Positions 1 through 64,000 of a stretch of 64,000 bases of DNA are shown one piece after another. The notes beneath the pieces were generated by a model. That model searched no databases, was not told the origin of the DNA, and saw only the letters and a program-made list of their open reading frames with translations. Made by a program: the position numbers and the translations under genes. This DNA comes from Paludibacteraceae bacterium (GTDB taxonomy: Bacteria > Bacteroidota > Bacteroidia > Bacteroidales > Paludibacteraceae). The stretch is taken from assembly GCA_017503075.1 (NCBI GenBank), contig JAFVTU010000009.1, positions 124,001 through 188,000 on the forward strand, given 5' to 3'. Position 1 is the first letter of the stretch; each line of letters starts with the position of its first letter.

Positions 1-2580
1 AATACCAGTAGGAGGATATATATTGGCATTTTTGCTATTGTTGCGGTATGCGAAATACACGCATTCGTTGACTTCGTCATATGCCATTTGTGTGATACCC
101 ACCGACTCTATGCCTGTGCCTTCTCTATTAAGGAGGTTACCGTCAAGATTGCTTGCAAAATCCATACCTTGATACTGGATAGCCTTTTTATTGATATCAC
201 TTGGAGACATCATCGCTTGCCACTCCGCATAACTACATACAGCCACGCAGTTTGTCGTCGGCACCATGGCGCAGAAGATCACTTTATCATGCTTCTTTGA
301 GTAGTAGAACGAACCTATCTTCATGCCCTGGCAAATGATACCCTCTTCAGGAAGTAGGTCTCTATCACCATAGGTAATCGGATCCGGCAATATATCTCCA
401 TCTCTAAAGCAGAATGTACCTACAGCGTTATAGTAGGTTGACCAATGCCATACATTGTCGATCTTAGCGAAGTTGCGACTAATAGCACCATATGCTAGTC
501 CATTACCATAATAATGCAATCGGTTGTGGGTCACAAAATATGGATATGCATATTCGCTGTACATATTGTCGCGGTCGTTGAGATGTACCTTTATGATACC
601 TGTATTACGGTTCGCATAGTAGAGGTAATCACCTTCTATATAGCCATAGAATGGGTCGTTAAACGCTGCTTGTCCCACATTGCTAATCATCGTCTCTACA
701 CGGCTACCATCTTTGGACAGCACGCTGATCTTACCATCACCCAAAACGCTAGCTGCGTCATTGACGTAGGTGAATTGTTTACCAGCATCTAGAACATAAA
801 GCAACGAGTCCTTGAATAAGATATTGAACGCATGCTCCGTATAGAAGCCTAAGTCGTATGGCGTATTTATCATATCTGGAGGTAATTCTCCATTCTTTAT
901 TGCCTTGAGTGCCATGATATTACCTTGTGCAGTAGCATAGTATAGGGTAGGCACTTCTTTGTAATACCCCACAGGAATCTGTATATTCTCCTGTGGCATA
1001 GCCACGCCATTGATGGTGACTTGACAGGTAACTTGTGCAGTACCTACGTGGCTAAATAGCAGTTGAGGAGTCGTTTCTCCTTCGTAGCTAGTGATTATCT
1101 CTCCCGTGTTGGCATCCCTTGTGTCCTCAGGTAGTGTCCAGAGGTATCGTTTAGCACCTTGAAGCGAGGTGTAGTACTTACCTATTTGTAGTGTGACGGG
1201 TGTTGTTCTTACAATGATAGGTTCGCTGGCTGCTATCACCTTGTATTTTTCCACTATGTTGTCTAGCGAGATACTATGTGTATTAGTCTTAGCGCTATTG
1301 CCCTGCTTGTCATATACATGGAACTCGGCATTGACCATATACTTCTTCTTGTATTGTAAGTCATAAAAGCCATTATCATTCATGAGCAAAGCCATATAGC
1401 TGACCGAATCTTTCCATACTCGGTCTAATCGTGCTTCGATTTCTGGGTACACATAACGCACTTCATCTATCCATGGTTGTAGGATAAGTACGGTATCGTA
1501 GTAGTATGTGGTATCTATACGAGGAGGACGACCACTAACCTTGATCGTAGTGTCTATCCGTATGCCCAAGGTGTCGAAGTGGGTTGTACTCCAGATGGTA
1601 TCATGTTGTTTGAACATATATTCCCACTTATTGGAATTGGCATTGAACATAGAGTCAGTCATCCACTGCCAGTCCTCATCGCTTATGATTCCGACCCTTC
1701 GATTAACCATGCGATAGGCATCATAGTTTCTGCCGTGTTTGGATGAGTCCATTATGGTCTTGACTGCATTCTTAAACTCCTGAGGGAAGTTCTCGCCAAA
1801 ATACGATTTCATATTCTGCGTAAACCCATTGGTATCTCGTGGATTACTCCATTCTGTCGGAGATAATGTATCGTTGAGCGTAGCCACAAAATGATTGTTG
1901 CACACATAGGACTGTGTGTCGTCGCTCCATGAGTTAGCGTTATGGCTGTAGCGTTGTTTCTCAGCCATAGGTAGGATGGTTCGCGATGCTCCTGTAGGCG
2001 AGTATGTATAGTTGATTAGTGGGCAATTGGCTGATTTCTCTTCTACTTCCACTATTTCGTACCATACCGATGTGTAGTCCACAGGCGAGTTCTTGCTATC
2101 GTATTCGGCTACAAAACGGATGTCTTCGCCAGTTTGTGCAGTTTCGTTATATATTGTCCATGCGGCTTTGGGTGCTCCGTTGCTAGTAGCTTTACCAATC
2201 ACGGTCAGAGGATAGGTGGCTATTTGCCCCTTGTGGCTAACTTGCACCTCTGCTTGACCAGGGTGTTTTCCTGTGGCAAAGCCTCTAGTGTAGCTTCCAC
2301 TTACGCTGATCAACTCTCCATCGCGTGTTCCCCAAGATAAGTTCATCGTACTACCCGGTATGATATTGGTTGTCAGATTAGCTTCTTCGCCCACACGAAT
2401 GGTGTTTTTATCTGCACTGAGTTGCAAATCGCTTTGGGTAGTCACAAAACTCAGACTATCCAACTGCTCCTGCGAGATGGCTTCTATATTGCCATTGGTT
2501 CGATGCACATATATCCTTTCTTGTGCATACATATAGCACATACACATGAGTGCTACGATGATGATATATAGTCGTTTCAT
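1..2580 (-). CDS. Ig/PKD-type secreted surface protein, partial (3' end beyond left edge)
   Basis: An open minus-strand frame runs without a stop from an ATG at 2580 to the left edge, giving the first 860 residues. The N-terminus is a signal peptide (MKRLYIIIVALMCMCYMYAQ) with a likely signal peptidase I cut after AQ; no lipobox is evident. A short segment follows that ends in a DSLSF motif, as in many Bacteroidales surface proteins, then a BIG2-like Ig domain (about 45-125), a PKD/Ig-like middle, and a C-terminal part rich in short beta repeats that reads like a propeller. It lies 20 nt downstream of the SusD-like gene and probably shares its transcript. Similar proteins accompany SusC/SusD pairs and are thought to bind glycans or peptides at the surface; that role is inference here. 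Exact family uncertain. Confidence 0.6.
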   Translation of the reverse strand, partial: MKRLYIIIVALMCMCYMYAQERIYVHRTNGNIEAISQEQLDSLSFVTTQSDLQLSADKNTIRVGEEANLTTNIIPGSTMNLSWGTRDGELISVSGSYTRGFATGKHPGQAEVQVSHKGQIATYPLTVIGKATSNGAPKAAWTIYNETAQTGEDIRFVAEYDSKNSPVDYTSVWYEIVEVEEKSANCPLINYTYSPTGASRTILPMAEKQRYSHNANSWSDDTQSYVCNNHFVATLNDTLSPTEWSNPRDTNGFTQNMKSYFGENFPQEFKNAVKTIMDSSKHGRNYDAYRMVNRRVGIISDEDWQWMTDSMFNANSNKWEYMFKQHDTIWSTTHFDTLGIRIDTTIKVSGRPPRIDTTYYYDTVLILQPWIDEVRYVYPEIEARLDRVWKDSVSYMALLMNDNGFYDLQYKKKYMVNAEFHVYDKQGNSAKTNTHSISLDNIVEKYKVIAASEPIIVRTTPVTLQIGKYYTSLQGAKRYLWTLPEDTRDANTGEIITSYEGETTPQLLFSHVGTAQVTCQVTINGVAMPQENIQIPVGYYKEVPTLYYATAQGNIMALKAIKNGELPPDMINTPYDLGFYTEHAFNILFKDSLLYVLDAGKQFTYVNDAASVLGDGKISVLSKDGSRVETMISNVGQAAFNDPFYGYIEGDYLYYANRNTGIIKVHLNDRDNMYSEYAYPYFVTHNRLHYYGNGLAYGAISRNFAKIDNVWHWSTYYNAVGTFCFRDGDILPDPITYGDRDLLPEEGIICQGMKIGSFYYSKKHDKVIFCAMVPTTNCVAVCSYAEWQAMMSPSDINKKAIQYQGMDFASNLDGNLLNREGTGIESVGITQMAYDEVNECVYFAYRNNSKNANIYPPTGI

Positions 2581-2600
2581 ATTTTTTATATGATTAGTGG

Positions 2601-4673
2601 TTATTTCCATGGGGTGTTATCAGCACATGTAACAATATTCGCATTCTTTTGTGCCCATATCATGCGTTTTCTGAGGATAGCGGGATTGAGTTGCCAGCGT
2701 TCGTCTGCATCCACCGTGTAGTAGCCCAATCGCTGTAGTTCGGGTAGGGCATATGTGGTAGGCGATGGATTGATTCGCATGATCCATGCGTTAGGTGACA
2801 AGCTCGCATTCACACCGAAGTCATCCGCCGTCCACCAGTATGGCTCATATAGGTTGTAAGGGCGGCGCAATGAGTAGGTCAAGCGGAAGTTGACAGAATC
2901 CTGCGCGAAAGTGGCGCGTCTGCCATTGTGTACATGTTTCACATCGTACACATAGACAGGAGCGTGTCCTGCGGTTGGATGCACATAGGAGATGCCGTTT
3001 TCAGAAGAACTATAGTTGTATCGACGCATATCTGTCCATTGCTCAGGTTGAAGATACATGGCTGCATACTTCTGTTGCATCAAGTCGGCAATAGTAAACT
3101 TATTCGCATTTGGCAGTTTGATATTAAAGAATCGATGGTATTGATCCAACGCACCGCCCGTATAAGCATTCGGGTCTATATCACTCAACAAATCCTCTTC
3201 AATACCATAACGCTTCATACTCTCCTTAGTTGCTTCTACCGTAGTACTATATGCTCCCTTGATATCCCCAGCCCAATACTGTGCCTCTGCTTTGATGAAC
3301 ATAAGTTCTTCAGTGGTCATCAACGCAATATAGCCCGTGTTTTGGGTATATGGATTGGTAGATGAATATAGGTTAGGGAAGTCGGTAAGCACCTTATCTG
3401 TGGTTGTACCGATGTTGCTCTCTACATGGAGCATGGATACACGGTTGCCACGAGCTGCCATCATACGGCTAGCACGAGGGTCTAAAGCATGACCAGTACG
3501 ATCGATTTGGAGGCCATTATCTATGCTTCCCAGGATAGCATGCAAGAAGAAGGTCGTAGGTATAGATCTATATAGATTGTTGTTGAACAACTGCGCTGGG
3601 TAAGGAGCAGTCTCTCCCCAAGGGCATGATGTCGCATACGAATCATTAGTGTATTGGTAGAGTGGATCTTGCCAATTGGTTAGTGCCGCATCTACTGCGG
3701 CAATTATCTTCTGGCAGTTAGCCGCAGTGTTGTCCCAATTAGGTAGTTTGCGCAACCATAGACGCGCCTTGAGGGCTTGGCAAAAACTAGCCCATTTGCT
3801 CAGATCACCTCCATAGATGGGATCTAATTGTGTATCTATTTTGAGGTTGGTGCTACAGTTTACATAGTCCGATGATTGATATGCTACTAATAGGTCTTCT
3901 ACCTCCTTGAACATCCAGTCGTATATCTCTTGTTGTGTTTTGTATTTTGGAGTGACAAACATACTCATATTGGCTTCAGGCAGATCTCCATATAGGTCTG
4001 TAGCCAGCATGGTAGCCATCAGCTGGATGGTACGCGCAATGAGGCTGACATTCTTGTACCCTTTGGCTTCTGCCTCGCTTTGTAGTTGCAGGGCGGCAGG
4101 TATCATGTGTAGACTATGCCATGTCATATGAGGGTGCACATCCTGCCCAAAGTTCCATCCATTGCGATAGGGGTAGAGTGCTGTTTGCGTTTTTGATAGC
4201 GTGGTCACTGCTTGCGATAGGTATGCACCTATCTCAGCGGTAGAGTAGGTAGCCAATGCGGCATAGGATAGGAGTGTCGCTAGATTTCCCATCTCGTGAG
4301 TGGGTTCGACGGTTACCACGCAACTAGATGTGACCCCCTTGTAGGTGGTGTGTATGACGCACTGACCTATTCCAACGGCGTATAGCGTGTCTTGATAGAC
4401 ATATGCGACACTGGCATTTGTAGATAGCGGATATATGGGCTCACTAGCGATGCCTTCGCTTACCATATACGAAAATTTGCTTTTACTACCTGCTTTCAGC
4501 GTACACGATGCAGGTAATAGCACCTCTGCGTCGGGTTTGACATAGGTGATGCTATCAATAGTGGATAGCTCCCAAGTTAGTTGCATGCCGTTCTTCAGAT
4601 AGAAATGGGCATCTTGTGCCACGCAAAGGGATAAAAATCCGTAGGTACACAAAAGAATAAATAGTCGTTTCAT
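2601..4673 (-). CDS. SusD/RagB-like nutrient-binding protein with N-terminal Ig-like extension
   Basis: 690 residues. The C-terminal 560 residues resemble the SusD-like_2 family: TPR-like helices and a late segment containing QQKYAAMYLQPEQWTDMRR, which matches the conserved end of these proteins. SusD proteins cap the outer-membrane transporter SusC and bind oligosaccharide or peptide. Residues 1-130 are unusual: a signal peptide ending in VAQ, a DSITY motif and a BIG2-like domain precede the SusD part. The usual lipobox is missing: the only candidate Cys has Leu at -1, so signal peptidase I cleavage looks more likely. I chose the ATG at 4673 (MKRLFILL) over a TTG six codons upstream because it matches the MKRL start of the next gene. 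No SusC gene is in view; upstream is pgk on the other strand. Confidence 0.75.
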   Translation of the reverse strand: MKRLFILLCTYGFLSLCVAQDAHFYLKNGMQLTWELSTIDSITYVKPDAEVLLPASCTLKAGSKSKFSYMVSEGIASEPIYPLSTNASVAYVYQDTLYAVGIGQCVIHTTYKGVTSSCVVTVEPTHEMGNLATLLSYAALATYSTAEIGAYLSQAVTTLSKTQTALYPYRNGWNFGQDVHPHMTWHSLHMIPAALQLQSEAEAKGYKNVSLIARTIQLMATMLATDLYGDLPEANMSMFVTPKYKTQQEIYDWMFKEVEDLLVAYQSSDYVNCSTNLKIDTQLDPIYGGDLSKWASFCQALKARLWLRKLPNWDNTAANCQKIIAAVDAALTNWQDPLYQYTNDSYATSCPWGETAPYPAQLFNNNLYRSIPTTFFLHAILGSIDNGLQIDRTGHALDPRASRMMAARGNRVSMLHVESNIGTTTDKVLTDFPNLYSSTNPYTQNTGYIALMTTEELMFIKAEAQYWAGDIKGAYSTTVEATKESMKRYGIEEDLLSDIDPNAYTGGALDQYHRFFNIKLPNANKFTIADLMQQKYAAMYLQPEQWTDMRRYNYSSSENGISYVHPTAGHAPVYVYDVKHVHNGRRATFAQDSVNFRLTYSLRRPYNLYEPYWWTADDFGVNASLSPNAWIMRINPSPTTYALPELQRLGYYTVDADERWQLNPAILRKRMIWAQKNANIVTCADNTPWK

Positions 4674-4717
4674 AATATTAAAAGTTTTCAAGCGATGTTA
4701 CTCGCATATATTGGCTA

Positions 4718-4748
4718 CAAAGGTACGAAAAATATACGAATTATGCAA
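4718..4748 (-). promoter_or_regulatory. promoter of the SusD-like operon
   Basis: On the minus strand a TTG element (4746-4748) is followed after 20 nt by TACCTTTG (4718-4725), the Bacteroidetes -33/-7 pattern. It lies about 45 nt upstream of the chosen start. Confidence 0.75.
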
Positions 4749-4958
4749 GTGTTTTATAAAAAAAGCGCTTATGACGCCTTTATTATGTCTGCAACTACCC
4801 AACCAATCACCAATCATAGATCTGAAACGGGGCATTTTTGAGCATTTTTGTCAAATTCCGCCCACTTTCAGCGTTTTGATATTCCAAACATATGCTTTTC
4901 TGGTAGCCATATATTTGATAGATACATCTATCATTTTTGAAAAAATATTTTACGTAAC

Positions 4959-4989
4959 TTGTGTATATGCAAAATATTTCGTAATTTTG
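4959..4989 (+). promoter_or_regulatory. promoter of pgk
   Basis: TTG at 4959-4961, a 20 nt spacer and TAATTTTG at 4982-4989 fit the Bacteroidetes consensus. The start codon of pgk is 85 nt downstream, leaving a leader that contains the decamer repeat. Confidence 0.7.
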
Positions 4990-5010
4990 CAACCAAATTG
5001 GGTAAAAGTG

Positions 5011-5060
5011 TACAATACTGCACCACACTACACAATACTATACGATACTATACTAACTAA
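5011..5060 (+). repeat. five-copy decamer array in the pgk leader
   Basis: Five consecutive 10-mers: TACAATACTG, CACCACACTA, CACAATACTA, TACGATACTA, TACTAACTAA. The array sits in the presumed 5' leader of pgk. The same CACCACACTACACAAT string recurs inverted at 51389-51407, and a related TACAC repeat lies inside queA. Confidence 0.8.
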
Positions 5061-5074
5061 TAAATTATACGATT

Positions 5075-6322
5075 ATGACAATTAATGATTACAAATTCGC
5101 TGGAAAGAAAGCGATTGTTCGCGTGGACTTTAATGTGCCATTGAACGAGAACGGACAAATCACAGACGACACCCGTATTCGCGGTGCGTTGCCAACCCTC
5201 AAACACATCCTCGAAGAGGGTGGTGCGCTCATCATCATGAGCCACATGGGTAAACCAAAAGGTAAAGTAGTGGCTAAATATAGCTTGAAGCAAATTGTTG
5301 ACGCTGTTAGTGCTGCACTCGGTGCTCCAGTACAATTCGCTGAGGATTGCGCTAAAGCTGCTGAGCAAGCTGCTGCCCTCAAAGCAGGTGAAGTGCTTCT
5401 TCTCGAGAACCTCCGCTACTATCCAGAAGAGGAAGGCAAACCAGTAGGTATCGACAAAGAGGATCCTGCATACGAAGAGGCTAAGAAAGCGATGAAGGCA
5501 AGCCAAAAAGAGTTCGCTAAGACTCTCGCTAGCTATGCTGACTGCTATGTAAACGACGCTTTCGGTACTGCTCACCGCAAACACGCTTCTACTGCAGTTA
5601 TCGCTGACTACTTCGATGCTGATAACAAGATGCTCGGCTACCTCATGGAGAAAGAGGTACAAGCTGTGGATAATATCCTGAGTAACATCAAGCGTCCTTT
5701 CACCGCTATTATGGGTGGCTCTAAGGTTTCTACCAAGATTGGTATCATCGAAAACCTTATGGACAAGGTGGACAACCTCATCCTCTGTGGTGGTATGACC
5801 TATACTTTCGCTAAAGCCAATGGTGGCGAGATTGGTAACTCTATCTGCGAGAACGACAAACTCGAGCTCGCACTTGATATCATCGCTCAAGCTAAGGCAA
5901 AAGGTGTGAACCTCGTATTGGCTACCGACTGCGTAGCAGCTGATGATTTCTCTAACGATGCTAACACTCAAATCTGCCCAAGCAACGCTATCCCAGAGGG
6001 TTGGGAAGGTGTGGACGCTGGTCCAGAGAGCCGCAAAGCATTTGCTGCAGCTATTGAAGGCGCTAAGACTATCCTTTGGAATGGTCCTGCAGGTGTGTTC
6101 GAGTTTGATAACTTCGCTGCTGGTTCTAAGGCAATCGCTGAGGCAATTGCTAAAGCTACCGACGAAGGTGCATATAGTTTGATTGGTGGTGGCGATAGCG
6201 TAGCTTGTGTGAACAAGTTCGGTATGGCTGACCGTGTAAGTTATATTTCTACTGGTGGTGGCGCATTGCTCGAGGCAATCGAGGGTAAAGTGCTCCCAGG
6301 TGTAGCAGCAATTAAAGGTTAA
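5075..6322 (+). CDS. pgk: phosphoglycerate kinase
   Basis: Glycolytic enzyme that moves a phosphate from 1,3-bisphosphoglycerate to ADP in the cytoplasm. 415 residues, normal for bacterial PGK. The N-domain signature VDFNVPL is near residue 18, the substrate-binding HMGKPKG near 58, NDAFGTAHR near 165, GGSKVSTKI near 214, and the nucleotide-binding GGGDSV near 372. The ATG at 5075 gives the standard short PGK N-terminus. Its own promoter is upstream and the DUF3127 gene starts 4 nt after its stop, so the two are probably co-transcribed. Codon use is G+C richer than the flanking intergenic sequence, as expected for a highly expressed gene. Confidence 0.98.
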
Positions 6323-6326
6323 GAAT

Positions 6327-6719
6327 ATGGAAATTTCAGGTAAGATTATACAAGTATTGCCAGAGCAAGGTGGCGTAAGTAAAACCTCTGGCAAGGAGTG
6401 GAAACTCCAAGCTTATGTGCTTGAGACACAGGAGCAATACCCACGCAAGGTGCATTTTGAGGTGTTTGGCGAGGACCGTATCAAAGCTAACCTATGCCAA
6501 TTGGATGATATTGTAACTGTTAGTTTCGATATTGAAAGCCGCGAGTTCAACGGCCGTTGGTACACTTCCATCCGTGCATGGAAGATTCAACAAGGCGTAG
6601 TTGACGCTGCTGCTCCACAAGTCGTTCCTGTTGCGCAACCAGTAGCTGCTCCACAAGCTAATGTGGAGACATTCGACGCTGCTGCAGGCGTAGATGAAAC
6701 TACTGATTTGCCATTCTAA
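6327..6719 (+). CDS. DUF3127 domain protein
   Basis: 130 residues. Residues 1-85 match the DUF3127 family, a Bacteroidota protein with an OB-like fold: the start MEISGKIIQVLPEQGGVSK, a central HFEVFGEDRI and FNGRWYTSIRAWKI. The remaining 45 residues are an Ala/Val/Gln linker ending in an acidic DETTDLPF tail; such a tail recalls single-strand-binding proteins, where DLPF-like ends recruit partners. That resemblance is an inference, not a demonstrated function. The start ATG at 6327 follows the pgk stop by 4 nt, which suggests translational coupling. Confidence 0.85.
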   Translation: MEISGKIIQVLPEQGGVSKTSGKEWKLQAYVLETQEQYPRKVHFEVFGEDRIKANLCQLDDIVTVSFDIESREFNGRWYTSIRAWKIQQGVVDAAAPQVVPVAQPVAAPQANVETFDAAAGVDETTDLPF

Positions 6720-6727
6720 TAGATAAT

Positions 6728-6820
6728 GGACGCGCCGAAGGCGCTATGGGACGCCGCAGAGCGGCTATTGGGTATTGGACGGCGTACCGCCTATTGGGTA
6801 TAGGACGCCTTTCGGGCTAT
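6728..6820 (+). repeat. array of four hairpin units between GGAC and TAT
   Basis: Four units in a row each read GGAC, a hairpin, then TAT. Hairpins: GCGCC-GAA-GGCGC (6732-6744), GCCGC-AGA-GCGGC (6753-6765), GGCG-TAC-CGCC (6781-6791), and a weaker GCCTTTCGGGC (6807-6817). The spacers after units 2 and 3 are TGGGTATTGGAC-like. Stems differ but pairing is kept. The array ends 2 nt before the next start codon. Confidence 0.85.
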
Positions 6821-6822
6821 AG

Positions 6823-7809
6823 ATGATGAAAAAGATTATCGGATGGATAATAGGATTATGCCTTCTGGCAGGTGGCGCTACTACTTGCGCCATCCGCTGG
6901 GAGGCGTGGTTTGGTAATCCGCCTGAGCCAGAATGGGTAGGGGACACTATCGATTATCAGTTCATCACTTTTGCCGACGATAGCGTTTTGTACGGTGCGC
7001 AGCAAGATACACTACAATTCCTTTTGCTAGGCGATATTCACAACTCGCTTACCAAGGCGCAGATGGCTCTGCTGGCTGTGCGCCATACGGATATAGACTT
7101 CTGGTCACAGACGGGCGACTGGATGGAGCGCCCGTATCTGTACTATGAACAGATGATGTACCAGTCGCTAGTAGGTACAGGTTGGGAGGCATTGCCCGTG
7201 GTGGCTATTCCGGGTAATCATGAATATCTTAAAGGGGTAGTAAAAACGTTGCCTGAGAAGTGGAAAAGCATTTTTCCTAATCCGCAGAATGGTCCTGCCA
7301 GGTTCTTAGGTACGACCTACTTTGTGGACTTCCCACAATTGCGACTGATAGCAATTGACACGGATGGTCTGCATCGTATGTCCGACTATACACAAGTAGC
7401 ATTTTGGCTAAAGAAAACTTTGCGTGAGGCAGGTGATAAGTTCACTATAGTGATGATGCACCACCCTGTTTATAGCACTGCTAAAGGCAGACAAAATCCG
7501 CTCATGTGGCTAACGTTTTACGGTGCTATGCGCGAAGCGGATGTGGTGTTCTCTGGTCATGACCATAACTATGCTCGCCGCACAGAGTATTATAAGGAGC
7601 GTTTTTGGAAGAAAGAAGAACCCACAGTGTTTATTGCTACCAACGCCTCCACGAAGAAGTATCCTGTGAAGGAAAATAATAAATACGAAACTTCGCTAGC
7701 GGGCGAACCTGTATATGAATATATCTTGGTTACGCCTAGTGCATTAAAGATAAAAACCTACACCCTCTTGTCAGGTGAACTGATAGATGAGGTAGAGATG
7801 GTGAAGTGA
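6823..7809 (+). CDS. calcineurin-like metallophosphoesterase, membrane-anchored or secreted
   Basis: 328 residues. Residues 1-22 form a hydrophobic signal or anchor. The dinuclear-metal motifs of the calcineurin-like phosphoesterase fold are in order: GDIHN (70-74), GDW near 90, GNHEY near 132, HHPVYS near 213 and GHDHNYAR near 245. It resembles the purple-acid-phosphatase-like group that acts outside the cytoplasm. The substrate cannot be told. Two adjacent ATGs (6823, 6826) are possible starts; both directly follow the hairpin array, so no separate ribosome site is visible. A rho-independent terminator follows the stop. Confidence 0.85.
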   Translation: MMKKIIGWIIGLCLLAGGATTCAIRWEAWFGNPPEPEWVGDTIDYQFITFADDSVLYGAQQDTLQFLLLGDIHNSLTKAQMALLAVRHTDIDFWSQTGDWMERPYLYYEQMMYQSLVGTGWEALPVVAIPGNHEYLKGVVKTLPEKWKSIFPNPQNGPARFLGTTYFVDFPQLRLIAIDTDGLHRMSDYTQVAFWLKKTLREAGDKFTIVMMHHPVYSTAKGRQNPLMWLTFYGAMREADVVFSGHDHNYARRTEYYKERFWKKEEPTVFIATNASTKKYPVKENNKYETSLAGEPVYEYILVTPSALKIKTYTLLSGELIDEVEMVK

Positions 7810-7829
7810 GATGAGTCAATGAAATAAAA

Positions 7830-7860
7830 CAACCAACTGAGAGGCTGGTTGCTTTTTGTT
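7830..7860 (+). terminator. terminator after the metallophosphoesterase gene
   Basis: CAACCA (7830-7835) pairs with TGGTTG (7846-7851), followed by CTTTTTGTTTT. It ends the plus-strand pgk run and faces the end of the symporter gene. Confidence 0.75.
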
Positions 7861-7885
7861 TTATTTGTAAGGAAGAGAATTAGTC

Positions 7886-9334
7886 TTATGCTGGTTTCTT
7901 GGTTGGCTTGATGAGTAGCAGCATACCCACAATGGTAAGTAGTGCGTTGAGGATGAGGCGCTCGTGAGAGAACACATAACCATTGAACCACTCCGCTGAA
8001 TTCACATCGATGATCCATGTGATGACAGGAGCAGCGATGACAGCGATTGGAATCCAACGGTCGCGCACCTGACGCTTGGTGAAGATGCCAAAGCAGAACA
8101 TACCGAGCAATGGGCCATAGGTGTAGCTAGCTACCTTATACACAGTCTGGATGACAGAATCATCGTTGAGCAAGTGAATCACATAGATGCACACCGCCAT
8201 CAAAACAGCCATACCAATATGCACCCAAGTGCGCACTTTAGTTAACTTGGCATCATTCTCCTTGTTGAGGATATCCACTGTAAAGGAGGTGGTGAGTGCA
8301 GTGAGTGCGCCACCTGCAGCGGAGTAAGCGGCTGCGATGAAACCAATGATAAAGAGGATGCCTACAATCACAGGGAAGTAGTTGCCCGTCGCCAAGAACG
8401 GGAAGACATCGTCGCCCTTGAGATTAGCTACCTCGCTTATTCCCATTTGATTAGCATACGAATAGAGCAAGAAACCAAGGAAGAGGAAAAGACCAATTAC
8501 CACAATCTGCATGAGTGCACCCACAATGAGGTTCTTCTGGCTCTCGCGAGGGTTCTTGCAGGAGAGGGTACGCTGCATAAGGTCTTGATCCAAACCTGTA
8601 GTAGCAATGACAAGGAAGACACCCGCGAGGAACTGCTTCCAGAAATAGGTGCCCTCTTTAGGATTATCAAAGAAGAAAGTACGAGTCATATCACTAGCTC
8701 CCCAATTGTCGATATTCACGCCCGCGCGAAGCACGAAATAGATACAGAGTGCCACGGATAGAATAAGGCAGCAGGTCTTCAGTAGGTCGGTCCAGATGAG
8801 CGACTTGACACCGCCCTTGAAGGTGCAGAGATAGACAATAAGCACGGTGATGATGGCATTTACCCAGAATGGTACGGGTACTGCCAGTTTGTCAAATACT
8901 AGCAGCTGAAGCACCTCGCTCACTACGAAGAGGCGCACACTAGCACCAAGCATCTTGCTCACAAAGAAGAGCCATGCACCCGACTTATACGTGCTCATAC
9001 CAAAACGCTGTTGCAGGTATTGGTAGATAGAGGTGAGGTTGAGCTTGTAGTATAGCGGAATCAGTACATAAGCAATGAGGAACTGACCTACGGTGAAGCC
9101 GAGCACCATCTGCATGTATGCCCAACCCGAAGTGGCAACCATACCTGGCACACTGACGAAAGTGACGCCTGAAATGGCTGCACCGATGGTGGACATGGCT
9201 ACGAGCAGCCAGTTGCTGCTGCGGTTGCCCGAGAAGAAACCTGCATTGTCGGCCTTACGACCAGCCAGATAAGAGATGAAAAACAGCAATGCAAAGTAGC
9301 ATGCGATAACGATAAGGATTGTTAGTGGATTCAT
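7886..9334 (-). CDS. sodium:solute symporter (SSS family)
   Basis: 482 residues with about 13 predicted membrane helices and the SSS-family core, including a GFFSGNRSSNW segment near residue 33 and a STIGAAISGVTF stretch near 49 that matches TM1/TM2 of sodium/sugar symporters. It lies 64 nt downstream of the NamZ-type gene on the same strand. Bacteroidales often pair a symporter of this family with DUF1343/NamZ genes, which suggests uptake of amino sugars such as MurNAc across the inner membrane. The substrate is inferred from context. The leader just before its ATG carries a TTGAAC repeat with a perfect hairpin 17 nt upstream. Confidence 0.85.
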   Translation of the reverse strand: MNPLTILIVIACYFALLFFISYLAGRKADNAGFFSGNRSSNWLLVAMSTIGAAISGVTFVSVPGMVATSGWAYMQMVLGFTVGQFLIAYVLIPLYYKLNLTSIYQYLQQRFGMSTYKSGAWLFFVSKMLGASVRLFVVSEVLQLLVFDKLAVPVPFWVNAIITVLIVYLCTFKGGVKSLIWTDLLKTCCLILSVALCIYFVLRAGVNIDNWGASDMTRTFFFDNPKEGTYFWKQFLAGVFLVIATTGLDQDLMQRTLSCKNPRESQKNLIVGALMQIVVIGLFLFLGFLLYSYANQMGISEVANLKGDDVFPFLATGNYFPVIVGILFIIGFIAAAYSAAGGALTALTTSFTVDILNKENDAKLTKVRTWVHIGMAVLMAVCIYVIHLLNDDSVIQTVYKVASYTYGPLLGMFCFGIFTKRQVRDRWIPIAVIAAPVITWIIDVNSAEWFNGYVFSHERLILNALLTIVGMLLLIKPTKKPA

Positions 9335-9340
9335 ATTACT

Positions 9341-9393
9341 TGAGGTTCAATGGCGCGTTGCGCCGTTCAAAAGTTGTTCAATATAGTTCAGAG
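9341..9393 (-). repeat. TTGAAC repeat array with mini-hairpin, upstream of the symporter
   Basis: On the minus strand the units CTGAACTATA, TTGAACAACT and TTGAAC, then a hairpin, then TTGAACC follow one another. The hairpin GGCGC-AAC-GCGCC (9352-9364) is perfect with a 3 nt loop. The same TTGAACNNNN decamer occurs in five clean copies at 44786-44835. Confidence 0.8.
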
Positions 9394-9398
9394 TCGTT

Positions 9399-10583
9399 TT
9401 ATTCGGCATAGAGGAGATAAGGACGGCGTTGTTCCTTAAACTTCACTACATCCTCTTGCCAGCAAGCACGAATCTCCTCCTCGCTCTTGCCCAGATTGAT
9501 CATCTTACGTACATAATCCTGTCCTACCAATAGCTCAAAGAACGGACGGAAGAAATAGTTGTCCATATTCAGATGCTTGTAGGCATCCAGCAGATACCTT
9601 AGCGAGAATCCCACCTTGCGTGCTTCCTCCTCGCTCATGCCGCTGAGGTCCACACCATCGCAGATGCGACCTTTCTGAGTGGATTGATTAGGGGTAAAGG
9701 TAATCGCAGGACCATACACACTCGCCTCTGTGCGTGGGGCATTGAAGTTAGGGTGCCCATAGCAGAGGAAGGGTTTATCGGTGCCGCGCCCCAATGACAC
9801 AGGCGTGGCCTCAAACAAGCAAACGGATGGGTAGAGGTAGATAGATAGCATATTGCGCAAGTTAGGCGATGGCGCTATAGGCAGACGATAGAGGGTCTGA
9901 TGGGTGTAGTGCTTGCAAGGAATGACAGTAAGGTCCACCTGCAATGAATCGGTGAGCCAATACTCGCCATTGATCATCAATGCCAACTCGCCCAAGGTCA
10001 TGCCGTGCACCACAGGAATAGGCAGTGCACCCACGCCTGACTTGTGCTTCATGTCCAGTATTGGTCCGTCCACATACCAGCCATTGGGGTTGGGGCGGTC
10101 AAAGACTACAAACTGCTTGCCCTCGCGTGCGCACGCGTCCATCAGGCGCAACATAGTAATATAATAGGTGTAGAACCGCAGTCCCACATCTTGAATATCC
10201 GTGATTAAGATATCGAAAGTTGCCATTGATTCTTTGGATGGTCGCTTGCTATTACCGTCGTAGAGCGACAGAATAGGTATGCCAGTCTTCTCATCCACGC
10301 TGCTTGCCACTTTCTCGCCCTCGCGTGCTGTGCCACGAAAACCATGCTCTGGCGAGAAGATAGCAGTCACTTGTATGCCATGCTGTAGCAAGAGGTCAAG
10401 GGTATGGATGGTGTCGTTGCCTTGGATAACGATGCCCGTATGGTTGCTCAATAGGGCGACACGCTTGCCACGGAGTAGAGGCAAATATTCTTTCGTTTGC
10501 TCCGCACCTAGCACCACATATTCTGCGCATGTGGTACCTACGGCAAAAGCCATTATAATCAAAAATGAAACAACTCTTTTCAT
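9399..10583 (-). CDS. namZ: exo-beta-N-acetylmuramidase NamZ-like (DUF1343, GH171)
   Basis: 394 residues matching DUF1343. Characterised members (NamZ of Bacillus subtilis) remove terminal MurNAc from the non-reducing end of peptidoglycan fragments. Signs of the family: LSNHTGI near 46, FSPEHGFRG near 77, ITDIQDVGLRFYTYY near 131 and DRPNPNGWYVDGPILD near 162. A signal peptide of about 20 residues (MKRVVSFLIIMAFAVGTTCA) indicates export to the periplasm. The downstream symporter and the divergent GH20 hexosaminidase point to cell-wall amino-sugar recycling. The start ATG at 10583 lies 21 nt from a good promoter. Confidence 0.88.
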   Translation of the reverse strand: MKRVVSFLIIMAFAVGTTCAEYVVLGAEQTKEYLPLLRGKRVALLSNHTGIVIQGNDTIHTLDLLLQHGIQVTAIFSPEHGFRGTAREGEKVASSVDEKTGIPILSLYDGNSKRPSKESMATFDILITDIQDVGLRFYTYYITMLRLMDACAREGKQFVVFDRPNPNGWYVDGPILDMKHKSGVGALPIPVVHGMTLGELALMINGEYWLTDSLQVDLTVIPCKHYTHQTLYRLPIAPSPNLRNMLSIYLYPSVCLFEATPVSLGRGTDKPFLCYGHPNFNAPRTEASVYGPAITFTPNQSTQKGRICDGVDLSGMSEEEARKVGFSLRYLLDAYKHLNMDNYFFRPFFELLVGQDYVRKMINLGKSEEEIRACWQEDVVKFKEQRRPYLLYAE

Positions 10584-10604
10584 GGTATTTTAATGTTTTT
10601 GGTG

Positions 10605-10635
10605 CAAAGGTACGAAAAAATACGCATAAATACAA
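10605..10635 (-). promoter_or_regulatory. promoter of namZ and symporter
   Basis: Minus-strand TTG (10633-10635), 20 nt, TACCTTTG (10605-10612). Confidence 0.75.
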
Positions 10636-10714
10636 GAAAAGCGAGCAAAAGTTCATAAAAAAGGCTTGCTTTGCTTGCGTATGTGCATTTTTTGTTGTAC
10701 TTCGGACATCTGCC

Positions 10715-10761
10715 TTGGCTTTGATTAATCCACTCAAATGCCATCAAACAATCAAAGCCAA
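10715..10761. repeat. 12 bp perfect inverted repeat
   Basis: TTGGCTTTGATT (10715-10726) and AATCAAAGCCAA (10750-10761) are exact complements around a 23 nt loop. No T-tract follows, so it is not an obvious terminator. Confidence 0.8.
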
Positions 10762-10800
10762 TTCCCCCGTAGCTACGTTCGCTCAATGCAGCCCATACTC

Positions 10801-10867
10801 TCGCGTTCGGCAATTGACGCGCACAGAACTCGCTTGGCGAGTTAAAAGCGATCAATGCCTCCGCTCT
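10801..10867 (+). repeat. dispersed element, copy A (exchanged central hairpin)
   Basis: Flanks TCGCGTTCGGCAATT (10801-10815) and TCAATGCCTCCGCTCT (10852-10867) match a second copy at 54509-54577. The centre is a perfect hairpin, AACTCGC-TTG-GCGAGTT (10827-10843), with a sequence unrelated to the central hairpin of the other copy. Confidence 0.8.
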
Positions 10868-11045
10868 CCCCACTCACTCACGAAGTTCGTGGGGACCCCG
10901 TAATATATCGCAATTTTTTTCAAAAAAACGCTTGACACCCTATTCATCCACTATCCAATACTTCGCTTTCAAGCGAGCTTGAGTGAGTACAAAATCTAGG
11001 ATGAGATAGATAAATCTATAATTTTTCAAAAAAAGCTCGCTTGAC

Positions 11046-11076
11046 TTGCGTATGTGCATTTTTTGTCGTACCTTTG
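11046..11076 (+). promoter_or_regulatory. promoter of the GH20 gene
   Basis: TTG (11046-11048), 20 nt, TACCTTTG (11069-11076). It overlaps an upstream in-frame TTG, which excludes that codon as the start of the GH20 protein. Confidence 0.8.
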
Positions 11077-11138
11077 CAGAGAATAATTATCTACGGAAGA
11101 CGGTCTTAATAGACTTTCTGCAGCAAAACACATACACC

Positions 11139-13349
11139 ATGAAAAATCGTATTTATATTCTTCTATTGGCACTCGTTGCTATTTTCACAGCATGTACTCC
11201 TACTACCGCGCCAATATCTCTGCATTGGGAGTTTGGACAAAACGATGTGGAACCTGGCATTTGCGAAGCATATCTGACACTTACGAATACAAGTGACCAG
11301 AAATTCACCCATGAGGATTGGATACTCTATTTCAATCTCATGTCTCTTCATCCCATTTACACAGAGGGCGATGCCCTGCGTGAGACCGAGATTCAGGCTA
11401 GTTGGCATAGCATCGAACCTACCCAGACGTTTGATCCTCTTGCGCCAGGCGAGAGCCAGACTTTCACCCTGCGTTACAAAGGCAGCGCCATCCGTGAAAA
11501 TATCCGTCCAGAAGGCTTCATCTTGGTGAACACTAAACACTCCACCCTAAACCCTAAACCCATCACAATCCCTTGCACCTACGCCCCTTACACTCGCCCC
11601 GGGCAGATGAAACGCGGCATCGTGACATGGGAGAAAACACCGTATGCGGACGGAGAGTATGTGTTTGATTATGTGGAGCGAGTATTAGGCGATAAGGCGA
11701 AGGTGGTGCAACCTCTGTTGCCACAGCCTAAGCAGATGACGTATGCTGAGGGGGTGTGTGAAGTGGCGAAGGCAGAAATCATCTCTCACACCGATGCCAA
11801 TATGGTCAAAGAGGGATATACGATGATAATCAGCCCTGATACGATTCGCATAGAGGCAAGCGATGACGCAGGTGTGTATTATGCTAAACAAACATTGAAG
11901 CAATGGGGAGAGGTAGTGCCATGCGGAAAGGTGGTAGATTATCCCGACCTACAACATCGTGGTATCATGCTGGATGTGGTGCGCAATTACTACCCTGTGG
12001 ACTCAATCTACTGCATTCTGGATATGATGGCATACCACAAACTGAATGTGCTACACTTCCACCTCTCCGACGACGAGGCATGGCGATTGGAGATACCTGG
12101 TCTGCCACAACTGACCGATATTGGTTCTAAGCGAGGTTATACCACCGACGAGAGCGACTGCTTGCTGCCTATGTACTGCGGCGGTTGGGATGCTGAGGCA
12201 CCAACAACAGCCAATGGTTATATCACTCGCGAAAAGTATATCGGACTATTGAAATATGCAGGCGAGCGTCATATCCGTGTGATTCCTGAGATTGATATGC
12301 CAGGGCATATGCGTGCGGCTAAGAAAGCAATGGGTAATATGTTGACAGATAGCGCATTTGATGCACGCGTGTATAAGTCCGCACAAAACTATACGGACAA
12401 TGTGATAGATGTAACGAAGCCCTATGCGGTGGAGTTTATTGACCATGTGGTGACGGAGATTGTTAAGATGCACGAGGAGGCGGGTCATCCGCTGACTATC
12501 TTCAATATCGGAGGCGATGAAGTACCCAAAGGAGCGCTGACGAAAGAGGAACATCAAGCGTTTATTGATGCCGTTTTGGAGATACTGAAGCGCTACAACC
12601 TGCAACCAATGGGTTGGGAAGAGATTGACCATTTTTGCCCAGCGAAGAGTGGTGCAATCTGCTATGCTTGGCTCAATAGCGAAAGCAAGCCAATGCAATT
12701 AGCTGAGGCTGGTTATCAAGTAGTTATCGCTACAGCTAGTCACCTATATTTTGACTTTGCGTATTGCAACCACCACGAGGAGAAAGGACTCAGTTGGGGA
12801 GGTTATACCGATGAGTACCGTTCGTTTGACTGGCAACCCGCTCAACACCCCAACATCATCGGTATGAATGCCCAACTTTGGGGCGAGGTGATTCGCTCGT
12901 TTAGTCAAGTGGAATGGCAGATTTATCCTAAGATTTATGGTCTTGCTGAACGCGCATGGAACAACCGCAGCAGCTTGACATTGAGCGAGTATAACCATCT
13001 AGTGTATGAGGAGTTCCTGCCAGAGTTGGCAGCAAGCGGAAGAAACTTCCATATCCAACAACCAGGTATCAGACAAGTGGCGACAGAGAATGAGCAGTTG
13101 CAATTAGACAAGAGCCACGTACTGATAGAAATGAACAAAGTGATGCAAGGGGGAGAGATATGGTATTGCTTAGACGATGGCGAATGGAAAGTCTATACCA
13201 ATACCATCGCCATACCTGCTACAACCAAGATTGTGAAGGCAAAGGTGCATTACCTAGGCAAAGAAAGTAATACGACTTGGTTGTGGTTGAACGACAAACA
13301 CGATGTGAAAGGGCAAACGGTAGAGAAAAACATAGGCGCAACGTTCTAA
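11139..13349 (+). CDS. beta-N-acetylhexosaminidase, GH20 lipoprotein
   Basis: 736 residues from the ATG at 11139, giving a lipoprotein-like signal (MKNRIYILLLALVAIFTAC). A CHB_HEX-type domain (about 25-160) is followed by the GH20b N-terminal domain, the GH20 barrel (HFHLSDDEAW near 306; catalytic Asp-Glu pair in GGDEVP near 458) and a C-terminal chitobiase-like Ig module. It would remove terminal GlcNAc or GalNAc outside the cytoplasm. Divergent to namZ, it fits cell-wall or host-glycan salvage. Residues about 131-142 are encoded by a five-copy heptamer repeat (11531-11565) between otherwise normal CHB_HEX strands. A longer frame from 11046 is rejected because it begins inside the promoter. 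Confidence 0.92.
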   Translation: MKNRIYILLLALVAIFTACTPTTAPISLHWEFGQNDVEPGICEAYLTLTNTSDQKFTHEDWILYFNLMSLHPIYTEGDALRETEIQASWHSIEPTQTFDPLAPGESQTFTLRYKGSAIRENIRPEGFILVNTKHSTLNPKPITIPCTYAPYTRPGQMKRGIVTWEKTPYADGEYVFDYVERVLGDKAKVVQPLLPQPKQMTYAEGVCEVAKAEIISHTDANMVKEGYTMIISPDTIRIEASDDAGVYYAKQTLKQWGEVVPCGKVVDYPDLQHRGIMLDVVRNYYPVDSIYCILDMMAYHKLNVLHFHLSDDEAWRLEIPGLPQLTDIGSKRGYTTDESDCLLPMYCGGWDAEAPTTANGYITREKYIGLLKYAGERHIRVIPEIDMPGHMRAAKKAMGNMLTDSAFDARVYKSAQNYTDNVIDVTKPYAVEFIDHVVTEIVKMHEEAGHPLTIFNIGGDEVPKGALTKEEHQAFIDAVLEILKRYNLQPMGWEEIDHFCPAKSGAICYAWLNSESKPMQLAEAGYQVVIATASHLYFDFAYCNHHEEKGLSWGGYTDEYRSFDWQPAQHPNIIGMNAQLWGEVIRSFSQVEWQIYPKIYGLAERAWNNRSSLTLSEYNHLVYEEFLPELAASGRNFHIQQPGIRQVATENEQLQLDKSHVLIEMNKVMQGGEIWYCLDDGEWKVYTNTIAIPATTKIVKAKVHYLGKESNTTWLWLNDKHDVKGQTVEKNIGATF
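11531..11565 (+). repeat. in-frame heptamer array in the GH20 gene
   Basis: CACTAAA, CACTCCA, CCCTAAA, CCCTAAA, CCCATCA. The array encodes a NTKHSTLNPKPI-like segment, close to the LNTQHSTLN segment that an analogous array encodes in pdxB. Confidence 0.75.
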
Positions 13350-13363
13350 AAAACGCTATTTCC

Positions 13364-13394
13364 TTGCAAATATACAATTTTTTTTGTACCTTTG
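13364..13394 (+). promoter_or_regulatory. promoter of parE
   Basis: TTG (13364-13366), 20 nt, TACCTTTG (13387-13394). The transcript would start close to 13400, just before the ATG at 13416. Confidence 0.8.
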
Positions 13395-13415
13395 CAGGCT
13401 GAAAAGAAAACCACT

Positions 13416-15332
13416 ATGGCAGAAGAGATAAAACCAACAGCTACTTACAACGAAGATAACATCGTTCACCTTGATGACCGCGAGCATATTCGCCGCCGTC
13501 CGGGTATGTATATCGGTAAACTAGGTGACGGAAGTCACTCGGACGATGGTATATACGTACTCATCAAAGAGACTATTGATAACTGTATCGATGAGTTCCG
13601 CATGAACGAAGGTAAAGTAGTTGAGGTCAGCGTTTCTGCCCCTTCGCCAGAAGATAACTCCCAACGCGTACGCGTTCGTGACTATGGTCGCGGTATTCCA
13701 TTGGGCAAAATGGTGGAAGTCGTGTCTATTCTCAACACGGGTGCTAAATATGACACCGAAGCCTTTAAAAAATCTGTCGGTCTCAACGGTGTAGGTGCCA
13801 AAGCAGTTAATGCCCTCAGTCTTGAGTTTGTGGTACAAGTATGGCGCGACGGCAAGACCCGCCGCATTGTTTTCAAGCAAGGACACCTAGTAGAAGACTC
13901 TGATATACAAGAGCATAACGGACCAGAGAAGCGTGGTACACTCATTGAGTTTGTACCAGACAATACCAAAGGATTGTTTGAAAACTACCGTTTCCGAGAT
14001 GACTTCATTGAGACCATGATGCGCAACTACGCCTACCTCAATGTGGGATTAACCTTGAACTACAACGGCAAGAAATACTCCTCTAAAAACGGTCTTTTAG
14101 ATCTGCTTACAGAGACCATGACTGTTGATCCGCTCTATCAGATTATTCATATTCAAGGCGAGGATATTGAGATTGCTCTCACCCATACCGACCAAACAGG
14201 CGAGGAGTACCACTCCTTCGTCAATGGTCAGCATACCATACAAGGTGGTACGCACCAAGCGGCACTCCGTGAGGCAATCGGGCGCACAATCAAGGAGTTC
14301 TACAACAAGAACTTCGAACTGAGCGACATCCGCAGCGGTGTGGTAGGCGCGATTGCTATCAATGTCTCTGAACCTGTCTTCGAGAGCCAAACCAAAGTAA
14401 AACTAGGTTCCAAGGATATGGCTCCAGAGGGCGGACTATCAGTCAATAAGTTCGTTAATGATTTCGTTAAACAACAACTTGACAACTACCTCCACAAGCA
14501 TCCTGAAGTAGCAGAGATCATGCTACAGAAGATCCTTGAGTCGGAGAAAGAGCGCAAGGCCATCGCAGGTGTTACGAAGATTGCTCGTGAGCGTGCCAAG
14601 AAGATAATGCTCAATAACCCTAAACTACGTGACTGCCAAGTACACTATAACGATGCTAAACCTACCAAGTCAGCCAAAGATGCGGACGATGATTTGCGTG
14701 AGGAGAGTAGCATCTTTATCACCGAGGGTCTTTCTGCATCAGGTAGTATCACTAAGAGCCGTGATGTGCGTACACAAGCCGTGTTCTCACTTCGTGGTAA
14801 GCCTCTTAACTCTTATGGATTGAGTAAGTCTGTAGTCTATGAGAACGAGGAGTTTAACTGTTTGCAAGCAGCTCTCAATATCGAAGATGGACTAGATGAG
14901 TTGCGTTACAACAAAGTGATTATCGCTACCGATGCCGATGTGGATGGTATGCACATCCGATTGTTGATGCTCACCTTCTTCCTACAATTCTTCCCAGATT
15001 TGGTGAAGAAAGGTCACGTATATATCCTCCAAACACCACTCTTCCGTGTTAAGAACAAGAAAGAGATACGCTACTGCTATAGCGAGGAAGAGCGCCTACA
15101 AGCTATTGAGGACCTCAAACCTAACCCTGAAATCACTCGATTCAAAGGTCTTGGTGAGATTAGTCCAGACGAGTTTAAGGGCTTTATTGGCAAGGGTATT
15201 CGCCTAGATCAAGTATGCCTGCGCAAGGAAGATGCCGTGAGCGACTTGCTTGGTTTCTATATGGGTAAGAACACCATGGAGCGCCAAAACTTCATTATCA
15301 ACAACCTAGTCGTAGAAGAAGATGTGGAGTAG
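13416..15332 (+). CDS. parE: DNA topoisomerase IV subunit B
   Basis: 638 residues from the ATG at 13416; a TTG eight codons upstream lies inside the -7 box and is rejected. The GHKL ATPase region shows DNCIDEF near 59 and [14 protein letters not shown] near 121. The TOPRIM part shows [16 protein letters not shown] near 435 and the metal-binding [10 protein letters not shown] near 507. The EGxSASGS form and the length favour ParE over GyrB. Its partner ParC is encoded at 58239-60854 in the same window but far away. Topoisomerase IV unlinks replicated chromosomes. The next gene overlaps the stop by 11 nt. Confidence 0.92.
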
Positions 15333-15762
15333 TATTATACCATTGATATTATTTGTTTGCCTCGGCATTGCTATCCTTATTATCTTTGAGATACGAGCAA
15401 GGAGAGAAAAAAACAATACTGAACTCCTGAACAATGCTGAACAAGCGACTGATGTCGCTACTGAACAGCGAAGCGAAGACGACGGCTGCTGCGGCGAGCA
15501 CTTAGTTTGCGAGAGAGAAACGCTACTCCAAACCAATGCTGAAATCATCTATTACGACGACGAGGAGTTAGATGCACTAGCAGGCATAGCCGCAGAGAAG
15601 TATAGCCAAGAGCAATATCAAATGATTCGTGAAGTGTTTGAGACACTCAAAGCAAGCGATGTGCCTGGTTGGGTACGCAGTATTCAACTGCGGAATATTC
15701 AGTTGCCACTAGATATTCGCGAAGAGGCATTGCTCATCGTAGTCGAACGACGAAAAGCATAA
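15322..15762 (+). CDS. small conserved membrane protein, often labelled phospholipase
   Basis: 146 residues. One N-terminal membrane helix (5-24) is followed by a charged stretch, the conserved [14 protein letters not shown] (about 54-67), YYDDEELD near 78, and [16 protein letters not shown] near 117. This pattern is conserved among Bacteroidota proteins that databases often name phospholipase; I see no catalytic motif that supports that name. Residues 33-47 are encoded by a CTGAAC repeat with an embedded GCGAC-TGAT-GTCGC hairpin. The gene overlaps parE by 11 nt and its end overlaps the convergent CPBP gene by 64 nt. Confidence 0.75.
15419..15466 (+). repeat. in-frame CTGAAC array with hairpin
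   Basis: CTGAAC occurs at 15419, 15427, 15437 and 15461. The last gap is 24 nt and contains the perfect hairpin GCGAC-TGAT-GTCGC (15445-15458); removing those 14 nt restores a 10 nt period. Confidence 0.8.
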
Positions 15763-16598
15763 ATTCCCACTACCATAAGAACAAGACTCACGATGCCTAA
15801 CCATAAGGTGTCGCCTGTGCCTATAGCATCTACTTTGTCCATATCCCATCCTGCTTTATTCGCTAGGAAATACAGCAAGACAGCCATACCATTATTGACA
15901 AAGTGCATCAGCATAGGTACCCACAAACTACCTGTCCATGCGAGCATATAGCCGAAAAGAGCTCCCATTAGCATACGAGGGATAAAGCCATAAAACTGCA
16001 TATGTATTGCTGAGAAGAGTATGGCGCTACACCAGATTGCGAGGTGAGGTATGGAGGATTGATGTTTGGGGGTGAATAGGTGTTGGAGGACGCCACGGAA
16101 GGTGAGTTCTTCGGCTATAGCGGGTAATACAGCCATGAGCAAAAGGTTGATGATAAGTCCGCCCAAGGTGGTTACGGAGAGAAATTGCTCGGTGAGATGT
16201 GCAGCGTTCTCTTCTGCAGTTTTCATCCATTGTTCCAGTGGTTCGAGAAAGGCGGGCAGTGCCATTTGTTGGTTGATATGTGCGAGAAGATTGATTGCGG
16301 GTAATGCCACAAGCATCAATAATATAGCTGTTCCCGAAACCTTGAAACTTTGAAATGTTTCAACTTCCAACCATTTCATAGGCTCTTGCGTCCATAAGTA
16401 TGCCATGCATAGTGGTGGAAGGAGGAATATCGCTGCGGTTTGTAGGAGTTGTATCCACTTGAGTGATGCTATAGATAGTGGTTGTGGAAATAAGATAATA
16501 CATCCCATAGCAGGAATGCTGAATAGACATACGCATGCAATCCATTGAATGATTTTGGTCAAGGTATGTGTTTGTTCGAATTTTCCTTTAAGTCCCAT
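15699..16598 (-). CDS. CPBP-family intramembrane glutamic endopeptidase
   Basis: 299 residues, about eight membrane helices. The CPBP (Abi, Rce1-like) motifs are present: EELTFRG near 164, a helix with HMQFYGFIPRMLMG near 200 and HFVNNG near 233. Members cleave prenylated or membrane proteins; the substrate here is unknown. It ends inside the 3' part of the convergent gene at 15322-15762 (64 nt overlap), so one of the two C-termini is encoded opposite the other. Confidence 0.88.
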   Translation of the reverse strand: MGLKGKFEQTHTLTKIIQWIACVCLFSIPAMGCIILFPQPLSIASLKWIQLLQTAAIFLLPPLCMAYLWTQEPMKWLEVETFQSFKVSGTAILLMLVALPAINLLAHINQQMALPAFLEPLEQWMKTAEENAAHLTEQFLSVTTLGGLIINLLLMAVLPAIAEELTFRGVLQHLFTPKHQSSIPHLAIWCSAILFSAIHMQFYGFIPRMLMGALFGYMLAWTGSLWVPMLMHFVNNGMAVLLYFLANKAGWDMDKVDAIGTGDTLWLGIVSLVLMVVGIYAFRRSTTMSNASSRISSGN

Positions 16599-16621
16599 AG
16601 TTTGAAATCTCTATTTATATA

Positions 16622-16651
16622 AAAAAGGCAGTTGTGAGCCAACTGCCTTTT
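16622..16651 (-). terminator. terminator after tRNA-Pro
   Basis: On the minus strand AAAAGGCAGTTG pairs with CAACTGCCTTTT around a short GCTCA loop and runs into a TTTTTT tract. Confidence 0.85.
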
Positions 16652-16652
16652 G

Positions 16653-16726
16653 TCGGGATGACAAGATTTGAACTTGCGACCTCCGGTCCCCCAGACCGTT
16701 GCGCTACCGGGCTGCGCCACATCCCG
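16653..16726 (-). tRNA. tRNA-Pro (anticodon GGG)
   Basis: A 74 nt cloverleaf. Acceptor CGGGATG pairs with CATCCCG, discriminator A. D-arm GCGC-AGCCCGGTA-GCGC; anticodon loop CTGGGGG between ACGGT and ACCGG; T-arm with GTTCAAATC. The loop gives GGG, so proline. CCA is not encoded. It lies between rpsP and its own terminator, transcribed in the same direction as rpsP. Confidence 0.93.
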
Positions 16727-16729
16727 AAG

Positions 16730-16764
16730 AAAGAGTCTAAAGCCATTTGGCTTTAAACTCTCGT
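16730..16764 (-). terminator. terminator after rpsP
   Basis: On the minus strand AGAGTTTAAAGCC pairs with GGCTTTAGACTCT across an AAAT loop and runs into TTTCTT. Partial read-through could reach tRNA-Pro. Confidence 0.7.
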
Positions 16765-16769
16765 TTGGA

Positions 16770-17315
16770 TTACTCAGCAGCCTCAGTAGCCTCTGCCTCA
16801 GCGGCAGCAGCTTCTTGAGCAGCCTCTACGGCAGCAGCAGCGAGAGCATCAGCAGCCTCTTGGCGCTTCTTTGCTACTTCAGCAGCTTTAGCCTTGTTGG
16901 TCTCTACCTCTTGAGCGAACAATGCCTTTGCAGCAGCAGCTTTCTTGTCTGCCTCTGCTTGGCTGATCTTACCATTCTTAGCATCCTTTTGAGCTTTCCA
17001 AGCATCGAAACGCTTTTGAGCCTCTTCAGCAGAGAATGCACCCTTAGCTACACCACCGTTCAAGTGCTTCATGAGCAAAACGCCCTCGCCAGAGAGTATG
17101 TTGCGAACAGTGTCAGTAGGTTGAGCACCTACGTTTACCCAGTACAAAGCGCGATCAAACTTGAGATCTACCTTAGCAGGGTTGTTGTTTGGGTTGTAAG
17201 AGCCAATGCGCTCAATGATTTTGCCATCACGTGGCGAGCGGCTGTCAGCTACTACGATGTGGTAGTAAGCGTAGTCTTTGTGACCATGACGAGCCAAACG
17301 AATTTTTGTTGCCAT
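16770..17315 (-). CDS. rpsP: 30S ribosomal protein S16 with long C-terminal tail
   Basis: 181 residues. Residues 1-80 are S16 (start [32 protein letters not shown] near 55). The last 100 residues form an Ala/Glu/Lys-rich, probably helical tail; extended S16 proteins are usual in Bacteroidota. S16 binds 16S rRNA in the 5' domain. A consensus promoter lies 88 nt upstream, so the gene can be transcribed alone, with tRNA-Pro after it. Confidence 0.95.
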
Positions 17316-17402
17316 TTGTTTGTTTTGATTTATGGACTACAACTACACGAGTTGCATGTCCGGGTTAATATTAATGGTATGCTTTTTACACGAAAAAGCC
17401 CG

Positions 17403-17433
17403 CAAAGGTACTACTTTTTTTTTACATATGCAA
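17403..17433 (-). promoter_or_regulatory. promoter of rpsP
   Basis: Minus-strand TTG (17431-17433), 20 nt, TACCTTTG (17403-17410). Confidence 0.8.
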
Positions 17434-17459
17434 ATATTTTGTAAAAATAATGTATTTTA

Positions 17460-19085
17460 CTAGTTTTCAACCAACACAAAATCAATGAGTTTTCGTTCAA
17501 CATCAACCTTGGTTACCTTAACTCGTACAGGATCGGATAGTGTGTATATTTTACCGCTGCGTGCAGCGATCAAGCAATAATTTTCCTCGTCAAATTGCAT
17601 ATAATCATTGCGTTCGATGGTGCGAATAGGCACTAATCCTTCTGTCATAGTGTCGGTGAGTTGTACGAATAGTCCAAACTCGGTAACGCCACTGATAATG
17701 GCATCAAACTCCTCGTTTAGATGCTGGCTTATCCACTTGGCGTGCATCTCCTTGATGGAGTCGCGTTCCGCCATTTGTGCGGCTAATTCGCATTCAGAAC
17801 AATGCACGCAAGCTTCTTCGAGTTCCTCTTTTTCGTGACGGCAGAGAGCTTTTGACTGCAATAGGTAACGTGAGACGAGGCGATGTACCATCATATCTGG
17901 ATAGCGACGGATAGGGGATGTGAAGTGGGTGTAATAAGGGAAAGCCAATCCGTAATGTCCGATGTTATCGGTTGAATATACCGCTTTGGCCATTGCACGG
18001 ATAGTTAGTGTTTCCACCAATGATTGGCATGCTTTACCTTGACAGTTGTCGAGCAATGCGTTGATATGCTTATGGGTGGTTTTGCTGTTGGATGAGGTCT
18101 TGAGATGCAATCCAAAGCGTTTGATGAATGTGCTGAGTCGTCCGATTTTCTCTGGATCGGGATTATCATGCACACGATAAACAAAGGGCTTGGTAGGTTC
18201 CTTGGTTGTTGTGTCGTTTTCTTTTTTCTTTCGTCCAATTTCGGTGGCTACAATGCGATTTGCAAGAAGCATAAACTCTTCGATCAAATGATTGGTATCT
18301 AGAGAGTTGTGGAAGATAATATCAGTAGGATTACCATGTTCATCTAGGCGGAAGTGCACTTCTGGTGTTTCGAAGTTGATTGCTCCTTGGCGGAAGCGAT
18401 TGGCACGCAATTGTTGAGCAAGATTGTTTAATATGGTGATGGCTTGTTTCAGTGCTTCGTTTTCACCTCTTGCTTCGATGTTATCTAGTAAATCTTGTGC
18501 TTGACGATAGGTTAATCGGTAGTTAGAACAGATAATAGTTCTGCATATTTTATGACGAATTACCTTTGCATTTTGATCCATTTCTACCACTACAGACATA
18601 CAGAGTTTGTCTTCGTTTGGTCGTAAACTGCATAGTTCGTTGCTCAATTGTTCGGGTAGCATAGGAATCACTCGGTCCACAAGATAAACGCTAGTTCCCC
18701 GTTGATATGCTGCATCATCCAATGCAGTTTGCTCTTGTACATAGTGGGTAACATCTGCGATATGAATGCCGATCTGATAGTTTCCGGTATCAAGAATGCG
18801 GAAGGATAGTGCGTCATCAAAGTCTTTTGCTTCGTCAGGATCAATGGTAAACGTGAGCGTATCTCTCATATCACGTCGACGCAATATTTCCGAGTGAATA
18901 GAATCTTGTGACAGTCGTTGGGCTTCTTTTAGTACATCCTCGTCGAATCCGGAGGGTAGTACATATTCGTCGGGTTTATTTTCAACAAGATTATTTGTAT
19001 GTTTGTTGGCTTGTTGATTTATGTTTTTTCGTCGTGTGGCTTTCTCACGACGAAGTCGTTTGGCTATGAGATCTTTAGTTTTCAT
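17460..19085 (-). CDS. rnr: RNase R/RNase II-type 3'-5' exoribonuclease lacking cold-shock domains
   Basis: 541 residues. The RNB catalytic domain is intact: IDPDEAKDFDDAL (about 81-93) carries the metal-binding Asp residues, followed by HIADVTHYV, SVYLVDRVIPMLPEQLSNELCSLRP and a complete C-terminal S1 domain. RNase R of Bacteroidales is normally about 715 residues with two N-terminal cold-shock domains. Here they are replaced by about 40 residues, strongly basic (KTKDLIAKRLRREKATRRK). Only 195 nt separate it from the divergent pyrE, so the missing domains are not hidden upstream. It probably degrades structured RNA less selectively; that is inference. Confidence 0.88.
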   Translation of the reverse strand: MKTKDLIAKRLRREKATRRKNINQQANKHTNNLVENKPDEYVLPSGFDEDVLKEAQRLSQDSIHSEILRRRDMRDTLTFTIDPDEAKDFDDALSFRILDTGNYQIGIHIADVTHYVQEQTALDDAAYQRGTSVYLVDRVIPMLPEQLSNELCSLRPNEDKLCMSVVVEMDQNAKVIRHKICRTIICSNYRLTYRQAQDLLDNIEARGENEALKQAITILNNLAQQLRANRFRQGAINFETPEVHFRLDEHGNPTDIIFHNSLDTNHLIEEFMLLANRIVATEIGRKKKENDTTTKEPTKPFVYRVHDNPDPEKIGRLSTFIKRFGLHLKTSSNSKTTHKHINALLDNCQGKACQSLVETLTIRAMAKAVYSTDNIGHYGLAFPYYTHFTSPIRRYPDMMVHRLVSRYLLQSKALCRHEKEELEEACVHCSECELAAQMAERDSIKEMHAKWISQHLNEEFDAIISGVTEFGLFVQLTDTMTEGLVPIRTIERNDYMQFDEENYCLIAARSGKIYTLSDPVRVKVTKVDVERKLIDFVLVEN

Positions 19086-19204
19086 TGCTTGTTTTTAGAT
19101 ATTCAAAATGCTATATTTCTGCGCACAAAAACTATGCAAAACTGTTGTCATATATGTTTTATGGCATAACATTGGCAAAATCGATTAACTTTTTTGTCAA
19201 AAAT

Positions 19205-19235
19205 TTGCATATTTGCAATATTTATAGTACCTTTG
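19205..19235 (+). promoter_or_regulatory. promoter of pyrE operon
   Basis: TTG (19205-19207), 20 nt, TACCTTTG (19228-19235). Confidence 0.78.
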
Positions 19236-19280
19236 TCCAAATTTTTAGTACTTTTAGGTAGTTTTTTATTTTGTGATAAG

Positions 19281-19913
19281 ATGAGTGTCCTGGAGAATTT
19301 GACGGCTATAAAAATGTTGCAATTAAAGGCATTGAAATTTCAGTTGAATAACCCTTTTAAGTGGGCTAATGGCTGGAGTGCTCCTGTGTATTGTGACGAC
19401 CGAAAGATATTATCATACCCTAAGATTCGCAATTTTATTCGTGTAGAATTGTCGCGCGTGATAGCAGAAATGTATCCTGATGCAGATGTGATAGCAGGTG
19501 TAGCAACGAATGCGATAGCGCATGGTGTATTGGTGGCAGAGCAATTGAGTTTACCCTTTGTGTATGTGCATCCAACTCCCAAGGACCATGGTTTGGAGAA
19601 CCAAATCGAGGGTGATTTGCGTCCTAGACAGAGTGTGGTAATAGTTGAAAATCAAGTAAATATTGGGAAAAACTGCCTGAAAGTGGCTAAAGTATTGCGC
19701 GAAAATGGTTGCAAGGTATTAGGTGTGGTAACTATTTTTGACTATGGTTTCCCCTCTACTCATAAAAGAATGGCAAAATCAGAGGTGGATTTAATAGCGT
19801 TGACAAACCTAGATACAGTATTGCATCATGCACAAAATTTGGATATGATAACAAAAGATGATATGCAGTTGCTGCACGCATGGCAACGCAAACCATCAAA
19901 ATGGATGAAATAG
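19281..19913 (+). CDS. pyrE: orotate phosphoribosyltransferase-like protein with altered PRPP loop
   Basis: 210 residues from the ATG at 19281; an earlier in-frame TTG at 19194 precedes the promoter and is rejected. The overall sequence is OPRT: NPFKWANGWSAPVYCDDRK near 25, PTPKDHGLENQIEG near 97 and a FDYGFP segment near 150. But the PRPP-binding loop, normally VVVEDLISTGGSS in Bacteroidales, reads VIVENQVNIGKNC (119-132): the second acidic residue is Asn and the T-G-G core is gone. GVATGAIPQG is also changed, to GVATNAIAHG. Catalysis of orotate plus PRPP to OMP is therefore doubtful. It heads an operon with a SRPBCC gene (3 nt gap) and psd. Confidence 0.75.
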   Translation: MSVLENLTAIKMLQLKALKFQLNNPFKWANGWSAPVYCDDRKILSYPKIRNFIRVELSRVIAEMYPDADVIAGVATNAIAHGVLVAEQLSLPFVYVHPTPKDHGLENQIEGDLRPRQSVVIVENQVNIGKNCLKVAKVLRENGCKVLGVVTIFDYGFPSTHKRMAKSEVDLIALTNLDTVLHHAQNLDMITKDDMQLLHAWQRKPSKWMK

Positions 19914-19916
19914 ACT

Positions 19917-20348
19917 ATGGCAGAGATTAAGTACGAGAGTAAAATAGGACAGATTGCGGCTAATGATGCCATAGTGTTTGCGGTATTGAGCAATTTGGAG
20001 AATATAAATCACTTTCGTGATGTTATTCCTCAAGATAAATTGCAAGATATAGAAGTGTCTTCTGATCGTGTGCGCTTCAAGATAGAAGGATTGGGACAAA
20101 AGATAGCTATTTCAATAGTGGAGAAAGAGGAGTATAAGACCATTAAATATGGTGCAGAGAGTCTTCCTGTGCCACTGAATGTATGGATTCAACTCAAGCA
20201 GATGGCAGAAAATGACACTCGTATTCGCATCACTATTAAGACGGATATGCCAGCAATGTTTAAGATGATGTTTGACTCGAAAATACAGCAAGGTTTAGAT
20301 CAAGCCATTGATATGTTATGCCAAGTGCCTTATAATAAATTAACATAG
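19917..20348 (+). CDS. SRPBCC (START-like) family protein
   Basis: 143 residues with the alternating strand/helix pattern of the SRPBCC fold and a start (MAEIKYESKIGQI...VFAVLSNLENINHF) typical of the small protein that follows pyrE in Bacteroidales. These proteins bind hydrophobic ligands; no ligand or reaction is known to me for this group. It starts 3 nt after pyrE and ends 6 nt before the psd start, so the three genes are almost certainly co-transcribed. Confidence 0.75.
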   Translation: MAEIKYESKIGQIAANDAIVFAVLSNLENINHFRDVIPQDKLQDIEVSSDRVRFKIEGLGQKIAISIVEKEEYKTIKYGAESLPVPLNVWIQLKQMAENDTRIRITIKTDMPAMFKMMFDSKIQQGLDQAIDMLCQVPYNKLT

Positions 20349-20354
20349 TTGCTT

Positions 20355-21035
20355 ATGGGAAAAATGAAAAAAAATCTTCGTATCCACCGCGAAGGAAGAA
20401 ATATTATAGTAGGTTTGACATTTTTGATTTTTGCAATCAATGTACCTATTTATATGTATGTGTCACATTGGGTATTTGCTATTGTGTTGCTATTATCAGC
20501 GGCTTTGTTGGTGTTTGTGACTTACTTTTTCCGCAATCCAGTTCGTATATTGGAGGTCGATGATCCCAACTTTTTGATTTCTCCTGCTGATGGACGTATT
20601 GTGGTGGTGGAACCAACGATGGAAAATGAGTATTTTCATGAGGAGCGTTTGCAGGTAAGTATTTTTATGTCTCCTTTTAATGTGCATGCGAATTGGTACC
20701 CCATAGAGGGTACTATATTGGTGTCTGAACATCAAAAAGGCAGTCACAAGGGTGCATGGTTGCCCAAGTCGAGTACTGAGAATGAACGCTCTTTGGTAGT
20801 AATCGAAACTCCTAGTAAGGCGCAGTTAGCTGTTCGTCAGATCGCTGGTGCAATGGCACGCCGTATTGTGACTTATGCCAAGGCAGGTAAGCATTCTCAT
20901 CGTAACGAGCATTTAGGTTTTATCAAGTTTGGTTCGCGTGTTGACATGTATTTGCCACTTGATACAGATATTTTTGTAACGGTGGGCGAACATGTTAAAG
21001 GCAATGAAACTATTATAGGCAGATTAAATTCGTAA
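20355..21035 (+). CDS. psd: phosphatidylserine decarboxylase, short form
   Basis: 226 residues. Two membrane helices (about 17-57) are followed by FFRNPVR, ISPADGRIVVVE, SPFNVHANW and FIKFGSRVDMYLP near 193. The Gly-Ser in KFGS is the self-cleavage site that makes the pyruvoyl group; this is the Psd-A type. It makes phosphatidylethanolamine at the inner membrane. I chose the ATG at 20355 (MGKMKKN); a TTG two codons upstream and an ATG three codons downstream are alternatives. deoC starts 19 nt after the stop. Confidence 0.92.
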   Translation: MGKMKKNLRIHREGRNIIVGLTFLIFAINVPIYMYVSHWVFAIVLLLSAALLVFVTYFFRNPVRILEVDDPNFLISPADGRIVVVEPTMENEYFHEERLQVSIFMSPFNVHANWYPIEGTILVSEHQKGSHKGAWLPKSSTENERSLVVIETPSKAQLAVRQIAGAMARRIVTYAKAGKHSHRNEHLGFIKFGSRVDMYLPLDTDIFVTVGEHVKGNETIIGRLNS

Positions 21036-21054
21036 ACTAAAACTATAACTCACA

Positions 21055-21933
21055 ATGAATAAGTTTGAATCCCTTTTCGCAGCATACCCTTGCGTTCTTA
21101 CTGACGAATCAGTAAAGGCTATGGTGGCTGAAATTTTAGCCGAGCATTTCAATGAAAATAACAATATTGAAGTGTGGAAGCAATGTTTGCATTCTATTGA
21201 TCTTACTACATTGAATGGCGATGATACCACGGAAAAAGTGGAAACAATGGCGCAACGAGTTAATGAGTTTGAGGAGAAATTTCCTGGTGTGCCAAATGTG
21301 GCAGCAATGTGTGTGTATCCTGCTTTGGTGCAAACAGCATCTGATACTCTAACCGAACCAATTGGAATAGCAGCGGTAGCTGCTGGATTTCCAGCATCTC
21401 AAACCTTCATTGAGGTAAAAGTGGCTGAAGCGGCAATGGCTGTAACTGCAGGTGCAACGGAGATAGATATAGTGATATCTATTGGCAAGTTCCTTGAGGG
21501 GAATTATCAAGAGGTGTTTGATGAGATCTCTGAAATCAAAGCAGCGATTAAGGATGCGCATCTCAAAGTGATTCTGGAGACAGGAGCACTCAAGACGGCA
21601 GAAAATATCTATAAGGCATCCATTCTAGCGATGGCAGCAGGTGCAGACTTTATCAAGACTTCTACTGGTAAGATTGCAGTAAATGCAACACCAGAGGCTA
21701 CTTACGTGATGTGTACGGCAATTAAAGATTGGTACGCGAAGACGGGTGAAAAAGTGTGCTATAAACCTGCTGGTGGTGTAAGTACAACCGATGAGGCTGT
21801 ACAGCACTATACTTTAGTAAAGGAAATCCTTGGTCAGGATTGGCTCAATAATGAATCTTTCCGCTTTGGTGCGAGTCGTCTAGCTAACAATCTATTGACT
21901 AGTATTTTAGGAACGGAGACTAAGTATTTCTAA
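21055..21933 (+). CDS. deoC: deoxyribose-phosphate aldolase
   Basis: 292 residues. DERA splits 2-deoxyribose 5-phosphate to glyceraldehyde 3-phosphate and acetaldehyde. Family marks: VCVYPALV near 83, EIDIVISIGKFLEG near 138, the Schiff-base lysine in DFIKTSTGK near 197, and the second catalytic lysine in YKPAGGV near 240. The last 4 nt overlap the convergent SGNH hydrolase gene. Confidence 0.95.
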   Translation: MNKFESLFAAYPCVLTDESVKAMVAEILAEHFNENNNIEVWKQCLHSIDLTTLNGDDTTEKVETMAQRVNEFEEKFPGVPNVAAMCVYPALVQTASDTLTEPIGIAAVAAGFPASQTFIEVKVAEAAMAVTAGATEIDIVISIGKFLEGNYQEVFDEISEIKAAIKDAHLKVILETGALKTAENIYKASILAMAAGADFIKTSTGKIAVNATPEATYVMCTAIKDWYAKTGEKVCYKPAGGVSTTDEAVQHYTLVKEILGQDWLNNESFRFGASRLANNLLTSILGTETKYF

Positions 21934-22628
21934 GAAACAAATCCTTGTTTTAGAATACTGCTTGCTATTTTGGATTGTCCCGCTGTGTTGGGGTGAATAC
22001 CATCGCTGCATAGGTATCCGTTGCCATCTCCTAGCGCATTGGTGAGATCAATGAGTTGGCAATTGGTTGCATTGGCGATTCGTTTGACTGCGTCGTTATA
22101 TAGTTCATGCCCCGCCCAAATGGTTTCTATGCTTCCGTTGAGCCACCTTAGTACGTTCTTTTTTTGTATTTCGTTGAAAGTAGAGGTAAAGAAGTCGAAA
22201 TATCGTTGCGCATTCATAGGTGGTAAGGATAGGATGAGAGGTGTGTATCCCATTGTCTGTATGGTGTTGATAATGCGTGCGTAAGTTTTCTCGAATACAC
22301 CAAGAGGTGTTTTGGGTTTGTGGTTGGTTTCAGGATTTTCTGCAATGGCTTTCCATTCATAATCGCTGTCATTTCCGCCATAGCACATTAAGATATACTT
22401 GGCATCACCTAGTTGATCTAAATGGCGTTGTAAGATGCGTTCTCCAACTTCGATAGTGCATCCCATTTTTCCTAAGTTGACAACCTCGCTATTCAATGCA
22501 GCTGCTACGCGGTCAGCAATATTGTGATCGGCTAACGAATAATGTGTTCGCCCACTTTCTTCTTGTGTAAACAATACACCTTTGATAATAGAGTCTCCTA
22601 GTGCAACTAACTTCATAGATAAATTCAT
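21930..22628 (-). CDS. SGNH/GDSL-family hydrolase
   Basis: 232 residues with the SGNH blocks: GDSIIKG (block I, Ser) near 10, GKMGCT (Gly block) near 51, GGND near 85 and DGIHPN (catalytic Asp/His) near 212. There is no signal peptide, so it should be cytoplasmic. It may be an esterase or acyl hydrolase; the substrate is unknown. Convergent with deoC, 4 nt overlap. A possible -7 box (TAATTTTG, 22680-22687 minus) lies 52 nt upstream without a clear -33 partner. Confidence 0.8.
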   Translation of the reverse strand: MNLSMKLVALGDSIIKGVLFTQEESGRTHYSLADHNIADRVAAALNSEVVNLGKMGCTIEVGERILQRHLDQLGDAKYILMCYGGNDSDYEWKAIAENPETNHKPKTPLGVFEKTYARIINTIQTMGYTPLILSLPPMNAQRYFDFFTSTFNEIQKKNVLRWLNGSIETIWAGHELYNDAVKRIANATNCQLIDLTNALGDGNGYLCSDGIHPNTAGQSKIASSILKQGFVS

Positions 22629-22756
22629 AATTATTTAATTATATATTTGTAATTAGGTTTACAATTCGTAAATCGACTGCAAAATTACTGCCATTTTTTC
22701 GATTGTAAAAAGATTTGTGATAATATGGCATAGATTTTGTGCAAAATGAAGATAGA

Positions 22757-22810
22757 GTGACGAAATAGTTATATGTGTGACGAAATATACTAATATTAGA
22801 TTTTGTCACA
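22757..22810 (+). promoter_or_regulatory. candidate LytTR operator
   Basis: GTGACGAAATA occurs twice, at 22757-22767 and 22777-22787, start-to-start 20 bp, about two helical turns. An inverted related half-site (TTTTGTCAC, complement GTGACAAAA) lies at 22801-22809. LytTR proteins bind paired direct repeats with this kind of spacing. The sites end about 20 nt before the regulator's ATG, so autoregulation is likely. Confidence 0.55.
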
Positions 22811-22830
22811 TCAGAAAGAGTGATAGAAAT

Positions 22831-23631
22831 ATGAGTAAATTGCCTTCGATTATGACTGCCTTGCGCAGTAATTTGGTATTTATGATTGTGATACCGATAT
22901 TTTGGTTATCATTTGTGATGCTTTATCAGCCGAGTAGCCTTGTAGAATTGTTGGATATGGGTAGTGGTAAGTTGAATTTTAATACTACTATAATCATGTG
23001 TGTACTGCTGGGCGTGATGATTATTTCTCGTGCGGTATTGATGGCTATTCATCGTACATTAAAGATGAATTGGTGGAAGATGATAGTATGGGAAGTAGCT
23101 GAGTTGCTAATGATGAGCATGTTTATGGCTTTGTATGTAACACTGATGTATAAGGGTGATTTTACATATTTTCAGATGGTAGGTCAAAGTCTTTTTTATT
23201 TGTTGATTATTACAATTTTTCCTTATGTGATTTTTGATTTGACTTTTGCGTATGTAGCTGTTTTGGAGCAAGATACATTGTATGATGAGAGTTTGATGCG
23301 TTTTGTGGATAGCACACAGAAGTTGAAGTTGTTGATTGCTTCTTCTGCCGTTTTATATGTGGAGGCAGATGAAAATTATGTTCATGTTCGGTATATGGAG
23401 GGCGAAAAGCAAAAGGATTATCCACTTCGTGCTTCTATGAAATCTTTAGAGGAATTGATGCAAAAACATGGTTTGATTCGTTGTCAGCGCAGTTATTATA
23501 TCAATCCACAACATATTAAAGTGTTGCGTCGGGATAAAGAAGGTCTGATTTCTGCAGAATTAGATGTTCCGAATCAAAAATCCATTCCAGTTTCTCCGAG
23601 ATACTATGATAGTTTAGCCAAATGGCTTTAA
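22831..23631 (+). CDS. membrane-anchored LytTR-family transcription regulator
   Basis: 266 residues from the ATG at 22831; an earlier in-frame GTG at 22777 lies inside the putative operator. Four membrane helices span about 12-145. The LytTR DNA-binding domain occupies about 165-266, with LYVEADENYVHVRY, RASMKSLEEL, RCQRSYYINP and a C-terminal IPVSPRYYD. There is no receiver domain and no adjacent histidine kinase, so the membrane part probably senses the signal directly. It resembles the ABC/one-component membrane LytTR group. Base composition is A+T rich. Confidence 0.85.
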   Translation: MSKLPSIMTALRSNLVFMIVIPIFWLSFVMLYQPSSLVELLDMGSGKLNFNTTIIMCVLLGVMIISRAVLMAIHRTLKMNWWKMIVWEVAELLMMSMFMALYVTLMYKGDFTYFQMVGQSLFYLLIITIFPYVIFDLTFAYVAVLEQDTLYDESLMRFVDSTQKLKLLIASSAVLYVEADENYVHVRYMEGEKQKDYPLRASMKSLEELMQKHGLIRCQRSYYINPQHIKVLRRDKEGLISAELDVPNQKSIPVSPRYYDSLAKWL

Positions 23632-23684
23632 TCGGTATGTGTTGAGTGTTTTGTGATATAGTATTTGTTCTATATACATTCGGT

Positions 23685-23753
23685 AATCACTAACTAATCA
23701 CTAACTAATGTTGTGAACTATAAGTGATAAGTGATGAGTAATATATGAGTAAT
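23685..23753 (+). repeat. AATCACTAACT duplication and AAGTGAT heptamers before miaB
   Basis: AATCACTAACT occurs twice in tandem (23685-23706). Heptamers follow: AAGTGAT (23722, 23729) and GAGTAAT (23736, 23747). The inverse complement of the first part, TAGTTAGTGATTAGTTAGTG, is found at the pdxB start (43810-43829). Confidence 0.8.
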
Positions 23754-23755
23754 AT

Positions 23756-23786
23756 TTGTATAATTGAAAAAAAAGTAGTACTTTTG
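23756..23786 (+). promoter_or_regulatory. promoter of miaB
   Basis: TTG (23756-23758), 20 nt, TACTTTTG (23779-23786). The ATG of miaB begins only 5 nt after the -7 box, so the mRNA is probably leaderless or nearly so. Confidence 0.7.
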
Positions 23787-23790
23787 TAGC

Positions 23791-25146
23791 ATGAAAAAGT
23801 TTTATATAGAGACATACGGCTGCCAGATGAATGTGGCAGATAGCGAAGTGGTGGCCGCCATCATGCAAACAACTGATTGCGAGATGGTTGATGACATTGC
23901 AGAGGCAGACATTGTCGTTCTCAACACCTGTTCGATTCGCGATAATGCCGAACAAAAAGTCCAAAACCGATTGAAAGAACTAAAAGGGAAAGGCTATAAG
24001 GCGACAAAGCGACAAGACAATGAGGCGAGAGGCGAGCGCATGATAGGTGTGATTGGCTGTATGGCAGAGCGCATGGGTGAAGCCTTAGTGAAGGATTGGG
24101 GAGTGGATTTTGTGGCAGGTCCAGATGCATACTTGGACATACCTAACCTGCTAGCAATGCGCGAGAAAGGGCTGCCTGCTATCAATATTGAGTTGAGTAC
24201 CACAGAGACATATCGCGAAGTGATGCCCGCAAGAATAGGTAAGCAAATATCTGGTTTTGTGAGCATTATGCGCGGATGTAATAATTTCTGTTCGTATTGT
24301 ATTGTGCCCTATACGCGCGGAAGAGAGCGTAGTAGGGATGTGGAGAGTATCTTGAATGAAGTGCGCGACTTGCAAGAGAAAGGATATAAAGAGGTGACAT
24401 TGCTGGGACAGAACGTCAATAGTTATAGGTACGCGCGCGTGCGAGAGGACGGCAGCGAAGAGGTGATTGGTTTTGCACAGCTGTTGGCGCAAGTAGCTGA
24501 GGCAGTGCCAGATATGCGTGTACGCTTCACGACATCGCATCCCAAAGACATGTTGGATGAGACGTTGGAAGTGATTGCGAAATACAAGAATCTGTGTAAG
24601 TTTATTCATCTGCCCGTGCAGAGCGGTTCGAACAAGATACTGAAGTTGATGAATCGCAAGTACACGCGAGAGTGGTATTTGGATAGGATAGCCGCTATAC
24701 GGAGAATCATACCAGAAGCAGCGATAGGCACGGATGTGTTCTGCGGTTTCCATGACGAGACGGTGGAGGATTACCAAGAGACATTGTCACTGATGCGTGA
24801 AGTAGGGTTTGACACGGCGTTTATGTTCAAATATAGTGAGCGTCCAGGTACTCACGCGCAGAAACATCTACCAGATAACATATCGGAAGAAGAGAAAGTA
24901 AGGCGATTGAATGAGATTATTGCGCTGCAAAATCAGTTGTCGTTGGAGAGTAACCAAAAAGAGATTGGCAAAGTGGTGGAAGTGCTGGTGGAAGGATATT
25001 CGAAACGCAGCCGCGAAGACATGTACGGCAGAACGAGCCAATATAAGACGGTGGTATTCCCAAGAGAAGGCAGGAAAATAGGCGAGTTGGTGATGGTGAA
25101 GATAGAGGAGGCAAGTGCTGCGACATTGAAGGGGAAACTGGTTTAA
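23791..25146 (+). CDS. miaB: tRNA-2-methylthio-N6-dimethylallyladenosine synthase
   Basis: 451 residues. The methylthiotransferase has the UPF0004 domain with three Fe-S cysteines (YGCQMN near 9, NTCSIR near 46, GCMAE near 90), the radical-SAM motif CNNFCSYC near 164 and a C-terminal TRAM domain. It adds the 2-methylthio group to i6A37 of tRNAs. A 15-residue segment before IGVIGCMAE (about 70-85) is rich in Lys/Arg/Glu and encoded by GCGACAAA/GGCGAGA-like repeats (24000-24038). The start ATG sits 5 nt from the promoter. Confidence 0.95.
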   Translation: MKKFYIETYGCQMNVADSEVVAAIMQTTDCEMVDDIAEADIVVLNTCSIRDNAEQKVQNRLKELKGKGYKATKRQDNEARGERMIGVIGCMAERMGEALVKDWGVDFVAGPDAYLDIPNLLAMREKGLPAINIELSTTETYREVMPARIGKQISGFVSIMRGCNNFCSYCIVPYTRGRERSRDVESILNEVRDLQEKGYKEVTLLGQNVNSYRYARVREDGSEEVIGFAQLLAQVAEAVPDMRVRFTTSHPKDMLDETLEVIAKYKNLCKFIHLPVQSGSNKILKLMNRKYTREWYLDRIAAIRRIIPEAAIGTDVFCGFHDETVEDYQETLSLMREVGFDTAFMFKYSERPGTHAQKHLPDNISEEEKVRRLNEIIALQNQLSLESNQKEIGKVVEVLVEGYSKRSREDMYGRTSQYKTVVFPREGRKIGELVMVKIEEASAATLKGKLV

Positions 25147-25220
25147 GGAGTCAGGAATCAGGACTTTGTGAGGAAATACGCACTTTTTTTATACAAAAAT
25201 ACATTTTTTCCTAAAAATAT

Positions 25221-25251
25221 TTGCGTATTTGCATTTTTTGTAGTACCTTTG
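25221..25251 (+). promoter_or_regulatory. promoter of the greA operon
   Basis: TTG (25221-25223), 20 nt, TACCTTTG (25244-25251). From 25221 to 25254 it is identical over all 34 nt to the promoter of tRNA-Glu (47645 to 47612, minus). Confidence 0.85.
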
Positions 25252-25296
25252 CAGCGAAAACAATAAATTTTCATAGTTAAGGTTTAGGTTTAATGG

Positions 25297-25330
25297 CAAC
25301 GAGAGGCTGGGAAGTTTCTCGTTGTTTCTT
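25297..25330 (+). promoter_or_regulatory. leader hairpin upstream of greA
   Basis: CAACGAGA (25297-25304) and TCTCGTTG (25317-25324) pair perfectly over 8 bp around a 12 nt loop, followed by TTTCTT. It sits between the promoter and the first open frame, so it may be an attenuator or an RNA stabiliser. Confidence 0.5.
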
Positions 25331-25345
25331 AAACAATCGCAAAAA

Positions 25346-25492
25346 ATGAAGATATTGTTTTCTTATTTTTTTGTATATATGAATGAGTTAGATAATAAGA
25401 ATCAAGAAAATCCATTGCTTGTAGATTTGAGTGATGTGAATGAGGCCCGCAAGGCGTTTATTGCGAGCGAAATATTTAATCGTAAATACTAA
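25346..25492 (+). CDS. small protein upstream of greA
   Basis: 48 codons from the ATG at 25346, or 37 from an in-frame ATG at 25379. The C-terminal part, LVDLSDVNEARKAFIASEIF followed by NRKY, looks like a conserved small-protein end rather than random sequence; I associate a RKAxIxSEIxxRKY-type ending with small Bacteroidales hypotheticals but cannot name a family. It lies in the greA leader, ends 8 nt before the greA ATG, and would share its promoter. The start is uncertain; the longer form has a hydrophobic N-terminus (MKILFSYFFVY). Confidence 0.55.
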   Translation: MKILFSYFFVYMNELDNKNQENPLLVDLSDVNEARKAFIASEIFNRKY

Positions 25493-25500
25493 ATATAGAT

Positions 25501-25971
25501 ATGGCGACAACTTACATGACCGCAGAAGGTCTTCAGAAATTAAAAGAAGAACTCCAATTTTTGGAGTCAGTAGAGCGTCCTCGTGTGATTGCAGCGATTG
25601 CAGAAGCACGTGATAAAGGCGATTTGAGTGAGAACGCAGAATATGATGCTGCAAAGGAAGAACAAGGTATCTTAGAGAGTAAGATATCTTTGATTAAGTC
25701 AAAGATTGTGGATGCTCGTATTATAGATGAGACCGATATTAATACTGATGAAGTGCAGATCTTAACAAAGGTACGCGTATTAAACATGAAGACTAACCAA
25801 GAGAAAGTATATCAATTGGTTACAGAAAGCGAGGCAAATATCGCAGAAGGGAAATTAGCAACGACTACTCCTATTGCAAAGGGTCTTCTTGGCAAGCGAG
25901 TAGACGATGTAGCAGAAGTGGTTGTGCCAGCAGGCAAATTACAATTTAAGATATTGGAAATAAGCCTTTGA
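25501..25971 (+). CDS. greA: transcription elongation factor GreA
   Basis: 156 residues, the normal GreA length. The N-terminal coiled coil carries the acidic tip (LSENAEYDAAKEEQ near 42), which enters the RNA polymerase secondary channel and triggers cleavage of backtracked RNA. The C-terminal domain ends with the FKBP-like strand pattern (TTPIAKGLLGKRVDD). Downstream, 30 nt away, is a HIT-family gene, probably in the same operon. Confidence 0.97.
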   Translation: MATTYMTAEGLQKLKEELQFLESVERPRVIAAIAEARDKGDLSENAEYDAAKEEQGILESKISLIKSKIVDARIIDETDINTDEVQILTKVRVLNMKTNQEKVYQLVTESEANIAEGKLATTTPIAKGLLGKRVDDVAEVVVPAGKLQFKILEISL

Positions 25972-26001
25972 TTCAGTAGTAACAATTAATATTTGGATAT
26001 T

Positions 26002-26406
26002 ATGACTATTTTCTCAAAGATTATTAATGGAGAGATTCCAAGTTACAAGGTGGCAGAAAATGACAAGTTCTACGCTTTTTTGGATATTAATCCTTTGCAG
26101 AAAGGCCATACATTGGTGGTACCTAAATTGGCAGAGCCAGAGGCAGATTATATCTTTGATTTAGAGGATGATATATTGAGTGAGATGTTGGTATTTGCTA
26201 AGCAAGTAGCTCGTGGAATCCAAGGTGCGGTAGAATGCAAGCGTGTGGGTGTAGCAGTGATAGGTTTAGAGGTGCCCCATGTGCATATGCACTTGATTCC
26301 AATAAGCAAAGAAGGGGATATGTCGTTTGCGAATAAGAAAATGATATTGCCTTCAGAAGAGATGGCGGAGATAGCGAACTCAATAGCAGAAGCAATGGGA
26401 TGTTAA
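26002..26406 (+). CDS. HIT-family nucleotide hydrolase/transferase
   Basis: 134 residues from the ATG at 26002 (MTIFSKIINGEIPSY). The histidine triad HVHMHLIP is near residue 93. HIT proteins of this Hint-like group hydrolyse AMP-NH2 or similar nucleotide conjugates; the true substrate is unknown. An in-frame TTG three codons upstream is less likely as a start. A strong bidirectional terminator follows. Confidence 0.93.
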   Translation: MTIFSKIINGEIPSYKVAENDKFYAFLDINPLQKGHTLVVPKLAEPEADYIFDLEDDILSEMLVFAKQVARGIQGAVECKRVGVAVIGLEVPHVHMHLIPISKEGDMSFANKKMILPSEEMAEIANSIAEAMGC

Positions 26407-26410
26407 TAAA

Positions 26411-26438
26411 AATGACTGCGTGAGCAGTCATTTTTTTG
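26411..26438. terminator. bidirectional terminator
   Basis: AATGACTGC (26411-26419), loop GTGA, GCAGTCATT (26424-26432), flanked by A-tract and T-tract. It serves both the HIT gene and the convergent DUF2147 gene. Confidence 0.85.
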
Positions 26439-26454
26439 TTTGTATGAGAGTTGT

Positions 26455-26892
26455 TTACTTTTTAGGCAACCAAGTTTGGCTTCTACCGAGTAATCCAGCT
26501 TTGTCAAGTGATCCTCGAAGAATCAAATTGCCATCTTTAAGATAAATTTTTGCGTAATAGAATTTACCATTATCAGGGTCTAATACTTTACCTCCTCGTA
26601 ATTCGCCCTCCTTGAGTTGCATGTCTCGAATGATGGTAAGACCAATGATAGGTTGGTTGTGTTCAGGTCCTTCGCATTCTTTGCAGACGGCAGTCTCTGC
26701 ATTGGGTTCAAATAATTGGATAATATCTCCGTAATATTTTCCATTATCAGCTTGGTATATGCGCACGACTGATTTTTGTTCTTCAGTAGCATCATCTACT
26801 GTAATCCATTCGCCTATGATAGGCGTTTGAGCAAAGATTGTGGTAGTGGTTAATAGTACTCCTACAAGAGAAAGAATTCTTTTTTTCATCAT
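26455..26892 (-). CDS. DUF2147 secreted protein
   Basis: 145 residues. A signal peptide ends in IFAQ; the rest matches DUF2147, a small secreted beta-rich family: IIGEWITVDD near 24, IYQADNGKYYGDI near 45, CKECEGP near 70 (two close Cys) and a GRSQTW end. Function is unknown in the family. Two adjacent ATGs are possible starts. It has its own promoter and is monocistronic. Confidence 0.85.
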   Translation of the reverse strand: MMKKRILSLVGVLLTTTTIFAQTPIIGEWITVDDATEEQKSVVRIYQADNGKYYGDIIQLFEPNAETAVCKECEGPEHNQPIIGLTIIRDMQLKEGELRGGKVLDPDNGKFYYAKIYLKDGNLILRGSLDKAGLLGRSQTWLPKK

Positions 26893-26934
26893 AATTGCAG
26901 TTTATTTATAGTGTTATAATTAAAAAACTCGCGG

Positions 26935-26966
26935 CAAAAGTACAAAAAAATACTTGAATATACCAA
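26935..26966 (-). promoter_or_regulatory. promoter of the DUF2147 gene
   Basis: Minus-strand TTG (26964-26966), 21 nt, TACTTTTG (26935-26942). Confidence 0.6.
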
Positions 26967-26983
26967 ATATCTAGCAAAATATT

Positions 26984-27013
26984 TTGCTATTTACGCAAAA
27001 ATCATTAATTTTG
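26984..27013 (+). promoter_or_regulatory. promoter of rdgB-porZ
   Basis: TTG (26984-26986), 19 nt, TAATTTTG (27006-27013). It lies back to back with the DUF2147 promoter. Confidence 0.65.
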
Positions 27014-27040
27014 CCGAATAATTGCATAGTTAAAAATAGA

Positions 27041-27640
27041 ATGAAATTAGTATTTGCGTCCAATAATAAACATAAACTGGACGAAGTCTGTAAAATATTA
27101 CCTATAGGAGTGGATGTTCTAAGTCTTCAAGACGTGGGTTTCTTACAAGAAATAGAAGAGACGGGTTCGACTTTAGAAGAAAATTCAGCGATAAAAGCGC
27201 GTGTGGTATGGCAATGGCTCTTGGATAATGCATTGTTAGACGGCATAGATGGTGTTTTCGCAGACGACACGGGTTTAGAGATTAAATCGTTGAATGGTGC
27301 TCCTGGTGTCCGAACAGCTCGCTGGGCAAGCGAAGATGCTATTGATATTAATAATAGACAAAAAGCGTTGCTAGAACTACAAGGAATAGAAGATCGTTTT
27401 GCCCGATTTAGGACTGTGGTATCCTTGATACTAGGAGGTAAATTGGAGCAGGTTGAGGGCATTGTAAATGGTAGGATAGCACTAGCAGAGATGGGCGATG
27501 GAGGTTTTGGATATGATCCCGTGTTTATTCCAGAAGGTTACGATGTGACATTTGCTTGTTTGTCAGCAGAAGAAAAAAATACGATTAGCCATCGCGGTAA
27601 GGCAATGGCGGAATTGCGAAAAATATTAGAGAAACTATGA
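27041..27640 (+). CDS. rdgB: dITP/XTP pyrophosphatase (Ham1/RdgB family)
   Basis: 199 residues from the ATG at 27041. Ham1 marks: FASNNKHKLDEV near 4, FADDTGLEI near 72, GAPGVRTARWA near 83, GDGGFGYDPVF near 152 and SHRGKAM near 184. The enzyme clears non-canonical purine nucleoside triphosphates from the pool. The earlier in-frame TTG at 26984 is the promoter TTG itself. The last codon overlaps the next gene by ATGA, so the porZ-like gene is translationally coupled. Confidence 0.95.
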   Translation: MKLVFASNNKHKLDEVCKILPIGVDVLSLQDVGFLQEIEETGSTLEENSAIKARVVWQWLLDNALLDGIDGVFADDTGLEIKSLNGAPGVRTARWASEDAIDINNRQKALLELQGIEDRFARFRTVVSLILGGKLEQVEGIVNGRIALAEMGDGGFGYDPVFIPEGYDVTFACLSAEEKNTISHRGKAMAELRKILEKL

Positions 27641-30600
27641 TTATGAAGAGAATAGTGTTGATAGTTTGGACACTTTTGTTGTGTGTGGGAAATCTGTTTG
27701 CGACCAAACATTGGCAAACACATTTTTCGTACAATAGTGTGCAAGTGATAGCCATGGACAAGGATGAGGTATATGCTTTGGCTAATGGTAAACTATTTTC
27801 GATTAATCAACAGACAGAGCAGTTGACATTATTTACTAATTTCTCTGGATTACATGGTACGGAGATTGCCTATATTGCTTATGATGAATCGCGTGAGCAG
27901 TTATTAATATTATATTCAGATGGAAAAGTAGATATCCAACGCAATAAGAATATGCATTATGTATCTGATTTATATAGCAAGCAAATGACATATTCCAAGA
28001 GGTGCAACAATATAACTATTCAAGGTGATATGGCATATTTGTCAATGGATTTTGGTATTCTCACTTTTGATCTTGAGGCGTACGAATTTGTAGATACTTA
28101 TTACATTGGTCCAGAGGCGCAAGATGTGCGTGTGACAGATGTGATGTTTGTAGGTGATAGTATTTATGCGCAAACGCCTAATACGATATATTCTGCTCAT
28201 ATAGATGATAATGTAGTAGATTTTCGGGTATGGAATAAATGCAATAAGTTACCTCAAGCATTTGATGTTAAAAAGGGTAAAGAATACGTAGATAAAAGTG
28301 GCGGGATATGGAAGGTTGCAGGTTCAAAAGGTGTATTTCGTACGTTCATAACAGGTGAGCAAGCATATTATTTACCAGAAGGTCCTTGTGTGAATAATCC
28401 ATATCGTGTGGAAGTTGCGAATGGGAAGTTGTATATGGTACCAGGAGGTCGTTGGGCGTCGCAAGATAAGAAACCAGGAAATGTGATGATTTACGAGGAT
28501 GGCGAATGGACCAATATTACCAACAGTTACATAGAACAGCAAACCAAGAAAAAAGCGTTGGATTTTATGGATGTGGCTGTAGATCCTCAGGATCCCTCCC
28601 ATTTTTTTGTGACTAGTTATGGTACCGGATTATATGAGTTTAGGGATAGTTTACTCGTTGGGCATTACACTTCGGAAAATAGTATTTTATGTTCGGCGGT
28701 GCCAGATATACCAGAGCGTTATACACGACTAGAAAGTGCGGTATATGATAAGGATAATTGTCTGTGGACTATTGTGAATGGTGAGGTAGATACAACTATA
28801 GTATGTTTCTTACCTAATGGTGGTCAACGCGGAGTAAACCTCTATTTAGATGCAGCGACTCGCTTCTTTGTACATACATCAAGCAGTATGATTATTGATG
28901 CAGTACGCCCTGAAAAAAAATGGGCGGTATCGTGTCGTAGTATACCAGCTGTTGTTCAATTGGATGATGGAGGTACACCGTTTGATGCGCAGGATGATAG
29001 ATGTAAGGTGCAAACTGAATTTCATGATCAAAATGGTGGTGTGATTATACCTGAATATTTCTATTGTTTAGCTCAGTCGCCCAATGGTGATATATGGATT
29101 GGTTCTTCTTCTGGTCCTATTATAATTCCAACTACAGTAGATTTCTTGCAATCCAATCAGTGTCATCGATTGTGTATTACCATGCCAGATGGCTCTAATT
29201 TTTTGGATGTAGAGCGAGTAAATGCGTTTGCGTGGGATAAAGAGAAAAATATATGGATTGGAACACAAACGGGAGGTATCTATGTTCTCAATGCGGAGGC
29301 GACAGAGGTGCTAGAACATTATACCATTGAAAATTCGGTAATGCCATCAAACTCTGTACTTTCGTTGGCTTATGATTCATTGCACAATAGAATGTTTATA
29401 GGAACAGGTATGGGATTAGTTTCGTATTTACAGGATTCGGGTATTGATGTCGGCGTAGATGTGTATGATGAAGAAGAGGAAACATTTGGAAGTATGTATC
29501 AATGGCGTTCCCATGCTGCATTTGCTAAGATAGATGAGGTGGTAGTGATGGGGGATAAAGTGTATGGTCTATCTGCGAATTCGTTATTTTCGGTGGATAA
29601 AAATGATGGAGAAATAGAATATTGTACTAAGTTAAACGGATTGAATGCTTCAGTAGTAGATCATATTGCTTATAATGAGTCATTGAATCGAATGCTGATT
29701 ACCTATCGCAATGGACAAATAGATATTATGGCTGCGGATGGAACGGTCTATAATATTGCTGATTTGTATCTAAAGCAAATGAGTGTGTCAAAGAGGGTTA
29801 ATGATATTTGCATGCACCAAAATAAAGCGATTTTAGCAATGAGTTTTGGTATCTTGGTAGTGGATATGAAGAAGTTGGAAATATCTGATACATACTATAT
29901 TGGTGATAATGGTTCAGAAGTGTATGTAGATTATATTGCAGTAGCCAACGAGATGATATATGCCGCCACAAAAGGATGGATATATTATGCTTCGTTAACC
30001 GATAATTTGATGGATTATAAGAGTTGGCAAATTCTATTTTATCCAACGACAGGTACGATTAATGGTATGCGTGCCCATTCGGATATGTTGCGTCTTTTGG
30101 TAAATCAAGAATTATATGCATTGCGTGATGATGGGTGGCACGCAACGCCCATAACACACAAAAATCCTCCTCTTTTCCGTAGTTTATGTAAAACGAAAAA
30201 TGGTCTATATGCCCTACCTTATAATCGATACGGCGCATGGAAGGTATATAAAGATACTGTATGTATGCACTTGACATATGGTTATAATTATGCGATAGCT
30301 GATGATGGAGATTCTTATTGGCTAGGATCATTGGCTAATGGATTGATACATCTCCGAAAAACGAAGGCTCCTGAATATCAATCGGATATACAAGAATATT
30401 ATCCAGATGGTCCATTGAATAATTTTGCGTATCGTTTGCGCTTCTTTGGAGATAGGTTATATATGCTTCCAGGAGGACGCTGGGCTACTCAATATAAGCG
30501 ACCAGGTGATATTATGATTTATGAAAATGATGAATGGACAAGTATCAAAAATGCAGACTTAGAAAAAGCTGTAGATGGACATAAATTGCTAGACTTTATG

Positions 30601-31791
30601 AATGTAGCCCAAGATCCTAAAGATGCAAGCCATTATTTTGTCACTACTTATGGTACTGGTTTGTTGGAAATGAAGGGTACGAGCGTACAAAATCTTTACT
30701 TGCCATCAAATAGTGGACTTTTTGCGGCAGATTCTATAAATTCAGATGCTTATACGAGAACTGATGGAGCGATATACGATGATAAAGGTAACTTATGGTT
30801 GTTGAATTTAGGGGAGGGGACAGGCAATGTGCAAGTCGTGTCTCCAAATGGTAAATGGCACTCGTTTGATTTATACTATAATAGGAATCGTATTAAATTG
30901 CATACAGCAGGTGAGATTTTTGTGGATAATCGCAATCCAGAATGGAAATGGATTCCTGTTTCACGAGCAGGTGCAGGTTTGATTTTATTCCAAGATAATG
31001 GTACACCGACTAGCCATGATGATGATCATGTTACATATCGCACTAGTTGGATTGATCAGCATTCTACAGTAATTAACCCATCTGAAATCCATGCTGTTGC
31101 TCAAGATATGGATGGTACGATATGGGTAGGTACATCTTCTGGTATTTTTGCGATTCCGCATTATGTAGATTTTACAAAATCTAATCAATGTGTACGTGTA
31201 GTGATACCTCGTAATGATGGAAGCGGGTTAGGTGACTACATGTTAGATAACGAACAGATAAAAGCAATAGCTGTTGATGGAGCTAATCGATTGTGGGTGG
31301 GTACAGCGAATTCTGGAATATTTCTATTGAATCCTATTGGAGATATTGAAAATATAGATATTTATAGAATGGAAACAGTTTCTCATTTTACGACAGATAA
31401 TTCTATATTACCAACGGATGAAATCATATCAATAGCTATTCAAGAGTCAACGGGAGAAGTGTTTATCGGAACAGGTGGGGGCTTGGTATCGTATATGAGT
31501 GATGCTTCGAAGCCCATGGATACATTTGATGAGTTATATGCATATCCTAATCCAGTGCGTCCAACATATCAAGGATATATAACGATTAAAGGTATGATGG
31601 ATAATTCAGATGTTCGGATTGTAGATGCTAGTGGAAATCTGGTGAAAACTCTCCAAGGAAACGGTGGCTCTGCGGCATGGGATGGAAGAAATGCGCAAGG
31701 TCAGCGAGTGGCATCTGGAGTATACACAGCTATTTGCAATACTAGAAGCGAGAAAGGACATGGAAGTGTAAAGATATTGATTCTAAACTAA
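27637..31791 (+). CDS. porZ: PorZ-like type IX secretion protein with both propellers duplicated
   Basis: 1384 residues; characterised PorZ is about 776. A signal peptide (about 1-22) is followed by two beta-propellers (about 23-615), then a second full set (about 622-1290), and one C-terminal PNPVRP/Ig domain (about 1300-1384) like the T9SS sorting module. The halves match throughout: SLYSKQMTYSKR versus LYLKQMSVSKR, LYMVPGGRWASQ versus LYMLPGGRWATQ, FVTSYGTGLYE versus FVTTYGTGLLE, FIGTGMGLVSY versus FIGTGGGLVSY. PorZ is a cell-surface part of the T9SS attachment complex. The first copy ends where a C-terminal domain would begin and instead joins the second copy by an acidic linker (DVYDEEEE). 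A+T-rich, unlike pgk or proS. Confidence 0.82.
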   Translation: MIMKRIVLIVWTLLLCVGNLFATKHWQTHFSYNSVQVIAMDKDEVYALANGKLFSINQQTEQLTLFTNFSGLHGTEIAYIAYDESREQLLILYSDGKVDIQRNKNMHYVSDLYSKQMTYSKRCNNITIQGDMAYLSMDFGILTFDLEAYEFVDTYYIGPEAQDVRVTDVMFVGDSIYAQTPNTIYSAHIDDNVVDFRVWNKCNKLPQAFDVKKGKEYVDKSGGIWKVAGSKGVFRTFITGEQAYYLPEGPCVNNPYRVEVANGKLYMVPGGRWASQDKKPGNVMIYEDGEWTNITNSYIEQQTKKKALDFMDVAVDPQDPSHFFVTSYGTGLYEFRDSLLVGHYTSENSILCSAVPDIPERYTRLESAVYDKDNCLWTIVNGEVDTTIVCFLPNGGQRGVNLYLDAATRFFVHTSSSMIIDAVRPEKKWAVSCRSIPAVVQLDDGGTPFDAQDDRCKVQTEFHDQNGGVIIPEYFYCLAQSPNGDIWIGSSSGPIIIPTTVDFLQSNQCHRLCITMPDGSNFLDVERVNAFAWDKEKNIWIGTQTGGIYVLNAEATEVLEHYTIENSVMPSNSVLSLAYDSLHNRMFIGTGMGLVSYLQDSGIDVGVDVYDEEEETFGSMYQWRSHAAFAKIDEVVVMGDKVYGLSANSLFSVDKNDGEIEYCTKLNGLNASVVDHIAYNESLNRMLITYRNGQIDIMAADGTVYNIADLYLKQMSVSKRVNDICMHQNKAILAMSFGILVVDMKKLEISDTYYIGDNGSEVYVDYIAVANEMIYAATKGWIYYASLTDNLMDYKSWQILFYPTTGTINGMRAHSDMLRLLVNQELYALRDDGWHATPITHKNPPLFRSLCKTKNGLYALPYNRYGAWKVYKDTVCMHLTYGYNYAIADDGDSYWLGSLANGLIHLRKTKAPEYQSDIQEYYPDGPLNNFAYRLRFFGDRLYMLPGGRWATQYKRPGDIMIYENDEWTSIKNADLEKAVDGHKLLDFMNVAQDPKDASHYFVTTYGTGLLEMKGTSVQNLYLPSNSGLFAADSINSDAYTRTDGAIYDDKGNLWLLNLGEGTGNVQVVSPNGKWHSFDLYYNRNRIKLHTAGEIFVDNRNPEWKWIPVSRAGAGLILFQDNGTPTSHDDDHVTYRTSWIDQHSTVINPSEIHAVAQDMDGTIWVGTSSGIFAIPHYVDFTKSNQCVRVVIPRNDGSGLGDYMLDNEQIKAIAVDGANRLWVGTANSGIFLLNPIGDIENIDIYRMETVSHFTTDNSILPTDEIISIAIQESTGEVFIGTGGGLVSYMSDASKPMDTFDELYAYPNPVRPTYQGYITIKGMMDNSDVRIVDASGNLVKTLQGNGGSAAWDGRNAQGQRVASGVYTAICNTRSEKGHGSVKILILN

Positions 31792-31798
31792 GGTGAAG

Positions 31799-32380
31799 TT
31801 AGTTTCGTATCAAATTCATAAACTCTTCTCTAGTTTCAGGTCGATTGAATGCTCCTGTGAAGTCGCTGGTAGTGGTAATGGCGTGTGGTTTTTGTACCCC
31901 TCGCATTTGCATACACAAGTGCTCAGCTTCAATGACGACCATTACTCCTAAAGGGTTGAGTGTGTATTGGATGCAGTCTTTAATTTGTATTGTCATACGT
32001 TCTTGTACCTGTAGGCGTCGAGCAAATACATCCACCACGCGAGCAATTTTACTTAGTCCCGTAATCTTTCCGTTGGGAATATATGCGACATGAGCTTTTC
32101 CGAAGAAAGGTAGCATATGATGTTCGCATAAAGAGTAAAATGGGATGTCTTTGACCACAACCATTTGGCGGTAATCTTCCTCAAACAAAGCGCTACGAAG
32201 TATTTCTTCAGCGTTTTGTTGATATCCTTGTGTCAGAAATTGCATGGCTTCCCCCACTCGAGCGGGGGTTTTGATAAGTCCTTCGCGCTCAATGTTTTCG
32301 TTCATTAGACGAAGTATTTGCTGGATATGATGCGCGATTTGTTGAGTGGTATCGTCAGATGGAATGAAAGGTTTTGTCAT
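31799..32380 (-). CDS. folE: GTP cyclohydrolase I
   Basis: 193 residues. First enzyme of tetrahydrofolate synthesis (GTP to dihydroneopterin triphosphate). Zinc and substrate residues are in place: [20 protein letters not shown] near 84-103, [20 protein letters not shown] near 109 and a late [11 protein letters not shown] near 152. It is last in the minus-strand run that begins with folP, so two folate genes bracket the operon. Convergent with porZ with only 7 nt between stops and no clear terminator. Confidence 0.96.
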
Positions 32381-32395
32381 CGTTGTAAATAGAGT

Positions 32396-32899
32396 TTAGT
32401 TGAGAACAATAACTTTGTCCGGTACTACATATGTGCTGCTTTGTAGTTCTGGATACAAATCGAGCAGAGTTTTTTTGTATTGATTAGCTTCATCTCGTGT
32501 GCGGAAATTTCCGATACGCACTTTCCAAAATGGAGGTTCGGAAATAACATACACAGGTTGAGATAGTTTTTTTTCTAACCCTTGTTGTAATGAAATAGAT
32601 TCGCTTTTCGCTTGCTGTTGTTGATTAGACGAATATACCTGTACGCGAAAACCACTAACTTCTTGTTGTCCTCGTTCGATACCGAGATATTTATCCATCA
32701 TTAGTCGATATATAGCTGAGTCTTGATGTATTATGGCATTTTTCATAATGTCAGTTATGAGCACATTCTTGATGGTGTCATCATTTTTGACACTATCAAG
32801 TGTAATTATCTCAGGTTGAACAATTGTGGTGTCAATATGTTGTGCAAGGAGAATACCACTAGTAGTAATACATACAACGAATAAAAATATATGTTTCAT
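32396..32899 (-). CDS. SPOR-domain protein, secreted
   Basis: 167 residues. Signal peptide to about 20 (cut after LLAQ), a linker, and a C-terminal SPOR domain (about 83-160: GFRVQVYSSNQQQQA ... YVISEPPFWKVRIGNFRTRDEA). SPOR domains bind denuded peptidoglycan strands at the division site. Located between the nucleoside kinase and folE genes with 6 and 15 nt gaps, so it belongs to the operon. Confidence 0.85.
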   Translation of the reverse strand: MKHIFLFVVCITTSGILLAQHIDTTIVQPEIITLDSVKNDDTIKNVLITDIMKNAIIHQDSAIYRLMMDKYLGIERGQQEVSGFRVQVYSSNQQQQAKSESISLQQGLEKKLSQPVYVISEPPFWKVRIGNFRTRDEANQYKKTLLDLYPELQSSTYVVPDKVIVLN

Positions 32900-32905
32900 A
32901 CCTTT

Positions 32906-34582
32906 TTAATATCTAAATGAACTACCTCCCACAAATTCGCGTAAGAATGATGTTGGTGGAATTTCTCGTTCTGGAATTGATTCAAAATAACTTAAATATT
33001 TACGTAGGCGATGTGCAGTAGTATATTCATCGCAATATTTTGGCACTTCGTCTAGGATAGGCTCTGCATGGCGTTTTAGTACTGCTAATTCAAATAGTAA
33101 AGCAGAGTTGAACATTACATCGGCTTCTTCTTGGAAGGGTGCAATCCACCTGTCTTCGCCACGCTGTACACTGCTCAGTCGTGCAATAGTTTCTAATGCC
33201 GAATACCCTCTGTAACGGTAGTCTCGTACGATGCGACGAATTAAACGCACATCGCTTGTAGGAATCCAATTGTGATTGTCTAGATTGACAGTCGTTATAG
33301 CGCTGACGAAAATCTTAAATGTCATTTCACGAGGGATATCAGGAATCAACTCAGGGTTGAGGGCATGTAGTCCTTCTAATATAACTACAGTGTCTTTTTC
33401 TAAATGAAGTGTGTCGCCGCGATACTCGCGTATACCTGTTTCAAAATTATAGAAAGGAAGTGATACCGTTTGTCCATTCAACAAATCTTTCAAATGTTGG
33501 CGAAATAACGGCAAATCTAGAGTTTGTAAATGCTCAAAATCCCACTCTCCGTTTTCGTCGCGAGGTGTATCTTCTCTGTTAACAAAATAGTTATCCATAG
33601 AGATTACCACGGGGCGTATTCCATTGACCATCAATTGAATTGTTAAACGCTTGGAAAAGGTGGTTTTACCAGAAGAACTAGGTCCTGAAATGAGTACAAA
33701 GCGTGGCACACCGCTTTCACGATGTGCAATTTGATCGGCGATTTGAGCTACTTTTTTCTCATGTAGAGCTTCTGATAATTTGATCATTTCAAAACTCTTT
33801 TGGTTTTTGCAGGCTTTGTTAAATTCACCTACATTGCTGATATGCAACAGTTTGTTCCAACCGATATACTCTTTAAAGATGCCGAATCGTTTGTCTTGTA
33901 CACAATGTTCTTCGAGTTGATTTGGATTTTTGCGGCATGGTATGCGAAGCAGTATGTTTCCATGGTACATTTCCAAATCGAAGAGATGCACATATCCAGT
34001 AGATGGCATTAATGCTCCTGTATAATAATCAATATAGTTCCCCATACGATAATAGCGGCAATATGGGTTGCCTAAAGTTTCGAATAGAGTGATATCTCCA
34101 TCTCTGCGGTCACCAAATAGGCGAATAACTTCTTTTGTCTGCTTTTCCTCAGTAATAATTGGCCGGTTTTCTGCAATAATTTGCTGCATGCGATTTTTCA
34201 ATTTCGCAATTAATTCGGGAGTTACTTTTTTTACAACTTCACGTGACTCGCGAATAGTGCAATAGAATCCTTTGCTGATAGGGTGTTCAATGCGCAGATC
34301 ACAGTCTTCCCAAAGTTCTCGTACTGCACATGCCATAACCATACTTAGCGTGCGGATGTAGCAACGCCTCCCGCTCTCACTGCTTGCGTCAATAAACTCA
34401 ATGTCTTTGGGTTTGTAAATTAAGAAGTTTAGCGACTGCACCTTGTAATTAACGCGTGCGGCTATTACGGGGTATGGCAATGTTAGATTAAGTTGTTCGT
34501 ACAACGCTTGAAGGGATGTTCCACAAGGTATTTGAACAAACTGTCGATTGTTTTTGCAGTAAATAGTGACCAGATTTTGCAT
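32906..34582 (-). CDS. uridine kinase-like nucleoside kinase with TGS-like N-terminus
   Basis: 558 residues. The first 60 resemble a TGS/ubiquitin-like domain, the next 200 a threonyl-tRNA-synthetase-like accessory domain, and the last 290 a uridine kinase domain with Walker A GPSSSGKTTFSKR near 296, SMDNYFVNR near 323 and LEGLHALN near 398. This fused architecture is common in Bacteroidales and is annotated as nucleoside kinase. It probably phosphorylates uridine/cytidine; what the synthetase-like part does is unknown. Confidence 0.88.
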   Translation of the reverse strand: MQNLVTIYCKNNRQFVQIPCGTSLQALYEQLNLTLPYPVIAARVNYKVQSLNFLIYKPKDIEFIDASSESGRRCYIRTLSMVMACAVRELWEDCDLRIEHPISKGFYCTIRESREVVKKVTPELIAKLKNRMQQIIAENRPIITEEKQTKEVIRLFGDRRDGDITLFETLGNPYCRYYRMGNYIDYYTGALMPSTGYVHLFDLEMYHGNILLRIPCRKNPNQLEEHCVQDKRFGIFKEYIGWNKLLHISNVGEFNKACKNQKSFEMIKLSEALHEKKVAQIADQIAHRESGVPRFVLISGPSSSGKTTFSKRLTIQLMVNGIRPVVISMDNYFVNREDTPRDENGEWDFEHLQTLDLPLFRQHLKDLLNGQTVSLPFYNFETGIREYRGDTLHLEKDTVVILEGLHALNPELIPDIPREMTFKIFVSAITTVNLDNHNWIPTSDVRLIRRIVRDYRYRGYSALETIARLSSVQRGEDRWIAPFQEEADVMFNSALLFELAVLKRHAEPILDEVPKYCDEYTTAHRLRKYLSYFESIPEREIPPTSFLREFVGGSSFRY

Positions 34583-34619
34583 TGTTGTGATATATTAAGT
34601 AATCTAATTAGATGTTAAC

Positions 34620-36695
34620 TTATCCTACTTGGCTACCATTCTTTACAGGCGCAGTCACAGTAGTGACAACCAACTTGCCGTCCGCATCCACAGCCGACAG
34701 AATCATACCTTGCGACTCTTGTCCCATCATCTTGCGAGGTGGGAAGTTCGCAATATACAACACTTGTTTGCCTATCAACACCGATGGATCAGGGTAACTT
34801 TGTGCAATACCTGACAAGATTGTACGACCACCCATACCATCATCCAAACGGAATTGAAGCAGGCGGTCCGACTTCTTAACTGGCTGACAATCAAGCACTG
34901 TCGCTACACGAATATCCATTTTAGCAAACTCATCAATATTCGTATTCTCCTTTATCTCTACTGGCTTCCAACTCTTAAGCGCCTCTTGCTTCTCAGCTTC
35001 TTCATTAGCTGCCTTGATTGCTGCCAAGCGATCAAGTTGCGCTTGGATAGTAGCGTCCTCTATTTTCTCAAATAGCAGACTCACCTCGCCTAACTCTTGA
35101 CCCTCTTTCAGCAGGTTGATATTACCCAACTCCTCCCATTGGAGTTCTTCCATCGACAACATCTTGCGCAGTTTTGCCGAAGAGAATGGCAGGAATGGCT
35201 CAAAGGCAACGCTCAGGTTAGCAGCGATTTGCAATGCCAAATGCAGAATTGTCGCCGTGCGATCCATATCAGTTTTTGCCACCTTCCATGGCTCCGTGTC
35301 AGCCAAATACTTGTTACCAATACGAGCCAAGTTCATTGCCTCTTTTTGTGCGTCGCGGAAGCGGAAGTCATTGAGCAATTTCTCCACCTCTTCCTTCACG
35401 TTTTGGAACTCTGCTATAGTCGCTTGATCATACTCATTGAACGTACCTGCAGCAGGCACTTTGCCATCAAAATACTTCTTCGTAAGCACCAATGCGCGGT
35501 TTACAAAGTTGCCATAGATAGCTACCAACTCATTATTATTGCGCGCTTGGAAGTCTGCCCAAGTAAAGTCATTATCTTTTGTTTCGGGTGCATTGGCAGT
35601 CAGCACATAGCGCAACACATCTTGTTTATCAGGGAAATCTACCAGATATTCATTCAGCCAAACAGCCCAATTGCGAGAGGTCGAAATCTTATCACCTTCC
35701 AAGTTCAAGAACTCATTCGATGGTACGTTATCTGGCACAATATAGCTACCCTCTGCTTTCAACATGGTTGGGAACACAATGCAGTGGAACACGATATTAT
35801 CTTTACCAATAAAATGAATCAAACGAGTAGAAGGATCTTTCCACCATGTCTCCCAATTACCAAATTGCTCTGGTTGTGCATCGCAAAGTTCCTTAGTATT
35901 AGATATATAGCCGATTGGTGCATCAAACCACACATAGAGCACTTTTCCCTCTGCACCCTCTACTGGCACAGGGATACCCCAATCCAAATCACGAGTCACA
36001 GCACGTGGGCGAAGACCACCATCCAACCACGATTTGCATTGTCCATATACGTTTGGACGCCACTCTTTGTGCTCTTGCAAAATCCACTCCTCAAGCCATG
36101 CTTGGTATTGGTCTAGAGGCAAATACCAATGCTTGGTCTCTTTTTTAGTCAATGGGTTACCATTAATTGCATTATACGGATTGATGAGTTCATCTGGAGA
36201 TAGGGTCGCACCACATTTCTCACATTGATCACCATATGCTCCTGCTGCATGGCAACGAGGGCACTCACCGCGGATATTACGATCAGTCAAAAACTCTTGA
36301 GTCTCAGGGTCATAGAACTGCTCTGATGTCTGCTCTACAAACTTACCATCATCGTATAGTTTGCGGAAGAAATCTGACGCCAATTGATGATGAATCTTAC
36401 TCGTAGTGCGAGAATAAACATCAAAAGAAATACCAAATCCCTCAAAAGAATCCTTTATTATCTTGTGGTAGCGATCCACCACTTCTTGAGTAGTAATACC
36501 TTCTTTACGTGCGCGAATAGTCACGGGTACACCATGCTCATCACTACCACCTACGAAAAGCACATTTTCGCCTTTCAAACGAAGGTAGCGAACATAAATG
36601 TCTGCGGGTACATACACACCCGCCAGGTGTCCGATATGCACAGGACCATTGGCATATGGAAGGGCTGTTGTTACAAGTGTTCGTTGAAATGTCAT
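34620..36695 (-). CDS. metG: methionine-tRNA ligase
   Basis: 691 residues. Class I synthetase: HIGH in [10 protein letters not shown] near 17, zinc knuckle with CPRCHAAG and CEKCG near 144-163, KMSKS-like KISTSR near 340, and a C-terminal EMAPII/OB tRNA-binding domain (about 585-691, starting [13 protein letters not shown]). Length and architecture are normal for Bacteroidota. It is 8 nt downstream of cdaA in the operon. Confidence 0.97.
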
Positions 36696-36702
36696 ATTGT
36701 CT

Positions 36703-37521
36703 TTATTTTGTTATTTCTTCTTTATTTATCTTGTTGCCTGCCTTCTTTTCCTCTGGACTATCTATACCAAAGGCTAGGGTCAGCCATTTCTCTAATTCGC
36801 TCTGATTCACAGTCTGTATATGCTCGCCTTGAGCAATAGAAATTTTGCCTGTCTCTTCAGAAACTACTATCGCCAATGCGTCTGTTTTCTCTGCCAATCC
36901 CAATGCAGCACGGTGACGCAAGCCGTATCGTTTAGGCAAGTCACTACGTTTAGATACGGGCAGAATACACGCTGCTGCCCATATACGTCCATTACGCACT
37001 ATCAATGCGCCGTCATGCAGAGGAGTATTCTTAAAAAAGATATTCTCTATCAAGCGAGAGGAGAGTGCAGCATCCACCACCTCACCTGTATCCGCTACAG
37101 ACTTCAACTCCTGTTCTTTAGTAATGACAATCAGCGCGCCTGTCTTACTTGCCGACATATGCAAACAAGCTGTCATAATGGCATCTACTTGCTTTTGTGA
37201 TTTCTGCTTATGCTTAATCTTTGACCAACGATCCTTGATTTGTTCCATATTAAAGCGTGCACCAATTCGATAAAAAAATCCACGAATTTCTTCTTGAAAA
37301 ATCACAATCAATGCAATGGCTCCAACACTGATAAAACGGTCAAATAAGGCACTAGTTAGTTCTAGTCGAAAGACGTAACTAACCATCAACCATGTGAGGA
37401 TAAATATTAATATTCCCCAAAATAGATTACTAGCACCAGATCGACGTAGTATGCGATAGATAGCAAATAAGATGAACGCAACTAATAGTATATCAATAAT
37501 GTCTTTTATTCCAAGTAACAT
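36703..37521 (-). CDS. cdaA: diadenylate cyclase CdaA
   Basis: 272 residues. Three membrane helices (about 8-80) and a DAC (DisA_N) domain with the catalytic DGALIV near 166 and [10 protein letters not shown] near 198. It makes c-di-AMP, which controls potassium and osmotic balance. The start lies 3 nt after the folP stop, so the two are coupled; folP-cdaA adjacency is usual in Bacteroidales. Confidence 0.94.
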
Positions 37522-37523
37522 AA

Positions 37524-38363
37524 TTATTGTATTTTATTATGTATCATTTTATTATAAACAGTTATGGCTTGTTTGGCAGCCGCTACGTCATGTACTCGCA
37601 ATATGTTGGCACCTCGTTCCAAAGCAATAGTATTAGCGGCGATAGTGGCTGGAAGTACCTCTTCCGGCGTTCCACCCAAAGGTTTGTATAACATAGATTT
37701 TCGAGATATTCCCACCAAAATAGGTACCTGCAAATTATTCAAAACATTTATCTCATTAAGGATAGAGTAATTTTGTTGTTCGGTCTTCCCAAAACCAAAT
37801 CCAGGGTCAATAATTACATCTGCAATCCCCATTTGGTGCAACAAGTCGAGACGATGTTGAAAAAAATCTAACAGTTGACACATCGTCGAGTCATAATCAG
37901 TTGTAGTGTGTTGGTGTAATATTGTTTGTGCATGGGTTAAAATGTAAGGAGTACGATGTGTTGCTATCACTTCCCACATTTTATCATCAGCATCACCTCC
38001 ATAAACATCATTGATTATATCTGCCCCCATTTGGATGGATTTGTTGGCAATTTCGGATCGAAATGTGTCAATGGATAAAATTGCATTTGGGAAATGTGTG
38101 CGAATGGCCTGTAATGCTGGATATAATCTAGCCCATTCTTCATCCATACTAACAGGTGTACTATTGGGTCGGGTAGAGCATGCTCCGAGATCAATTATAT
38201 CTGCTCCCTGGTTGAGTAGTTCTTCTACATGTTTAAGGAGAGAGAGTTTATTGATTTCCTTGCACGATGTGTAGAAACTATCAGGTGTAATATTGACTAT
38301 TGCCATTACCCGAGGCAGTGACAAATCTAACAAGTTATTATGTACCTTTATACTCAACTGCAT
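37524..38363 (-). CDS. folP: dihydropteroate synthase
   Basis: 279 residues. Condenses p-aminobenzoate with hydroxymethyl-dihydropterin pyrophosphate; the sulfonamide target. Motifs: NITPDSFY near 25, DLGACSTRPNS near 57, SIDTF near 95, NDVYGG near 117, DPGFGFGK near 190 and RVHDV near 259. First gene of the six-gene minus-strand operon. Confidence 0.96.
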   Translation of the reverse strand: MQLSIKVHNNLLDLSLPRVMAIVNITPDSFYTSCKEINKLSLLKHVEELLNQGADIIDLGACSTRPNSTPVSMDEEWARLYPALQAIRTHFPNAILSIDTFRSEIANKSIQMGADIINDVYGGDADDKMWEVIATHRTPYILTHAQTILHQHTTTDYDSTMCQLLDFFQHRLDLLHQMGIADVIIDPGFGFGKTEQQNYSILNEINVLNNLQVPILVGISRKSMLYKPLGGTPEEVLPATIAANTIALERGANILRVHDVAAAKQAITVYNKMIHNKIQ

Positions 38364-38371
38364 TTGAACTG

Positions 38372-38379
38372 CAAAGTTA
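38372..38379 (-). promoter_or_regulatory. candidate -7 box upstream of folP
   Basis: TAACTTTG on the minus strand, 9 nt from the folP ATG. A clear -33 TTG at the usual distance is not seen, so this is weaker than the others. Confidence 0.4.
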
Positions 38380-38504
38380 CAAAAAATCTATTGATTATAC
38401 GAATTTTTGTAGAAAAAGAGTGAAAATTCTAGCATTTTTTTTGAAAAATACTCTTTTTCGTTTTTTTTTTGTGTAAAAATTAGTGGGTTTCAGTTTTTTT
38501 TCGT

Positions 38505-38512
38505 AACTTTGC
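38505..38512 (+). promoter_or_regulatory. -7 box of the gldJ promoter
   Basis: TAACTTTG, followed by GCAGGCTGAAAA, which is also the initial transcribed sequence after the parE promoter. The expected TTG 20 nt upstream is replaced by TTAG. Confidence 0.6.
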
Positions 38513-38551
38513 AGGCTGAAAAATGTATTTATTAATAAACTTATAATAATT

Positions 38552-40030
38552 ATGAATTTCAAAACTATCGTATCAAAAGTTATTGTTGTACTTGTTGTGT
38601 TGACTTTGACGGCTTGCCAATCGTCTCGTAATTCAGACCTCAACACGAATATCTCTGCCTTTACTGGTTGGAAGCACTTTGATCCCAATACAGTGGATTT
38701 TGAGGCATATGAGGGTAATCTTTCTAATGCGCCAATAGGTATGTTGCCTATTAAAGGTGGTACTTTTACCCTTGGACAAATGGATGAGTATGTTACAGCT
38801 CCTCGCAATAACCAACAGCGTACATTGACGGTGAGCTCTTTCTTTATGGATAAGTATGAGGTGACGAATCTAGCGTGGAGGGAGTATCTGCACTGGAATT
38901 CCGTTGTGTTCGGTACACATAAAAAAGATTTAGTAGATGCTCTTCTTCCTGATACAACAGTTTGGCGTGATGAAATGGCATACAATGAACCATACGCTAG
39001 GTATTATTTTCGTCACCCGACATATAGTTTTTATCCTGTTGTTGGTGTGTCTTGGGAGCAAGCTTCCGCATATTGCCAATGGCGTACGGATCGTGTAAAC
39101 GAGCAAATTCTTGTGAAGAATGGTTATATTAAACCTATAAACTATCAAGATCTTCCTAATTTAGATTATGAGCAAATTAGGGACAATTTCATATTTAATA
39201 CGGAAAAATACTTAAATCTCCCTACCTATGATCCAGAAAAAGGGTCAAAGTCGCGTCTAGATCCTTATGATCAACCTCGTAAGTTGAATGATGCTGATGG
39301 TGTACTGCTTATTGGTTATCGTCTTCCATCAGAGGCTGAATGGGAATATGCTGCTTTTGCTCCTATTGCAGGTGAGGATGGTATGCCTAAAGAAGGAAAA
39401 ATTTATCCATGGTCTGGCTTTCAACCTCGTGATGTGAGTCCACAAAATAGAACTAAGTTACTTGCTAACTTTACTCGCGGTAAAGGTGATTTGGCAGGTG
39501 TAGCTAAAGGTAACAATACGGATGGTTATGTGTTGACAGCGCCAGTAGATGCATATGCGCCGAACGATTTTGGTCTATATAACATGGCTGGTAATGTCAA
39601 TGAATGGGTACTTGACGTTTATCGTGAAACAACTTATGAGGAAATGACTGAGTATAACCCATTCCGTGGAAATATATATTCTCGTCTTGACTTGGATGAA
39701 AATGGTTTGCCTCAAGTTGATGATTATGGTCGTTTGAAAATTACCTATGATCCAGAAGTGGATGATAAGCGTGATTTCCGTGATGGTGATGCATTTTCTT
39801 CGTTTGAGGTGGATTATCCTTTAACTGACAATAAAAAAGTTGACGAATTGAAAGACCCATCGGATATCTTGGTACCCCTTGTTAATAATGAAACACGCGT
39901 GTACAAGGGTGGTTCGTGGAACGATCGTATCTATTGGTTGAATCCAACGACTCGTCGTTATATGCAACAAAACCAATCTTCTAGCACAGTTGGTTTCCGT
40001 TGCGCAATGAGCATTTTGGGGCAAGATTAA
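38552..40030 (+). CDS. gldJ: GldJ-like lipoprotein (FGE-sulfatase fold), T9SS/gliding component
   Basis: 492 residues. A lipoprotein signal ends LTAC (Cys22). The rest is an FGE/SUMF1-type fold: GMLPIKGGTFTLGQ near 65, FFMDKYEVTNLAWREYLHW near 94, YNEPYARYYFRHP near 140, VGVSWEQASAYCQWRTDRVNE near 167, GYRLPSEAEWEYAA near 255, NVNEWVLD near 349 and KGGSWNDRIYW near 452. The AYNEP...YYFRHP and RTDRVNE stretches fit GldJ better than its paralogue GldK/PorK. GldJ stabilises type IX secretion components in the outer membrane. No porL/M/N genes follow; gcvH is 20 nt downstream. Confidence 0.78.
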   Translation: MNFKTIVSKVIVVLVVLTLTACQSSRNSDLNTNISAFTGWKHFDPNTVDFEAYEGNLSNAPIGMLPIKGGTFTLGQMDEYVTAPRNNQQRTLTVSSFFMDKYEVTNLAWREYLHWNSVVFGTHKKDLVDALLPDTTVWRDEMAYNEPYARYYFRHPTYSFYPVVGVSWEQASAYCQWRTDRVNEQILVKNGYIKPINYQDLPNLDYEQIRDNFIFNTEKYLNLPTYDPEKGSKSRLDPYDQPRKLNDADGVLLIGYRLPSEAEWEYAAFAPIAGEDGMPKEGKIYPWSGFQPRDVSPQNRTKLLANFTRGKGDLAGVAKGNNTDGYVLTAPVDAYAPNDFGLYNMAGNVNEWVLDVYRETTYEEMTEYNPFRGNIYSRLDLDENGLPQVDDYGRLKITYDPEVDDKRDFRDGDAFSSFEVDYPLTDNKKVDELKDPSDILVPLVNNETRVYKGGSWNDRIYWLNPTTRRYMQQNQSSSTVGFRCAMSILGQD

Positions 40031-40050
40031 TTAAATTATTATAAATAGCA

Positions 40051-40428
40051 ATGAATATTCCATCTAATCTGTACTACACGAAGGAACACGAGTGGATCCG
40101 TGTAGAAGGTAATGAGGCATTTGTCGGTATTACCGACTATGCTCAGTCTGAGCTTGGTGAGATTGTTTTCGTGGATATTAATACCGAAGGCGAAACATTA
40201 GCTCAAGGTGAAGTGTTTGGCTCTGTAGAAGCCGTAAAGACTGTTAGTGATCTGAACATGCCTGTTGAGGGTGAAGTTCTAGAGATTAATGATACGATTA
40301 ACGATCAGCCAGAATTGGTCAATAATGATCCTTACGGAGAAGGATGGATGATCAAAATCTCGGTGGTAAATCCTGATGATTTGAATAATCTTTTAGATGC
40401 TGCAGGATATCAAGCATTGATTGGTTAA
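40051..40428 (+). CDS. gcvH: glycine cleavage system H protein
   Basis: 125 residues. Carries the lipoyl arm that shuttles aminomethyl groups between P, T and L proteins. The lipoylated lysine is Lys63 in SVEAVKTVSDL. No other gcv genes are near. A strong terminator follows. Confidence 0.97.
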   Translation: MNIPSNLYYTKEHEWIRVEGNEAFVGITDYAQSELGEIVFVDINTEGETLAQGEVFGSVEAVKTVSDLNMPVEGEVLEINDTINDQPELVNNDPYGEGWMIKISVVNPDDLNNLLDAAGYQALIG

Positions 40429-40449
40429 CACGATTTGCAATATTCCATC

Positions 40450-40482
40450 AAAAACGGCTACTCAATTGGGTAGCCGTTTTTA
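40450..40482 (+). terminator. terminator after gcvH
   Basis: AAAACGGCTAC (40451-40461) pairs with GTAGCCGTTTT (40470-40480) and continues into T residues. It faces the end of the DUF4270 gene. Confidence 0.88.
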
Positions 40483-40523
40483 TTGTATGTGTCAATATGC
40501 GATTGTGTTTAGAAAAGTAGTGC

Positions 40524-41984
40524 TTAGCGAGTTCTATTAAAACTACAATATACCATTTCAATGTCCATTGGATTGGTGGAATTATTGGCAGAACGAATAC
40601 GCGTTGCAGATATGGTTTGCATCTGCTTGATGGAAGTAATAATGTTAGTAGATGAATTAGCTATTACGGAAACTGGTACTAACGCAAATCTTAATTCACT
40701 TACATTTTTCTTGTTGCGTAGTTGTTGAGTTAACATGGTGGATAAATTATATGTATAACTATACAATACATTATCCAAACTATCAACACTAGTGGTCAAT
40801 GTCGCTACAACAGCGCATGTATCTGATGGTAACTGGTTTGTAATAAAGAACGAATCCAGTTGATTCTCCTTTATCAGCATCATATGTGGCGCAGGTGTAT
40901 CCCAAGCATCTCTTGGACGGTCAGTACCTATTTCCGAATACAACACATCTATTGTTAGGTCAGCTTTGTTGACATATACGCTATATAGGGTAGAATCATT
41001 TCCTATTTGTTCTTCTATACGATCTAGAATTGAATCCATTCTTACCGTTAGTCTAGTGTATATGTTGGCAGGAGATACTATGTAATTTGTATCTTCTACT
41101 TGAGCGTATTGCTGCAAAATATTCTCTCGATCTGGATAGGTATAGCGATTCACTTGTCTTACTTCTTCATTCGCATAAAATGACTTTGTGTCATAGATAA
41201 TTGAATCTGTTGTGCTCGGACGCAACATAGTAAAATGATAAAACACGGTCATAACCATGTCTTTTACATACAACACATTACTACCTCCAAAATCGGTGCA
41301 TATATATAATCCCTTAAACTGCTTGTTAAATGCCTCTTGGGTTGAAAAATCCTTGATGGCAAAAAAACGCTTTGCGAAATCATCCGACAATTTAATACGA
41401 ATAGTTGGAGTATATTGCTCTGTCTCTGTAGAATATGAAGAGTCCATGGGTGCATTGGGAATCACAATCGAACTATAGGTGGTCGCGCATGTAGATTCGT
41501 CTAAACTACAGTAATCTGATAATTGCAAATTGCTAGGATAGCGCTCGTTTTCTAACAAACCTTGGCGGTCTATTTCATATACATTAATGCCAATCGGACT
41601 GCTACCGTCTCCGTACCATGTATTATAATATAGATTCAAGCAGACGGAATCTACCACAGGATTTAATTCTATGGTATCACCAGGGGCTACTGCGATTTTA
41701 CTGGGGTATTGAAATCCTTCAGGACACGCTAGTTGAGTCAAGATATCTGCCTTGATAGCACCAAAATGGGTCTCGCATTCTCCTAGAAGAAACGAATCTG
41801 GAGTCAAGGAAATGGCTGCGCACGAGTCCAATGCTGAGGTTACACCAAAAGTGTCTGCCTTCACTTGTATCCTATCTTCTTCAGACAAAATAGATTCGCC
41901 CGTGCTGTTCCTATCTCCAGTGCAGTTACTCAGGCAAAACAAACCAACTAATACTACTATCCCAAATACCCAATTATTCCTCAT
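40524..41984 (-). CDS. DUF4270 lipoprotein
   Basis: 486 residues. Lipoprotein signal with LSNC (Cys21). Matches DUF4270, a Bacteroidota surface-lipoprotein family usually located beside glycogen synthase and panC, as here. Function unknown. Beta-rich, with Cys residues in the first third. Its start overlaps the end of the glycogen synthase gene by 11 nt, so the pair is co-transcribed. Confidence 0.85.
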   Translation of the reverse strand: MRNNWVFGIVVLVGLFCLSNCTGDRNSTGESILSEEDRIQVKADTFGVTSALDSCAAISLTPDSFLLGECETHFGAIKADILTQLACPEGFQYPSKIAVAPGDTIELNPVVDSVCLNLYYNTWYGDGSSPIGINVYEIDRQGLLENERYPSNLQLSDYCSLDESTCATTYSSIVIPNAPMDSSYSTETEQYTPTIRIKLSDDFAKRFFAIKDFSTQEAFNKQFKGLYICTDFGGSNVLYVKDMVMTVFYHFTMLRPSTTDSIIYDTKSFYANEEVRQVNRYTYPDRENILQQYAQVEDTNYIVSPANIYTRLTVRMDSILDRIEEQIGNDSTLYSVYVNKADLTIDVLYSEIGTDRPRDAWDTPAPHMMLIKENQLDSFFITNQLPSDTCAVVATLTTSVDSLDNVLYSYTYNLSTMLTQQLRNKKNVSELRFALVPVSVIANSSTNIITSIKQMQTISATRIRSANNSTNPMDIEMVYCSFNRTR

Positions 41985-42798
41985 CCTTGTCCAATAAACC
42001 GTTATAGAAATTTAAGTATGCTTCTTTGTTCTCACCTGCGTATGCCATAATGGGTTTTCCGCTGTTTTGGGCGTAGTTCAGAAGGCGTTGATTCACATGC
42101 TCTGAAGCCAAAACTATCGCATCAGAATAATCAATCGCTAATCGCATAAGGTCCTCATAACCCACTGGCAAACCAGCTACACCGCGAATATCACTATTTA
42201 AAATACCACCGCCCAGAATTTTATTGCTAAATTTTGCACTAAATGGAGTGGTGTACTCATCATTGTCCAATGAAAGAATTAGCTTTGTCTTTTCAAAGAA
42301 AGGTGTATCTGCATACATCTTCTTGAGGAATAGTGGCGTCAGTGCGGACATCCATCCTGAACAATGAACTAAGGTTGGGGTCCAACGAAGTTTTTTGACA
42401 GTTTCCAATACGCCACGAGCAAAGAAAATACAACGCTCATCGTTGTCCTTGTACTCCTCACCATTGGCATCCACCAAACCCTTGCGACGGAAGAAATAAT
42501 CATCATTATCTATGAAGTAAATCTGAATTCGAGCAGATTGGATACTAGCTACCTTGATAAGCAACGGATGGTCTGTTTCAGAAATAATTAGGTTGATTCC
42601 TGATAGGCGAATTACTTCGTGCAATTGATTCCTGCGCTCATTGATATCACCGAACTTGGGCATAAATGTGCGAGTCTCATAGCCACTAGATTGAAACCAC
42701 TCAGGCAACTTCCTATTCAGCATACGAATAGGAGTCTCTTGATCTAAAAATGGATAGATCTGCTGTGAGACAAATAATATTCGATTGGGCTCTTTCAT
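41974..42798 (-). CDS. glycogen/starch synthase, N-terminal GT5 domain only
   Basis: 274 residues from the ATG at 42798 (MKEPNRILFVSQQIYPFL). It matches the starch synthase catalytic N-domain: NERRNQLHEVIRLSG near 51, VYFIDNDDYF-like IYFIDNDDYFFRR near 88, and HCSGWMSAL near 132. The C-terminal GT-B half is absent; the short form is the usual one at this locus in Bacteroides, so this is probably not a truncation. Substrate and activity of the short form are unclear. A longer frame up to 42915 would include the promoter and is rejected. Confidence 0.8.
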   Translation of the reverse strand: MKEPNRILFVSQQIYPFLDQETPIRMLNRKLPEWFQSSGYETRTFMPKFGDINERRNQLHEVIRLSGINLIISETDHPLLIKVASIQSARIQIYFIDNDDYFFRRKGLVDANGEEYKDNDERCIFFARGVLETVKKLRWTPTLVHCSGWMSALTPLFLKKMYADTPFFEKTKLILSLDNDEYTTPFSAKFSNKILGGGILNSDIRGVAGLPVGYEDLMRLAIDYSDAIVLASEHVNQRLLNYAQNSGKPIMAYAGENKEAYLNFYNGLLDKDEE

Positions 42799-42833
42799 TG
42801 GATATATTTTTATTAAGGTACAATTTCCCGCTA

Positions 42834-42841
42834 CAAAGGTA
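42834..42841 (-). promoter_or_regulatory. -7 box of the glycogen synthase/DUF4270 promoter
   Basis: TACCTTTG on the minus strand, 36 nt before the ATG. It is divergent to the panC promoter in a 156 nt gap. Confidence 0.65.
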
Positions 42842-42904
42842 CAAAAAAAAAATGATATTACATAATTTTTACGCAAAAAATTTTCTTTTTTCCTAGATTT
42901 GTTG

Positions 42905-42912
42905 TACCTTTG
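42905..42912 (+). promoter_or_regulatory. -7 box of the panC promoter
   Basis: TACCTTTG, 43 nt before the panC ATG. The -33 region is T-rich without a clear TTG. Confidence 0.65.
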
Positions 42913-42954
42913 CAAACTTTTTTACAAGATTATATTTAATTTCTTTTAACATAT

Positions 42955-43809
42955 ATGCAAGTTTTAACTACACAAAAGGAAATCGTTCGTCAGATAGAAG
43001 CGTGCATACGCCAAAACAAAACAATAGGTCTGGTTCCTACTATGGGAGCGCTTCATCAAGGGCATGCTGCTTTGGTGCGGCGAGCTGTTGCTGAGAATGA
43101 TGTCTGCGTAGTCAGCGTTTTTGTCAATCCTACGCAGTTTAACAATCCAGAGGATTTGCTCAAATATCCCCGAACGCTTGATAAGGATGTTGCGCTCCTT
43201 AGCGAATTAGGCGTTCACTTTGTTTTCGCACCTACTGCAGAAGAGGTGTACTCTGCCGAAGAGATTAAAACTGCATTTTCGTTCGATTTCAACGGACTTG
43301 ATCAAGTTATGGAGGGGAAAATGCGTCCCGGACATTTCAACGGAGTCGTGCAAATCGTGAGTAAATTATTCGAGTTAGTGCATCCTACTCGTGCTTATTT
43401 TGGCGAGAAGGATTTCCAGCAATTGGCAATTATCCATCATATGGTGGAGCGTTCATCGCTCAAAGATAGTTTTGGATATCTCCAAATCATGGATTGCCCT
43501 ATTGTTCGCGAGGAGAGTGGATTGGCGCTCAGTAGTCGCAACCAACGCTTATCCGAAGAGGAGAAGAAAACGGCTGTAAACATTTCACAAACACTTTTTT
43601 CTTCGTTGGAATGGGCAAAAACCGCTTCAGTTGCTCAAGTGCAACAACGTGTCATTGACACCATCAATGCTATTGACGGATTAGAAGTGGAATATTACGA
43701 GATTGTGGATAAAACCACCCTTCAACCTACCAGTACCTTTGATAATGCTATTGGTTGTATCACCGTCTATTGCGGTCCAGTACGCCTGATTGACAATATT
43801 CAATACTGA
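42955..43809 (+). CDS. panC: pantothenate synthetase
   Basis: 284 residues. Joins pantoate and beta-alanine using ATP. Motifs: PTMGALHQGHAALV near 25 (HIGH-like), FVNPTQFN near 56, RPGHFNGV near 124, YFGEKDFQQL near 145 and LSSRNQRLS near 184. In many Bacteroidales panD follows; here pdxB follows instead. The stop codon lies at the edge of a TAGTTAGTGAT repeat. Confidence 0.97.
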   Translation: MQVLTTQKEIVRQIEACIRQNKTIGLVPTMGALHQGHAALVRRAVAENDVCVVSVFVNPTQFNNPEDLLKYPRTLDKDVALLSELGVHFVFAPTAEEVYSAEEIKTAFSFDFNGLDQVMEGKMRPGHFNGVVQIVSKLFELVHPTRAYFGEKDFQQLAIIHHMVERSSLKDSFGYLQIMDCPIVREESGLALSSRNQRLSEEEKKTAVNISQTLFSSLEWAKTASVAQVQQRVIDTINAIDGLEVEYYEIVDKTTLQPTSTFDNAIGCITVYCGPVRLIDNIQY

Positions 43810-43832
43810 TAGTTAGTGATTAGTTAGTGATT
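43810..43832 (+). repeat. TAGTTAGTGAT duplication supplying the pdxB start codon
   Basis: The 23 nt repeat directly follows the panC stop. The GTG start codon of pdxB and its second codon ATT lie inside it. It is the inverse complement of the duplication at 23685-23707. Confidence 0.8.
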
Positions 43833-44789
43833 CAGCAAGTTATAATAGACAAAGGCATACCTTTTTTGGAGGGAGTATTGCCCCCTGAGATAAACGCCAT
43901 TTATCTTTCTCCCGAAGAGATTACTGCCGAAACTGTGCGCGAGGCAGATGCACTCTTCGTTCGCACGCGTACGCGAATAAATGAGGAGTTACTCCGTGGG
44001 AGCAAAGTACGCTTTGTCGCTACTGCCACCATTGGTTTTGATCATATTGACCAAGACTATTGCCGCAAGGCAGGCATACATTGGGTGTCGTGTCCTGGCT
44101 GCAATGCACAAGCGGTTTGCGACTATGTTGAAGAAGCCATTTCTACGATTAAAGCGAACAAAACAGACCTTACAATAGGCATAGTTGGTTATGGTCATGT
44201 TGGCAAACTCGTAGCACAAATGGCAAATCGTAATGGCTATCGCGTGCTACTATCCGACCCGCCACTGGGTATAGGCATGTCCTTGGAGAAGTTGGCTCCA
44301 CAATGCGATGTGCTTACCTTCCATACGCCACTTACCCACGATGGCGAATATCCTACCTACCATCTTTGTAATGCTGATATCTTACGCCTCTGCAAACCAG
44401 ATGCCCTCATTATCAATGCCGCTCGCGGAGGTGTCATCGACGAACAAGCCCTCCTCTCAACACTCAACACTCAACATTCAACATTAAACATTAAAGCTGC
44501 CATTGACTGTTGGGAAGATGAACCAAATATCAACACCGCCTTATTGGAAAAGGTCAATCTGGCATCTTTTCACATCGCAGGATACTCTATAGAAGGCAAA
44601 ATGCGCGCCAGTGAGATGTGTTTACGGGCTTTTTGCGAATTTTTCTCGCTCCCGATTTTGTCAATCAACAAAAAAGTAGTACCTTTGCAGGGTGATTCGG
44701 CACCGGGGTGGCTCTGCCGTATCTCTGACCAACTCAAAGCCCAACCCAATCAATTTGAACAGCTGCGGAAATCATACCCGCTACGTTGA
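43827..44789 (+). CDS. pdxB: 4-phosphoerythronate dehydrogenase
   Basis: 320 residues. Second step of the DXP-dependent pyridoxal phosphate route. D-2-hydroxyacid dehydrogenase marks: FVRTRTRINEELL near 45, ATIGFDHID near 69, the NAD-binding GIVGYGHVGKLVAQ near 117, NAARGGVIDEQALL near 196 and the catalytic His in FHIAGYSIEGK near 252. The start GTG lies in a repeat, residues 211-222 come from a heptamer array, the -33/-7 boxes of a promoter lie in its 3' part, and the stop TGA is inside a decamer array. It ends at QLRKSYPLR, a few residues short of relatives. Confidence 0.9.
   Translation: MIQQVIIDKGIPFLEGVLPPEINAIYLSPEEITAETVREADALFVRTRTRINEELLRGSKVRFVATATIGFDHIDQDYCRKAGIHWVSCPGCNAQAVCDYVEEAISTIKANKTDLTIGIVGYGHVGKLVAQMANRNGYRVLLSDPPLGIGMSLEKLAPQCDVLTFHTPLTHDGEYPTYHLCNADILRLCKPDALIINAARGGVIDEQALLSTLNTQHSTLNIKAAIDCWEDEPNINTALLEKVNLASFHIAGYSIEGKMRASEMCLRAFCEFFSLPILSINKKVVPLQGDSAPGWLCRISDQLKAQPNQFEQLRKSYPLR
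44454..44495 (+). repeat. in-frame heptamer array in pdxB
   Basis: CTCTCAA, CACTCAA, CACTCAA, CATTCAA, CATTAAA, CATTAAA: six heptamers that change stepwise. They encode the LSTLNTQHSTLNIK segment just before AAIDCWEDEP. Confidence 0.88.
44658..44687 (+). promoter_or_regulatory. promoter inside the 3' part of pdxB, for proS
   Basis: TTG (44658-44660), 19 nt, TACCTTTG (44680-44687), preceded by AAAGTAG as in other promoters here. It would start a transcript about 155 nt before the proS ATG. Confidence 0.65.
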
Positions 44790-44835
44790 ACAAATTTGAA
44801 CAACATTGAACCATTTTGAACAATATTGAACTAAA
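44786..44835 (+). repeat. five-copy TTGAACNNNN decamer array
   Basis: TTGAACAAAT, TTGAACAACA, TTGAACCATT, TTGAACAATA, TTGAACTAAA. The first unit contains the pdxB stop TGA (44787-44789). The array fills most of the gap before proS. Related, inverted and hairpin-interrupted copies lie at 9341-9393. Confidence 0.9.
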
Positions 44836-44849
44836 ATAACAACACTATA

Positions 44850-46328
44850 ATGGCAAACTTTCAAAAACTCACCCCTCGAGCTACAGATTACTCGAAGTGG
44901 TACAACGAACTAGTAGTAAAAGCAGACTTAGCTGAGCAATCGGCTGTGCGCGGATGTATGGTAATCAAACCTTATGGCTATGCCATATGGGAAACGATTC
45001 AAGCAGAGCTTGACCGTCGTTTCAAGGAGAAAGGCGTAAAAAATGCGTATTTCCCACTCCTTATCCCTAAGTCATTCCTTAGTCGCGAAGCAGAGCACGT
45101 AGAAGGTTTTGCCAAAGAGTGCGCCGTGGTTACCCACCACCGCCTTATGAATGACCCTGAGGGCAAAGGTGTTGTAGTTGACCCTAAGGCGCGCCTCGAA
45201 GAGGAGCTAATCATCCGTCCTACTTCTGAGACAATCATCTGGTCCACCTACAAGAATTGGATATCTTCCTACCGCGACCTACCTATCCTCTGCAACCAAT
45301 GGTGCAACGTCATGCGTTGGGAGATGCGTACCCGCCTCTTCTTGCGTACTGCCGAGTTCCTTTGGCAAGAGGGTCATACTGCCCACGCTACCAAAGAGGA
45401 AGCAGAAAACTACGCAGCCACTATGCTGGATGTATATGCTGACTTCGCAGAGAAAGTGATGGCTATCCCTGTTGTGAAGGGTGTCAAATCGCCAAACGAG
45501 CGTTTTGCTGGTGCGCTCAATACCTATTCCATCGAGGCAATGATGCAAGATGGTAAGGCATTGCAAGCAGGTACTAGCCACTTCTTGGGTCAAAATTTCG
45601 CCAAGTCATTTGACGTACAATTCCTCACCAATGAGAATAAATACGAGTATGTTTGGGCTACTTCTTGGGGTGTTTCTACCCGTCTTATGGGTGCACTCAT
45701 CATGACCCACTCTGACGACAACGGTTTGGTTCTTCCTCCAAATCTCGCACCAATTCAAGTGGTTATCGTGCCTATCTTTAAGAAACAAGACCAACTCGAT
45801 GCCCTTATGGAGAAACTCAATCCGCTTGCTGACCAACTCAAGCAACTCGGCATCCGCGTACAAGTAGATGCCAGCGACAAGGCTACTCCTGGCTTCAAGT
45901 TTGCTGAATACGAACTCAAGGGTGTGCCTTTGCGCCTTGCTATGGGTGGTCGTGACCTCGAGAACGGCACTATCGAACTCGCACGCCGCGACACCATGAC
46001 CAAGGAGACTGTTTCGTTCGATAACATCGTAGAAACTATCCAAAACCTGCTTAAGGAGATTCAAGATAATATCTACCAAAAGGCATTGGATTTCCGTCTT
46101 GCCAACACCCGCGAAGTGAATACTTGGGAAGAGTTCAAAGAGGAAATCAAGAAACCTGGCTTCTTGCTCTGCCACTGGGATGGTACTCCTGAAACCGAGG
46201 AGAAGATCAAAGCCGAGACCAAGGCTACTATCCGTTGTATTCCTTTCGAGGGCGACAAGACACCGGGTAAGTGTATTTATACTGGCAAACCTAGTGCACA
46301 GCGCGTGATATTTGCGATAGCATATTAA
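44850..46328 (+). CDS. proS: proline-tRNA ligase
   Basis: 492 residues. Archaeal/eukaryal-type ProRS, class II: motif 2 in [20 protein letters not shown] near 145, RPTSETIIW near 124, a [12 protein letters not shown] loop near 244 and a C-terminal zinc-binding-like extension. Length and type match other Bacteroidota. A tRNA-Pro gene is in the same window. The glycosyltransferase gene starts 2 nt after its stop. Confidence 0.97.
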
Positions 46329-46330
46329 TT

Positions 46331-47134
46331 ATGCTCAATGTATCTATCGTTTTATATCGCCCTGACTGGCAACAAGTAACTGATCTTGCGACGGTTATCT
46401 TGCTCTCCAACCATGTCAGACGCATATATCTGATAGACAACTCGCCCGCTCCTACATCCCCTGAATCACTTGATTCACGCATAACGTATCGCCATAATCC
46501 ATACAACATGGGTTATGGCGCTGCGCATAATATAGCTATTCGTGAGAGTATCTATGATAATGTCCCATTTCATTTGGTCATCAATCCAGATATTATCCTC
46601 ACGCCAGATGCACTTGATACGATGCTTCAGTTCATCGCTCAGCATCCTGAAGTGGGCTCTTTGATGCCTAAGGTCACATATCCCGACGGACGCTTGCAAT
46701 ACCTATGCAAGCTACTTCCCACGCCTATTGATGTCTTTGGCAGACGCTTTCTACCTAGCAAATGGATGCACCGTCGCAATAGCAGATACGAGATGCATGC
46801 TTCTGGCTACGACCGCCTCATGAATATCCCATACCTCAGCGGGTGCTTTATGCTACTTTGCACACAAGCGGTACAACAGGCGCGACTCTTCGATGAGCGT
46901 TTCTTCATGTACCCCGAAGATATGGATCTTACTCGCCGTATTCATCGCGATTACCTCACCGTCTATTTCCCACATGCCACCATTATCCATAACCACGCAC
47001 AAGCCTCCTACAAATCGCTGAAAATGTTATGGATACATGTGGTCAATATGTGCCGATATTTCAATAAGTGGGGATGGTTCTGCGACCAAGAGCGCAAACT
47101 CTTCAACCAAACCGCCATCCGCGAATACCTCTAA
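46331..47134 (+). CDS. family 2 glycosyltransferase (rhamnosyltransferase-like)
   Basis: 267 residues. GT-A fold of GT2: start MLNVSIVLYRPDWQQ, RIYLIDNSPAPT near 36, NMGYGAAHNIAIRES near 58, the DxD-like NPDIILTPDAL near 84, and FDERFFMYPEDMDLTRRI near 190. It resembles enzymes that add rhamnose or similar sugars to lipid-linked intermediates. No other polysaccharide genes are nearby, so the product is unknown. It probably shares the proS transcript. Confidence 0.85.
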   Translation: MLNVSIVLYRPDWQQVTDLATVILLSNHVRRIYLIDNSPAPTSPESLDSRITYRHNPYNMGYGAAHNIAIRESIYDNVPFHLVINPDIILTPDALDTMLQFIAQHPEVGSLMPKVTYPDGRLQYLCKLLPTPIDVFGRRFLPSKWMHRRNSRYEMHASGYDRLMNIPYLSGCFMLLCTQAVQQARLFDERFFMYPEDMDLTRRIHRDYLTVYFPHATIIHNHAQASYKSLKMLWIHVVNMCRYFNKWGWFCDQERKLFNQTAIREYL

Positions 47135-47160
47135 TATATTTTTTTTCCGAACACGAGCAC

Positions 47161-47191
47161 AAAAGGGGCTACCTTTATCAGGCAGCCCCAC
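47161..47191 (-). terminator. terminator after rpsT
   Basis: On the minus strand GTGGGGCT (47184-47191) pairs with AGCCCC (47165-47170) and is followed by TTTTGTG. It also lies just past the convergent glycosyltransferase gene. Confidence 0.7.
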
Positions 47192-47215
47192 TATATTGTG
47201 GTTTTCTGAATACGC

Positions 47216-47467
47216 TTAGAGAGCGTTAGTGTGCAAAGCCAAACTTGACTTCAAGTTTGCAGCTTTGTTGCGGTGGATGATGTTGCGTTTTGCCAACTTA
47301 TCCAACATTGAACTTACTTTTGGCAACAATGCTTCTGCAGCAGCCTTGTCAGTTGTAGCACGCAATACGCGAACTGCGTTGCGAGTAGTCTTTGCATAGT
47401 AATGGTTGTGTGCCTTACGAGTAGCCGTTTGGCGAATGCGCTTCAAAGATGATTTATGATTTGCCAT
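47216..47467 (-). CDS. rpsT: 30S ribosomal protein S20
   Basis: 83 residues, typical for S20: [22 protein letters not shown] at the start and [21 protein letters not shown] near the end. A primary 16S rRNA-binding protein. It lies 45 nt downstream of tRNA-Glu and probably shares its promoter. Confidence 0.97.
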
Positions 47468-47512
47468 CTCTTAAATGTAATGTAATTTATTGTTATACTT
47501 TATCGTTATTTG

Positions 47513-47584
47513 TAGTGCCACGGGGAATCGAACCCCGCTTTAGAGAATGAAAATCTCTTGTCCTAACCGATAGACGATGGCACC
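47513..47584 (-). tRNA. tRNA-Glu (anticodon TTC)
   Basis: 72 nt. Acceptor GGTGCCA with TGGCACT (first pair G-T), discriminator A. D-arm GTCTATCGGTTAGGAC, anticodon stem AGAGA/TCTCT with loop TTTTCAT, T-arm GGGGTTCGATTCCCC. CCA is not encoded. First in a tRNA-Glu/rpsT transcript. Confidence 0.95.
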
Positions 47585-47614
47585 AGTTTCTCCACTATGG
47601 GCGAAAATCGGCTG

Positions 47615-47645
47615 CAAAGGTACTACAAAAAATGCAAATACGCAA
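47615..47645 (-). promoter_or_regulatory. promoter of tRNA-Glu and rpsT
   Basis: Minus-strand TTG (47643-47645), 20 nt, TACCTTTG (47615-47622). Identical over 34 nt to the greA promoter. Confidence 0.85.
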
Positions 47646-47682
47646 ATATTTTTAGAAAAAAATGTATTTTTGTGTTAAAAAA

Positions 47683-47713
47683 TTGCATATTTCCGCAGAA
47701 AATAGTACCTTTG
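47683..47713 (+). promoter_or_regulatory. promoter of the outer-membrane barrel gene
   Basis: TTG (47683-47685), 20 nt, TACCTTTG (47706-47713), 24 nt before the ATG. Confidence 0.8.
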
Positions 47714-47737
47714 TAGCCCCAAAACATCTGTTAAACA

Positions 47738-48508
47738 ATGAAAATGCGTCTTTTTTCTATAATCCTTTTGGCAGCAATCACATACGGTTATGCCATCGCT
47801 CAAGACAATAAGAATACGCTACCTGATTTGCAGACGGCAGAGTCCATCTTCTTTGACCCTACTGCTGAGAAGGAGGCTGAACCCTATCAGTTCTCTGCAC
47901 CATGGCGATTCGAAGTGGGATATGCCCAACTTAACCATCGTACACAAGACACCTCTGCTGTCTATATGCATGGCGTGCGCATTGGTGCCACCGTGGATTT
48001 TATCCTGCCACACAACTTCAGCTTGCAAACGGGTGCTCTAGCTACGTTCACCTATGGCCAGAACAACCAACATTGGGCGTCTATTAGCCAAGAAAATGCC
48101 CAAATCAATATCCTGCAGCACAATATTCTCCAACTCCAACTCACTATCCCCGTGCGCGCGTACTATGATATTAAGTTGTGGAAGGAGCTCCGGATGTTCT
48201 TTTTTGCAGGACCTCAATTGCAAGTGGGTTTGACCAACTACGATATTATCAATAACCAGACTGCAGCCGATGTCACAGCATGGCTAGAGCAGAATAATAT
48301 CCTCACCACCAACCATGAGCGATACCTCACCCGCGAACTTTATCGCACCAATATCCAGTTTGGCATAGGTGGAGGTCTGGAGTGGGATCGCTATCGCTTG
48401 CAAGCCGGCTACGACTTTGGTCTCAACAATATCTTGCGTACACCCGTATTGCAAAACCAAAAAATCAACGAATGGGGATGGTTTTGCACCTTCTCCTACC
48501 GACTATAA
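47738..48508 (+). CDS. outer-membrane beta-barrel protein (porin/PorT-like)
   Basis: 256 residues. Signal peptide ending AIAQ (about 22). Alternating hydrophobic/polar strands end in the aromatic barrel signature WGWFCTFSYRL. Segments such as VRIGATVDFILPHNFSLQTGALATFTYG and FAGPQLQVGLTNYD fit the outer-membrane barrel domain of Bacteroidetes. No function can be assigned. No terminator is evident; a hairpin-rich stretch follows. Confidence 0.75.
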   Translation: MKMRLFSIILLAAITYGYAIAQDNKNTLPDLQTAESIFFDPTAEKEAEPYQFSAPWRFEVGYAQLNHRTQDTSAVYMHGVRIGATVDFILPHNFSLQTGALATFTYGQNNQHWASISQENAQINILQHNILQLQLTIPVRAYYDIKLWKELRMFFFAGPQLQVGLTNYDIINNQTAADVTAWLEQNNILTTNHERYLTRELYRTNIQFGIGGGLEWDRYRLQAGYDFGLNNILRTPVLQNQKINEWGWFCTFSYRL

Positions 48509-48754
48509 GGAATATATACACCACTTGTCATTAAATCCCCCTCGCCGCATTTGATAAGATTCAGCGGTTGCGTTTTGGGATGTTCCCTTCTTTGGGGCCC
48601 CCGCGAGCTTCGTGAGCAAGTGGGGAGAGGAGAAACGGCGGCAACCTCAACGAGCCAAGCGAGTTCATTGTTGCAAGCCTGTTTCGACGAAAGCATAATA
48701 CACCCCCGAGCACAAGCCGAGTGCTTATGGGATATTAGCTAACTATAGTATTAA
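48509..48754. other. hairpin-rich intergenic stretch before the TPP riboswitch
   Basis: 246 nt without a supported gene. It contains GGGA-TGT-TCCC (48577-48587), a CCCCC...GGGG pairing around 48597-48625, and CAACGAGCCAAGCGAGTT (48648-48665), a diverged reverse complement of the AACTCGCTTGGCGAGTT hairpin of the 10801 element. A 63-codon frame here is unsupported. Somewhere in it must lie a promoter for the riboswitch transcript, but I do not see a clear one. Confidence 0.55.
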
Positions 48755-48824
48755 CCAACAGGGGTGCCTCTCACGGCTGAGATTATACCCTTTGAACCTG
48801 GGCAGGTAATGCTGCTAAGGAAGT
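48755..48824 (+). promoter_or_regulatory. TPP riboswitch (THI element)
   Basis: The conserved THI pieces are all present in order: CAGGGGTGCC, GGCTGAGATTATACCC, TTTGAACCTG, GCAGGTAATGCTGC and AAGGAAGT. The ATG of the TonB receptor is the next codon but for one base, so the ribosome-binding stretch (AAGGAAG) is inside the aptamer's last strand. Ligand binding would then block translation start directly. Confidence 0.95.
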
Positions 48825-51107
48825 ATGAAAAAATTCTCTTTCTTTCTCTCCGCCACTTTGGCGGCAAGTGTCGTTGCACATGCGCAAACGGACACCATCA
48901 CCCTTACCCGACAATTGGATGAGGTCACAATCAACGCGCCAGTGGCGCAAGTCACTAACAATCACACAGCGCTCACCAATGAGCAGCTCAATCAGAGCAA
49001 CACGGGGCAGAATCTTCCCTTCTTGCTCTCTGCTACGCCTGCTCTCGTGGCTACCAGCGACGATGGACTAGGAGTAGGGTACACCTATTTCCGCATCCGT
49101 GGTACCGATCACACCCGTATCAACATGACGCTCAATGATGTCCCGCTCAACGATAGCGAGAGTCAAACTGTCTTTTGGGTCAATATGACCGACATGGCTA
49201 GCAGCATGTCCTCGCTTGATGTCCAACGCGGTGTAGGCACCTCCACCAACGGTAGCGCCTCCTTCGGTGCCAGCATCAACATGTCCACCTCATCACCTAA
49301 TCACCTCATCACCTCATCGCCTGATAACCTCATCGCCTCATCCGTAGGCTTATCCTTCAACGGCGGTATGTACAACACTTTCCGCGAGATGGTGAATGCC
49401 CATATCGTGCTACCTAACCAATGGCGAGCTAATGCCCGATTCTCCAAAGTCAATTCCGATGGCTTCCTCTACCGCACTGCCTCCGACCTCTATTCCTATT
49501 ACGGCGATCTTGGGTGGTATGGCGATAAAACAGAAGTCGTTGGTCGCTTCTTTGGTGGCAGCGAGAAGACAGGCATGGGTTGGGATGGCGTGGATTATAA
49601 CACTGCCTATGGCATCAATGGTGCCGACCGACGCTATAACCCTGCAGGCGAATATACCACTACTGCTGCTGACGGCTCCGATTCTACTGCCTACTATCCC
49701 AACCAAACCGACAACTACGCCCAACAGCATGCACAACTATCTGTTCTCCATCGCTTCACGCCCCAATGGTCACTCTCTGCCACTGCCCACTATACCCATG
49801 GCGCGGGTTACTACGAGCAATACAAACGCAAGAAACTCTCCTATTGGGGATTATTGGGCAATGGGCAATTGGCTATAGGTAATGGGGATAGAAAATCCTA
49901 TGGCATGTACCGCAAGCAACTCGACAACCATTTCTTTGGCGGAGTGGTGGCTGCTAAGTATATTTCTGAGCTAGTAGATGTGCAGTTTGGTGGCGCAGCC
50001 AACTACTATACGGGTGACCACTTTGGCACGCTGCATTACCTCGAAGACTCGCTTATCCTGCCTATCAACTACGAATACTACCGCAACGAAGCCAAGAAGA
50101 CAGATGCGAATATTTATGCCAAAGCCAACTGGCGCATTATCAATCGCGCACAAGAGCAACTCTCGCTGTATGCCGACCTCCAATACCGCTATGTGCGCTA
50201 TGAGCGCAATGGTCTTAACGATGAAGATATGACCGACTTGCCTCTGGAGGTCAACTTCCATTTCTTCAACCCAAAGGCGGGCTTGACCTACCAAAACCGT
50301 GGTCACTTGCTCGCTGCTTCTTTCGCTATTGCCAACCGTGAACCTAGTCGCAACAACTACAAGGAGAATGTCGTCTACGACGCTTCTACCGGCGAATATA
50401 CCGGCCTGCCTCATGCCGAACGCCTCTACGACTACGAGCTCGGCTATACCTATTCCCATCCTCGCTTTGCTGTCGGCGCCAACCTCTATTTCATGGACTA
50501 CGACAACCAACTCGTCCTCACAGGCGAGTACAACGATGTGGGTGCGTATAAGACCAAGAATGTCAAGGACTCGTATCGTATGGGAGCCGAACTTACCGCA
50601 GGGGTCAAGATCACCAACTGGCTGCGTTGGGACGCTAACCTCGTGGCTTCACGCAACAAGATCCTCAATTACCACCAGTATATCGACCTATACGACGACC
50701 AAGACAATTGGAATTGGGTAGGGCAGGACTCTGTAGTAGGCACTACCACCATCGCTTTCTCGCCAACCCTTACTGCTTCCTCCCTCTTCACTTTTGATGT
50801 GGCAGGTTTCACGGCTACTGTTCAGACGAATGTGGTAAGCAAGCAGTATTTGGACAATACCCAGGACGAGAACGCCATGCTCCGTGCATATTCCACCACC
50901 AACCTCAATCTCCAATACCTATTGCCAATAGCCAATAGCCAATGGCCTACTATCCGCCTCTTGTGCCAGATTAACAATATCTTCAATGCCAAGTATGCCA
51001 ATAATGGTGGTGCGGAGGCCAGTAGGTTTATGGATGGCAGCCGCTGCTGTTGGTATTATGCCCAGGCGGGTATCAATGTCCATGCTGGATTTATAGTTGT
51101 ATTCTAA
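48825..51107 (+). CDS. TonB-dependent receptor, probably for thiamin
   Basis: 760 residues. Signal peptide to HAQ (about 21), a plug domain (about 32-140: LDEVTINAP, YFRIRGTDHTRINMTLNDVPLNDSE, SLDVQRGVGTSTNGSASFGASINM) and a 22-strand barrel. Position directly behind a TPP riboswitch points to thiamin or a precursor as substrate, as for the riboswitch-controlled Omr receptors of Bacteroidetes. No pnuT or tnr3 gene follows. Three short repeat arrays are inserted in frame (49288-49343, 49856-49890, 50924-50944), each in a loop-like place. Ends before a strong terminator. Confidence 0.92.
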   Translation: MKKFSFFLSATLAASVVAHAQTDTITLTRQLDEVTINAPVAQVTNNHTALTNEQLNQSNTGQNLPFLLSATPALVATSDDGLGVGYTYFRIRGTDHTRINMTLNDVPLNDSESQTVFWVNMTDMASSMSSLDVQRGVGTSTNGSASFGASINMSTSSPNHLITSSPDNLIASSVGLSFNGGMYNTFREMVNAHIVLPNQWRANARFSKVNSDGFLYRTASDLYSYYGDLGWYGDKTEVVGRFFGGSEKTGMGWDGVDYNTAYGINGADRRYNPAGEYTTTAADGSDSTAYYPNQTDNYAQQHAQLSVLHRFTPQWSLSATAHYTHGAGYYEQYKRKKLSYWGLLGNGQLAIGNGDRKSYGMYRKQLDNHFFGGVVAAKYISELVDVQFGGAANYYTGDHFGTLHYLEDSLILPINYEYYRNEAKKTDANIYAKANWRIINRAQEQLSLYADLQYRYVRYERNGLNDEDMTDLPLEVNFHFFNPKAGLTYQNRGHLLAASFAIANREPSRNNYKENVVYDASTGEYTGLPHAERLYDYELGYTYSHPRFAVGANLYFMDYDNQLVLTGEYNDVGAYKTKNVKDSYRMGAELTAGVKITNWLRWDANLVASRNKILNYHQYIDLYDDQDNWNWVGQDSVVGTTTIAFSPTLTASSLFTFDVAGFTATVQTNVVSKQYLDNTQDENAMLRAYSTTNLNLQYLLPIANSQWPTIRLLCQINNIFNAKYANNGGAEASRFMDGSRCCWYYAQAGINVHAGFIVVF
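49288..49343 (+). repeat. in-frame octamer array, seven copies, in the TonB receptor
   Basis: CCTCATCA, CCTAATCA, CCTCATCA, CCTCATCG, CCTGATAA, CCTCATCG, CCTCATCC. Encodes a Ser/Pro/Leu/Ile stretch between plug and first barrel strand. Confidence 0.88.
49856..49890 (+). repeat. in-frame GGGCAAT heptamer array in the TonB receptor
   Basis: GGGCAAT, GGGCAAT, TGGCTAT, AGGTAAT, GGGGATA. Encodes LGNGQLAIGNGDR between KLSYWGL and KSYGMYRKQ. Confidence 0.82.
50924..50944 (+). repeat. in-frame GCCAATA heptamers in the TonB receptor
   Basis: GCCAATA, GCCAATA, GCCAATG. The reverse complement TATTGGC belongs to the ATTGG family of the 6728 and tatD arrays. Confidence 0.72.
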
Positions 51108-51109
51108 AC

Positions 51110-51146
51110 AAACATCACCTGTGTCTATTGGCACAGGTGATGTTTA
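51110..51146 (+). terminator. terminator after the TonB receptor
   Basis: AACATCACCTGTG (51111-51123) pairs with CACAGGTGATGTT (51132-51144) around a TCTATTGG loop. Confidence 0.85.
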
Positions 51147-51497
51147 TAATGAGATTGTAGCAACTACTTTATTTCAATTCCCATAACAGTATATATCTTT
51201 CCGTTATGCATAATCAGCAACTGATTATCATGGAGAATCTTCTGATAAGAAGATGGCGGTGAGAATCTGTGTAACTCCCAACCTCACATCCCTACCATTG
51301 TTTATTAAAACTCACACGCGCACGTGCGCGAATTTTAGAAGATAGATGCATGGTTGGGAGGTTGGGAGCTAGTAGGGGTTGAGTTGCATTGTGTAGTGTG
51401 GTGTAGCGCAAAGGTAGCGCAAGGGTAGCGGTTATTGTTTAGTTTTAGAGTTTTAAGTCGTATTACAACACTACCCTATTCTACATAACAAAACAAA
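51147..51497. other. non-coding stretch between the two ATCACCTGT terminators
   Basis: 351 nt without a gene. Contains the palindrome CGCGCACGTGCGCG (51316-51329), a repeated GTTGGGAG (51354 and 51363 areas) and a TACAC/TAGCGCAA repeat (51385-51440) whose reverse complement shares CACCACACTACACAAT with the pgk leader array. Confidence 0.65.
51385..51440 (-). repeat. TACAC-family repeat array
   Basis: On the minus strand CGCTACCCTTG, CGCTACCTTTG, CGCTACACCACACTACACAAT follow one another. Related to 5011-5060 and to 56722-56766 in queA. Confidence 0.7.
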
Positions 51498-51527
51498 ATC
51501 ACCTGTACCGTGGGCACAGGTGATTGT
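51497..51527 (-). terminator. terminator after the exbD operon
   Basis: On the minus strand AATCACCTGTGCCC pairs with GGTACAGGTGATT and is followed by TTGTTTTGTT. Its stem is almost the same as that of the terminator at 51110-51146. Confidence 0.75.
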
Positions 51528-51548
51528 TGTTGATAGCAATCTATTAGA

Positions 51549-52019
51549 TTAGTAGGATGTACGTTGGGTAGCAGCGTAGCTGATCTTCAGTGCGTATGCA
51601 CGGCGAAGCTCTTGCTTAATATCTGCGATGATACCCATCTTAGTCTCCTTGTCTGCTTTGATTGACACTGTCATCAAACCTTGGTCAGACTCTTTCATAG
51701 AAGAACGCTCGTTGATGATATAATCACCAATCTCCTTAGCGTCAGCGAAAGCATCGTCCAATTGGATACGTGTCTCTGCACCGTATTGCTTGCGGAACTC
51801 TGCAGTAGGAGTACCTACATAGATGTAACGAACCAATGATTTCTTCTCCAACTTAGTCAACTCTGTGGCTTGAGGATTCTGGATTTGAACCTTATAGGTA
51901 ACCTCCTTCATAGAAGTTACAGACATGAAGAAGAACAAGAGCATGAAGATGATATCTGGCAATGAACTAGTGTTCAATGCAGGCATCTCACGTTTATCGT
52001 TTCTACGAATTTTTGCCAT
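51549..52019 (-). CDS. exbD: ExbD/TolR-family biopolymer transporter (second copy)
   Basis: 156 residues. One N-terminal membrane helix (LPDIIFMLLFFFMSV, about 20-40), with the proton-relay Asp in SLPDIIFML, and a periplasmic domain. With ExbB it converts proton flow to motion of TonB. It follows the first exbD after 2 nt; paired exbD genes are usual in Bacteroidota. Confidence 0.9.
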   Translation of the reverse strand: MAKIRRNDKREMPALNTSSLPDIIFMLLFFFMSVTSMKEVTYKVQIQNPQATELTKLEKKSLVRYIYVGTPTAEFRKQYGAETRIQLDDAFADAKEIGDYIINERSSMKESDQGLMTVSIKADKETKMGIIADIKQELRRAYALKISYAATQRTSY

Positions 52020-52021
52020 AC

Positions 52022-52603
52022 TTATTTTCCTCCATAATTTTTAGGTTCTGCCTCTGAAATCTTTTGAGGATAAATCTTGGCAATCTTCTTTTGCCACTCC
52101 TCATCAAGATCGTTGTAAGACGTGTGGAAATACTGTTGTGCGCACTCTTCGCGCAATTCATTGTAGGCGGCTACGAGTTCGTTTTGCACCTCCAAATATG
52201 CTTGATATTGCGTATCAGCGTCGTTTTGAACGGAGATAACGTGATCTTTTGCATATTTAACCATGCCAAATGGAGCACCAAAATCCTCCTCTACCAACTT
52301 AGGCATATTGGCATCGTCGTTGGGGTTAGCAATAAACTCCTTCGCCTTTGCGCGCAGTTGACGTACATCGAGTTCTTGACCTTGCACAAGGAGTTTGTTC
52401 TCCCAGTTGATCTTCACAACAAACAAGTTACGTTTGTTGATATCGGTGTCCTCAATCTTTTGATCGGGTGGAATAGGAGGTGGCAAACGACGTGCCAAAC
52501 CTTGATTCACATCCATAGAGGTGGTCACCAAGAAGAAGATGAGCAGCAAGAACGAGATGTCGGCCATGGAACTGGCGTTTATCTGCGGGATTTTCTTTGC
52601 CAT
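52022..52603 (-). CDS. exbD: ExbD/TolR-family biopolymer transporter (first copy)
   Basis: 193 residues. N-terminal SSMADISFLLLIFFLVTTS carries the conserved Asp of the single membrane helix. The periplasmic part is longer than in the other copy, with a coiled central segment (about 120-165). 8 nt from the upstream membrane-protein gene. Confidence 0.9.
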   Translation of the reverse strand: MAKKIPQINASSMADISFLLLIFFLVTTSMDVNQGLARRLPPPIPPDQKIEDTDINKRNLFVVKINWENKLLVQGQELDVRQLRAKAKEFIANPNDDANMPKLVEEDFGAPFGMVKYAKDHVISVQNDADTQYQAYLEVQNELVAAYNELREECAQQYFHTSYNDLDEEWQKKIAKIYPQKISEAEPKNYGGK

Positions 52604-52611
52604 AACTACAA

Positions 52612-53088
52612 TTACTTTTTAACTTTAGTATAAATAACACCCCAAACCAAAGCTGCTACAGTAGAAGCGGTAAGGATGTAAACAAGATACATAATAGCAT
52701 CGCTCATGCGAGCCATGTTACCTACGTTATCGGTACCTTCGTAACCAAGGATCTCTACCTTCTCAGGGCTACCCAAGAACCAGCAGAGTGCACACAATGC
52801 TACTGCACCAAGCACTACACCTACAGATACTAGACCACGTTTGGGATCTACCTTGAAAGTCTCAACCAATTTAGCGATAACGAAACCGAAAGTAACAAGG
52901 ATAACAAGCGCAACAAGTGCATAAATCCAATAGAGAAGCACGTTGGTGAACTTAGGAATGTCCAAGAAGTCACCTGCTACCTCCAACGAACCTTCAGAAC
53001 CACCCACGAAGAACATCACTGAAGCAATGATGCCTACTGCCATGAGGACCCAGAGGGTTACTTTTGGGAATAATTTATAATTCTTCAT
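52612..53088 (-). CDS. small membrane protein between exbB and exbD
   Basis: 158 residues with four predicted helices (about 10-27, 47-68, 87-108, 135-155). It starts MKNYKLFPKVTLWVLMAVG. A protein of this size and topology sits at this place in many Bacteroidetes exbB operons. It has no known function; an accessory role in the ExbB/D motor is inferred from position. Confidence 0.75.
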   Translation of the reverse strand: MKNYKLFPKVTLWVLMAVGIIASVMFFVGGSEGSLEVAGDFLDIPKFTNVLLYWIYALVALVILVTFGFVIAKLVETFKVDPKRGLVSVGVVLGAVALCALCWFLGSPEKVEILGYEGTDNVGNMARMSDAIMYLVYILTASTVAALVWGVIYTKVKK

Positions 53089-53144
53089 AATAATCTAAAA
53101 TTTTGCAAGTTTAACAATTCACGTTCTGCACAATGCAAAATAGA

Positions 53145-53972
53145 TTATTTCTTTTGTGCTGCGTCGTATTCAACCACGAGGTCGAGAAGGCTGATAGAGC
53201 TATCTTCCATCTCGTTTACGAGACCCTCGATCAAGCTAAGGATGTAGTTGTAGAATACTTGAAGAATAATAGCGATGATCAAACCGAGGAGGGTTGTCAA
53301 CAAAGCCACCTTGATACCACCAGCCACAACGGTAGCAGAGATATCACCTACTTGTTGGATCTTATCGAACGCTTGGATCATACCGATAATGGTACCCAAG
53401 AATCCCAAAGATGGAGCGATAGAGATGAAGAGAGAAATCCAAGAGAGGTTCTTCTCCAAAAGACCGAGTTGAACACCACCGTAAGAAGCTACAGTCTTCT
53501 CAACTACGTCAACGCCCTCGCTATAACGGCTCAAACCTTGATAGAAGATACTTGCTACAGGACCACGAGTGTTGCGGCAAACATCCAAAGCTGCCTCAAT
53601 ACCACCGTTCTTCAATGCTTTCTCTACCTCAGCCAAGAGAGCCTTGGTATTAGTTTTGCTCAAGCTCAAATAGATAATACGCTCAATACAGAGTGCCAAA
53701 CCAAATACCAAGCAGAGGAGAGTTGCAGCCATAAAGCCAGCACCACCTTCAATAAACTTAGTTTTGAGAGTCTTGTGGAGAGCTACGATAGCGCCTTCCT
53801 CAGCCTCTTCTACTACTTCTTCAGCCTCAACTACAGGAGCTTCAACAGCTGCAGAATCTACAGTTACTTCCTCAGCTACAGGAGCAGCCTCAGCTGCGTC
53901 TTGAGCCATTACTGCAACGCTTCCGAAAGAAAACATTGCCAACACCGTTAGGGTTGCAAAAATTTTTTTCAT
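53145..53972 (-). CDS. exbB: MotA/TolQ/ExbB proton channel protein
   Basis: 275 residues. A signal-like N-terminus (to VMAQ, about 24) and an Ala/Glu-rich acidic segment (25-65) precede three membrane helices; the family core lies at about 130-260 with GLLEKNLSWISLFISIAPSLG near 170 and a GGIKVALLTTLLGLIIAI stretch near 220. ExbB pentamers and ExbD drive TonB-dependent uptake, for example by the receptor at 48825. First gene of the four-gene operon. Confidence 0.93.
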   Translation of the reverse strand: MKKIFATLTVLAMFSFGSVAVMAQDAAEAAPVAEEVTVDSAAVEAPVVEAEEVVEEAEEGAIVALHKTLKTKFIEGGAGFMAATLLCLVFGLALCIERIIYLSLSKTNTKALLAEVEKALKNGGIEAALDVCRNTRGPVASIFYQGLSRYSEGVDVVEKTVASYGGVQLGLLEKNLSWISLFISIAPSLGFLGTIIGMIQAFDKIQQVGDISATVVAGGIKVALLTTLLGLIIAIILQVFYNYILSLIEGLVNEMEDSSISLLDLVVEYDAAQKK

Positions 53973-54029
53973 ACGATTTGTTTTTAGTATTAAATTGTTT
54001 ATAATTATTTAATTCGCTTTCCATGTTGG

Positions 54030-54352
54030 TGGCTCGCTGTGCGAGCGTTAATGGCAGCAGAGCTGCGAAATGTGGTTACGCTCACGCTTCACGAAAGTGG
54101 TTCACTTCGTTCACGTTACGTGAGGATTCGAGGGCACCGACCTCGCTACGCTCGCCCACCTCGAATACCCACAGTCTGCCACGGGCATCCTTGAGAGAGG
54201 GGGATTTCTTCGTAATCCCAACAAACTGCCACAAGAGGGGATTCGAGGGCACCGACCTCGCTACGCTCGCCCACCTCGAATACCCACAGTCTGCCGATGG
54301 GGAACCTTGGGGGGATTTCTTCGTAATCCCCACAGTCTGCCACGGGCATCCT
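54030..54352. repeat. composite repeat: mini-hairpins plus 57 bp direct repeat
   Basis: Between exbB and tRNA-Ser. First come GCTCGC-TGT-GCGAGC (54032-54046), GCAGC-AGA-GCTGC (54054-54066) and AAGTG-GTT-CACTT (54095-54107). Then an exact 57 bp direct repeat (54124-54180 and 54239-54295) with ATTCGAGG...CCTCGAAT ends, a hairpin module GGGGATT-TCTTCGT-AATCCC in two copies (about 54200 and 54311), and a third copy of CCCACAGTCTGCCACGGGC (54329 area). A 177-codon plus-strand frame here runs into the tRNA and is not a gene. Confidence 0.85.
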
Positions 54353-54419
54353 GTGCAAATCTTTTTACTCTCAATCTCACTTGAGCAAGCTCAGATTCGA
54401 TTGTTCGTAAAAATCTTTG

Positions 54420-54507
54420 CGGAGAGAGGGGGATTCGAACCCCCGAAACCCTTTTGGAGTTTACACGCTTTCCAGGCGTGCCTCTTCAACCACTCGAGCA
54501 TCTCTCC
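54420..54507 (-). tRNA. tRNA-Ser (anticodon GGA)
   Basis: 88 nt class II tRNA. Acceptor GGAGAGA with TCTCTCC, discriminator G. Anticodon stem CACGC/GCGTG with loop CTGGAAA, long variable arm (AAACTCCAAAAGGGTTT), T-arm GGGGGTTCGAATCCCCC. CCA is not encoded. The dispersed element B starts 2 nt upstream of its 5' end. Confidence 0.95.
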
Positions 54508-54508
54508 T

Positions 54509-54577
54509 TCGCGTTCGGCAATTTCGCGCATTGACCAACGACAATATCGTTGTTAGGGCGCTCAATGCCTCCGCTCT
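54509..54577 (+). repeat. dispersed element, copy B
   Basis: Flanks TCGCGTTCGGCAATT (54509-54523) and TCAATGCCTCCGCTCT (54562-54577) as in copy A at 10801. The central hairpin here is CAACGA-CAATA-TCGTTG (54536-54552). Confidence 0.82.
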
Positions 54578-54764
54578 ATCCTCGAAGCCACGTGCTTCTC
54601 GGATGTTTTTTAAGAACTTATAGGATTGTCGCATAAACGACGCTTGTCAGCGTCCTTGGGGCGACCGCGATTCCTTCTCCTAACTCGGATTTTCAATGAA
54701 CATTTTTGGCATAGGCGCGGAAGCGTTTTCGTTCGCGAAACGACACAATACGCCTAATGACCCG
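54578..54764. other. further hairpins between element B and the tRNA-Ser promoter
   Basis: No gene. GAAGC-CACGT-GCTTC (54584-54598) is nested in ATCC...GGAT; GACGCT-TGTC-AGCGTC lies at about 54647-54662; a CGTTT...AAACG pairing with TTCG core at about 54725-54742. These would be in the 5' leader of the tRNA-Ser transcript. Confidence 0.6.
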
Positions 54765-54797
54765 CAAAGGTACAAAAAAAAATTGATATATGCACAA
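54765..54797 (-). promoter_or_regulatory. promoter of tRNA-Ser
   Basis: Minus-strand TTG (54795-54797), 22 nt, TACCTTTG (54765-54772). It lies 258 nt upstream of the tRNA, separated from it by the repeats. Confidence 0.55.
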
Positions 54798-54822
54798 TAA
54801 TTTGCACTTTTTTTGTGTTTTT

Positions 54823-55644
54823 TCACAAATTTATAACAAAAAGTGCTTTTGCGTTGGCTGTTGTTACTTCATTCACATGCTCTACAGAGCATTGATACAC
54901 CTCTGCCAATCGCTCCGCTACATGCCACATCCACTTGCTCTCGTTGCGCTTACCACGATGAGGGACAGGTGCCATATAGGGGGCATCCGTCTCCAATACC
55001 AATCGCTCCAATGGAATACCTACTAAGTGCTCTGCCAACTTACAATTCTTGAAAGTTAGCACACCACCAATACCCAAATAATACCCCATGTCCACCACCT
55101 GTTTTGCCACCTCATGACTGCCGCTGAAGCAGTGCATCACACCTTTTACTGTAGGGAACTCGCGAAGGATGTTGAGGGTGTCTTCTGTGGCATCGCGGCT
55201 ATGAATCATCACAGGCAAATCATATTGCTCTGCCCAACGCATTTGCTCACGCAATGCCTCATGTTGCTGCTCCTTGAAAGTGGTATCCCAATGGTAATCC
55301 AAGCCTATCTCGCCGATGGCGATGAGTTTTCTTGCGGATATTGGACGCTCCGCTATTGGATGAGGGACGCCCTTCGGACTATTGGACATACGCTCATCGA
55401 CGGCTGCTTTGAGAACTTGCAGTTGTTCTTGCCAGTCTTCTTTTACGTTCTCTGGGTGCAAACCCAATGCAGGAAAGAGATATTGGGGGTATTTATCACA
55501 CACCTCCAACACATCTTTTACTGAAGTCTTATCTACACCAGGCACCAGAATGGCTTCTACGCCATTCGCCTGTTGGTCAGCTAAAAATGCGGCTAACTCT
55601 TCCGCATACTGCGGGTCATCTATATGGCAGTGGGTGTCGATCAT
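54823..55644 (-). CDS. tatD: TatD-family metal-dependent hydrolase
   Basis: 273 residues. Metal ligands of the TatD fold: THCHID near 3, GEIGLDYHWD near 105, MIHSRDA near 141, MHCFSGS near 165 and ETDAPYMAP near 217. Members act as 3'-5' DNases or D-aminoacyl-tRNA deacylases. Residues about 80-100 (SNSPKGVPHPIAERPISARK) before the LIAIGEIG strand are encoded by the ATTGGAC repeat and have no counterpart in usual TatD proteins. The start codon is 19 nt from another repeat. Confidence 0.92.
   Translation of the reverse strand: MIDTHCHIDDPQYAEELAAFLADQQANGVEAILVPGVDKTSVKDVLEVCDKYPQYLFPALGLHPENVKEDWQEQLQVLKAAVDERMSNSPKGVPHPIAERPISARKLIAIGEIGLDYHWDTTFKEQQHEALREQMRWAEQYDLPVMIHSRDATEDTLNILREFPTVKGVMHCFSGSHEVAKQVVDMGYYLGIGGVLTFKNCKLAEHLVGIPLERLVLETDAPYMAPVPHRGKRNESKWMWHVAERLAEVYQCSVEHVNEVTTANAKALFVINL
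55334..55387 (+). repeat. ATTGGAC repeat inside tatD
   Basis: GGAC-GCTCCGC-TATTGG and GGGAC-GCCCTTCGGAC-TATTGGAC follow one another. The second unit differs by two bases from the fourth unit of the 6728 array (GCCTTTCGGGC). Confidence 0.82.
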
Positions 55645-55650
55645 TTTGTT

Positions 55651-55726
55651 GGTTCACTGCGCTCACGTTGTATGCTTCGCGTTATTATGTTATTTGTCGC
55701 TGTACGACGTTATTTGCTTCGCGTTA
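55651..55726 (+). repeat. GTTATTT repeats with hairpins between tatD and queA
   Basis: GGTTCACTGCGCTCACGTT (55651-55669) matches GGTTCACTTCGTTCACGTT at 54099-54117 with three changes. GTTATTAT, GTTATTT, the hairpin GTCG-CTGTA-CGAC (55696-55708), GTTATTT and GCTTCGCGTTA follow. The queA stop codon (55710-55712) lies inside. Confidence 0.75.
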
Positions 55727-56984
55727 GGATGCTGCTGTCGCCGTAGCTGAGGAAGCGGAAATCGTGCGAGAGGGCATAGTCGTAGATAGTATGCCAATCG
55801 CCTCCTACAAACGCACTTACTAACAACAATAGCGTTGATTTGGGTTGGTGGAAATTCGTAATCAGTTGATCTACTACGCGGAACTGATATCCGGGCTTAA
55901 TCATTATCTGCGTTTCGGCATGCAAGACGTCTTGCTTCGTACTATCCAAATAATCTACTATTGTCTGCAATGCCTCGCGTGTAGAAAGTGTATATTCTTT
56001 CTCGTAGGGCTTAAATTGGGCGACGGAAAGTGTGGAATCCCCGGAATCTGGAATCCGGTCTCCAATACACAACTTTTCACCGAGGAAATATAGACTCTCC
56101 AAGGTACGCATACTGGTGGTGCCTACGGCTACAATATGTCCGAGATTACTGATAATCGTTTGAATAGTGGCTTTGGGCACAGCAATAATCTCCGTATGCA
56201 TCGTATGTTGGTTGGCATCTGCCACTTTGACTGGCTGGAAGGTGCCTGCACCTACGTGCAAGGTGACTTCGGCGGTCTGTATACCCTTTTGACGTAAGCC
56301 GTTGAGCACATTATCTGTAAAATGAAGTCCTGCGGTAGGGGCTGCTACCGAACCTTTGATACGCGAATAAACAGTCTGATAAGTAGTTTTGTCGCTCTCT
56401 TCGGTCTTGCGATTAAGATATGGAGGGATTGGCAACTCGCCTACAGCATCGAGAATCTCAGCAAAGCTTACAGCCACTCCTTTCCAAGAAAATTTCACAG
56501 CAAAGGTATTGCCTGTTTGTTCGCCTTTCTCGGCAAATAAAGTTACCTCTTCGCCTGAGGGCAACACGACAGGTAGAGACAACGCACCTGACTTCCATTT
56601 CTTGGCATTGCCAATCATACATTTCCATGTGCAACCGTCTGTACTACCTAAGGATAATTGATAGTCGTGTGGCTCCAATGGTTCGAGGCAAAAAACCTCT
56701 ATGCGCGCGCCGAGAGTATTGTGTAGCGGTGGTGTAGATGTGGTGTAGGGTTGTGTAGCGGTAGTTTTATGAAACTCTAGACGAGCTTGTATTACGCGCG
56801 TGTTATTATATATGAGTAGCGAGCCTATAGGCAGGTATTTGCCTACGTTATAAAAGCAATCTTCGCTCACTTGTCCATCGCGGTAAACAAGCAGTTTGCT
56901 CTGGTCGCGCTCAGCTAACGGATATTTGGCTATCCGTTCGTCGGGTAGGGGATAATTATATTCTTCTATAAGGATTTCTTCCAT
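55710..56984 (-). CDS. queA: S-adenosylmethionine:tRNA ribosyltransferase-isomerase (QueA family)
   Basis: 424 residues, on the long side for QueA. Makes epoxyqueuosine in tRNA. Family marks: NNTRVIQARL near 59, KGSVAAPTAGLHFT near 210, HVGAGTFQPV near 243, MHTEI near 260, VGTTSMRTLES near 287 and NFHQPKSTLLLLVSAF near 380. Residues about 74-88 (TATQPYTTSTPPLHN) are encoded by a TACAC repeat and interrupt the usual ARLEF...ARIEV order. The last residues (LTRSK) and the stop come from the GTTATTT repeat. Its first 19 nt overlap the methyltransferase gene upstream. Confidence 0.92.
   Translation of the reverse strand: MEEILIEEYNYPLPDERIAKYPLAERDQSKLLVYRDGQVSEDCFYNVGKYLPIGSLLIYNNTRVIQARLEFHKTTATQPYTTSTPPLHNTLGARIEVFCLEPLEPHDYQLSLGSTDGCTWKCMIGNAKKWKSGALSLPVVLPSGEEVTLFAEKGEQTGNTFAVKFSWKGVAVSFAEILDAVGELPIPPYLNRKTEESDKTTYQTVYSRIKGSVAAPTAGLHFTDNVLNGLRQKGIQTAEVTLHVGAGTFQPVKVADANQHTMHTEIIAVPKATIQTIISNLGHIVAVGTTSMRTLESLYFLGEKLCIGDRIPDSGDSTLSVAQFKPYEKEYTLSTREALQTIVDYLDSTKQDVLHAETQIMIKPGYQFRVVDQLITNFHQPKSTLLLLVSAFVGGDWHTIYDYALSHDFRFLSYGDSSILTRSK
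56722..56768 (-). repeat. in-frame TACAC repeat inside queA
   Basis: On the minus strand CCGCTACACAA, CCCTACACCA, CATCTACACCA, CCGCTACACAA. Same family as 5011-5060 and 51385-51440. Confidence 0.8.
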
Positions 56985-58141
56985 GATTTTCTGTCGCCAC
57001 TAAATAGCACATATTGATTAAAAAGACAGTCTAAGTCTCCGTTGATAAGGCGAATACGCTTCGCAGGTCGTAGTCCCACACACTTGAGTGCCTCCTCGTT
57101 GCTGGAGATTATCCATGCGGTGGCACCACAAAATTGATGTTTCAGTGTTGTACCTATATCCTGATATAGTCGCAATACATCTTTATCTTGCGACAAACGC
57201 TCACCATACGGCGGATTCATCATCACGAGCGCACCTTCCGTTTTCCCTTTTCCGTTTTCAGTTTTCAATTCCTGCACACGTATTTGCTTCACTTCTATAT
57301 CTCGTTGTAGGTTAGCGGATTGCACATTTTTGATAGCAGTTTGTACGGCATAGAATCCAGCATCTGAACCATATATTTTATGTGTAAACTCGCGCTCGCG
57401 ACTATCGTCGCTATATACTTCTTCAAATAGGTCTGCATCAAAGTTTGCCCATTTCTCGAAGGCAAACCCCTTGCGATAGATACCTGGTGCTATGTTGCGA
57501 GCAATGAGTGCCGCTTCGATAAGCAATGTACCCGAACCACACATAGGGTCGTAGAAATCGCTTTGTCCTTTCCACCCCGCCAGTAGTAGCATTCCTGCGG
57601 CAAGTGCCTCGTTGATAGGCGCTTGGGTATTAGCCACACGATAGCCGCGCTTGTGCAGACTCTCACCTGAACTGTCGAGCGATATGGTTACTGTGTCCCC
57701 TCCGATATGCACATTGAGGTAGATGTCTGGGTTGGTGAGTTGCACATTGGGTCGTACTCCACCATGCTCCATCCACCAGTCCACTACAGCATCTTTCACG
57801 CGATACGTGACAAACTGCGAATGGCGAAATAGGTCAGAATAGACTGTGGCATCAATCGCGAAACTGGTTCTAGTATTCATGTATTGTGCCCAATCTAATT
57901 GCTTCACTTCCTTGTAGATATCGTCTGTCTTTTTGGCTTTGAAAGTGGCAATAGGTACTAATATACGCGATGCTGTACGCAAACAGAAGTTGGCAGCATA
58001 GAGCATGCGTAGGTCGCCCGTAAAGGATACGGCGCGGCGTTCAATTTGTACGTTGTTGGCACCCAGCTCAATCAGTTCCCCAGCCAATACTTCCTCCAAT
58101 CCTTTGAAGGTCTTTGCCAACATTTGAAATTCATTGTTCAT
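56966..58141 (-). CDS. THUMP-domain class I SAM-dependent RNA methyltransferase (RlmL-like)
   Basis: 391 residues. A THUMP domain (about 45-150) precedes a Rossmann methyltransferase domain with DPMCGSGTLLIEAAL near 198 and the catalytic MNPPYGERL near 296, as in RlmL, which makes m2G2445 in 23S rRNA. The second (RlmK) half of the E. coli fusion is absent, as usual outside gamma-proteobacteria. Its end overlaps the queA start by 19 nt. Confidence 0.9.
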   Translation of the reverse strand: MNNEFQMLAKTFKGLEEVLAGELIELGANNVQIERRAVSFTGDLRMLYAANFCLRTASRILVPIATFKAKKTDDIYKEVKQLDWAQYMNTRTSFAIDATVYSDLFRHSQFVTYRVKDAVVDWWMEHGGVRPNVQLTNPDIYLNVHIGGDTVTISLDSSGESLHKRGYRVANTQAPINEALAAGMLLLAGWKGQSDFYDPMCGSGTLLIEAALIARNIAPGIYRKGFAFEKWANFDADLFEEVYSDDSREREFTHKIYGSDAGFYAVQTAIKNVQSANLQRDIEVKQIRVQELKTENGKGKTEGALVMMNPPYGERLSQDKDVLRLYQDIGTTLKHQFCGATAWIISSNEEALKCVGLRPAKRIRLINGDLDCLFNQYVLFSGDRKSWKKSL

Positions 58142-58238
58142 ATTCTCACCATATACCTATTTGCCCTTCCGAAGGGATACCGAACCCTTGCCGAAGCGCT
58201 ACAATTTACATATTTGTTTTAACTAAAGAAGATGGGAA

Positions 58239-60854
58239 TCAGAACAAACTCAACTGCTCATCCACAGGCTTACTATCTTCGGGCACTTCGTTGGTGATAG
58301 TAAATGGTACATCCACTGCGGGTTGCTCTGCTGATGGTTCGTTTTCTGCAGGTATCTCCTCCTCTTCGGTTTGCTCTTCCTCCTCCACCTCTGGTTCTGG
58401 AGTGATATCTGTAATAGCAGCAATCTCCAAAGTAGAGAAGCGTTTGCCTTTGGCTTTAGGCGACTTAATATCAATAAACTCCGACAGCAGTACGTCCATA
58501 TCGGGCTTATTCTCATCCGTGAAGGATATACGAATCTGTGCCTCCTCACGATCTGATAACACGATAACCTTACTATCGCTATTTTCGCCCAGCATGTTTT
58601 GTAGTTTGGCTTGGGCATCCAGTTGGAAGCGCTTGCCATAGTAGTAACCTAGATCCGCATTCCACATGGCCAATGACCACACCTTCTCGCTATCAAATTT
58701 CTCAATACGCCATATGTTTTGATCAAAGTGCGCTGTTAAATCAAAGTTGCTAAGGTAGTAGCCACCGTTGTTGGTGATTACCAATATGCGATCTTCCTCT
58801 ACAAACTCTCCCAAGTACACGCCTTGGCCGTCGTAATTCAAGCGTAATATATCTGGATCAAACCACACTTTGCGTCCGCCTAGGGTGGAGTGACCTTTTT
58901 GCTTCAGGGTAATGGACTTAACCTCGTACTTGGTCAGCACATTGCCTCGTGCGGTACGGCTCTTGATGGCTAGTTCGCTCAAATCCTTGATCACTTCCAT
59001 CTTCTTGAGATGTAGAGTAGGTTTAAGTTGGATTTTGATTACTTCTGCTTCACCATTTGGGTTGGCGGTAAAGTACATCACACGCGAACCGGCTTTGCCT
59101 TGCGTCAAGTCGTATTCTTTCTCGCGAGCCACACCCGTCACAGCAAAACGTTTCATGTAGTAAACGCCTTTCTTGCCGTCACGATATATTGCATTGTAGA
59201 TAGTGCGGTGATCGTTCTTGCGGAAGATATCAATATGGATAATATCACTACCCACAAACACTTTTTCTGCTACCTTCACGATCTTGTATTTTCCATCCTT
59301 GTGGAAGATAATTACCTCGTCAATGTCCGAGCAGTTGAATAGGAATTCATCTTTTTTCAATCCCGTACCGATAAAGCCGTCAGCACGATTGATATAAAGT
59401 TTCTCGTTGGCCTCTACTACAGTTTTGATATTGATATTTGCGAAATTACGAACCTCCGTCCGACGAGGATACAAATGACCATATTTCGCTTTGAGCGAAT
59501 CGAACCATGCGATAGTATAGTCGTTGAGATTTTTTAGGTTCTTGATAGTGGCTTTAATCTTCTTGTCTAAGTCACGCATCAGCTCATCTGCTTTCTTCGA
59601 GTCGAAACGTGTGATACGAATCATTCGAATCTCAAATAATCGCTCAATATCCTCACGGCGAACTTCACGAATGAGTTTTGCCTTCCATGGCTCGAGTGCT
59701 TTATCTACAAAGGCAATCAACTTCTCCTTGTCAGGTGCCTCTTCATACCCCTTTTCCTTATAGATGCGGTTCTCAATGAAGATTTTCTCCAGTGATGTGA
59801 AGAAATATTGCTCTTCTAGTTCAGTCTTCTGAATTTCTAGTTCCCACTTCAGTAGCGCTTTGGTGTGCTCCACCGACATGCGCAGCAGTTCGCTGATAGT
59901 GGTGAAGATTGGTTTCTTGTCTTGTACCACACAACAATTAGGCGAGATATTCACCTCGCAATCCGTAAAAGCGTAGAGCGCATCAATGGTCTTGTCTGAC
60001 GAACTACCAGGTGCCAATTGCACTTCAATGCGAGCCTCTTCTGCCGTAAAGTCATCCACCTTACGCACCTTAATCTTGCCTTTTTGCACGGCGCGCATGA
60101 TGGTCTCAATAATCTTTGTGGTGGTGGTACCAAACGGAATCTCCGTGATAATCAATGTGCGATTATCATCCGACTTCTGAATCTTCGCTCGAATACGCAC
60201 TGCGCCTCCGCGCTCGCCATCGTTGTAGCGGCTCACATCAATCTCGCCACCCGTAGGGAAGTCAGGATATAATTGGAATTCTTCACCGCGCAAATATGCC
60301 AAAGCTGCATCACAAATCTCGCAGAAGTTGTGGGGTAGGATCTTGGAGTTCAAACCCACTGCAATACCTTCCACACCCTGCGCCAACAGCAATGGGAACT
60401 TGATAGGCAAATGAATAGGTTCTTTCTTTCTGCCGTCATACGACATCATCCATTGCGTGGTCTTAGGGTTGAATACCGTGTCCAAAGCAAACTTACTCAA
60501 TCGTGCTTCGATGTATCGAGGAGCTGCGGCACCGTCACCCGTTAGGGTGTTGCCCCAGTTTCCTTGGCAATCAATCAGCAAGTTCTTCTGACCCAATTGT
60601 ACCAACGCATCACCAATACTAGCATCACCGTGTGGGTGATACTGCATTGTCTGGCCTACAATATTGGCCACCTTGTTGAACTTACCATCATCCACACACT
60701 TCATGGCATGCAGGATACGACGCTGCACAGGCTTCAAGCCATCCTCAATCGCGGGGACGGCACGCTCTAATATCACATACGAAGCATAGTCCAAGAACCA
60801 ATCTTGGTACATGCCCGTCAAATGCTGTTTGATTGCGTCTGTGTACTCAGCCAT
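58239..60854 (-). CDS. parC: DNA topoisomerase IV subunit A
   Basis: 871 residues. Breakage-reunion domain with the quinolone-resistance region (HPHGDASIGDALV near 73) and catalytic Tyr114 in AAAPRYIEARLS. A C-terminal beta-pinwheel follows, then an acidic tail (about 825-871, EVEEEEQTEEEE) that ends DEQLSLF. Partner of ParE at 13416. The Bacteroidetes ParC is annotated as DNA gyrase/topoisomerase IV subunit A; the companion ParE supports topo IV. Confidence 0.92.
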   Translation of the reverse strand: MAEYTDAIKQHLTGMYQDWFLDYASYVILERAVPAIEDGLKPVQRRILHAMKCVDDGKFNKVANIVGQTMQYHPHGDASIGDALVQLGQKNLLIDCQGNWGNTLTGDGAAAPRYIEARLSKFALDTVFNPKTTQWMMSYDGRKKEPIHLPIKFPLLLAQGVEGIAVGLNSKILPHNFCEICDAALAYLRGEEFQLYPDFPTGGEIDVSRYNDGERGGAVRIRAKIQKSDDNRTLIITEIPFGTTTTKIIETIMRAVQKGKIKVRKVDDFTAEEARIEVQLAPGSSSDKTIDALYAFTDCEVNISPNCCVVQDKKPIFTTISELLRMSVEHTKALLKWELEIQKTELEEQYFFTSLEKIFIENRIYKEKGYEEAPDKEKLIAFVDKALEPWKAKLIREVRREDIERLFEIRMIRITRFDSKKADELMRDLDKKIKATIKNLKNLNDYTIAWFDSLKAKYGHLYPRRTEVRNFANINIKTVVEANEKLYINRADGFIGTGLKKDEFLFNCSDIDEVIIFHKDGKYKIVKVAEKVFVGSDIIHIDIFRKNDHRTIYNAIYRDGKKGVYYMKRFAVTGVAREKEYDLTQGKAGSRVMYFTANPNGEAEVIKIQLKPTLHLKKMEVIKDLSELAIKSRTARGNVLTKYEVKSITLKQKGHSTLGGRKVWFDPDILRLNYDGQGVYLGEFVEEDRILVITNNGGYYLSNFDLTAHFDQNIWRIEKFDSEKVWSLAMWNADLGYYYGKRFQLDAQAKLQNMLGENSDSKVIVLSDREEAQIRISFTDENKPDMDVLLSEFIDIKSPKAKGKRFSTLEIAAITDITPEPEVEEEEQTEEEEIPAENEPSAEQPAVDVPFTITNEVPEDSKPVDEQLSLF

Positions 60855-60888
60855 GGATCGCTTGACGGTAAGTAGCTGTTTCTACAAA

Positions 60889-61056
60889 TTAGAGTAATTT
60901 CTTGTTGATGAAAATATGGGCAAAGAGACCACCGATCTCCAATACCAAACCTATCGCTAACAAGATGTTTTTTTGTACGCCAAAGAAATATACTGCCAAG
61001 CAAACTACACCCAGCAATACCAAGATGGCACCTAAACTTTTCAAAAATGTATTCAT
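60889..61056 (-). CDS. small two-helix membrane protein
   Basis: 55 residues from the ATG at 61056 (MNTFLKSLGAILVLLGVVCL). Two membrane helices (about 7-25, 31-50) and a basic end (NKKLL). Small proteins like this are common in Bacteroidales; function unknown. A longer frame from 61155 crosses the promoter and is rejected. parC follows after 34 nt, so this promoter may also drive parC. Confidence 0.7.
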   Translation of the reverse strand: MNTFLKSLGAILVLLGVVCLAVYFFGVQKNILLAIGLVLEIGGLFAHIFINKKLL

Positions 61057-61097
61057 ATCGTTTTTTGTATTTATATGTCTATTTCCAAAATTCGCCA

Positions 61098-61128
61098 CAA
61101 AGGTACTACTTTTTTTTGAATTATGCAA
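61098..61128 (-). promoter_or_regulatory. promoter of the small membrane protein (and parC)
   Basis: Minus-strand TTG (61126-61128), 20 nt, TACCTTTG (61098-61105), in the 3' flank of dprA. Confidence 0.8.
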
Positions 61129-61136
61129 ACATAATT

Positions 61137-62219
61137 TTATTTTTTTATTCGCCACATACCTCCTGGCATGGATTTTACTACATCTTGCAATTCCAGCATT
61201 ACTAAATCCGATACTACTGCATTGTACGCTAACTGCGTTTCCATTACTAGTTGATTAATATGCAGCCCTTCTTCTGTCTCCTGTAATAGGTCCACCAATT
61301 GTTTTTGTGTGGTGGTTAATTCCACCAGCATCTCCACCATGGTTGTTTGTTTAGGTTGTTTCGCTTCTACTTGCCATTGCATGGCAGCAATCAAGTCATC
61401 TGCACACTCAATCAATTGTGCTTTGTTTCGCTTAATCAAATCATTACATCCCGCACTGCATACATCATCCGCTCTGCCAGGCACGGCAAACACCTCACGC
61501 CCATAATCTACAGCCATGTCGGCTGTGATCAGCGAACCGCCCCTTTGCTTCGACTCCACTACCACCAGTGCATCCGCCAAACCCGCTACAATACGGTTGC
61601 GTGCTACGAAATTAAATCGCTCTGGCTCCGTGCCGCATGTGTATTCTGTCAGTATGCCACCGTTGTTCAATGCCTGTACTGCCACTTGTCGGTGTGCCGA
61701 AGGATATATCCTATCTAGTCCATGAGCCGGGATAATAATCGTTGGTATACCAGCCTCTATAGCTGCCCTATGTGCTGCCACATCTATACCATAGGCCAAA
61801 CCGCTTACGATGGTTAGATGGGGCACCTTCTTTGCCAAATCTAGCACAAATCGTCGGCACCAGTCTTTCCCCCTTTCACTAGGCATGCGTGTACCTACTA
61901 CACTTACCATATGTTGCTGATTCACATCGATATTACCCTTAGCATATAATAGCAAAGGGGCATCTACGCATTGTTGCAAACGATATGGATAATTAGCATC
62001 TTTATAGTAGTACAATCCAATGGAGTGTTTCTCTATAAACTCCAATTCTTTTTTTGCGTGATCAATGCTCTCTATGCTCACCATCTCTGGATGACGAGCA
62101 ACTGCCTCTGTTGCGGTTGCATAGCGATCTAGCACATGACGCAATTGCCGCTGGCGCGTCCTATTACCCCATGTAAGAGCAATCCTATTGAGCCATTCTT
62201 CTTGCATGTAATTTCTCAC
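61137..62219 (-). CDS. dprA: DNA-processing protein DprA
   Basis: 360 residues. Rossmann-fold DprA core: VGTRMPSERG near 107, VSGLAYGIDVAAHRAA near 134, RNRIVAGLADALVVVE near 208 and GSLITADMA near 228; a winged-helix DML1-like domain closes the protein. DprA loads RecA on incoming single strands in natural transformation. Its start overlaps the vanZ gene by 35 nt. Confidence 0.94.
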   Translation of the reverse strand: MRNYMQEEWLNRIALTWGNRTRQRQLRHVLDRYATATEAVARHPEMVSIESIDHAKKELEFIEKHSIGLYYYKDANYPYRLQQCVDAPLLLYAKGNIDVNQQHMVSVVGTRMPSERGKDWCRRFVLDLAKKVPHLTIVSGLAYGIDVAAHRAAIEAGIPTIIIPAHGLDRIYPSAHRQVAVQALNNGGILTEYTCGTEPERFNFVARNRIVAGLADALVVVESKQRGGSLITADMAVDYGREVFAVPGRADDVCSAGCNDLIKRNKAQLIECADDLIAAMQWQVEAKQPKQTTMVEMLVELTTTQKQLVDLLQETEEGLHINQLVMETQLAYNAVVSDLVMLELQDVVKSMPGGMWRIKK

Positions 62220-62571
62220 CTATTATCCATATCAAAACCCCCATTCCCGTACCTATGCAATCGGCTATCCAATCCATCCAATCACCTGTGCGAGGAAAAA
62301 AGTATTGCTCCTGCAAAATCTCAATCAAGCCACCGTAAATAATAGGGAACGCAAGGGCTAAGACCCATTTTGCGGCTTGTACCACTCCTGCTTTCTGGCT
62401 ATCCCACAAGAGGACCACAGCCAGCACCATGTACATAAGTCCATGTGCCCATTTGTCAATCCCCTCAATAGGGGGGAGCGACACATGTACTTCGCGCAAT
62501 AGACTCACATAGGTTATTGCGCACACCACAAGGATGCTTGTCCAATATCTTAGAGCTTTTCGCCAAAGCAT
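62185..62571 (-). CDS. VanZ-family membrane protein
   Basis: 128 residues with four membrane helices. VanZ marks: DKWAHGLMYMVLA near 39 and the QEQYFFPRTGDWMDWIADCIGTGMG stretch near 88. Function is unknown apart from VanZ itself, which gives low-level teicoplanin resistance. It overlaps upp by 22 nt and dprA by 35 nt, so the three genes form one transcript. Confidence 0.85.
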   Translation of the reverse strand: MLWRKALRYWTSILVVCAITYVSLLREVHVSLPPIEGIDKWAHGLMYMVLAVVLLWDSQKAGVVQAAKWVLALAFPIIYGGLIEILQEQYFFPRTGDWMDWIADCIGTGMGVLIWIIGEKLHARRMAQ

Positions 62572-63212
62572 AAATCACCAGCGTCACCCAAGCCTGGAAC
62601 GATGTATTTCTTCTCATTCAGCATTGGATCAATCACAGCACACCATAATGTCACATCCTCCGGCATTGTCTCTGTGAGATATGCTATCGCTTGTGGCGTT
62701 GCAAAGATACATGCTAGATGTACACTCTTAGGAGCACCATGACTTAACAATGCCTTATATCCCACTTCCATTGACAAACCAGTTGCCAACATTGGGTCCA
62801 CCAGCAGTAGCGTCTTGCCCTCGATGGATGGTGCCGCCAGATATTCTGATACAATCTCAATCTGCATTTCCTCTCTCCTGCCAATTGTCTCCTTGCGATA
62901 GGCACTGATAAAAGCATTTTCGGCTTTGTCAAACATATTCAAAAAACCCTGATGCATGGGTAGTCCCGCGCGCAATAATGTGCCCAATACCACTTGATCC
63001 TGAGGAACTTCCACATCAGCTACGGCCAACGGCGTTTGTACCTGCTCCACCGCATAAGTCAGTTGCTTACTGATCTCTACAGCCATAATCTCACCGATAC
63101 GCTCAATGTTGCGACGAAAACGCAGACTATCCTTTTGCGTATCCACACTACGCATCTCTTTTAAGTACTGATTAAGCAACGATGGTTGCTCTGATAGATT
63201 GATTACTTTCAT
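62550..63212 (-). CDS. upp: uracil phosphoribosyltransferase
   Basis: 220 residues. Makes UMP from uracil and PRPP. The PRPP loop LLLVDPMLATGLSM is intact (near 132-145), in contrast to the PyrE in this window, and the uracil-binding end (VPGLGDAGDLCFG) is near 206. First gene of the upp-vanZ-dprA run. Confidence 0.94.
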   Translation of the reverse strand: MKVINLSEQPSLLNQYLKEMRSVDTQKDSLRFRRNIERIGEIMAVEISKQLTYAVEQVQTPLAVADVEVPQDQVVLGTLLRAGLPMHQGFLNMFDKAENAFISAYRKETIGRREEMQIEIVSEYLAAPSIEGKTLLLVDPMLATGLSMEVGYKALLSHGAPKSVHLACIFATPQAIAYLTETMPEDVTLWCAVIDPMLNEKKYIVPGLGDAGDLCFGEKL

Positions 63213-63234
63213 GGTAAAATTCTGTAAAACTCCG

Positions 63235-63265
63235 CAAAATTACAATATTTTTTTTATATACGCAA
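63235..63265 (-). promoter_or_regulatory. promoter of upp-vanZ-dprA
   Basis: Minus-strand TTG (63263-63265), 20 nt, TAATTTTG (63235-63242), 23 nt before the ATG. Confidence 0.75.
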
Positions 63266-63280
63266 ATCTATTCCTACTTT

Positions 63281-64000
63281 TTATAATTTCACGCGCAGTA
63301 GCGCATGCACATCTGTGCGATGGTTTCTGCGTTCATTTGCCGCTGACCATGCACGTTGATATATTGTTTCACTTACCCGCAAATATATCGAAAAGGTATC
63401 ATTGATTTTGTACCGCGCATTCAACCACAACCGCCCGCCTTTTCCATACACAAACGGAATGGCATAGGCGTATAAAACATCATTTTCATAGATGTACACA
63501 CGATTGTCCCACTTTTGTGCATCAAACAGTTGCGCCCGCATTTGCAACACGATGGGCACCTGAGAAAAGCGGTATTCCACATCTTGAAGGAGCGACCAAC
63601 CATATGTCATCCTATCATCTGCATACACTAGATTACCGTCAGCCTGCGTTTTCATTTTCCATTGGCCCACTTCATAGACCATATTCCATCGGAGCGAATA
63701 GGTATCTTTCTCATCTTTTCTTTTTACGCGGAATCGTGTGTGCATACGGTAGTCTTTTTGCGGAATAAAATCCGCTTGTGCCATAGTCTCAAATCCACTC
63801 TTCCACACATCACCAAACGCCGACAACTGCCAGTTTTTCAATCGATTATATTCCACTCCAAGATAGCCGCCGTGTTCATCTCTCATTCTTGTCCACGAGC
63901 ATAATGCATTGGCGTAGATATTGTCAAAATAAGGTGAGTAGTAGCGGTAAATTGCCAATAGGTTGATGTCAGACATAGGGGTATATCGTATGCCAGCGAT
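63281..64000 (-). CDS. C-terminal part of an outer-membrane barrel protein (HHH-type), 5' end beyond right edge
   Basis: The frame is open through the right edge (IAGIRYTP precedes the first Met), so at least 239 C-terminal residues are seen. They are alternating beta strands with aromatic girdles (YRYYSPYFDN, YLGVEYNRLKNWQLSAFGDV, IYLRVSETIY) and end in VHALLRVKL, as in a barrel. The pattern resembles the barrel region of Bacteroidales helix-hairpin-helix proteins located near competence-type genes; the diagnostic N-terminal part is outside the window, so this identity is tentative. Confidence 0.6.
   Translation of the reverse strand: MAGIRYTPMSDINLLAIYRYYSPYFDNIYANALCSWTRMRDEHGGYLGVEYNRLKNWQLSAFGDVWKSGFETMAQADFIPQKDYRMHTRFRVKRKDEKDTYSLRWNMVYEVGQWKMKTQADGNLVYADDRMTYGWSLLQDVEYRFSQVPIVLQMRAQLFDAQKWDNRVYIYENDVLYAYAIPFVYGKGGRLWLNARYKINDTFSIYLRVSETIYQRAWSAANERRNHRTDVHALLRVKL

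What the first reader, a model, noticed from the sequence alone, without database searches (positions are those of the whole stretch)
5011..56768. Genome-wide layer of short tandem repeats invaded by perfect mini-hairpins
More than ten loci in 64 kb carry tandem 7-, 8-, 10- or 11-mers of a few families (TTGAACNNNN, CTGAAC, ATTGGAC/GGGCAAT, CA[CT]T[CA]AA, TACAC, TAGTGAT). At several, a perfect hairpin with a 4-7 bp stem and usually a 3 nt loop (GAA, AGA, TAC, AAC, TTG, AGT, TGT, GTT) sits between conserved units, and the stem sequence differs from place to place. Single such hairpins are expected by chance (a 5 bp stem with a 3 nt loop about once per kb), but runs of three or four within 100 nt between conserved flanks are not. 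They resemble the short tandem repeats of cyanobacteria, but the embedded variable hairpins are new to me. Possible causes: slippage plus template switching at repair, or an unknown element.
Basis: partly seen in the sequence, partly recalled or inferred. Interest (0 to 1): 0.8.

Follow-up and report, generated by a model that had tools for sequence, protein, structure and literature searches.

The report
Variable mini-hairpins inside bacterial heptamer repeats
A group of gut bacteria carries many short tandem repeats with tiny hairpins set between the units; the hairpin stems differ from copy to copy yet nearly always still pair, and the arrays come and go between relatives, which points to a little-known kind of REP-like mobile or self-made DNA.

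Summary
The window lies in a 2.06 Mb Bacteroidales genome (nearest named records found: Paludibacteraceae). Short tandem repeats are real: 11 arrays in the window against 0.35 in Markov sequence; 93 against 1-3 in 464 kb of the genome. Hairpins are not enriched generally (84; null 61-92). They belong to definite cassettes: a heptamer repeat (CCAATA/CCTATA or CTAAAC type), then G-X-loop-X'-C, then GTYC, then the next heptamer. X differs between copies but still pairs: 36 of 39 TATRGGAC cassettes have at least 4 outer pairs (shuffle mean 0.94); 131 of 139 CTAAAC cassettes do (shuffle mean 4.1). Spacers between neighbours are 8 or 15 bp in 52 of 54 cases, and neighbours share an arm in 1 of 54 (about 3 expected), so duplicating the neighbour is not the main way arrays grow. 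The CTAAAC form occurs in 10 of 61 genomes of the genus and 0 of 40 other families. Arrays are mostly absent in relatives, or another repeat sits there. Neither a Y1 transposase nor a reverse transcriptase was found in all carriers. Best reading: REP-like, structure-defined mini-cassettes; the process that spreads them is unknown.

The parts
6727..6821 (+). Hairpin-cassette array of four units (GGAC-G-X-loop-X'-C-TAT); hairpins at 6732-6744, 6753-6765, 6781-6791 and 6807-6817, all with different stems (the fourth pairs perfectly over 3 bp only); between a DUF3127 gene and a metallophosphoesterase gene
   Evidence: three of the four pass the stem-4 rule; relative G014 has only units 3 and 4 (unit 3 hairpin identical), G039 none; genes by Pfam
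54032..54123 (+). Run of four hairpins (GCTCGC/TGT, GCAGC/AGA, AAGTG/GTT, TCACG/TTA) with looser TGG...CG flanks
   Evidence: one of 2 sites in the window with three or more loop-3 hairpins in 100 nt (null mean 0.2). RNA fold not better than shuffles, z -0.07
44786..44831 (+). TTGAACNNNN array (10-mer) between a 2-hydroxyacid dehydrogenase gene and proS
   Evidence: absent in front of proS in L021 and L022 and in G014 and G039
44457..44492 (+). TCAACAT heptamer array inside the dehydrogenase coding sequence
   Evidence: G014 has a different short repeat at the same place, G039 has none found
43810..43832 (+). TAGTTAGTGAT 11-mer array just after the pantoate ligase gene
   Evidence: absent in G014; G039 has a longer array of the same family on the other strand in the same spacer
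23684..23755 (+). Two 11-mer arrays (TAATCACTAAC; ATGAGTAATAT) and an ATAAGTG heptamer pair in front of a radical SAM gene
   Evidence: best ungapped match in G014 0.50 and 0.55, where other repeat-like sequence lies
5011..5053 (+). TACAC-type 10-mer array in front of the phosphoglycerate kinase-like gene
   Evidence: G014 has a shorter related stretch
49286..49342 (+). CACCTCAT 8-mer array inside a TonB-dependent receptor gene
   Evidence: G014 shares part of it, G039 shows no such array
50912..50947 (+). CCAATAG heptamer array (one of the heptamer families that carry cassettes) inside the same receptor gene
   Evidence: no array found in G014
51403..51430 (+). GTAGCGCAAAG 11-mer array
56721..56762 (-). 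GTGTAGCGGTG array inside the queA-like coding sequence
   Evidence: absent in G014 and G039
57236..57266 (-). TTCCGTT heptamer array inside the rlmL-like coding sequence
   Evidence: no array found in G014 and G039
10797..10900 (.). Dispersed repeat with two perfect hairpins (10827-10843, 10879-10891)
   Evidence: several 90-95% copies in G014 and G039

Best explanation
The hairpins are a REP-like family of very small, non-autonomous DNA cassettes, defined by structure more than by sequence. A unit is G-X-loop(about 3)-X'-C followed by GTYC, and it sits between heptamers of a short tandem repeat. Shown: strong pairing with many different stems, the 8 + 7n spacing, occurrence at many unrelated loci on both strands and inside predicted genes, presence or absence between relatives, and neighbours that are seldom copies of each other. 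Inferred: arrays grow by successive arrival of different units from a genome-wide pool at the heptamer junction, through a process that recognises the hairpin and its tag on single-stranded DNA and tolerates any stem that pairs. The enzyme is unknown. Most copies are probably neutral.
For: Pairing: 36 of 39 (17 distinct stems, recount) and 131 of 139 against shuffle means 0.94 (max 5) and 4.1 (max 15); counted once each, 82 of 90 distinct CTAAAC inserts, 31 distinct arms; 39 of 47 distinct 13-nt inserts perfect over 5 bp against 6.3 (max 14) when 3' arms are permuted. Mirror-arm control 1 and 2 against 40 and 92 cassettes in the G000 and G014 pieces. Spacers 8 (44) or 15 (8) of 54; adjacent arms identical in 1 of 54, about 3 expected. 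Recurrent stem-loops, e.g. GGCG-gaa-CGCC in 4 cassettes of the G000 sample and 8 of G014. Of 51 ortholog comparisons (many of them reciprocal), 36 show no cassette by the same rule in the interval; an array shared by G039 (L139) and G014 (C18) keeps three units in order with their stems. In one interval of about 360 bp G014 and G000 carry different cassettes in opposite orientation.
Against: No candidate enzyme: Y1_Tnp has no match at E 0.001 in carriers G014, G038, G039, G054 and G058, RVT_1 none in G000, G014, G039 and G054. Empty sites are not clean: flanking heptamers change too, or another repeat family is there. Two shared cassettes differ on both arms (C7:119553, C7:70937), which pure insertion does not explain. 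Fixed outer bases and 89-90% G+C arms in G000 and G014 mean that sequence matters too. The cassette rule also picks up chance matches (e.g. in G039, 4 cassettes with arms 59% G+C).
Confidence: 0.4

Rival explanations
1. Replication error. Within heptamer arrays the nascent strand folds back and copies itself for a few bases (template switching), then realigns on the next heptamer. This makes new perfect short palindromes and repairs mismatched ones. Weak hairpin cleavage (SbcCD) would let them persist.
For: Loops are mostly 3 nt (90 of 131 CTAAAC cassettes with stem 4 or more) and stems near perfect. Two orthologous cassettes differ on both arms. SbcD profile over the cut-off in 1 of 21 same-genus genomes, while the control rings in 13 of 14 known genomes, over the cut-off in 8. 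Published: template switching can create and maintain hairpins (PMC8794818, passages read).
Against: The same boundary words (TA..GTYC) and the same stem-loops recur at many unrelated loci, which local errors do not give. Missing SbcD does not separate carriers from others, and the one genome with SbcD, G054, is a carrier. SbcC was not tested. MutS is present (matched in 21 of 21, over the cut-off in 20). At C7:119553 arms and loop all differ, which one loop inversion does not explain.
Confidence: 0.3
2. Exchange between arrays: gene conversion or template switching between distant arrays with shared heptamers moves and shuffles existing hairpins. No hairpin-specific process is needed; pairing is kept by selection or by repair.
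For: Recurrent stem-loop types and a duplicated block of three units in G014 (L159:8412-8594). Shared heptamers between loci.
Against: Does not readily explain arrays at sites where relatives have none, nor the origin of the stems.
Confidence: 0.15
3. RNA elements (attenuators, terminators, mRNA-end protectors) under selection for a hairpin in the transcript.
For: Strongly paired, G+C-rich stems near start and stop codons; 19 of 23 cassettes between co-directional ORFs have the GGAC orientation (9 of 13 loci, counted by eye; simple ORF caller). One G014 array stretch folds better than shuffles, z -4.17.
Against: Both orientations occur, 9 of 37 cassettes lie inside predicted ORFs, most are not found at the orthologous site, the window array folds no better than shuffles (z -0.27), and Rfam has no match to the arrays searched.
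Confidence: 0.1
4. Chance hairpins in repeat-rich sequence.
For: Overall hairpin counts are close to random.
Against: Shuffle, permutation and mirror controls for the cassettes.
Confidence: 0.02

Closest known systems
REPs with GTAG or CGTC tags (Di Nocera et al. 2013, PMC3733652)
   Same: Short dispersed palindromes with a short tag, variable stems, mostly between genes and sometimes in genes, uneven between relatives; the CTAAAC cassette mostly has GTA(G) on one side and (C)GTYC on the other. That paper finds no dedicated transposase for CGTC REPs and reports them from Bacteroidetes too.
   Different: Here stems are mostly 4-6 bp with a fixed G-C outer pair and 3-nt loops (CGTC REPs: 8-9 bp, A-T in the first two pairs, 4-5 nt loops, CCA tail), many distinct stems stand in one tandem array, and units sit in a heptamer repeat with 8 + 7n spacing.
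TAACTGA heptamer direct repeats of Beggiatoaceae, cyanobacteria and some Bacteroidetes (PMC4679880)
   Same: Heptamer tandem arrays between genes and near start codons, patchy between relatives, including two sets in Paludibacter propionicigenes.
   Different: One heptamer word; the passages and the one section I read describe no variable hairpins between units. Here there are many repeat families, and arrays in coding sequence.
Mobile palindromes of organelle DNA (double-hairpin elements, yeast GC clusters, sponge RHEs, ultra-short invasive elements)
   Same: Tiny hairpin elements without genes, presence or absence between relatives (from listings and passages; further details recalled).
   Different: Organelles, not bacteria; I know of none phased in heptamer arrays (recalled).
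Template-switch hairpins (PMC8794818)
   Same: A single replication error can create or mend perfect stems.
   Different: In the passages read it is shown for RNA genes, not for dispersed tandem cassettes with conserved flanks.

Membership tests
GTAG REP with RAYT transposase | Unpaired GTAG tag beside a palindrome | tested here: inconclusive
   CTAAAC cassettes mostly have GTAG, but its G pairs with the C of CGTYC; CCAATAG and CCTATAG cassettes have ATAG
GTAG REP with RAYT transposase | A RAYT (Y1 transposase) in the genome | tested here: not met
   No Y1_Tnp match at E 0.001 in carriers G014, G038, G039, G054, G058; weak matches in G000 (25.1 bits, L166) and G025 (21.6), matches in G049 and G056
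CGTC REP | CGTC tag at one end | tested here: met
   CGTYC follows the stem by the search pattern itself, so this was selected for; of 278 such inserts 37 pair well against 1.9 in shuffles
CGTC REP | 8-9 bp stem, A-T in first two pairs, 4-5 nt loop, CCA tail | tested here: not met
   Stems mostly 4-6 bp, outer pair G-C (fixed by the pattern), loops mostly 3 nt; the tail was not tested; definition from PMC3733652, section on CGTC families
Heptamer short tandem repeats (TAACTGA type) | Several copies of a heptamer in tandem, many loci, often by start codons | tested here: met
   for tandem heptamers at many loci; words differ from TAACTGA, and closeness to start codons was seen but not counted
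CRISPR array | Conserved repeats with unique spacers, cas genes, foreign spacers | not tested
   The variable part is self-paired; cas genes and spacer origin were not searched
Integron attC arrays | Integrase and attC sites between gene cassettes | not tested
   Recalled only; no room for genes between the hairpins
Known structured RNA | Match to an Rfam family | tested here: not met
   Window: only tRNAs at gathering score; L159, L161, L214: only the small SRP RNA

The most novel reading that the evidence does not exclude
A bacterial mobile DNA whose unit of inheritance is a shape: any short G+C-rich hairpin with the right boundary can be inserted, in heptamer phase, between units of a short tandem repeat, so that arrays collect ever different hairpins, somewhat as a CRISPR array collects spacers. 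A single-strand-acting enzyme not yet described would do it, and would also seed and replace the short tandem repeats themselves.
Probability: 0.2. Interest if true: 0.88.

Novelty: new variant of a known kind. Interest (0 to 1): 0.66.

Why it matters
How short tandem repeats and tiny palindromes arise and spread in bacteria is an old open question. Here one genus offers a natural series: carriers and non-carriers, colinear genomes with empty and filled sites, and an array with nine hairpins. It makes duplication, template switching and insertion separable by simple strain comparison, and it warns annotators that conserved enzymes in these bacteria carry repeat-coded inserts.

Tried and rejected
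General hairpin enrichment in the window: within the null range. RAYT or other Y1 transposase as the mobiliser: no match in five carriers. Reverse transcriptase: no match in four carriers, present in four carriers and three others. Loss of mismatch repair: MutS matched in 21 of 21 genomes. SbcD: over the cut-off in 1 of 21 (a carrier, G054); 11 others have weaker matches, and the two I read as ORFs (G000, G014) look like membrane metallophosphoesterases by eye (a family scan failed through wrong coordinates, and was not repeated). RNA function: orientation 9 against 4 loci and mixed folds.

A strict family-free finder of flank-sharing, different-stem hairpin pairs found 14 pairs at 8 loci in G000 (one locus looks like chance) and 34 pairs at 15 loci in G014, but 0 in 80 kb of G039, 0 in 984 kb of named Bacteroidota and 0 in 321 kb from 14 other genus genomes, two of which (G058, 20 kb, and G049, 3.6 kb) are carriers by the CTAAAC pattern. 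Its mirror control was 0 in G000 and G014 but 20 pairs at 2 low-complexity loci in the named set. It missed the window array too, so it is insensitive, and absence outside the genus was tested only with it and with the two patterns.

Papers: PMC3733652 (outline, part 1 of 8 of the text, sections 6, 7 and 8, and part 1 of 2 of the discussion), PMC4679880 (passages and section 12), PMC8794818 and PMC7218506 (passages); all others in search listings only. Nothing like variable-stem tandem cassettes appeared in the listings, which cover open-licence papers only.
Full report
What was checked. The window is G000:C28:124001-188000 of a 2.06 Mb, 30-contig genome. The nearest named records returned for the proline-tRNA ligase are Paludibacteraceae MAGs (97 and 96% protein identity; records of the genome itself may be left out there). 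I read 400 kb more of the genome and parts of relatives G014 (colinear with the window from 4937 on) and G039.

The repeat layer is real. With a fixed rule (score 44 or more, selected periods) the window has 11 arrays against 0.35 expected and the 464 kb sample 93 against 1 to 3; 33 of the 93 lie inside ORFs of a simple caller that covers 94% of the bases, 60 outside or across an edge. By the same rule the density is 20.5 per 100 kb in the genome's 400 kb outside the window, 15.4 in G014, 13.5 in G039, and 9.7 to 10.2 in named Bacteroidota loci, so short repeats are common in the stretches looked at and about twice as dense in this genome.

The hairpins are specific. Overall hairpin counts exceed chance slightly or not at all. 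The signal lies in cassettes. In the 464 kb, of 278 TA-[G..C]-GTYC inserts 37 have a stem of 4 or more and a loop up to 6, against 1.9 (maximum 7) in shuffles. Pattern TATRGGACGN{9,13}CTATRGGAC has 39 matches in 5 of 101 genomes, all of the same genus, and none in the reversed control; the pattern fixes only the outer G and C, yet 36 of 39 pair over 4 or more bases, with 17 distinct stems. Pattern CTAAACNRTAGN{7,13}CGTYCNCTAAAC has 181 matches in 10 of 101 genomes, all of the 61 of the same genus, reversed control 0; of the 150 that were listed, 139 have inserts of 11 nt or more and 131 of these pair over 4 or more. Copies inherited by several genomes count more than once there; counted once each, 82 of 90 distinct inserts pair, with 31 distinct arms. 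Among the 47 distinct 13-nt inserts 39 are perfect over 5 bp against 6.3 by permutation, with G-C to C-G swaps at three of the five pairs.

Anatomy. Between neighbouring cassettes lie 8 bp (44 of 54), 15 bp (8) or 29-30 bp (2): one G plus whole heptamers for the two main classes. Arms are 89-90% G+C in the G000 and G014 pieces. Neighbours share an arm in 1 of 54 pairs against about 3 expected from the pool. One G014 array has nine hairpins by eye, including a duplicated block of three (L159:8412-8594), so duplication occurs but is not the rule.

Turnover. Of 22 cassette loci in the G000 sample, 13 had two-sided orthologs in the G014 or G039 pieces. In the wider comparison 51 pairs were made from 86 loci (reciprocal pairs counted twice), and 36 had no cassette in the interval by the same rule. 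The window array 6727-6821 has four units; G014 keeps units 3 and 4, G039 has none. Some shared cassettes keep their stems (window unit 3; C7:121380, inside an ORF; the G039-G014 array), while C7:119553 and C7:70937 differ on both arms. At several sites G014 has a different short repeat in the same place: C7:71919 and C7:73016 a 9-mer type, C7:72188 and C7:71299 other heptamer-like types. For tandem arrays in general, 28 of 105 arrays could be compared (37 comparisons); 2 reached 0.75 ungapped match, and by eye two more are partly shared (C28:173286, C7:119570). The ungapped measure understates sharing.

What could do it. Carriers without any Y1_Tnp match (G014, G038, G039, G054, G058) and without RVT_1 (G000, G014, G039, G054) speak against these two families as a general requirement, within the limits of genomes 87 to 99.6% complete. 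SbcD is over its cut-off in 1 of 21 same-genus genomes (8 cassette carriers and 13 others), while 13 of 14 control genomes ring; but the one genome with it, G054, is a carrier. SbcC was not searched. Weak hairpin cleavage may let hairpins persist, but it does not separate carriers from others.

Reading. The neighbours' different stems, the heptamer phase, the recurrent stem-loop types at unrelated loci, both orientations and the empty sites fit successive insertion of structure-defined units better than local duplication. Fold-back copying explains perfect pairing and double-arm changes well and the recurrent boundaries badly. I put insertion at 0.4, template switching at 0.3, exchange between arrays at 0.15 and RNA function at 0.1. 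The two leading processes may both act.

Known kinds. The cassettes look like REPs, and their tag resembles that of CGTC REPs, but stem length, first pairs and loops do not meet that family's definition in PMC3733652, and several carriers show no RAYT. The heptamer layer resembles TAACTGA repeats (PMC4679880). The combination was not seen in the search listings named under Tried and rejected.

Noticed in passing
window 48750-48839: TPP riboswitch-like element upstream of a TonB-dependent receptor gene; 51.1 bits against a gathering score of 54.3.
   Followed up: partly
window 10797-10900, 10963-11079, 17372-17462, 47605-47692, 54508-54609: Dispersed repeats of about 40-100 bp with many copies (roughly 70-100% identity) in G014 and G039; several look like Bacteroidetes promoter regions (recalled motif), one contains hairpins.
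   Followed up: no
window 44457-44492, 49286-49342, 50912-50947, 56721-56762, 57236-57266: Short tandem repeats inside conserved genes (dehydrogenase, TonB receptor, queA, rlmL) code for peptide stretches that relatives lack, replace or partly share.
   Followed up: partly
L166:754-1863: The only Y1 transposase-like match of the genome (369 aa ORF, 25.1 bits) lies next to an ORF that looks like a restriction specificity subunit (by eye) and has GCTCGGCG..CGCCGAGC inverted repeats inside and beside it.
   Followed up: no
G014, L146 about 1566-1637: Another cassette-like family, TAACAG-hairpin-CGGTC, in the spacer after the pgk-like gene; the window has no such array there.
   Followed up: no
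G000 contigs C13 and C29; C4 and C26: Identical cassettes at the same spacing, and matches of equal score at contig ends, suggest duplicated contigs in the assembly, so genome-wide counts may be slightly high.
   Followed up: no
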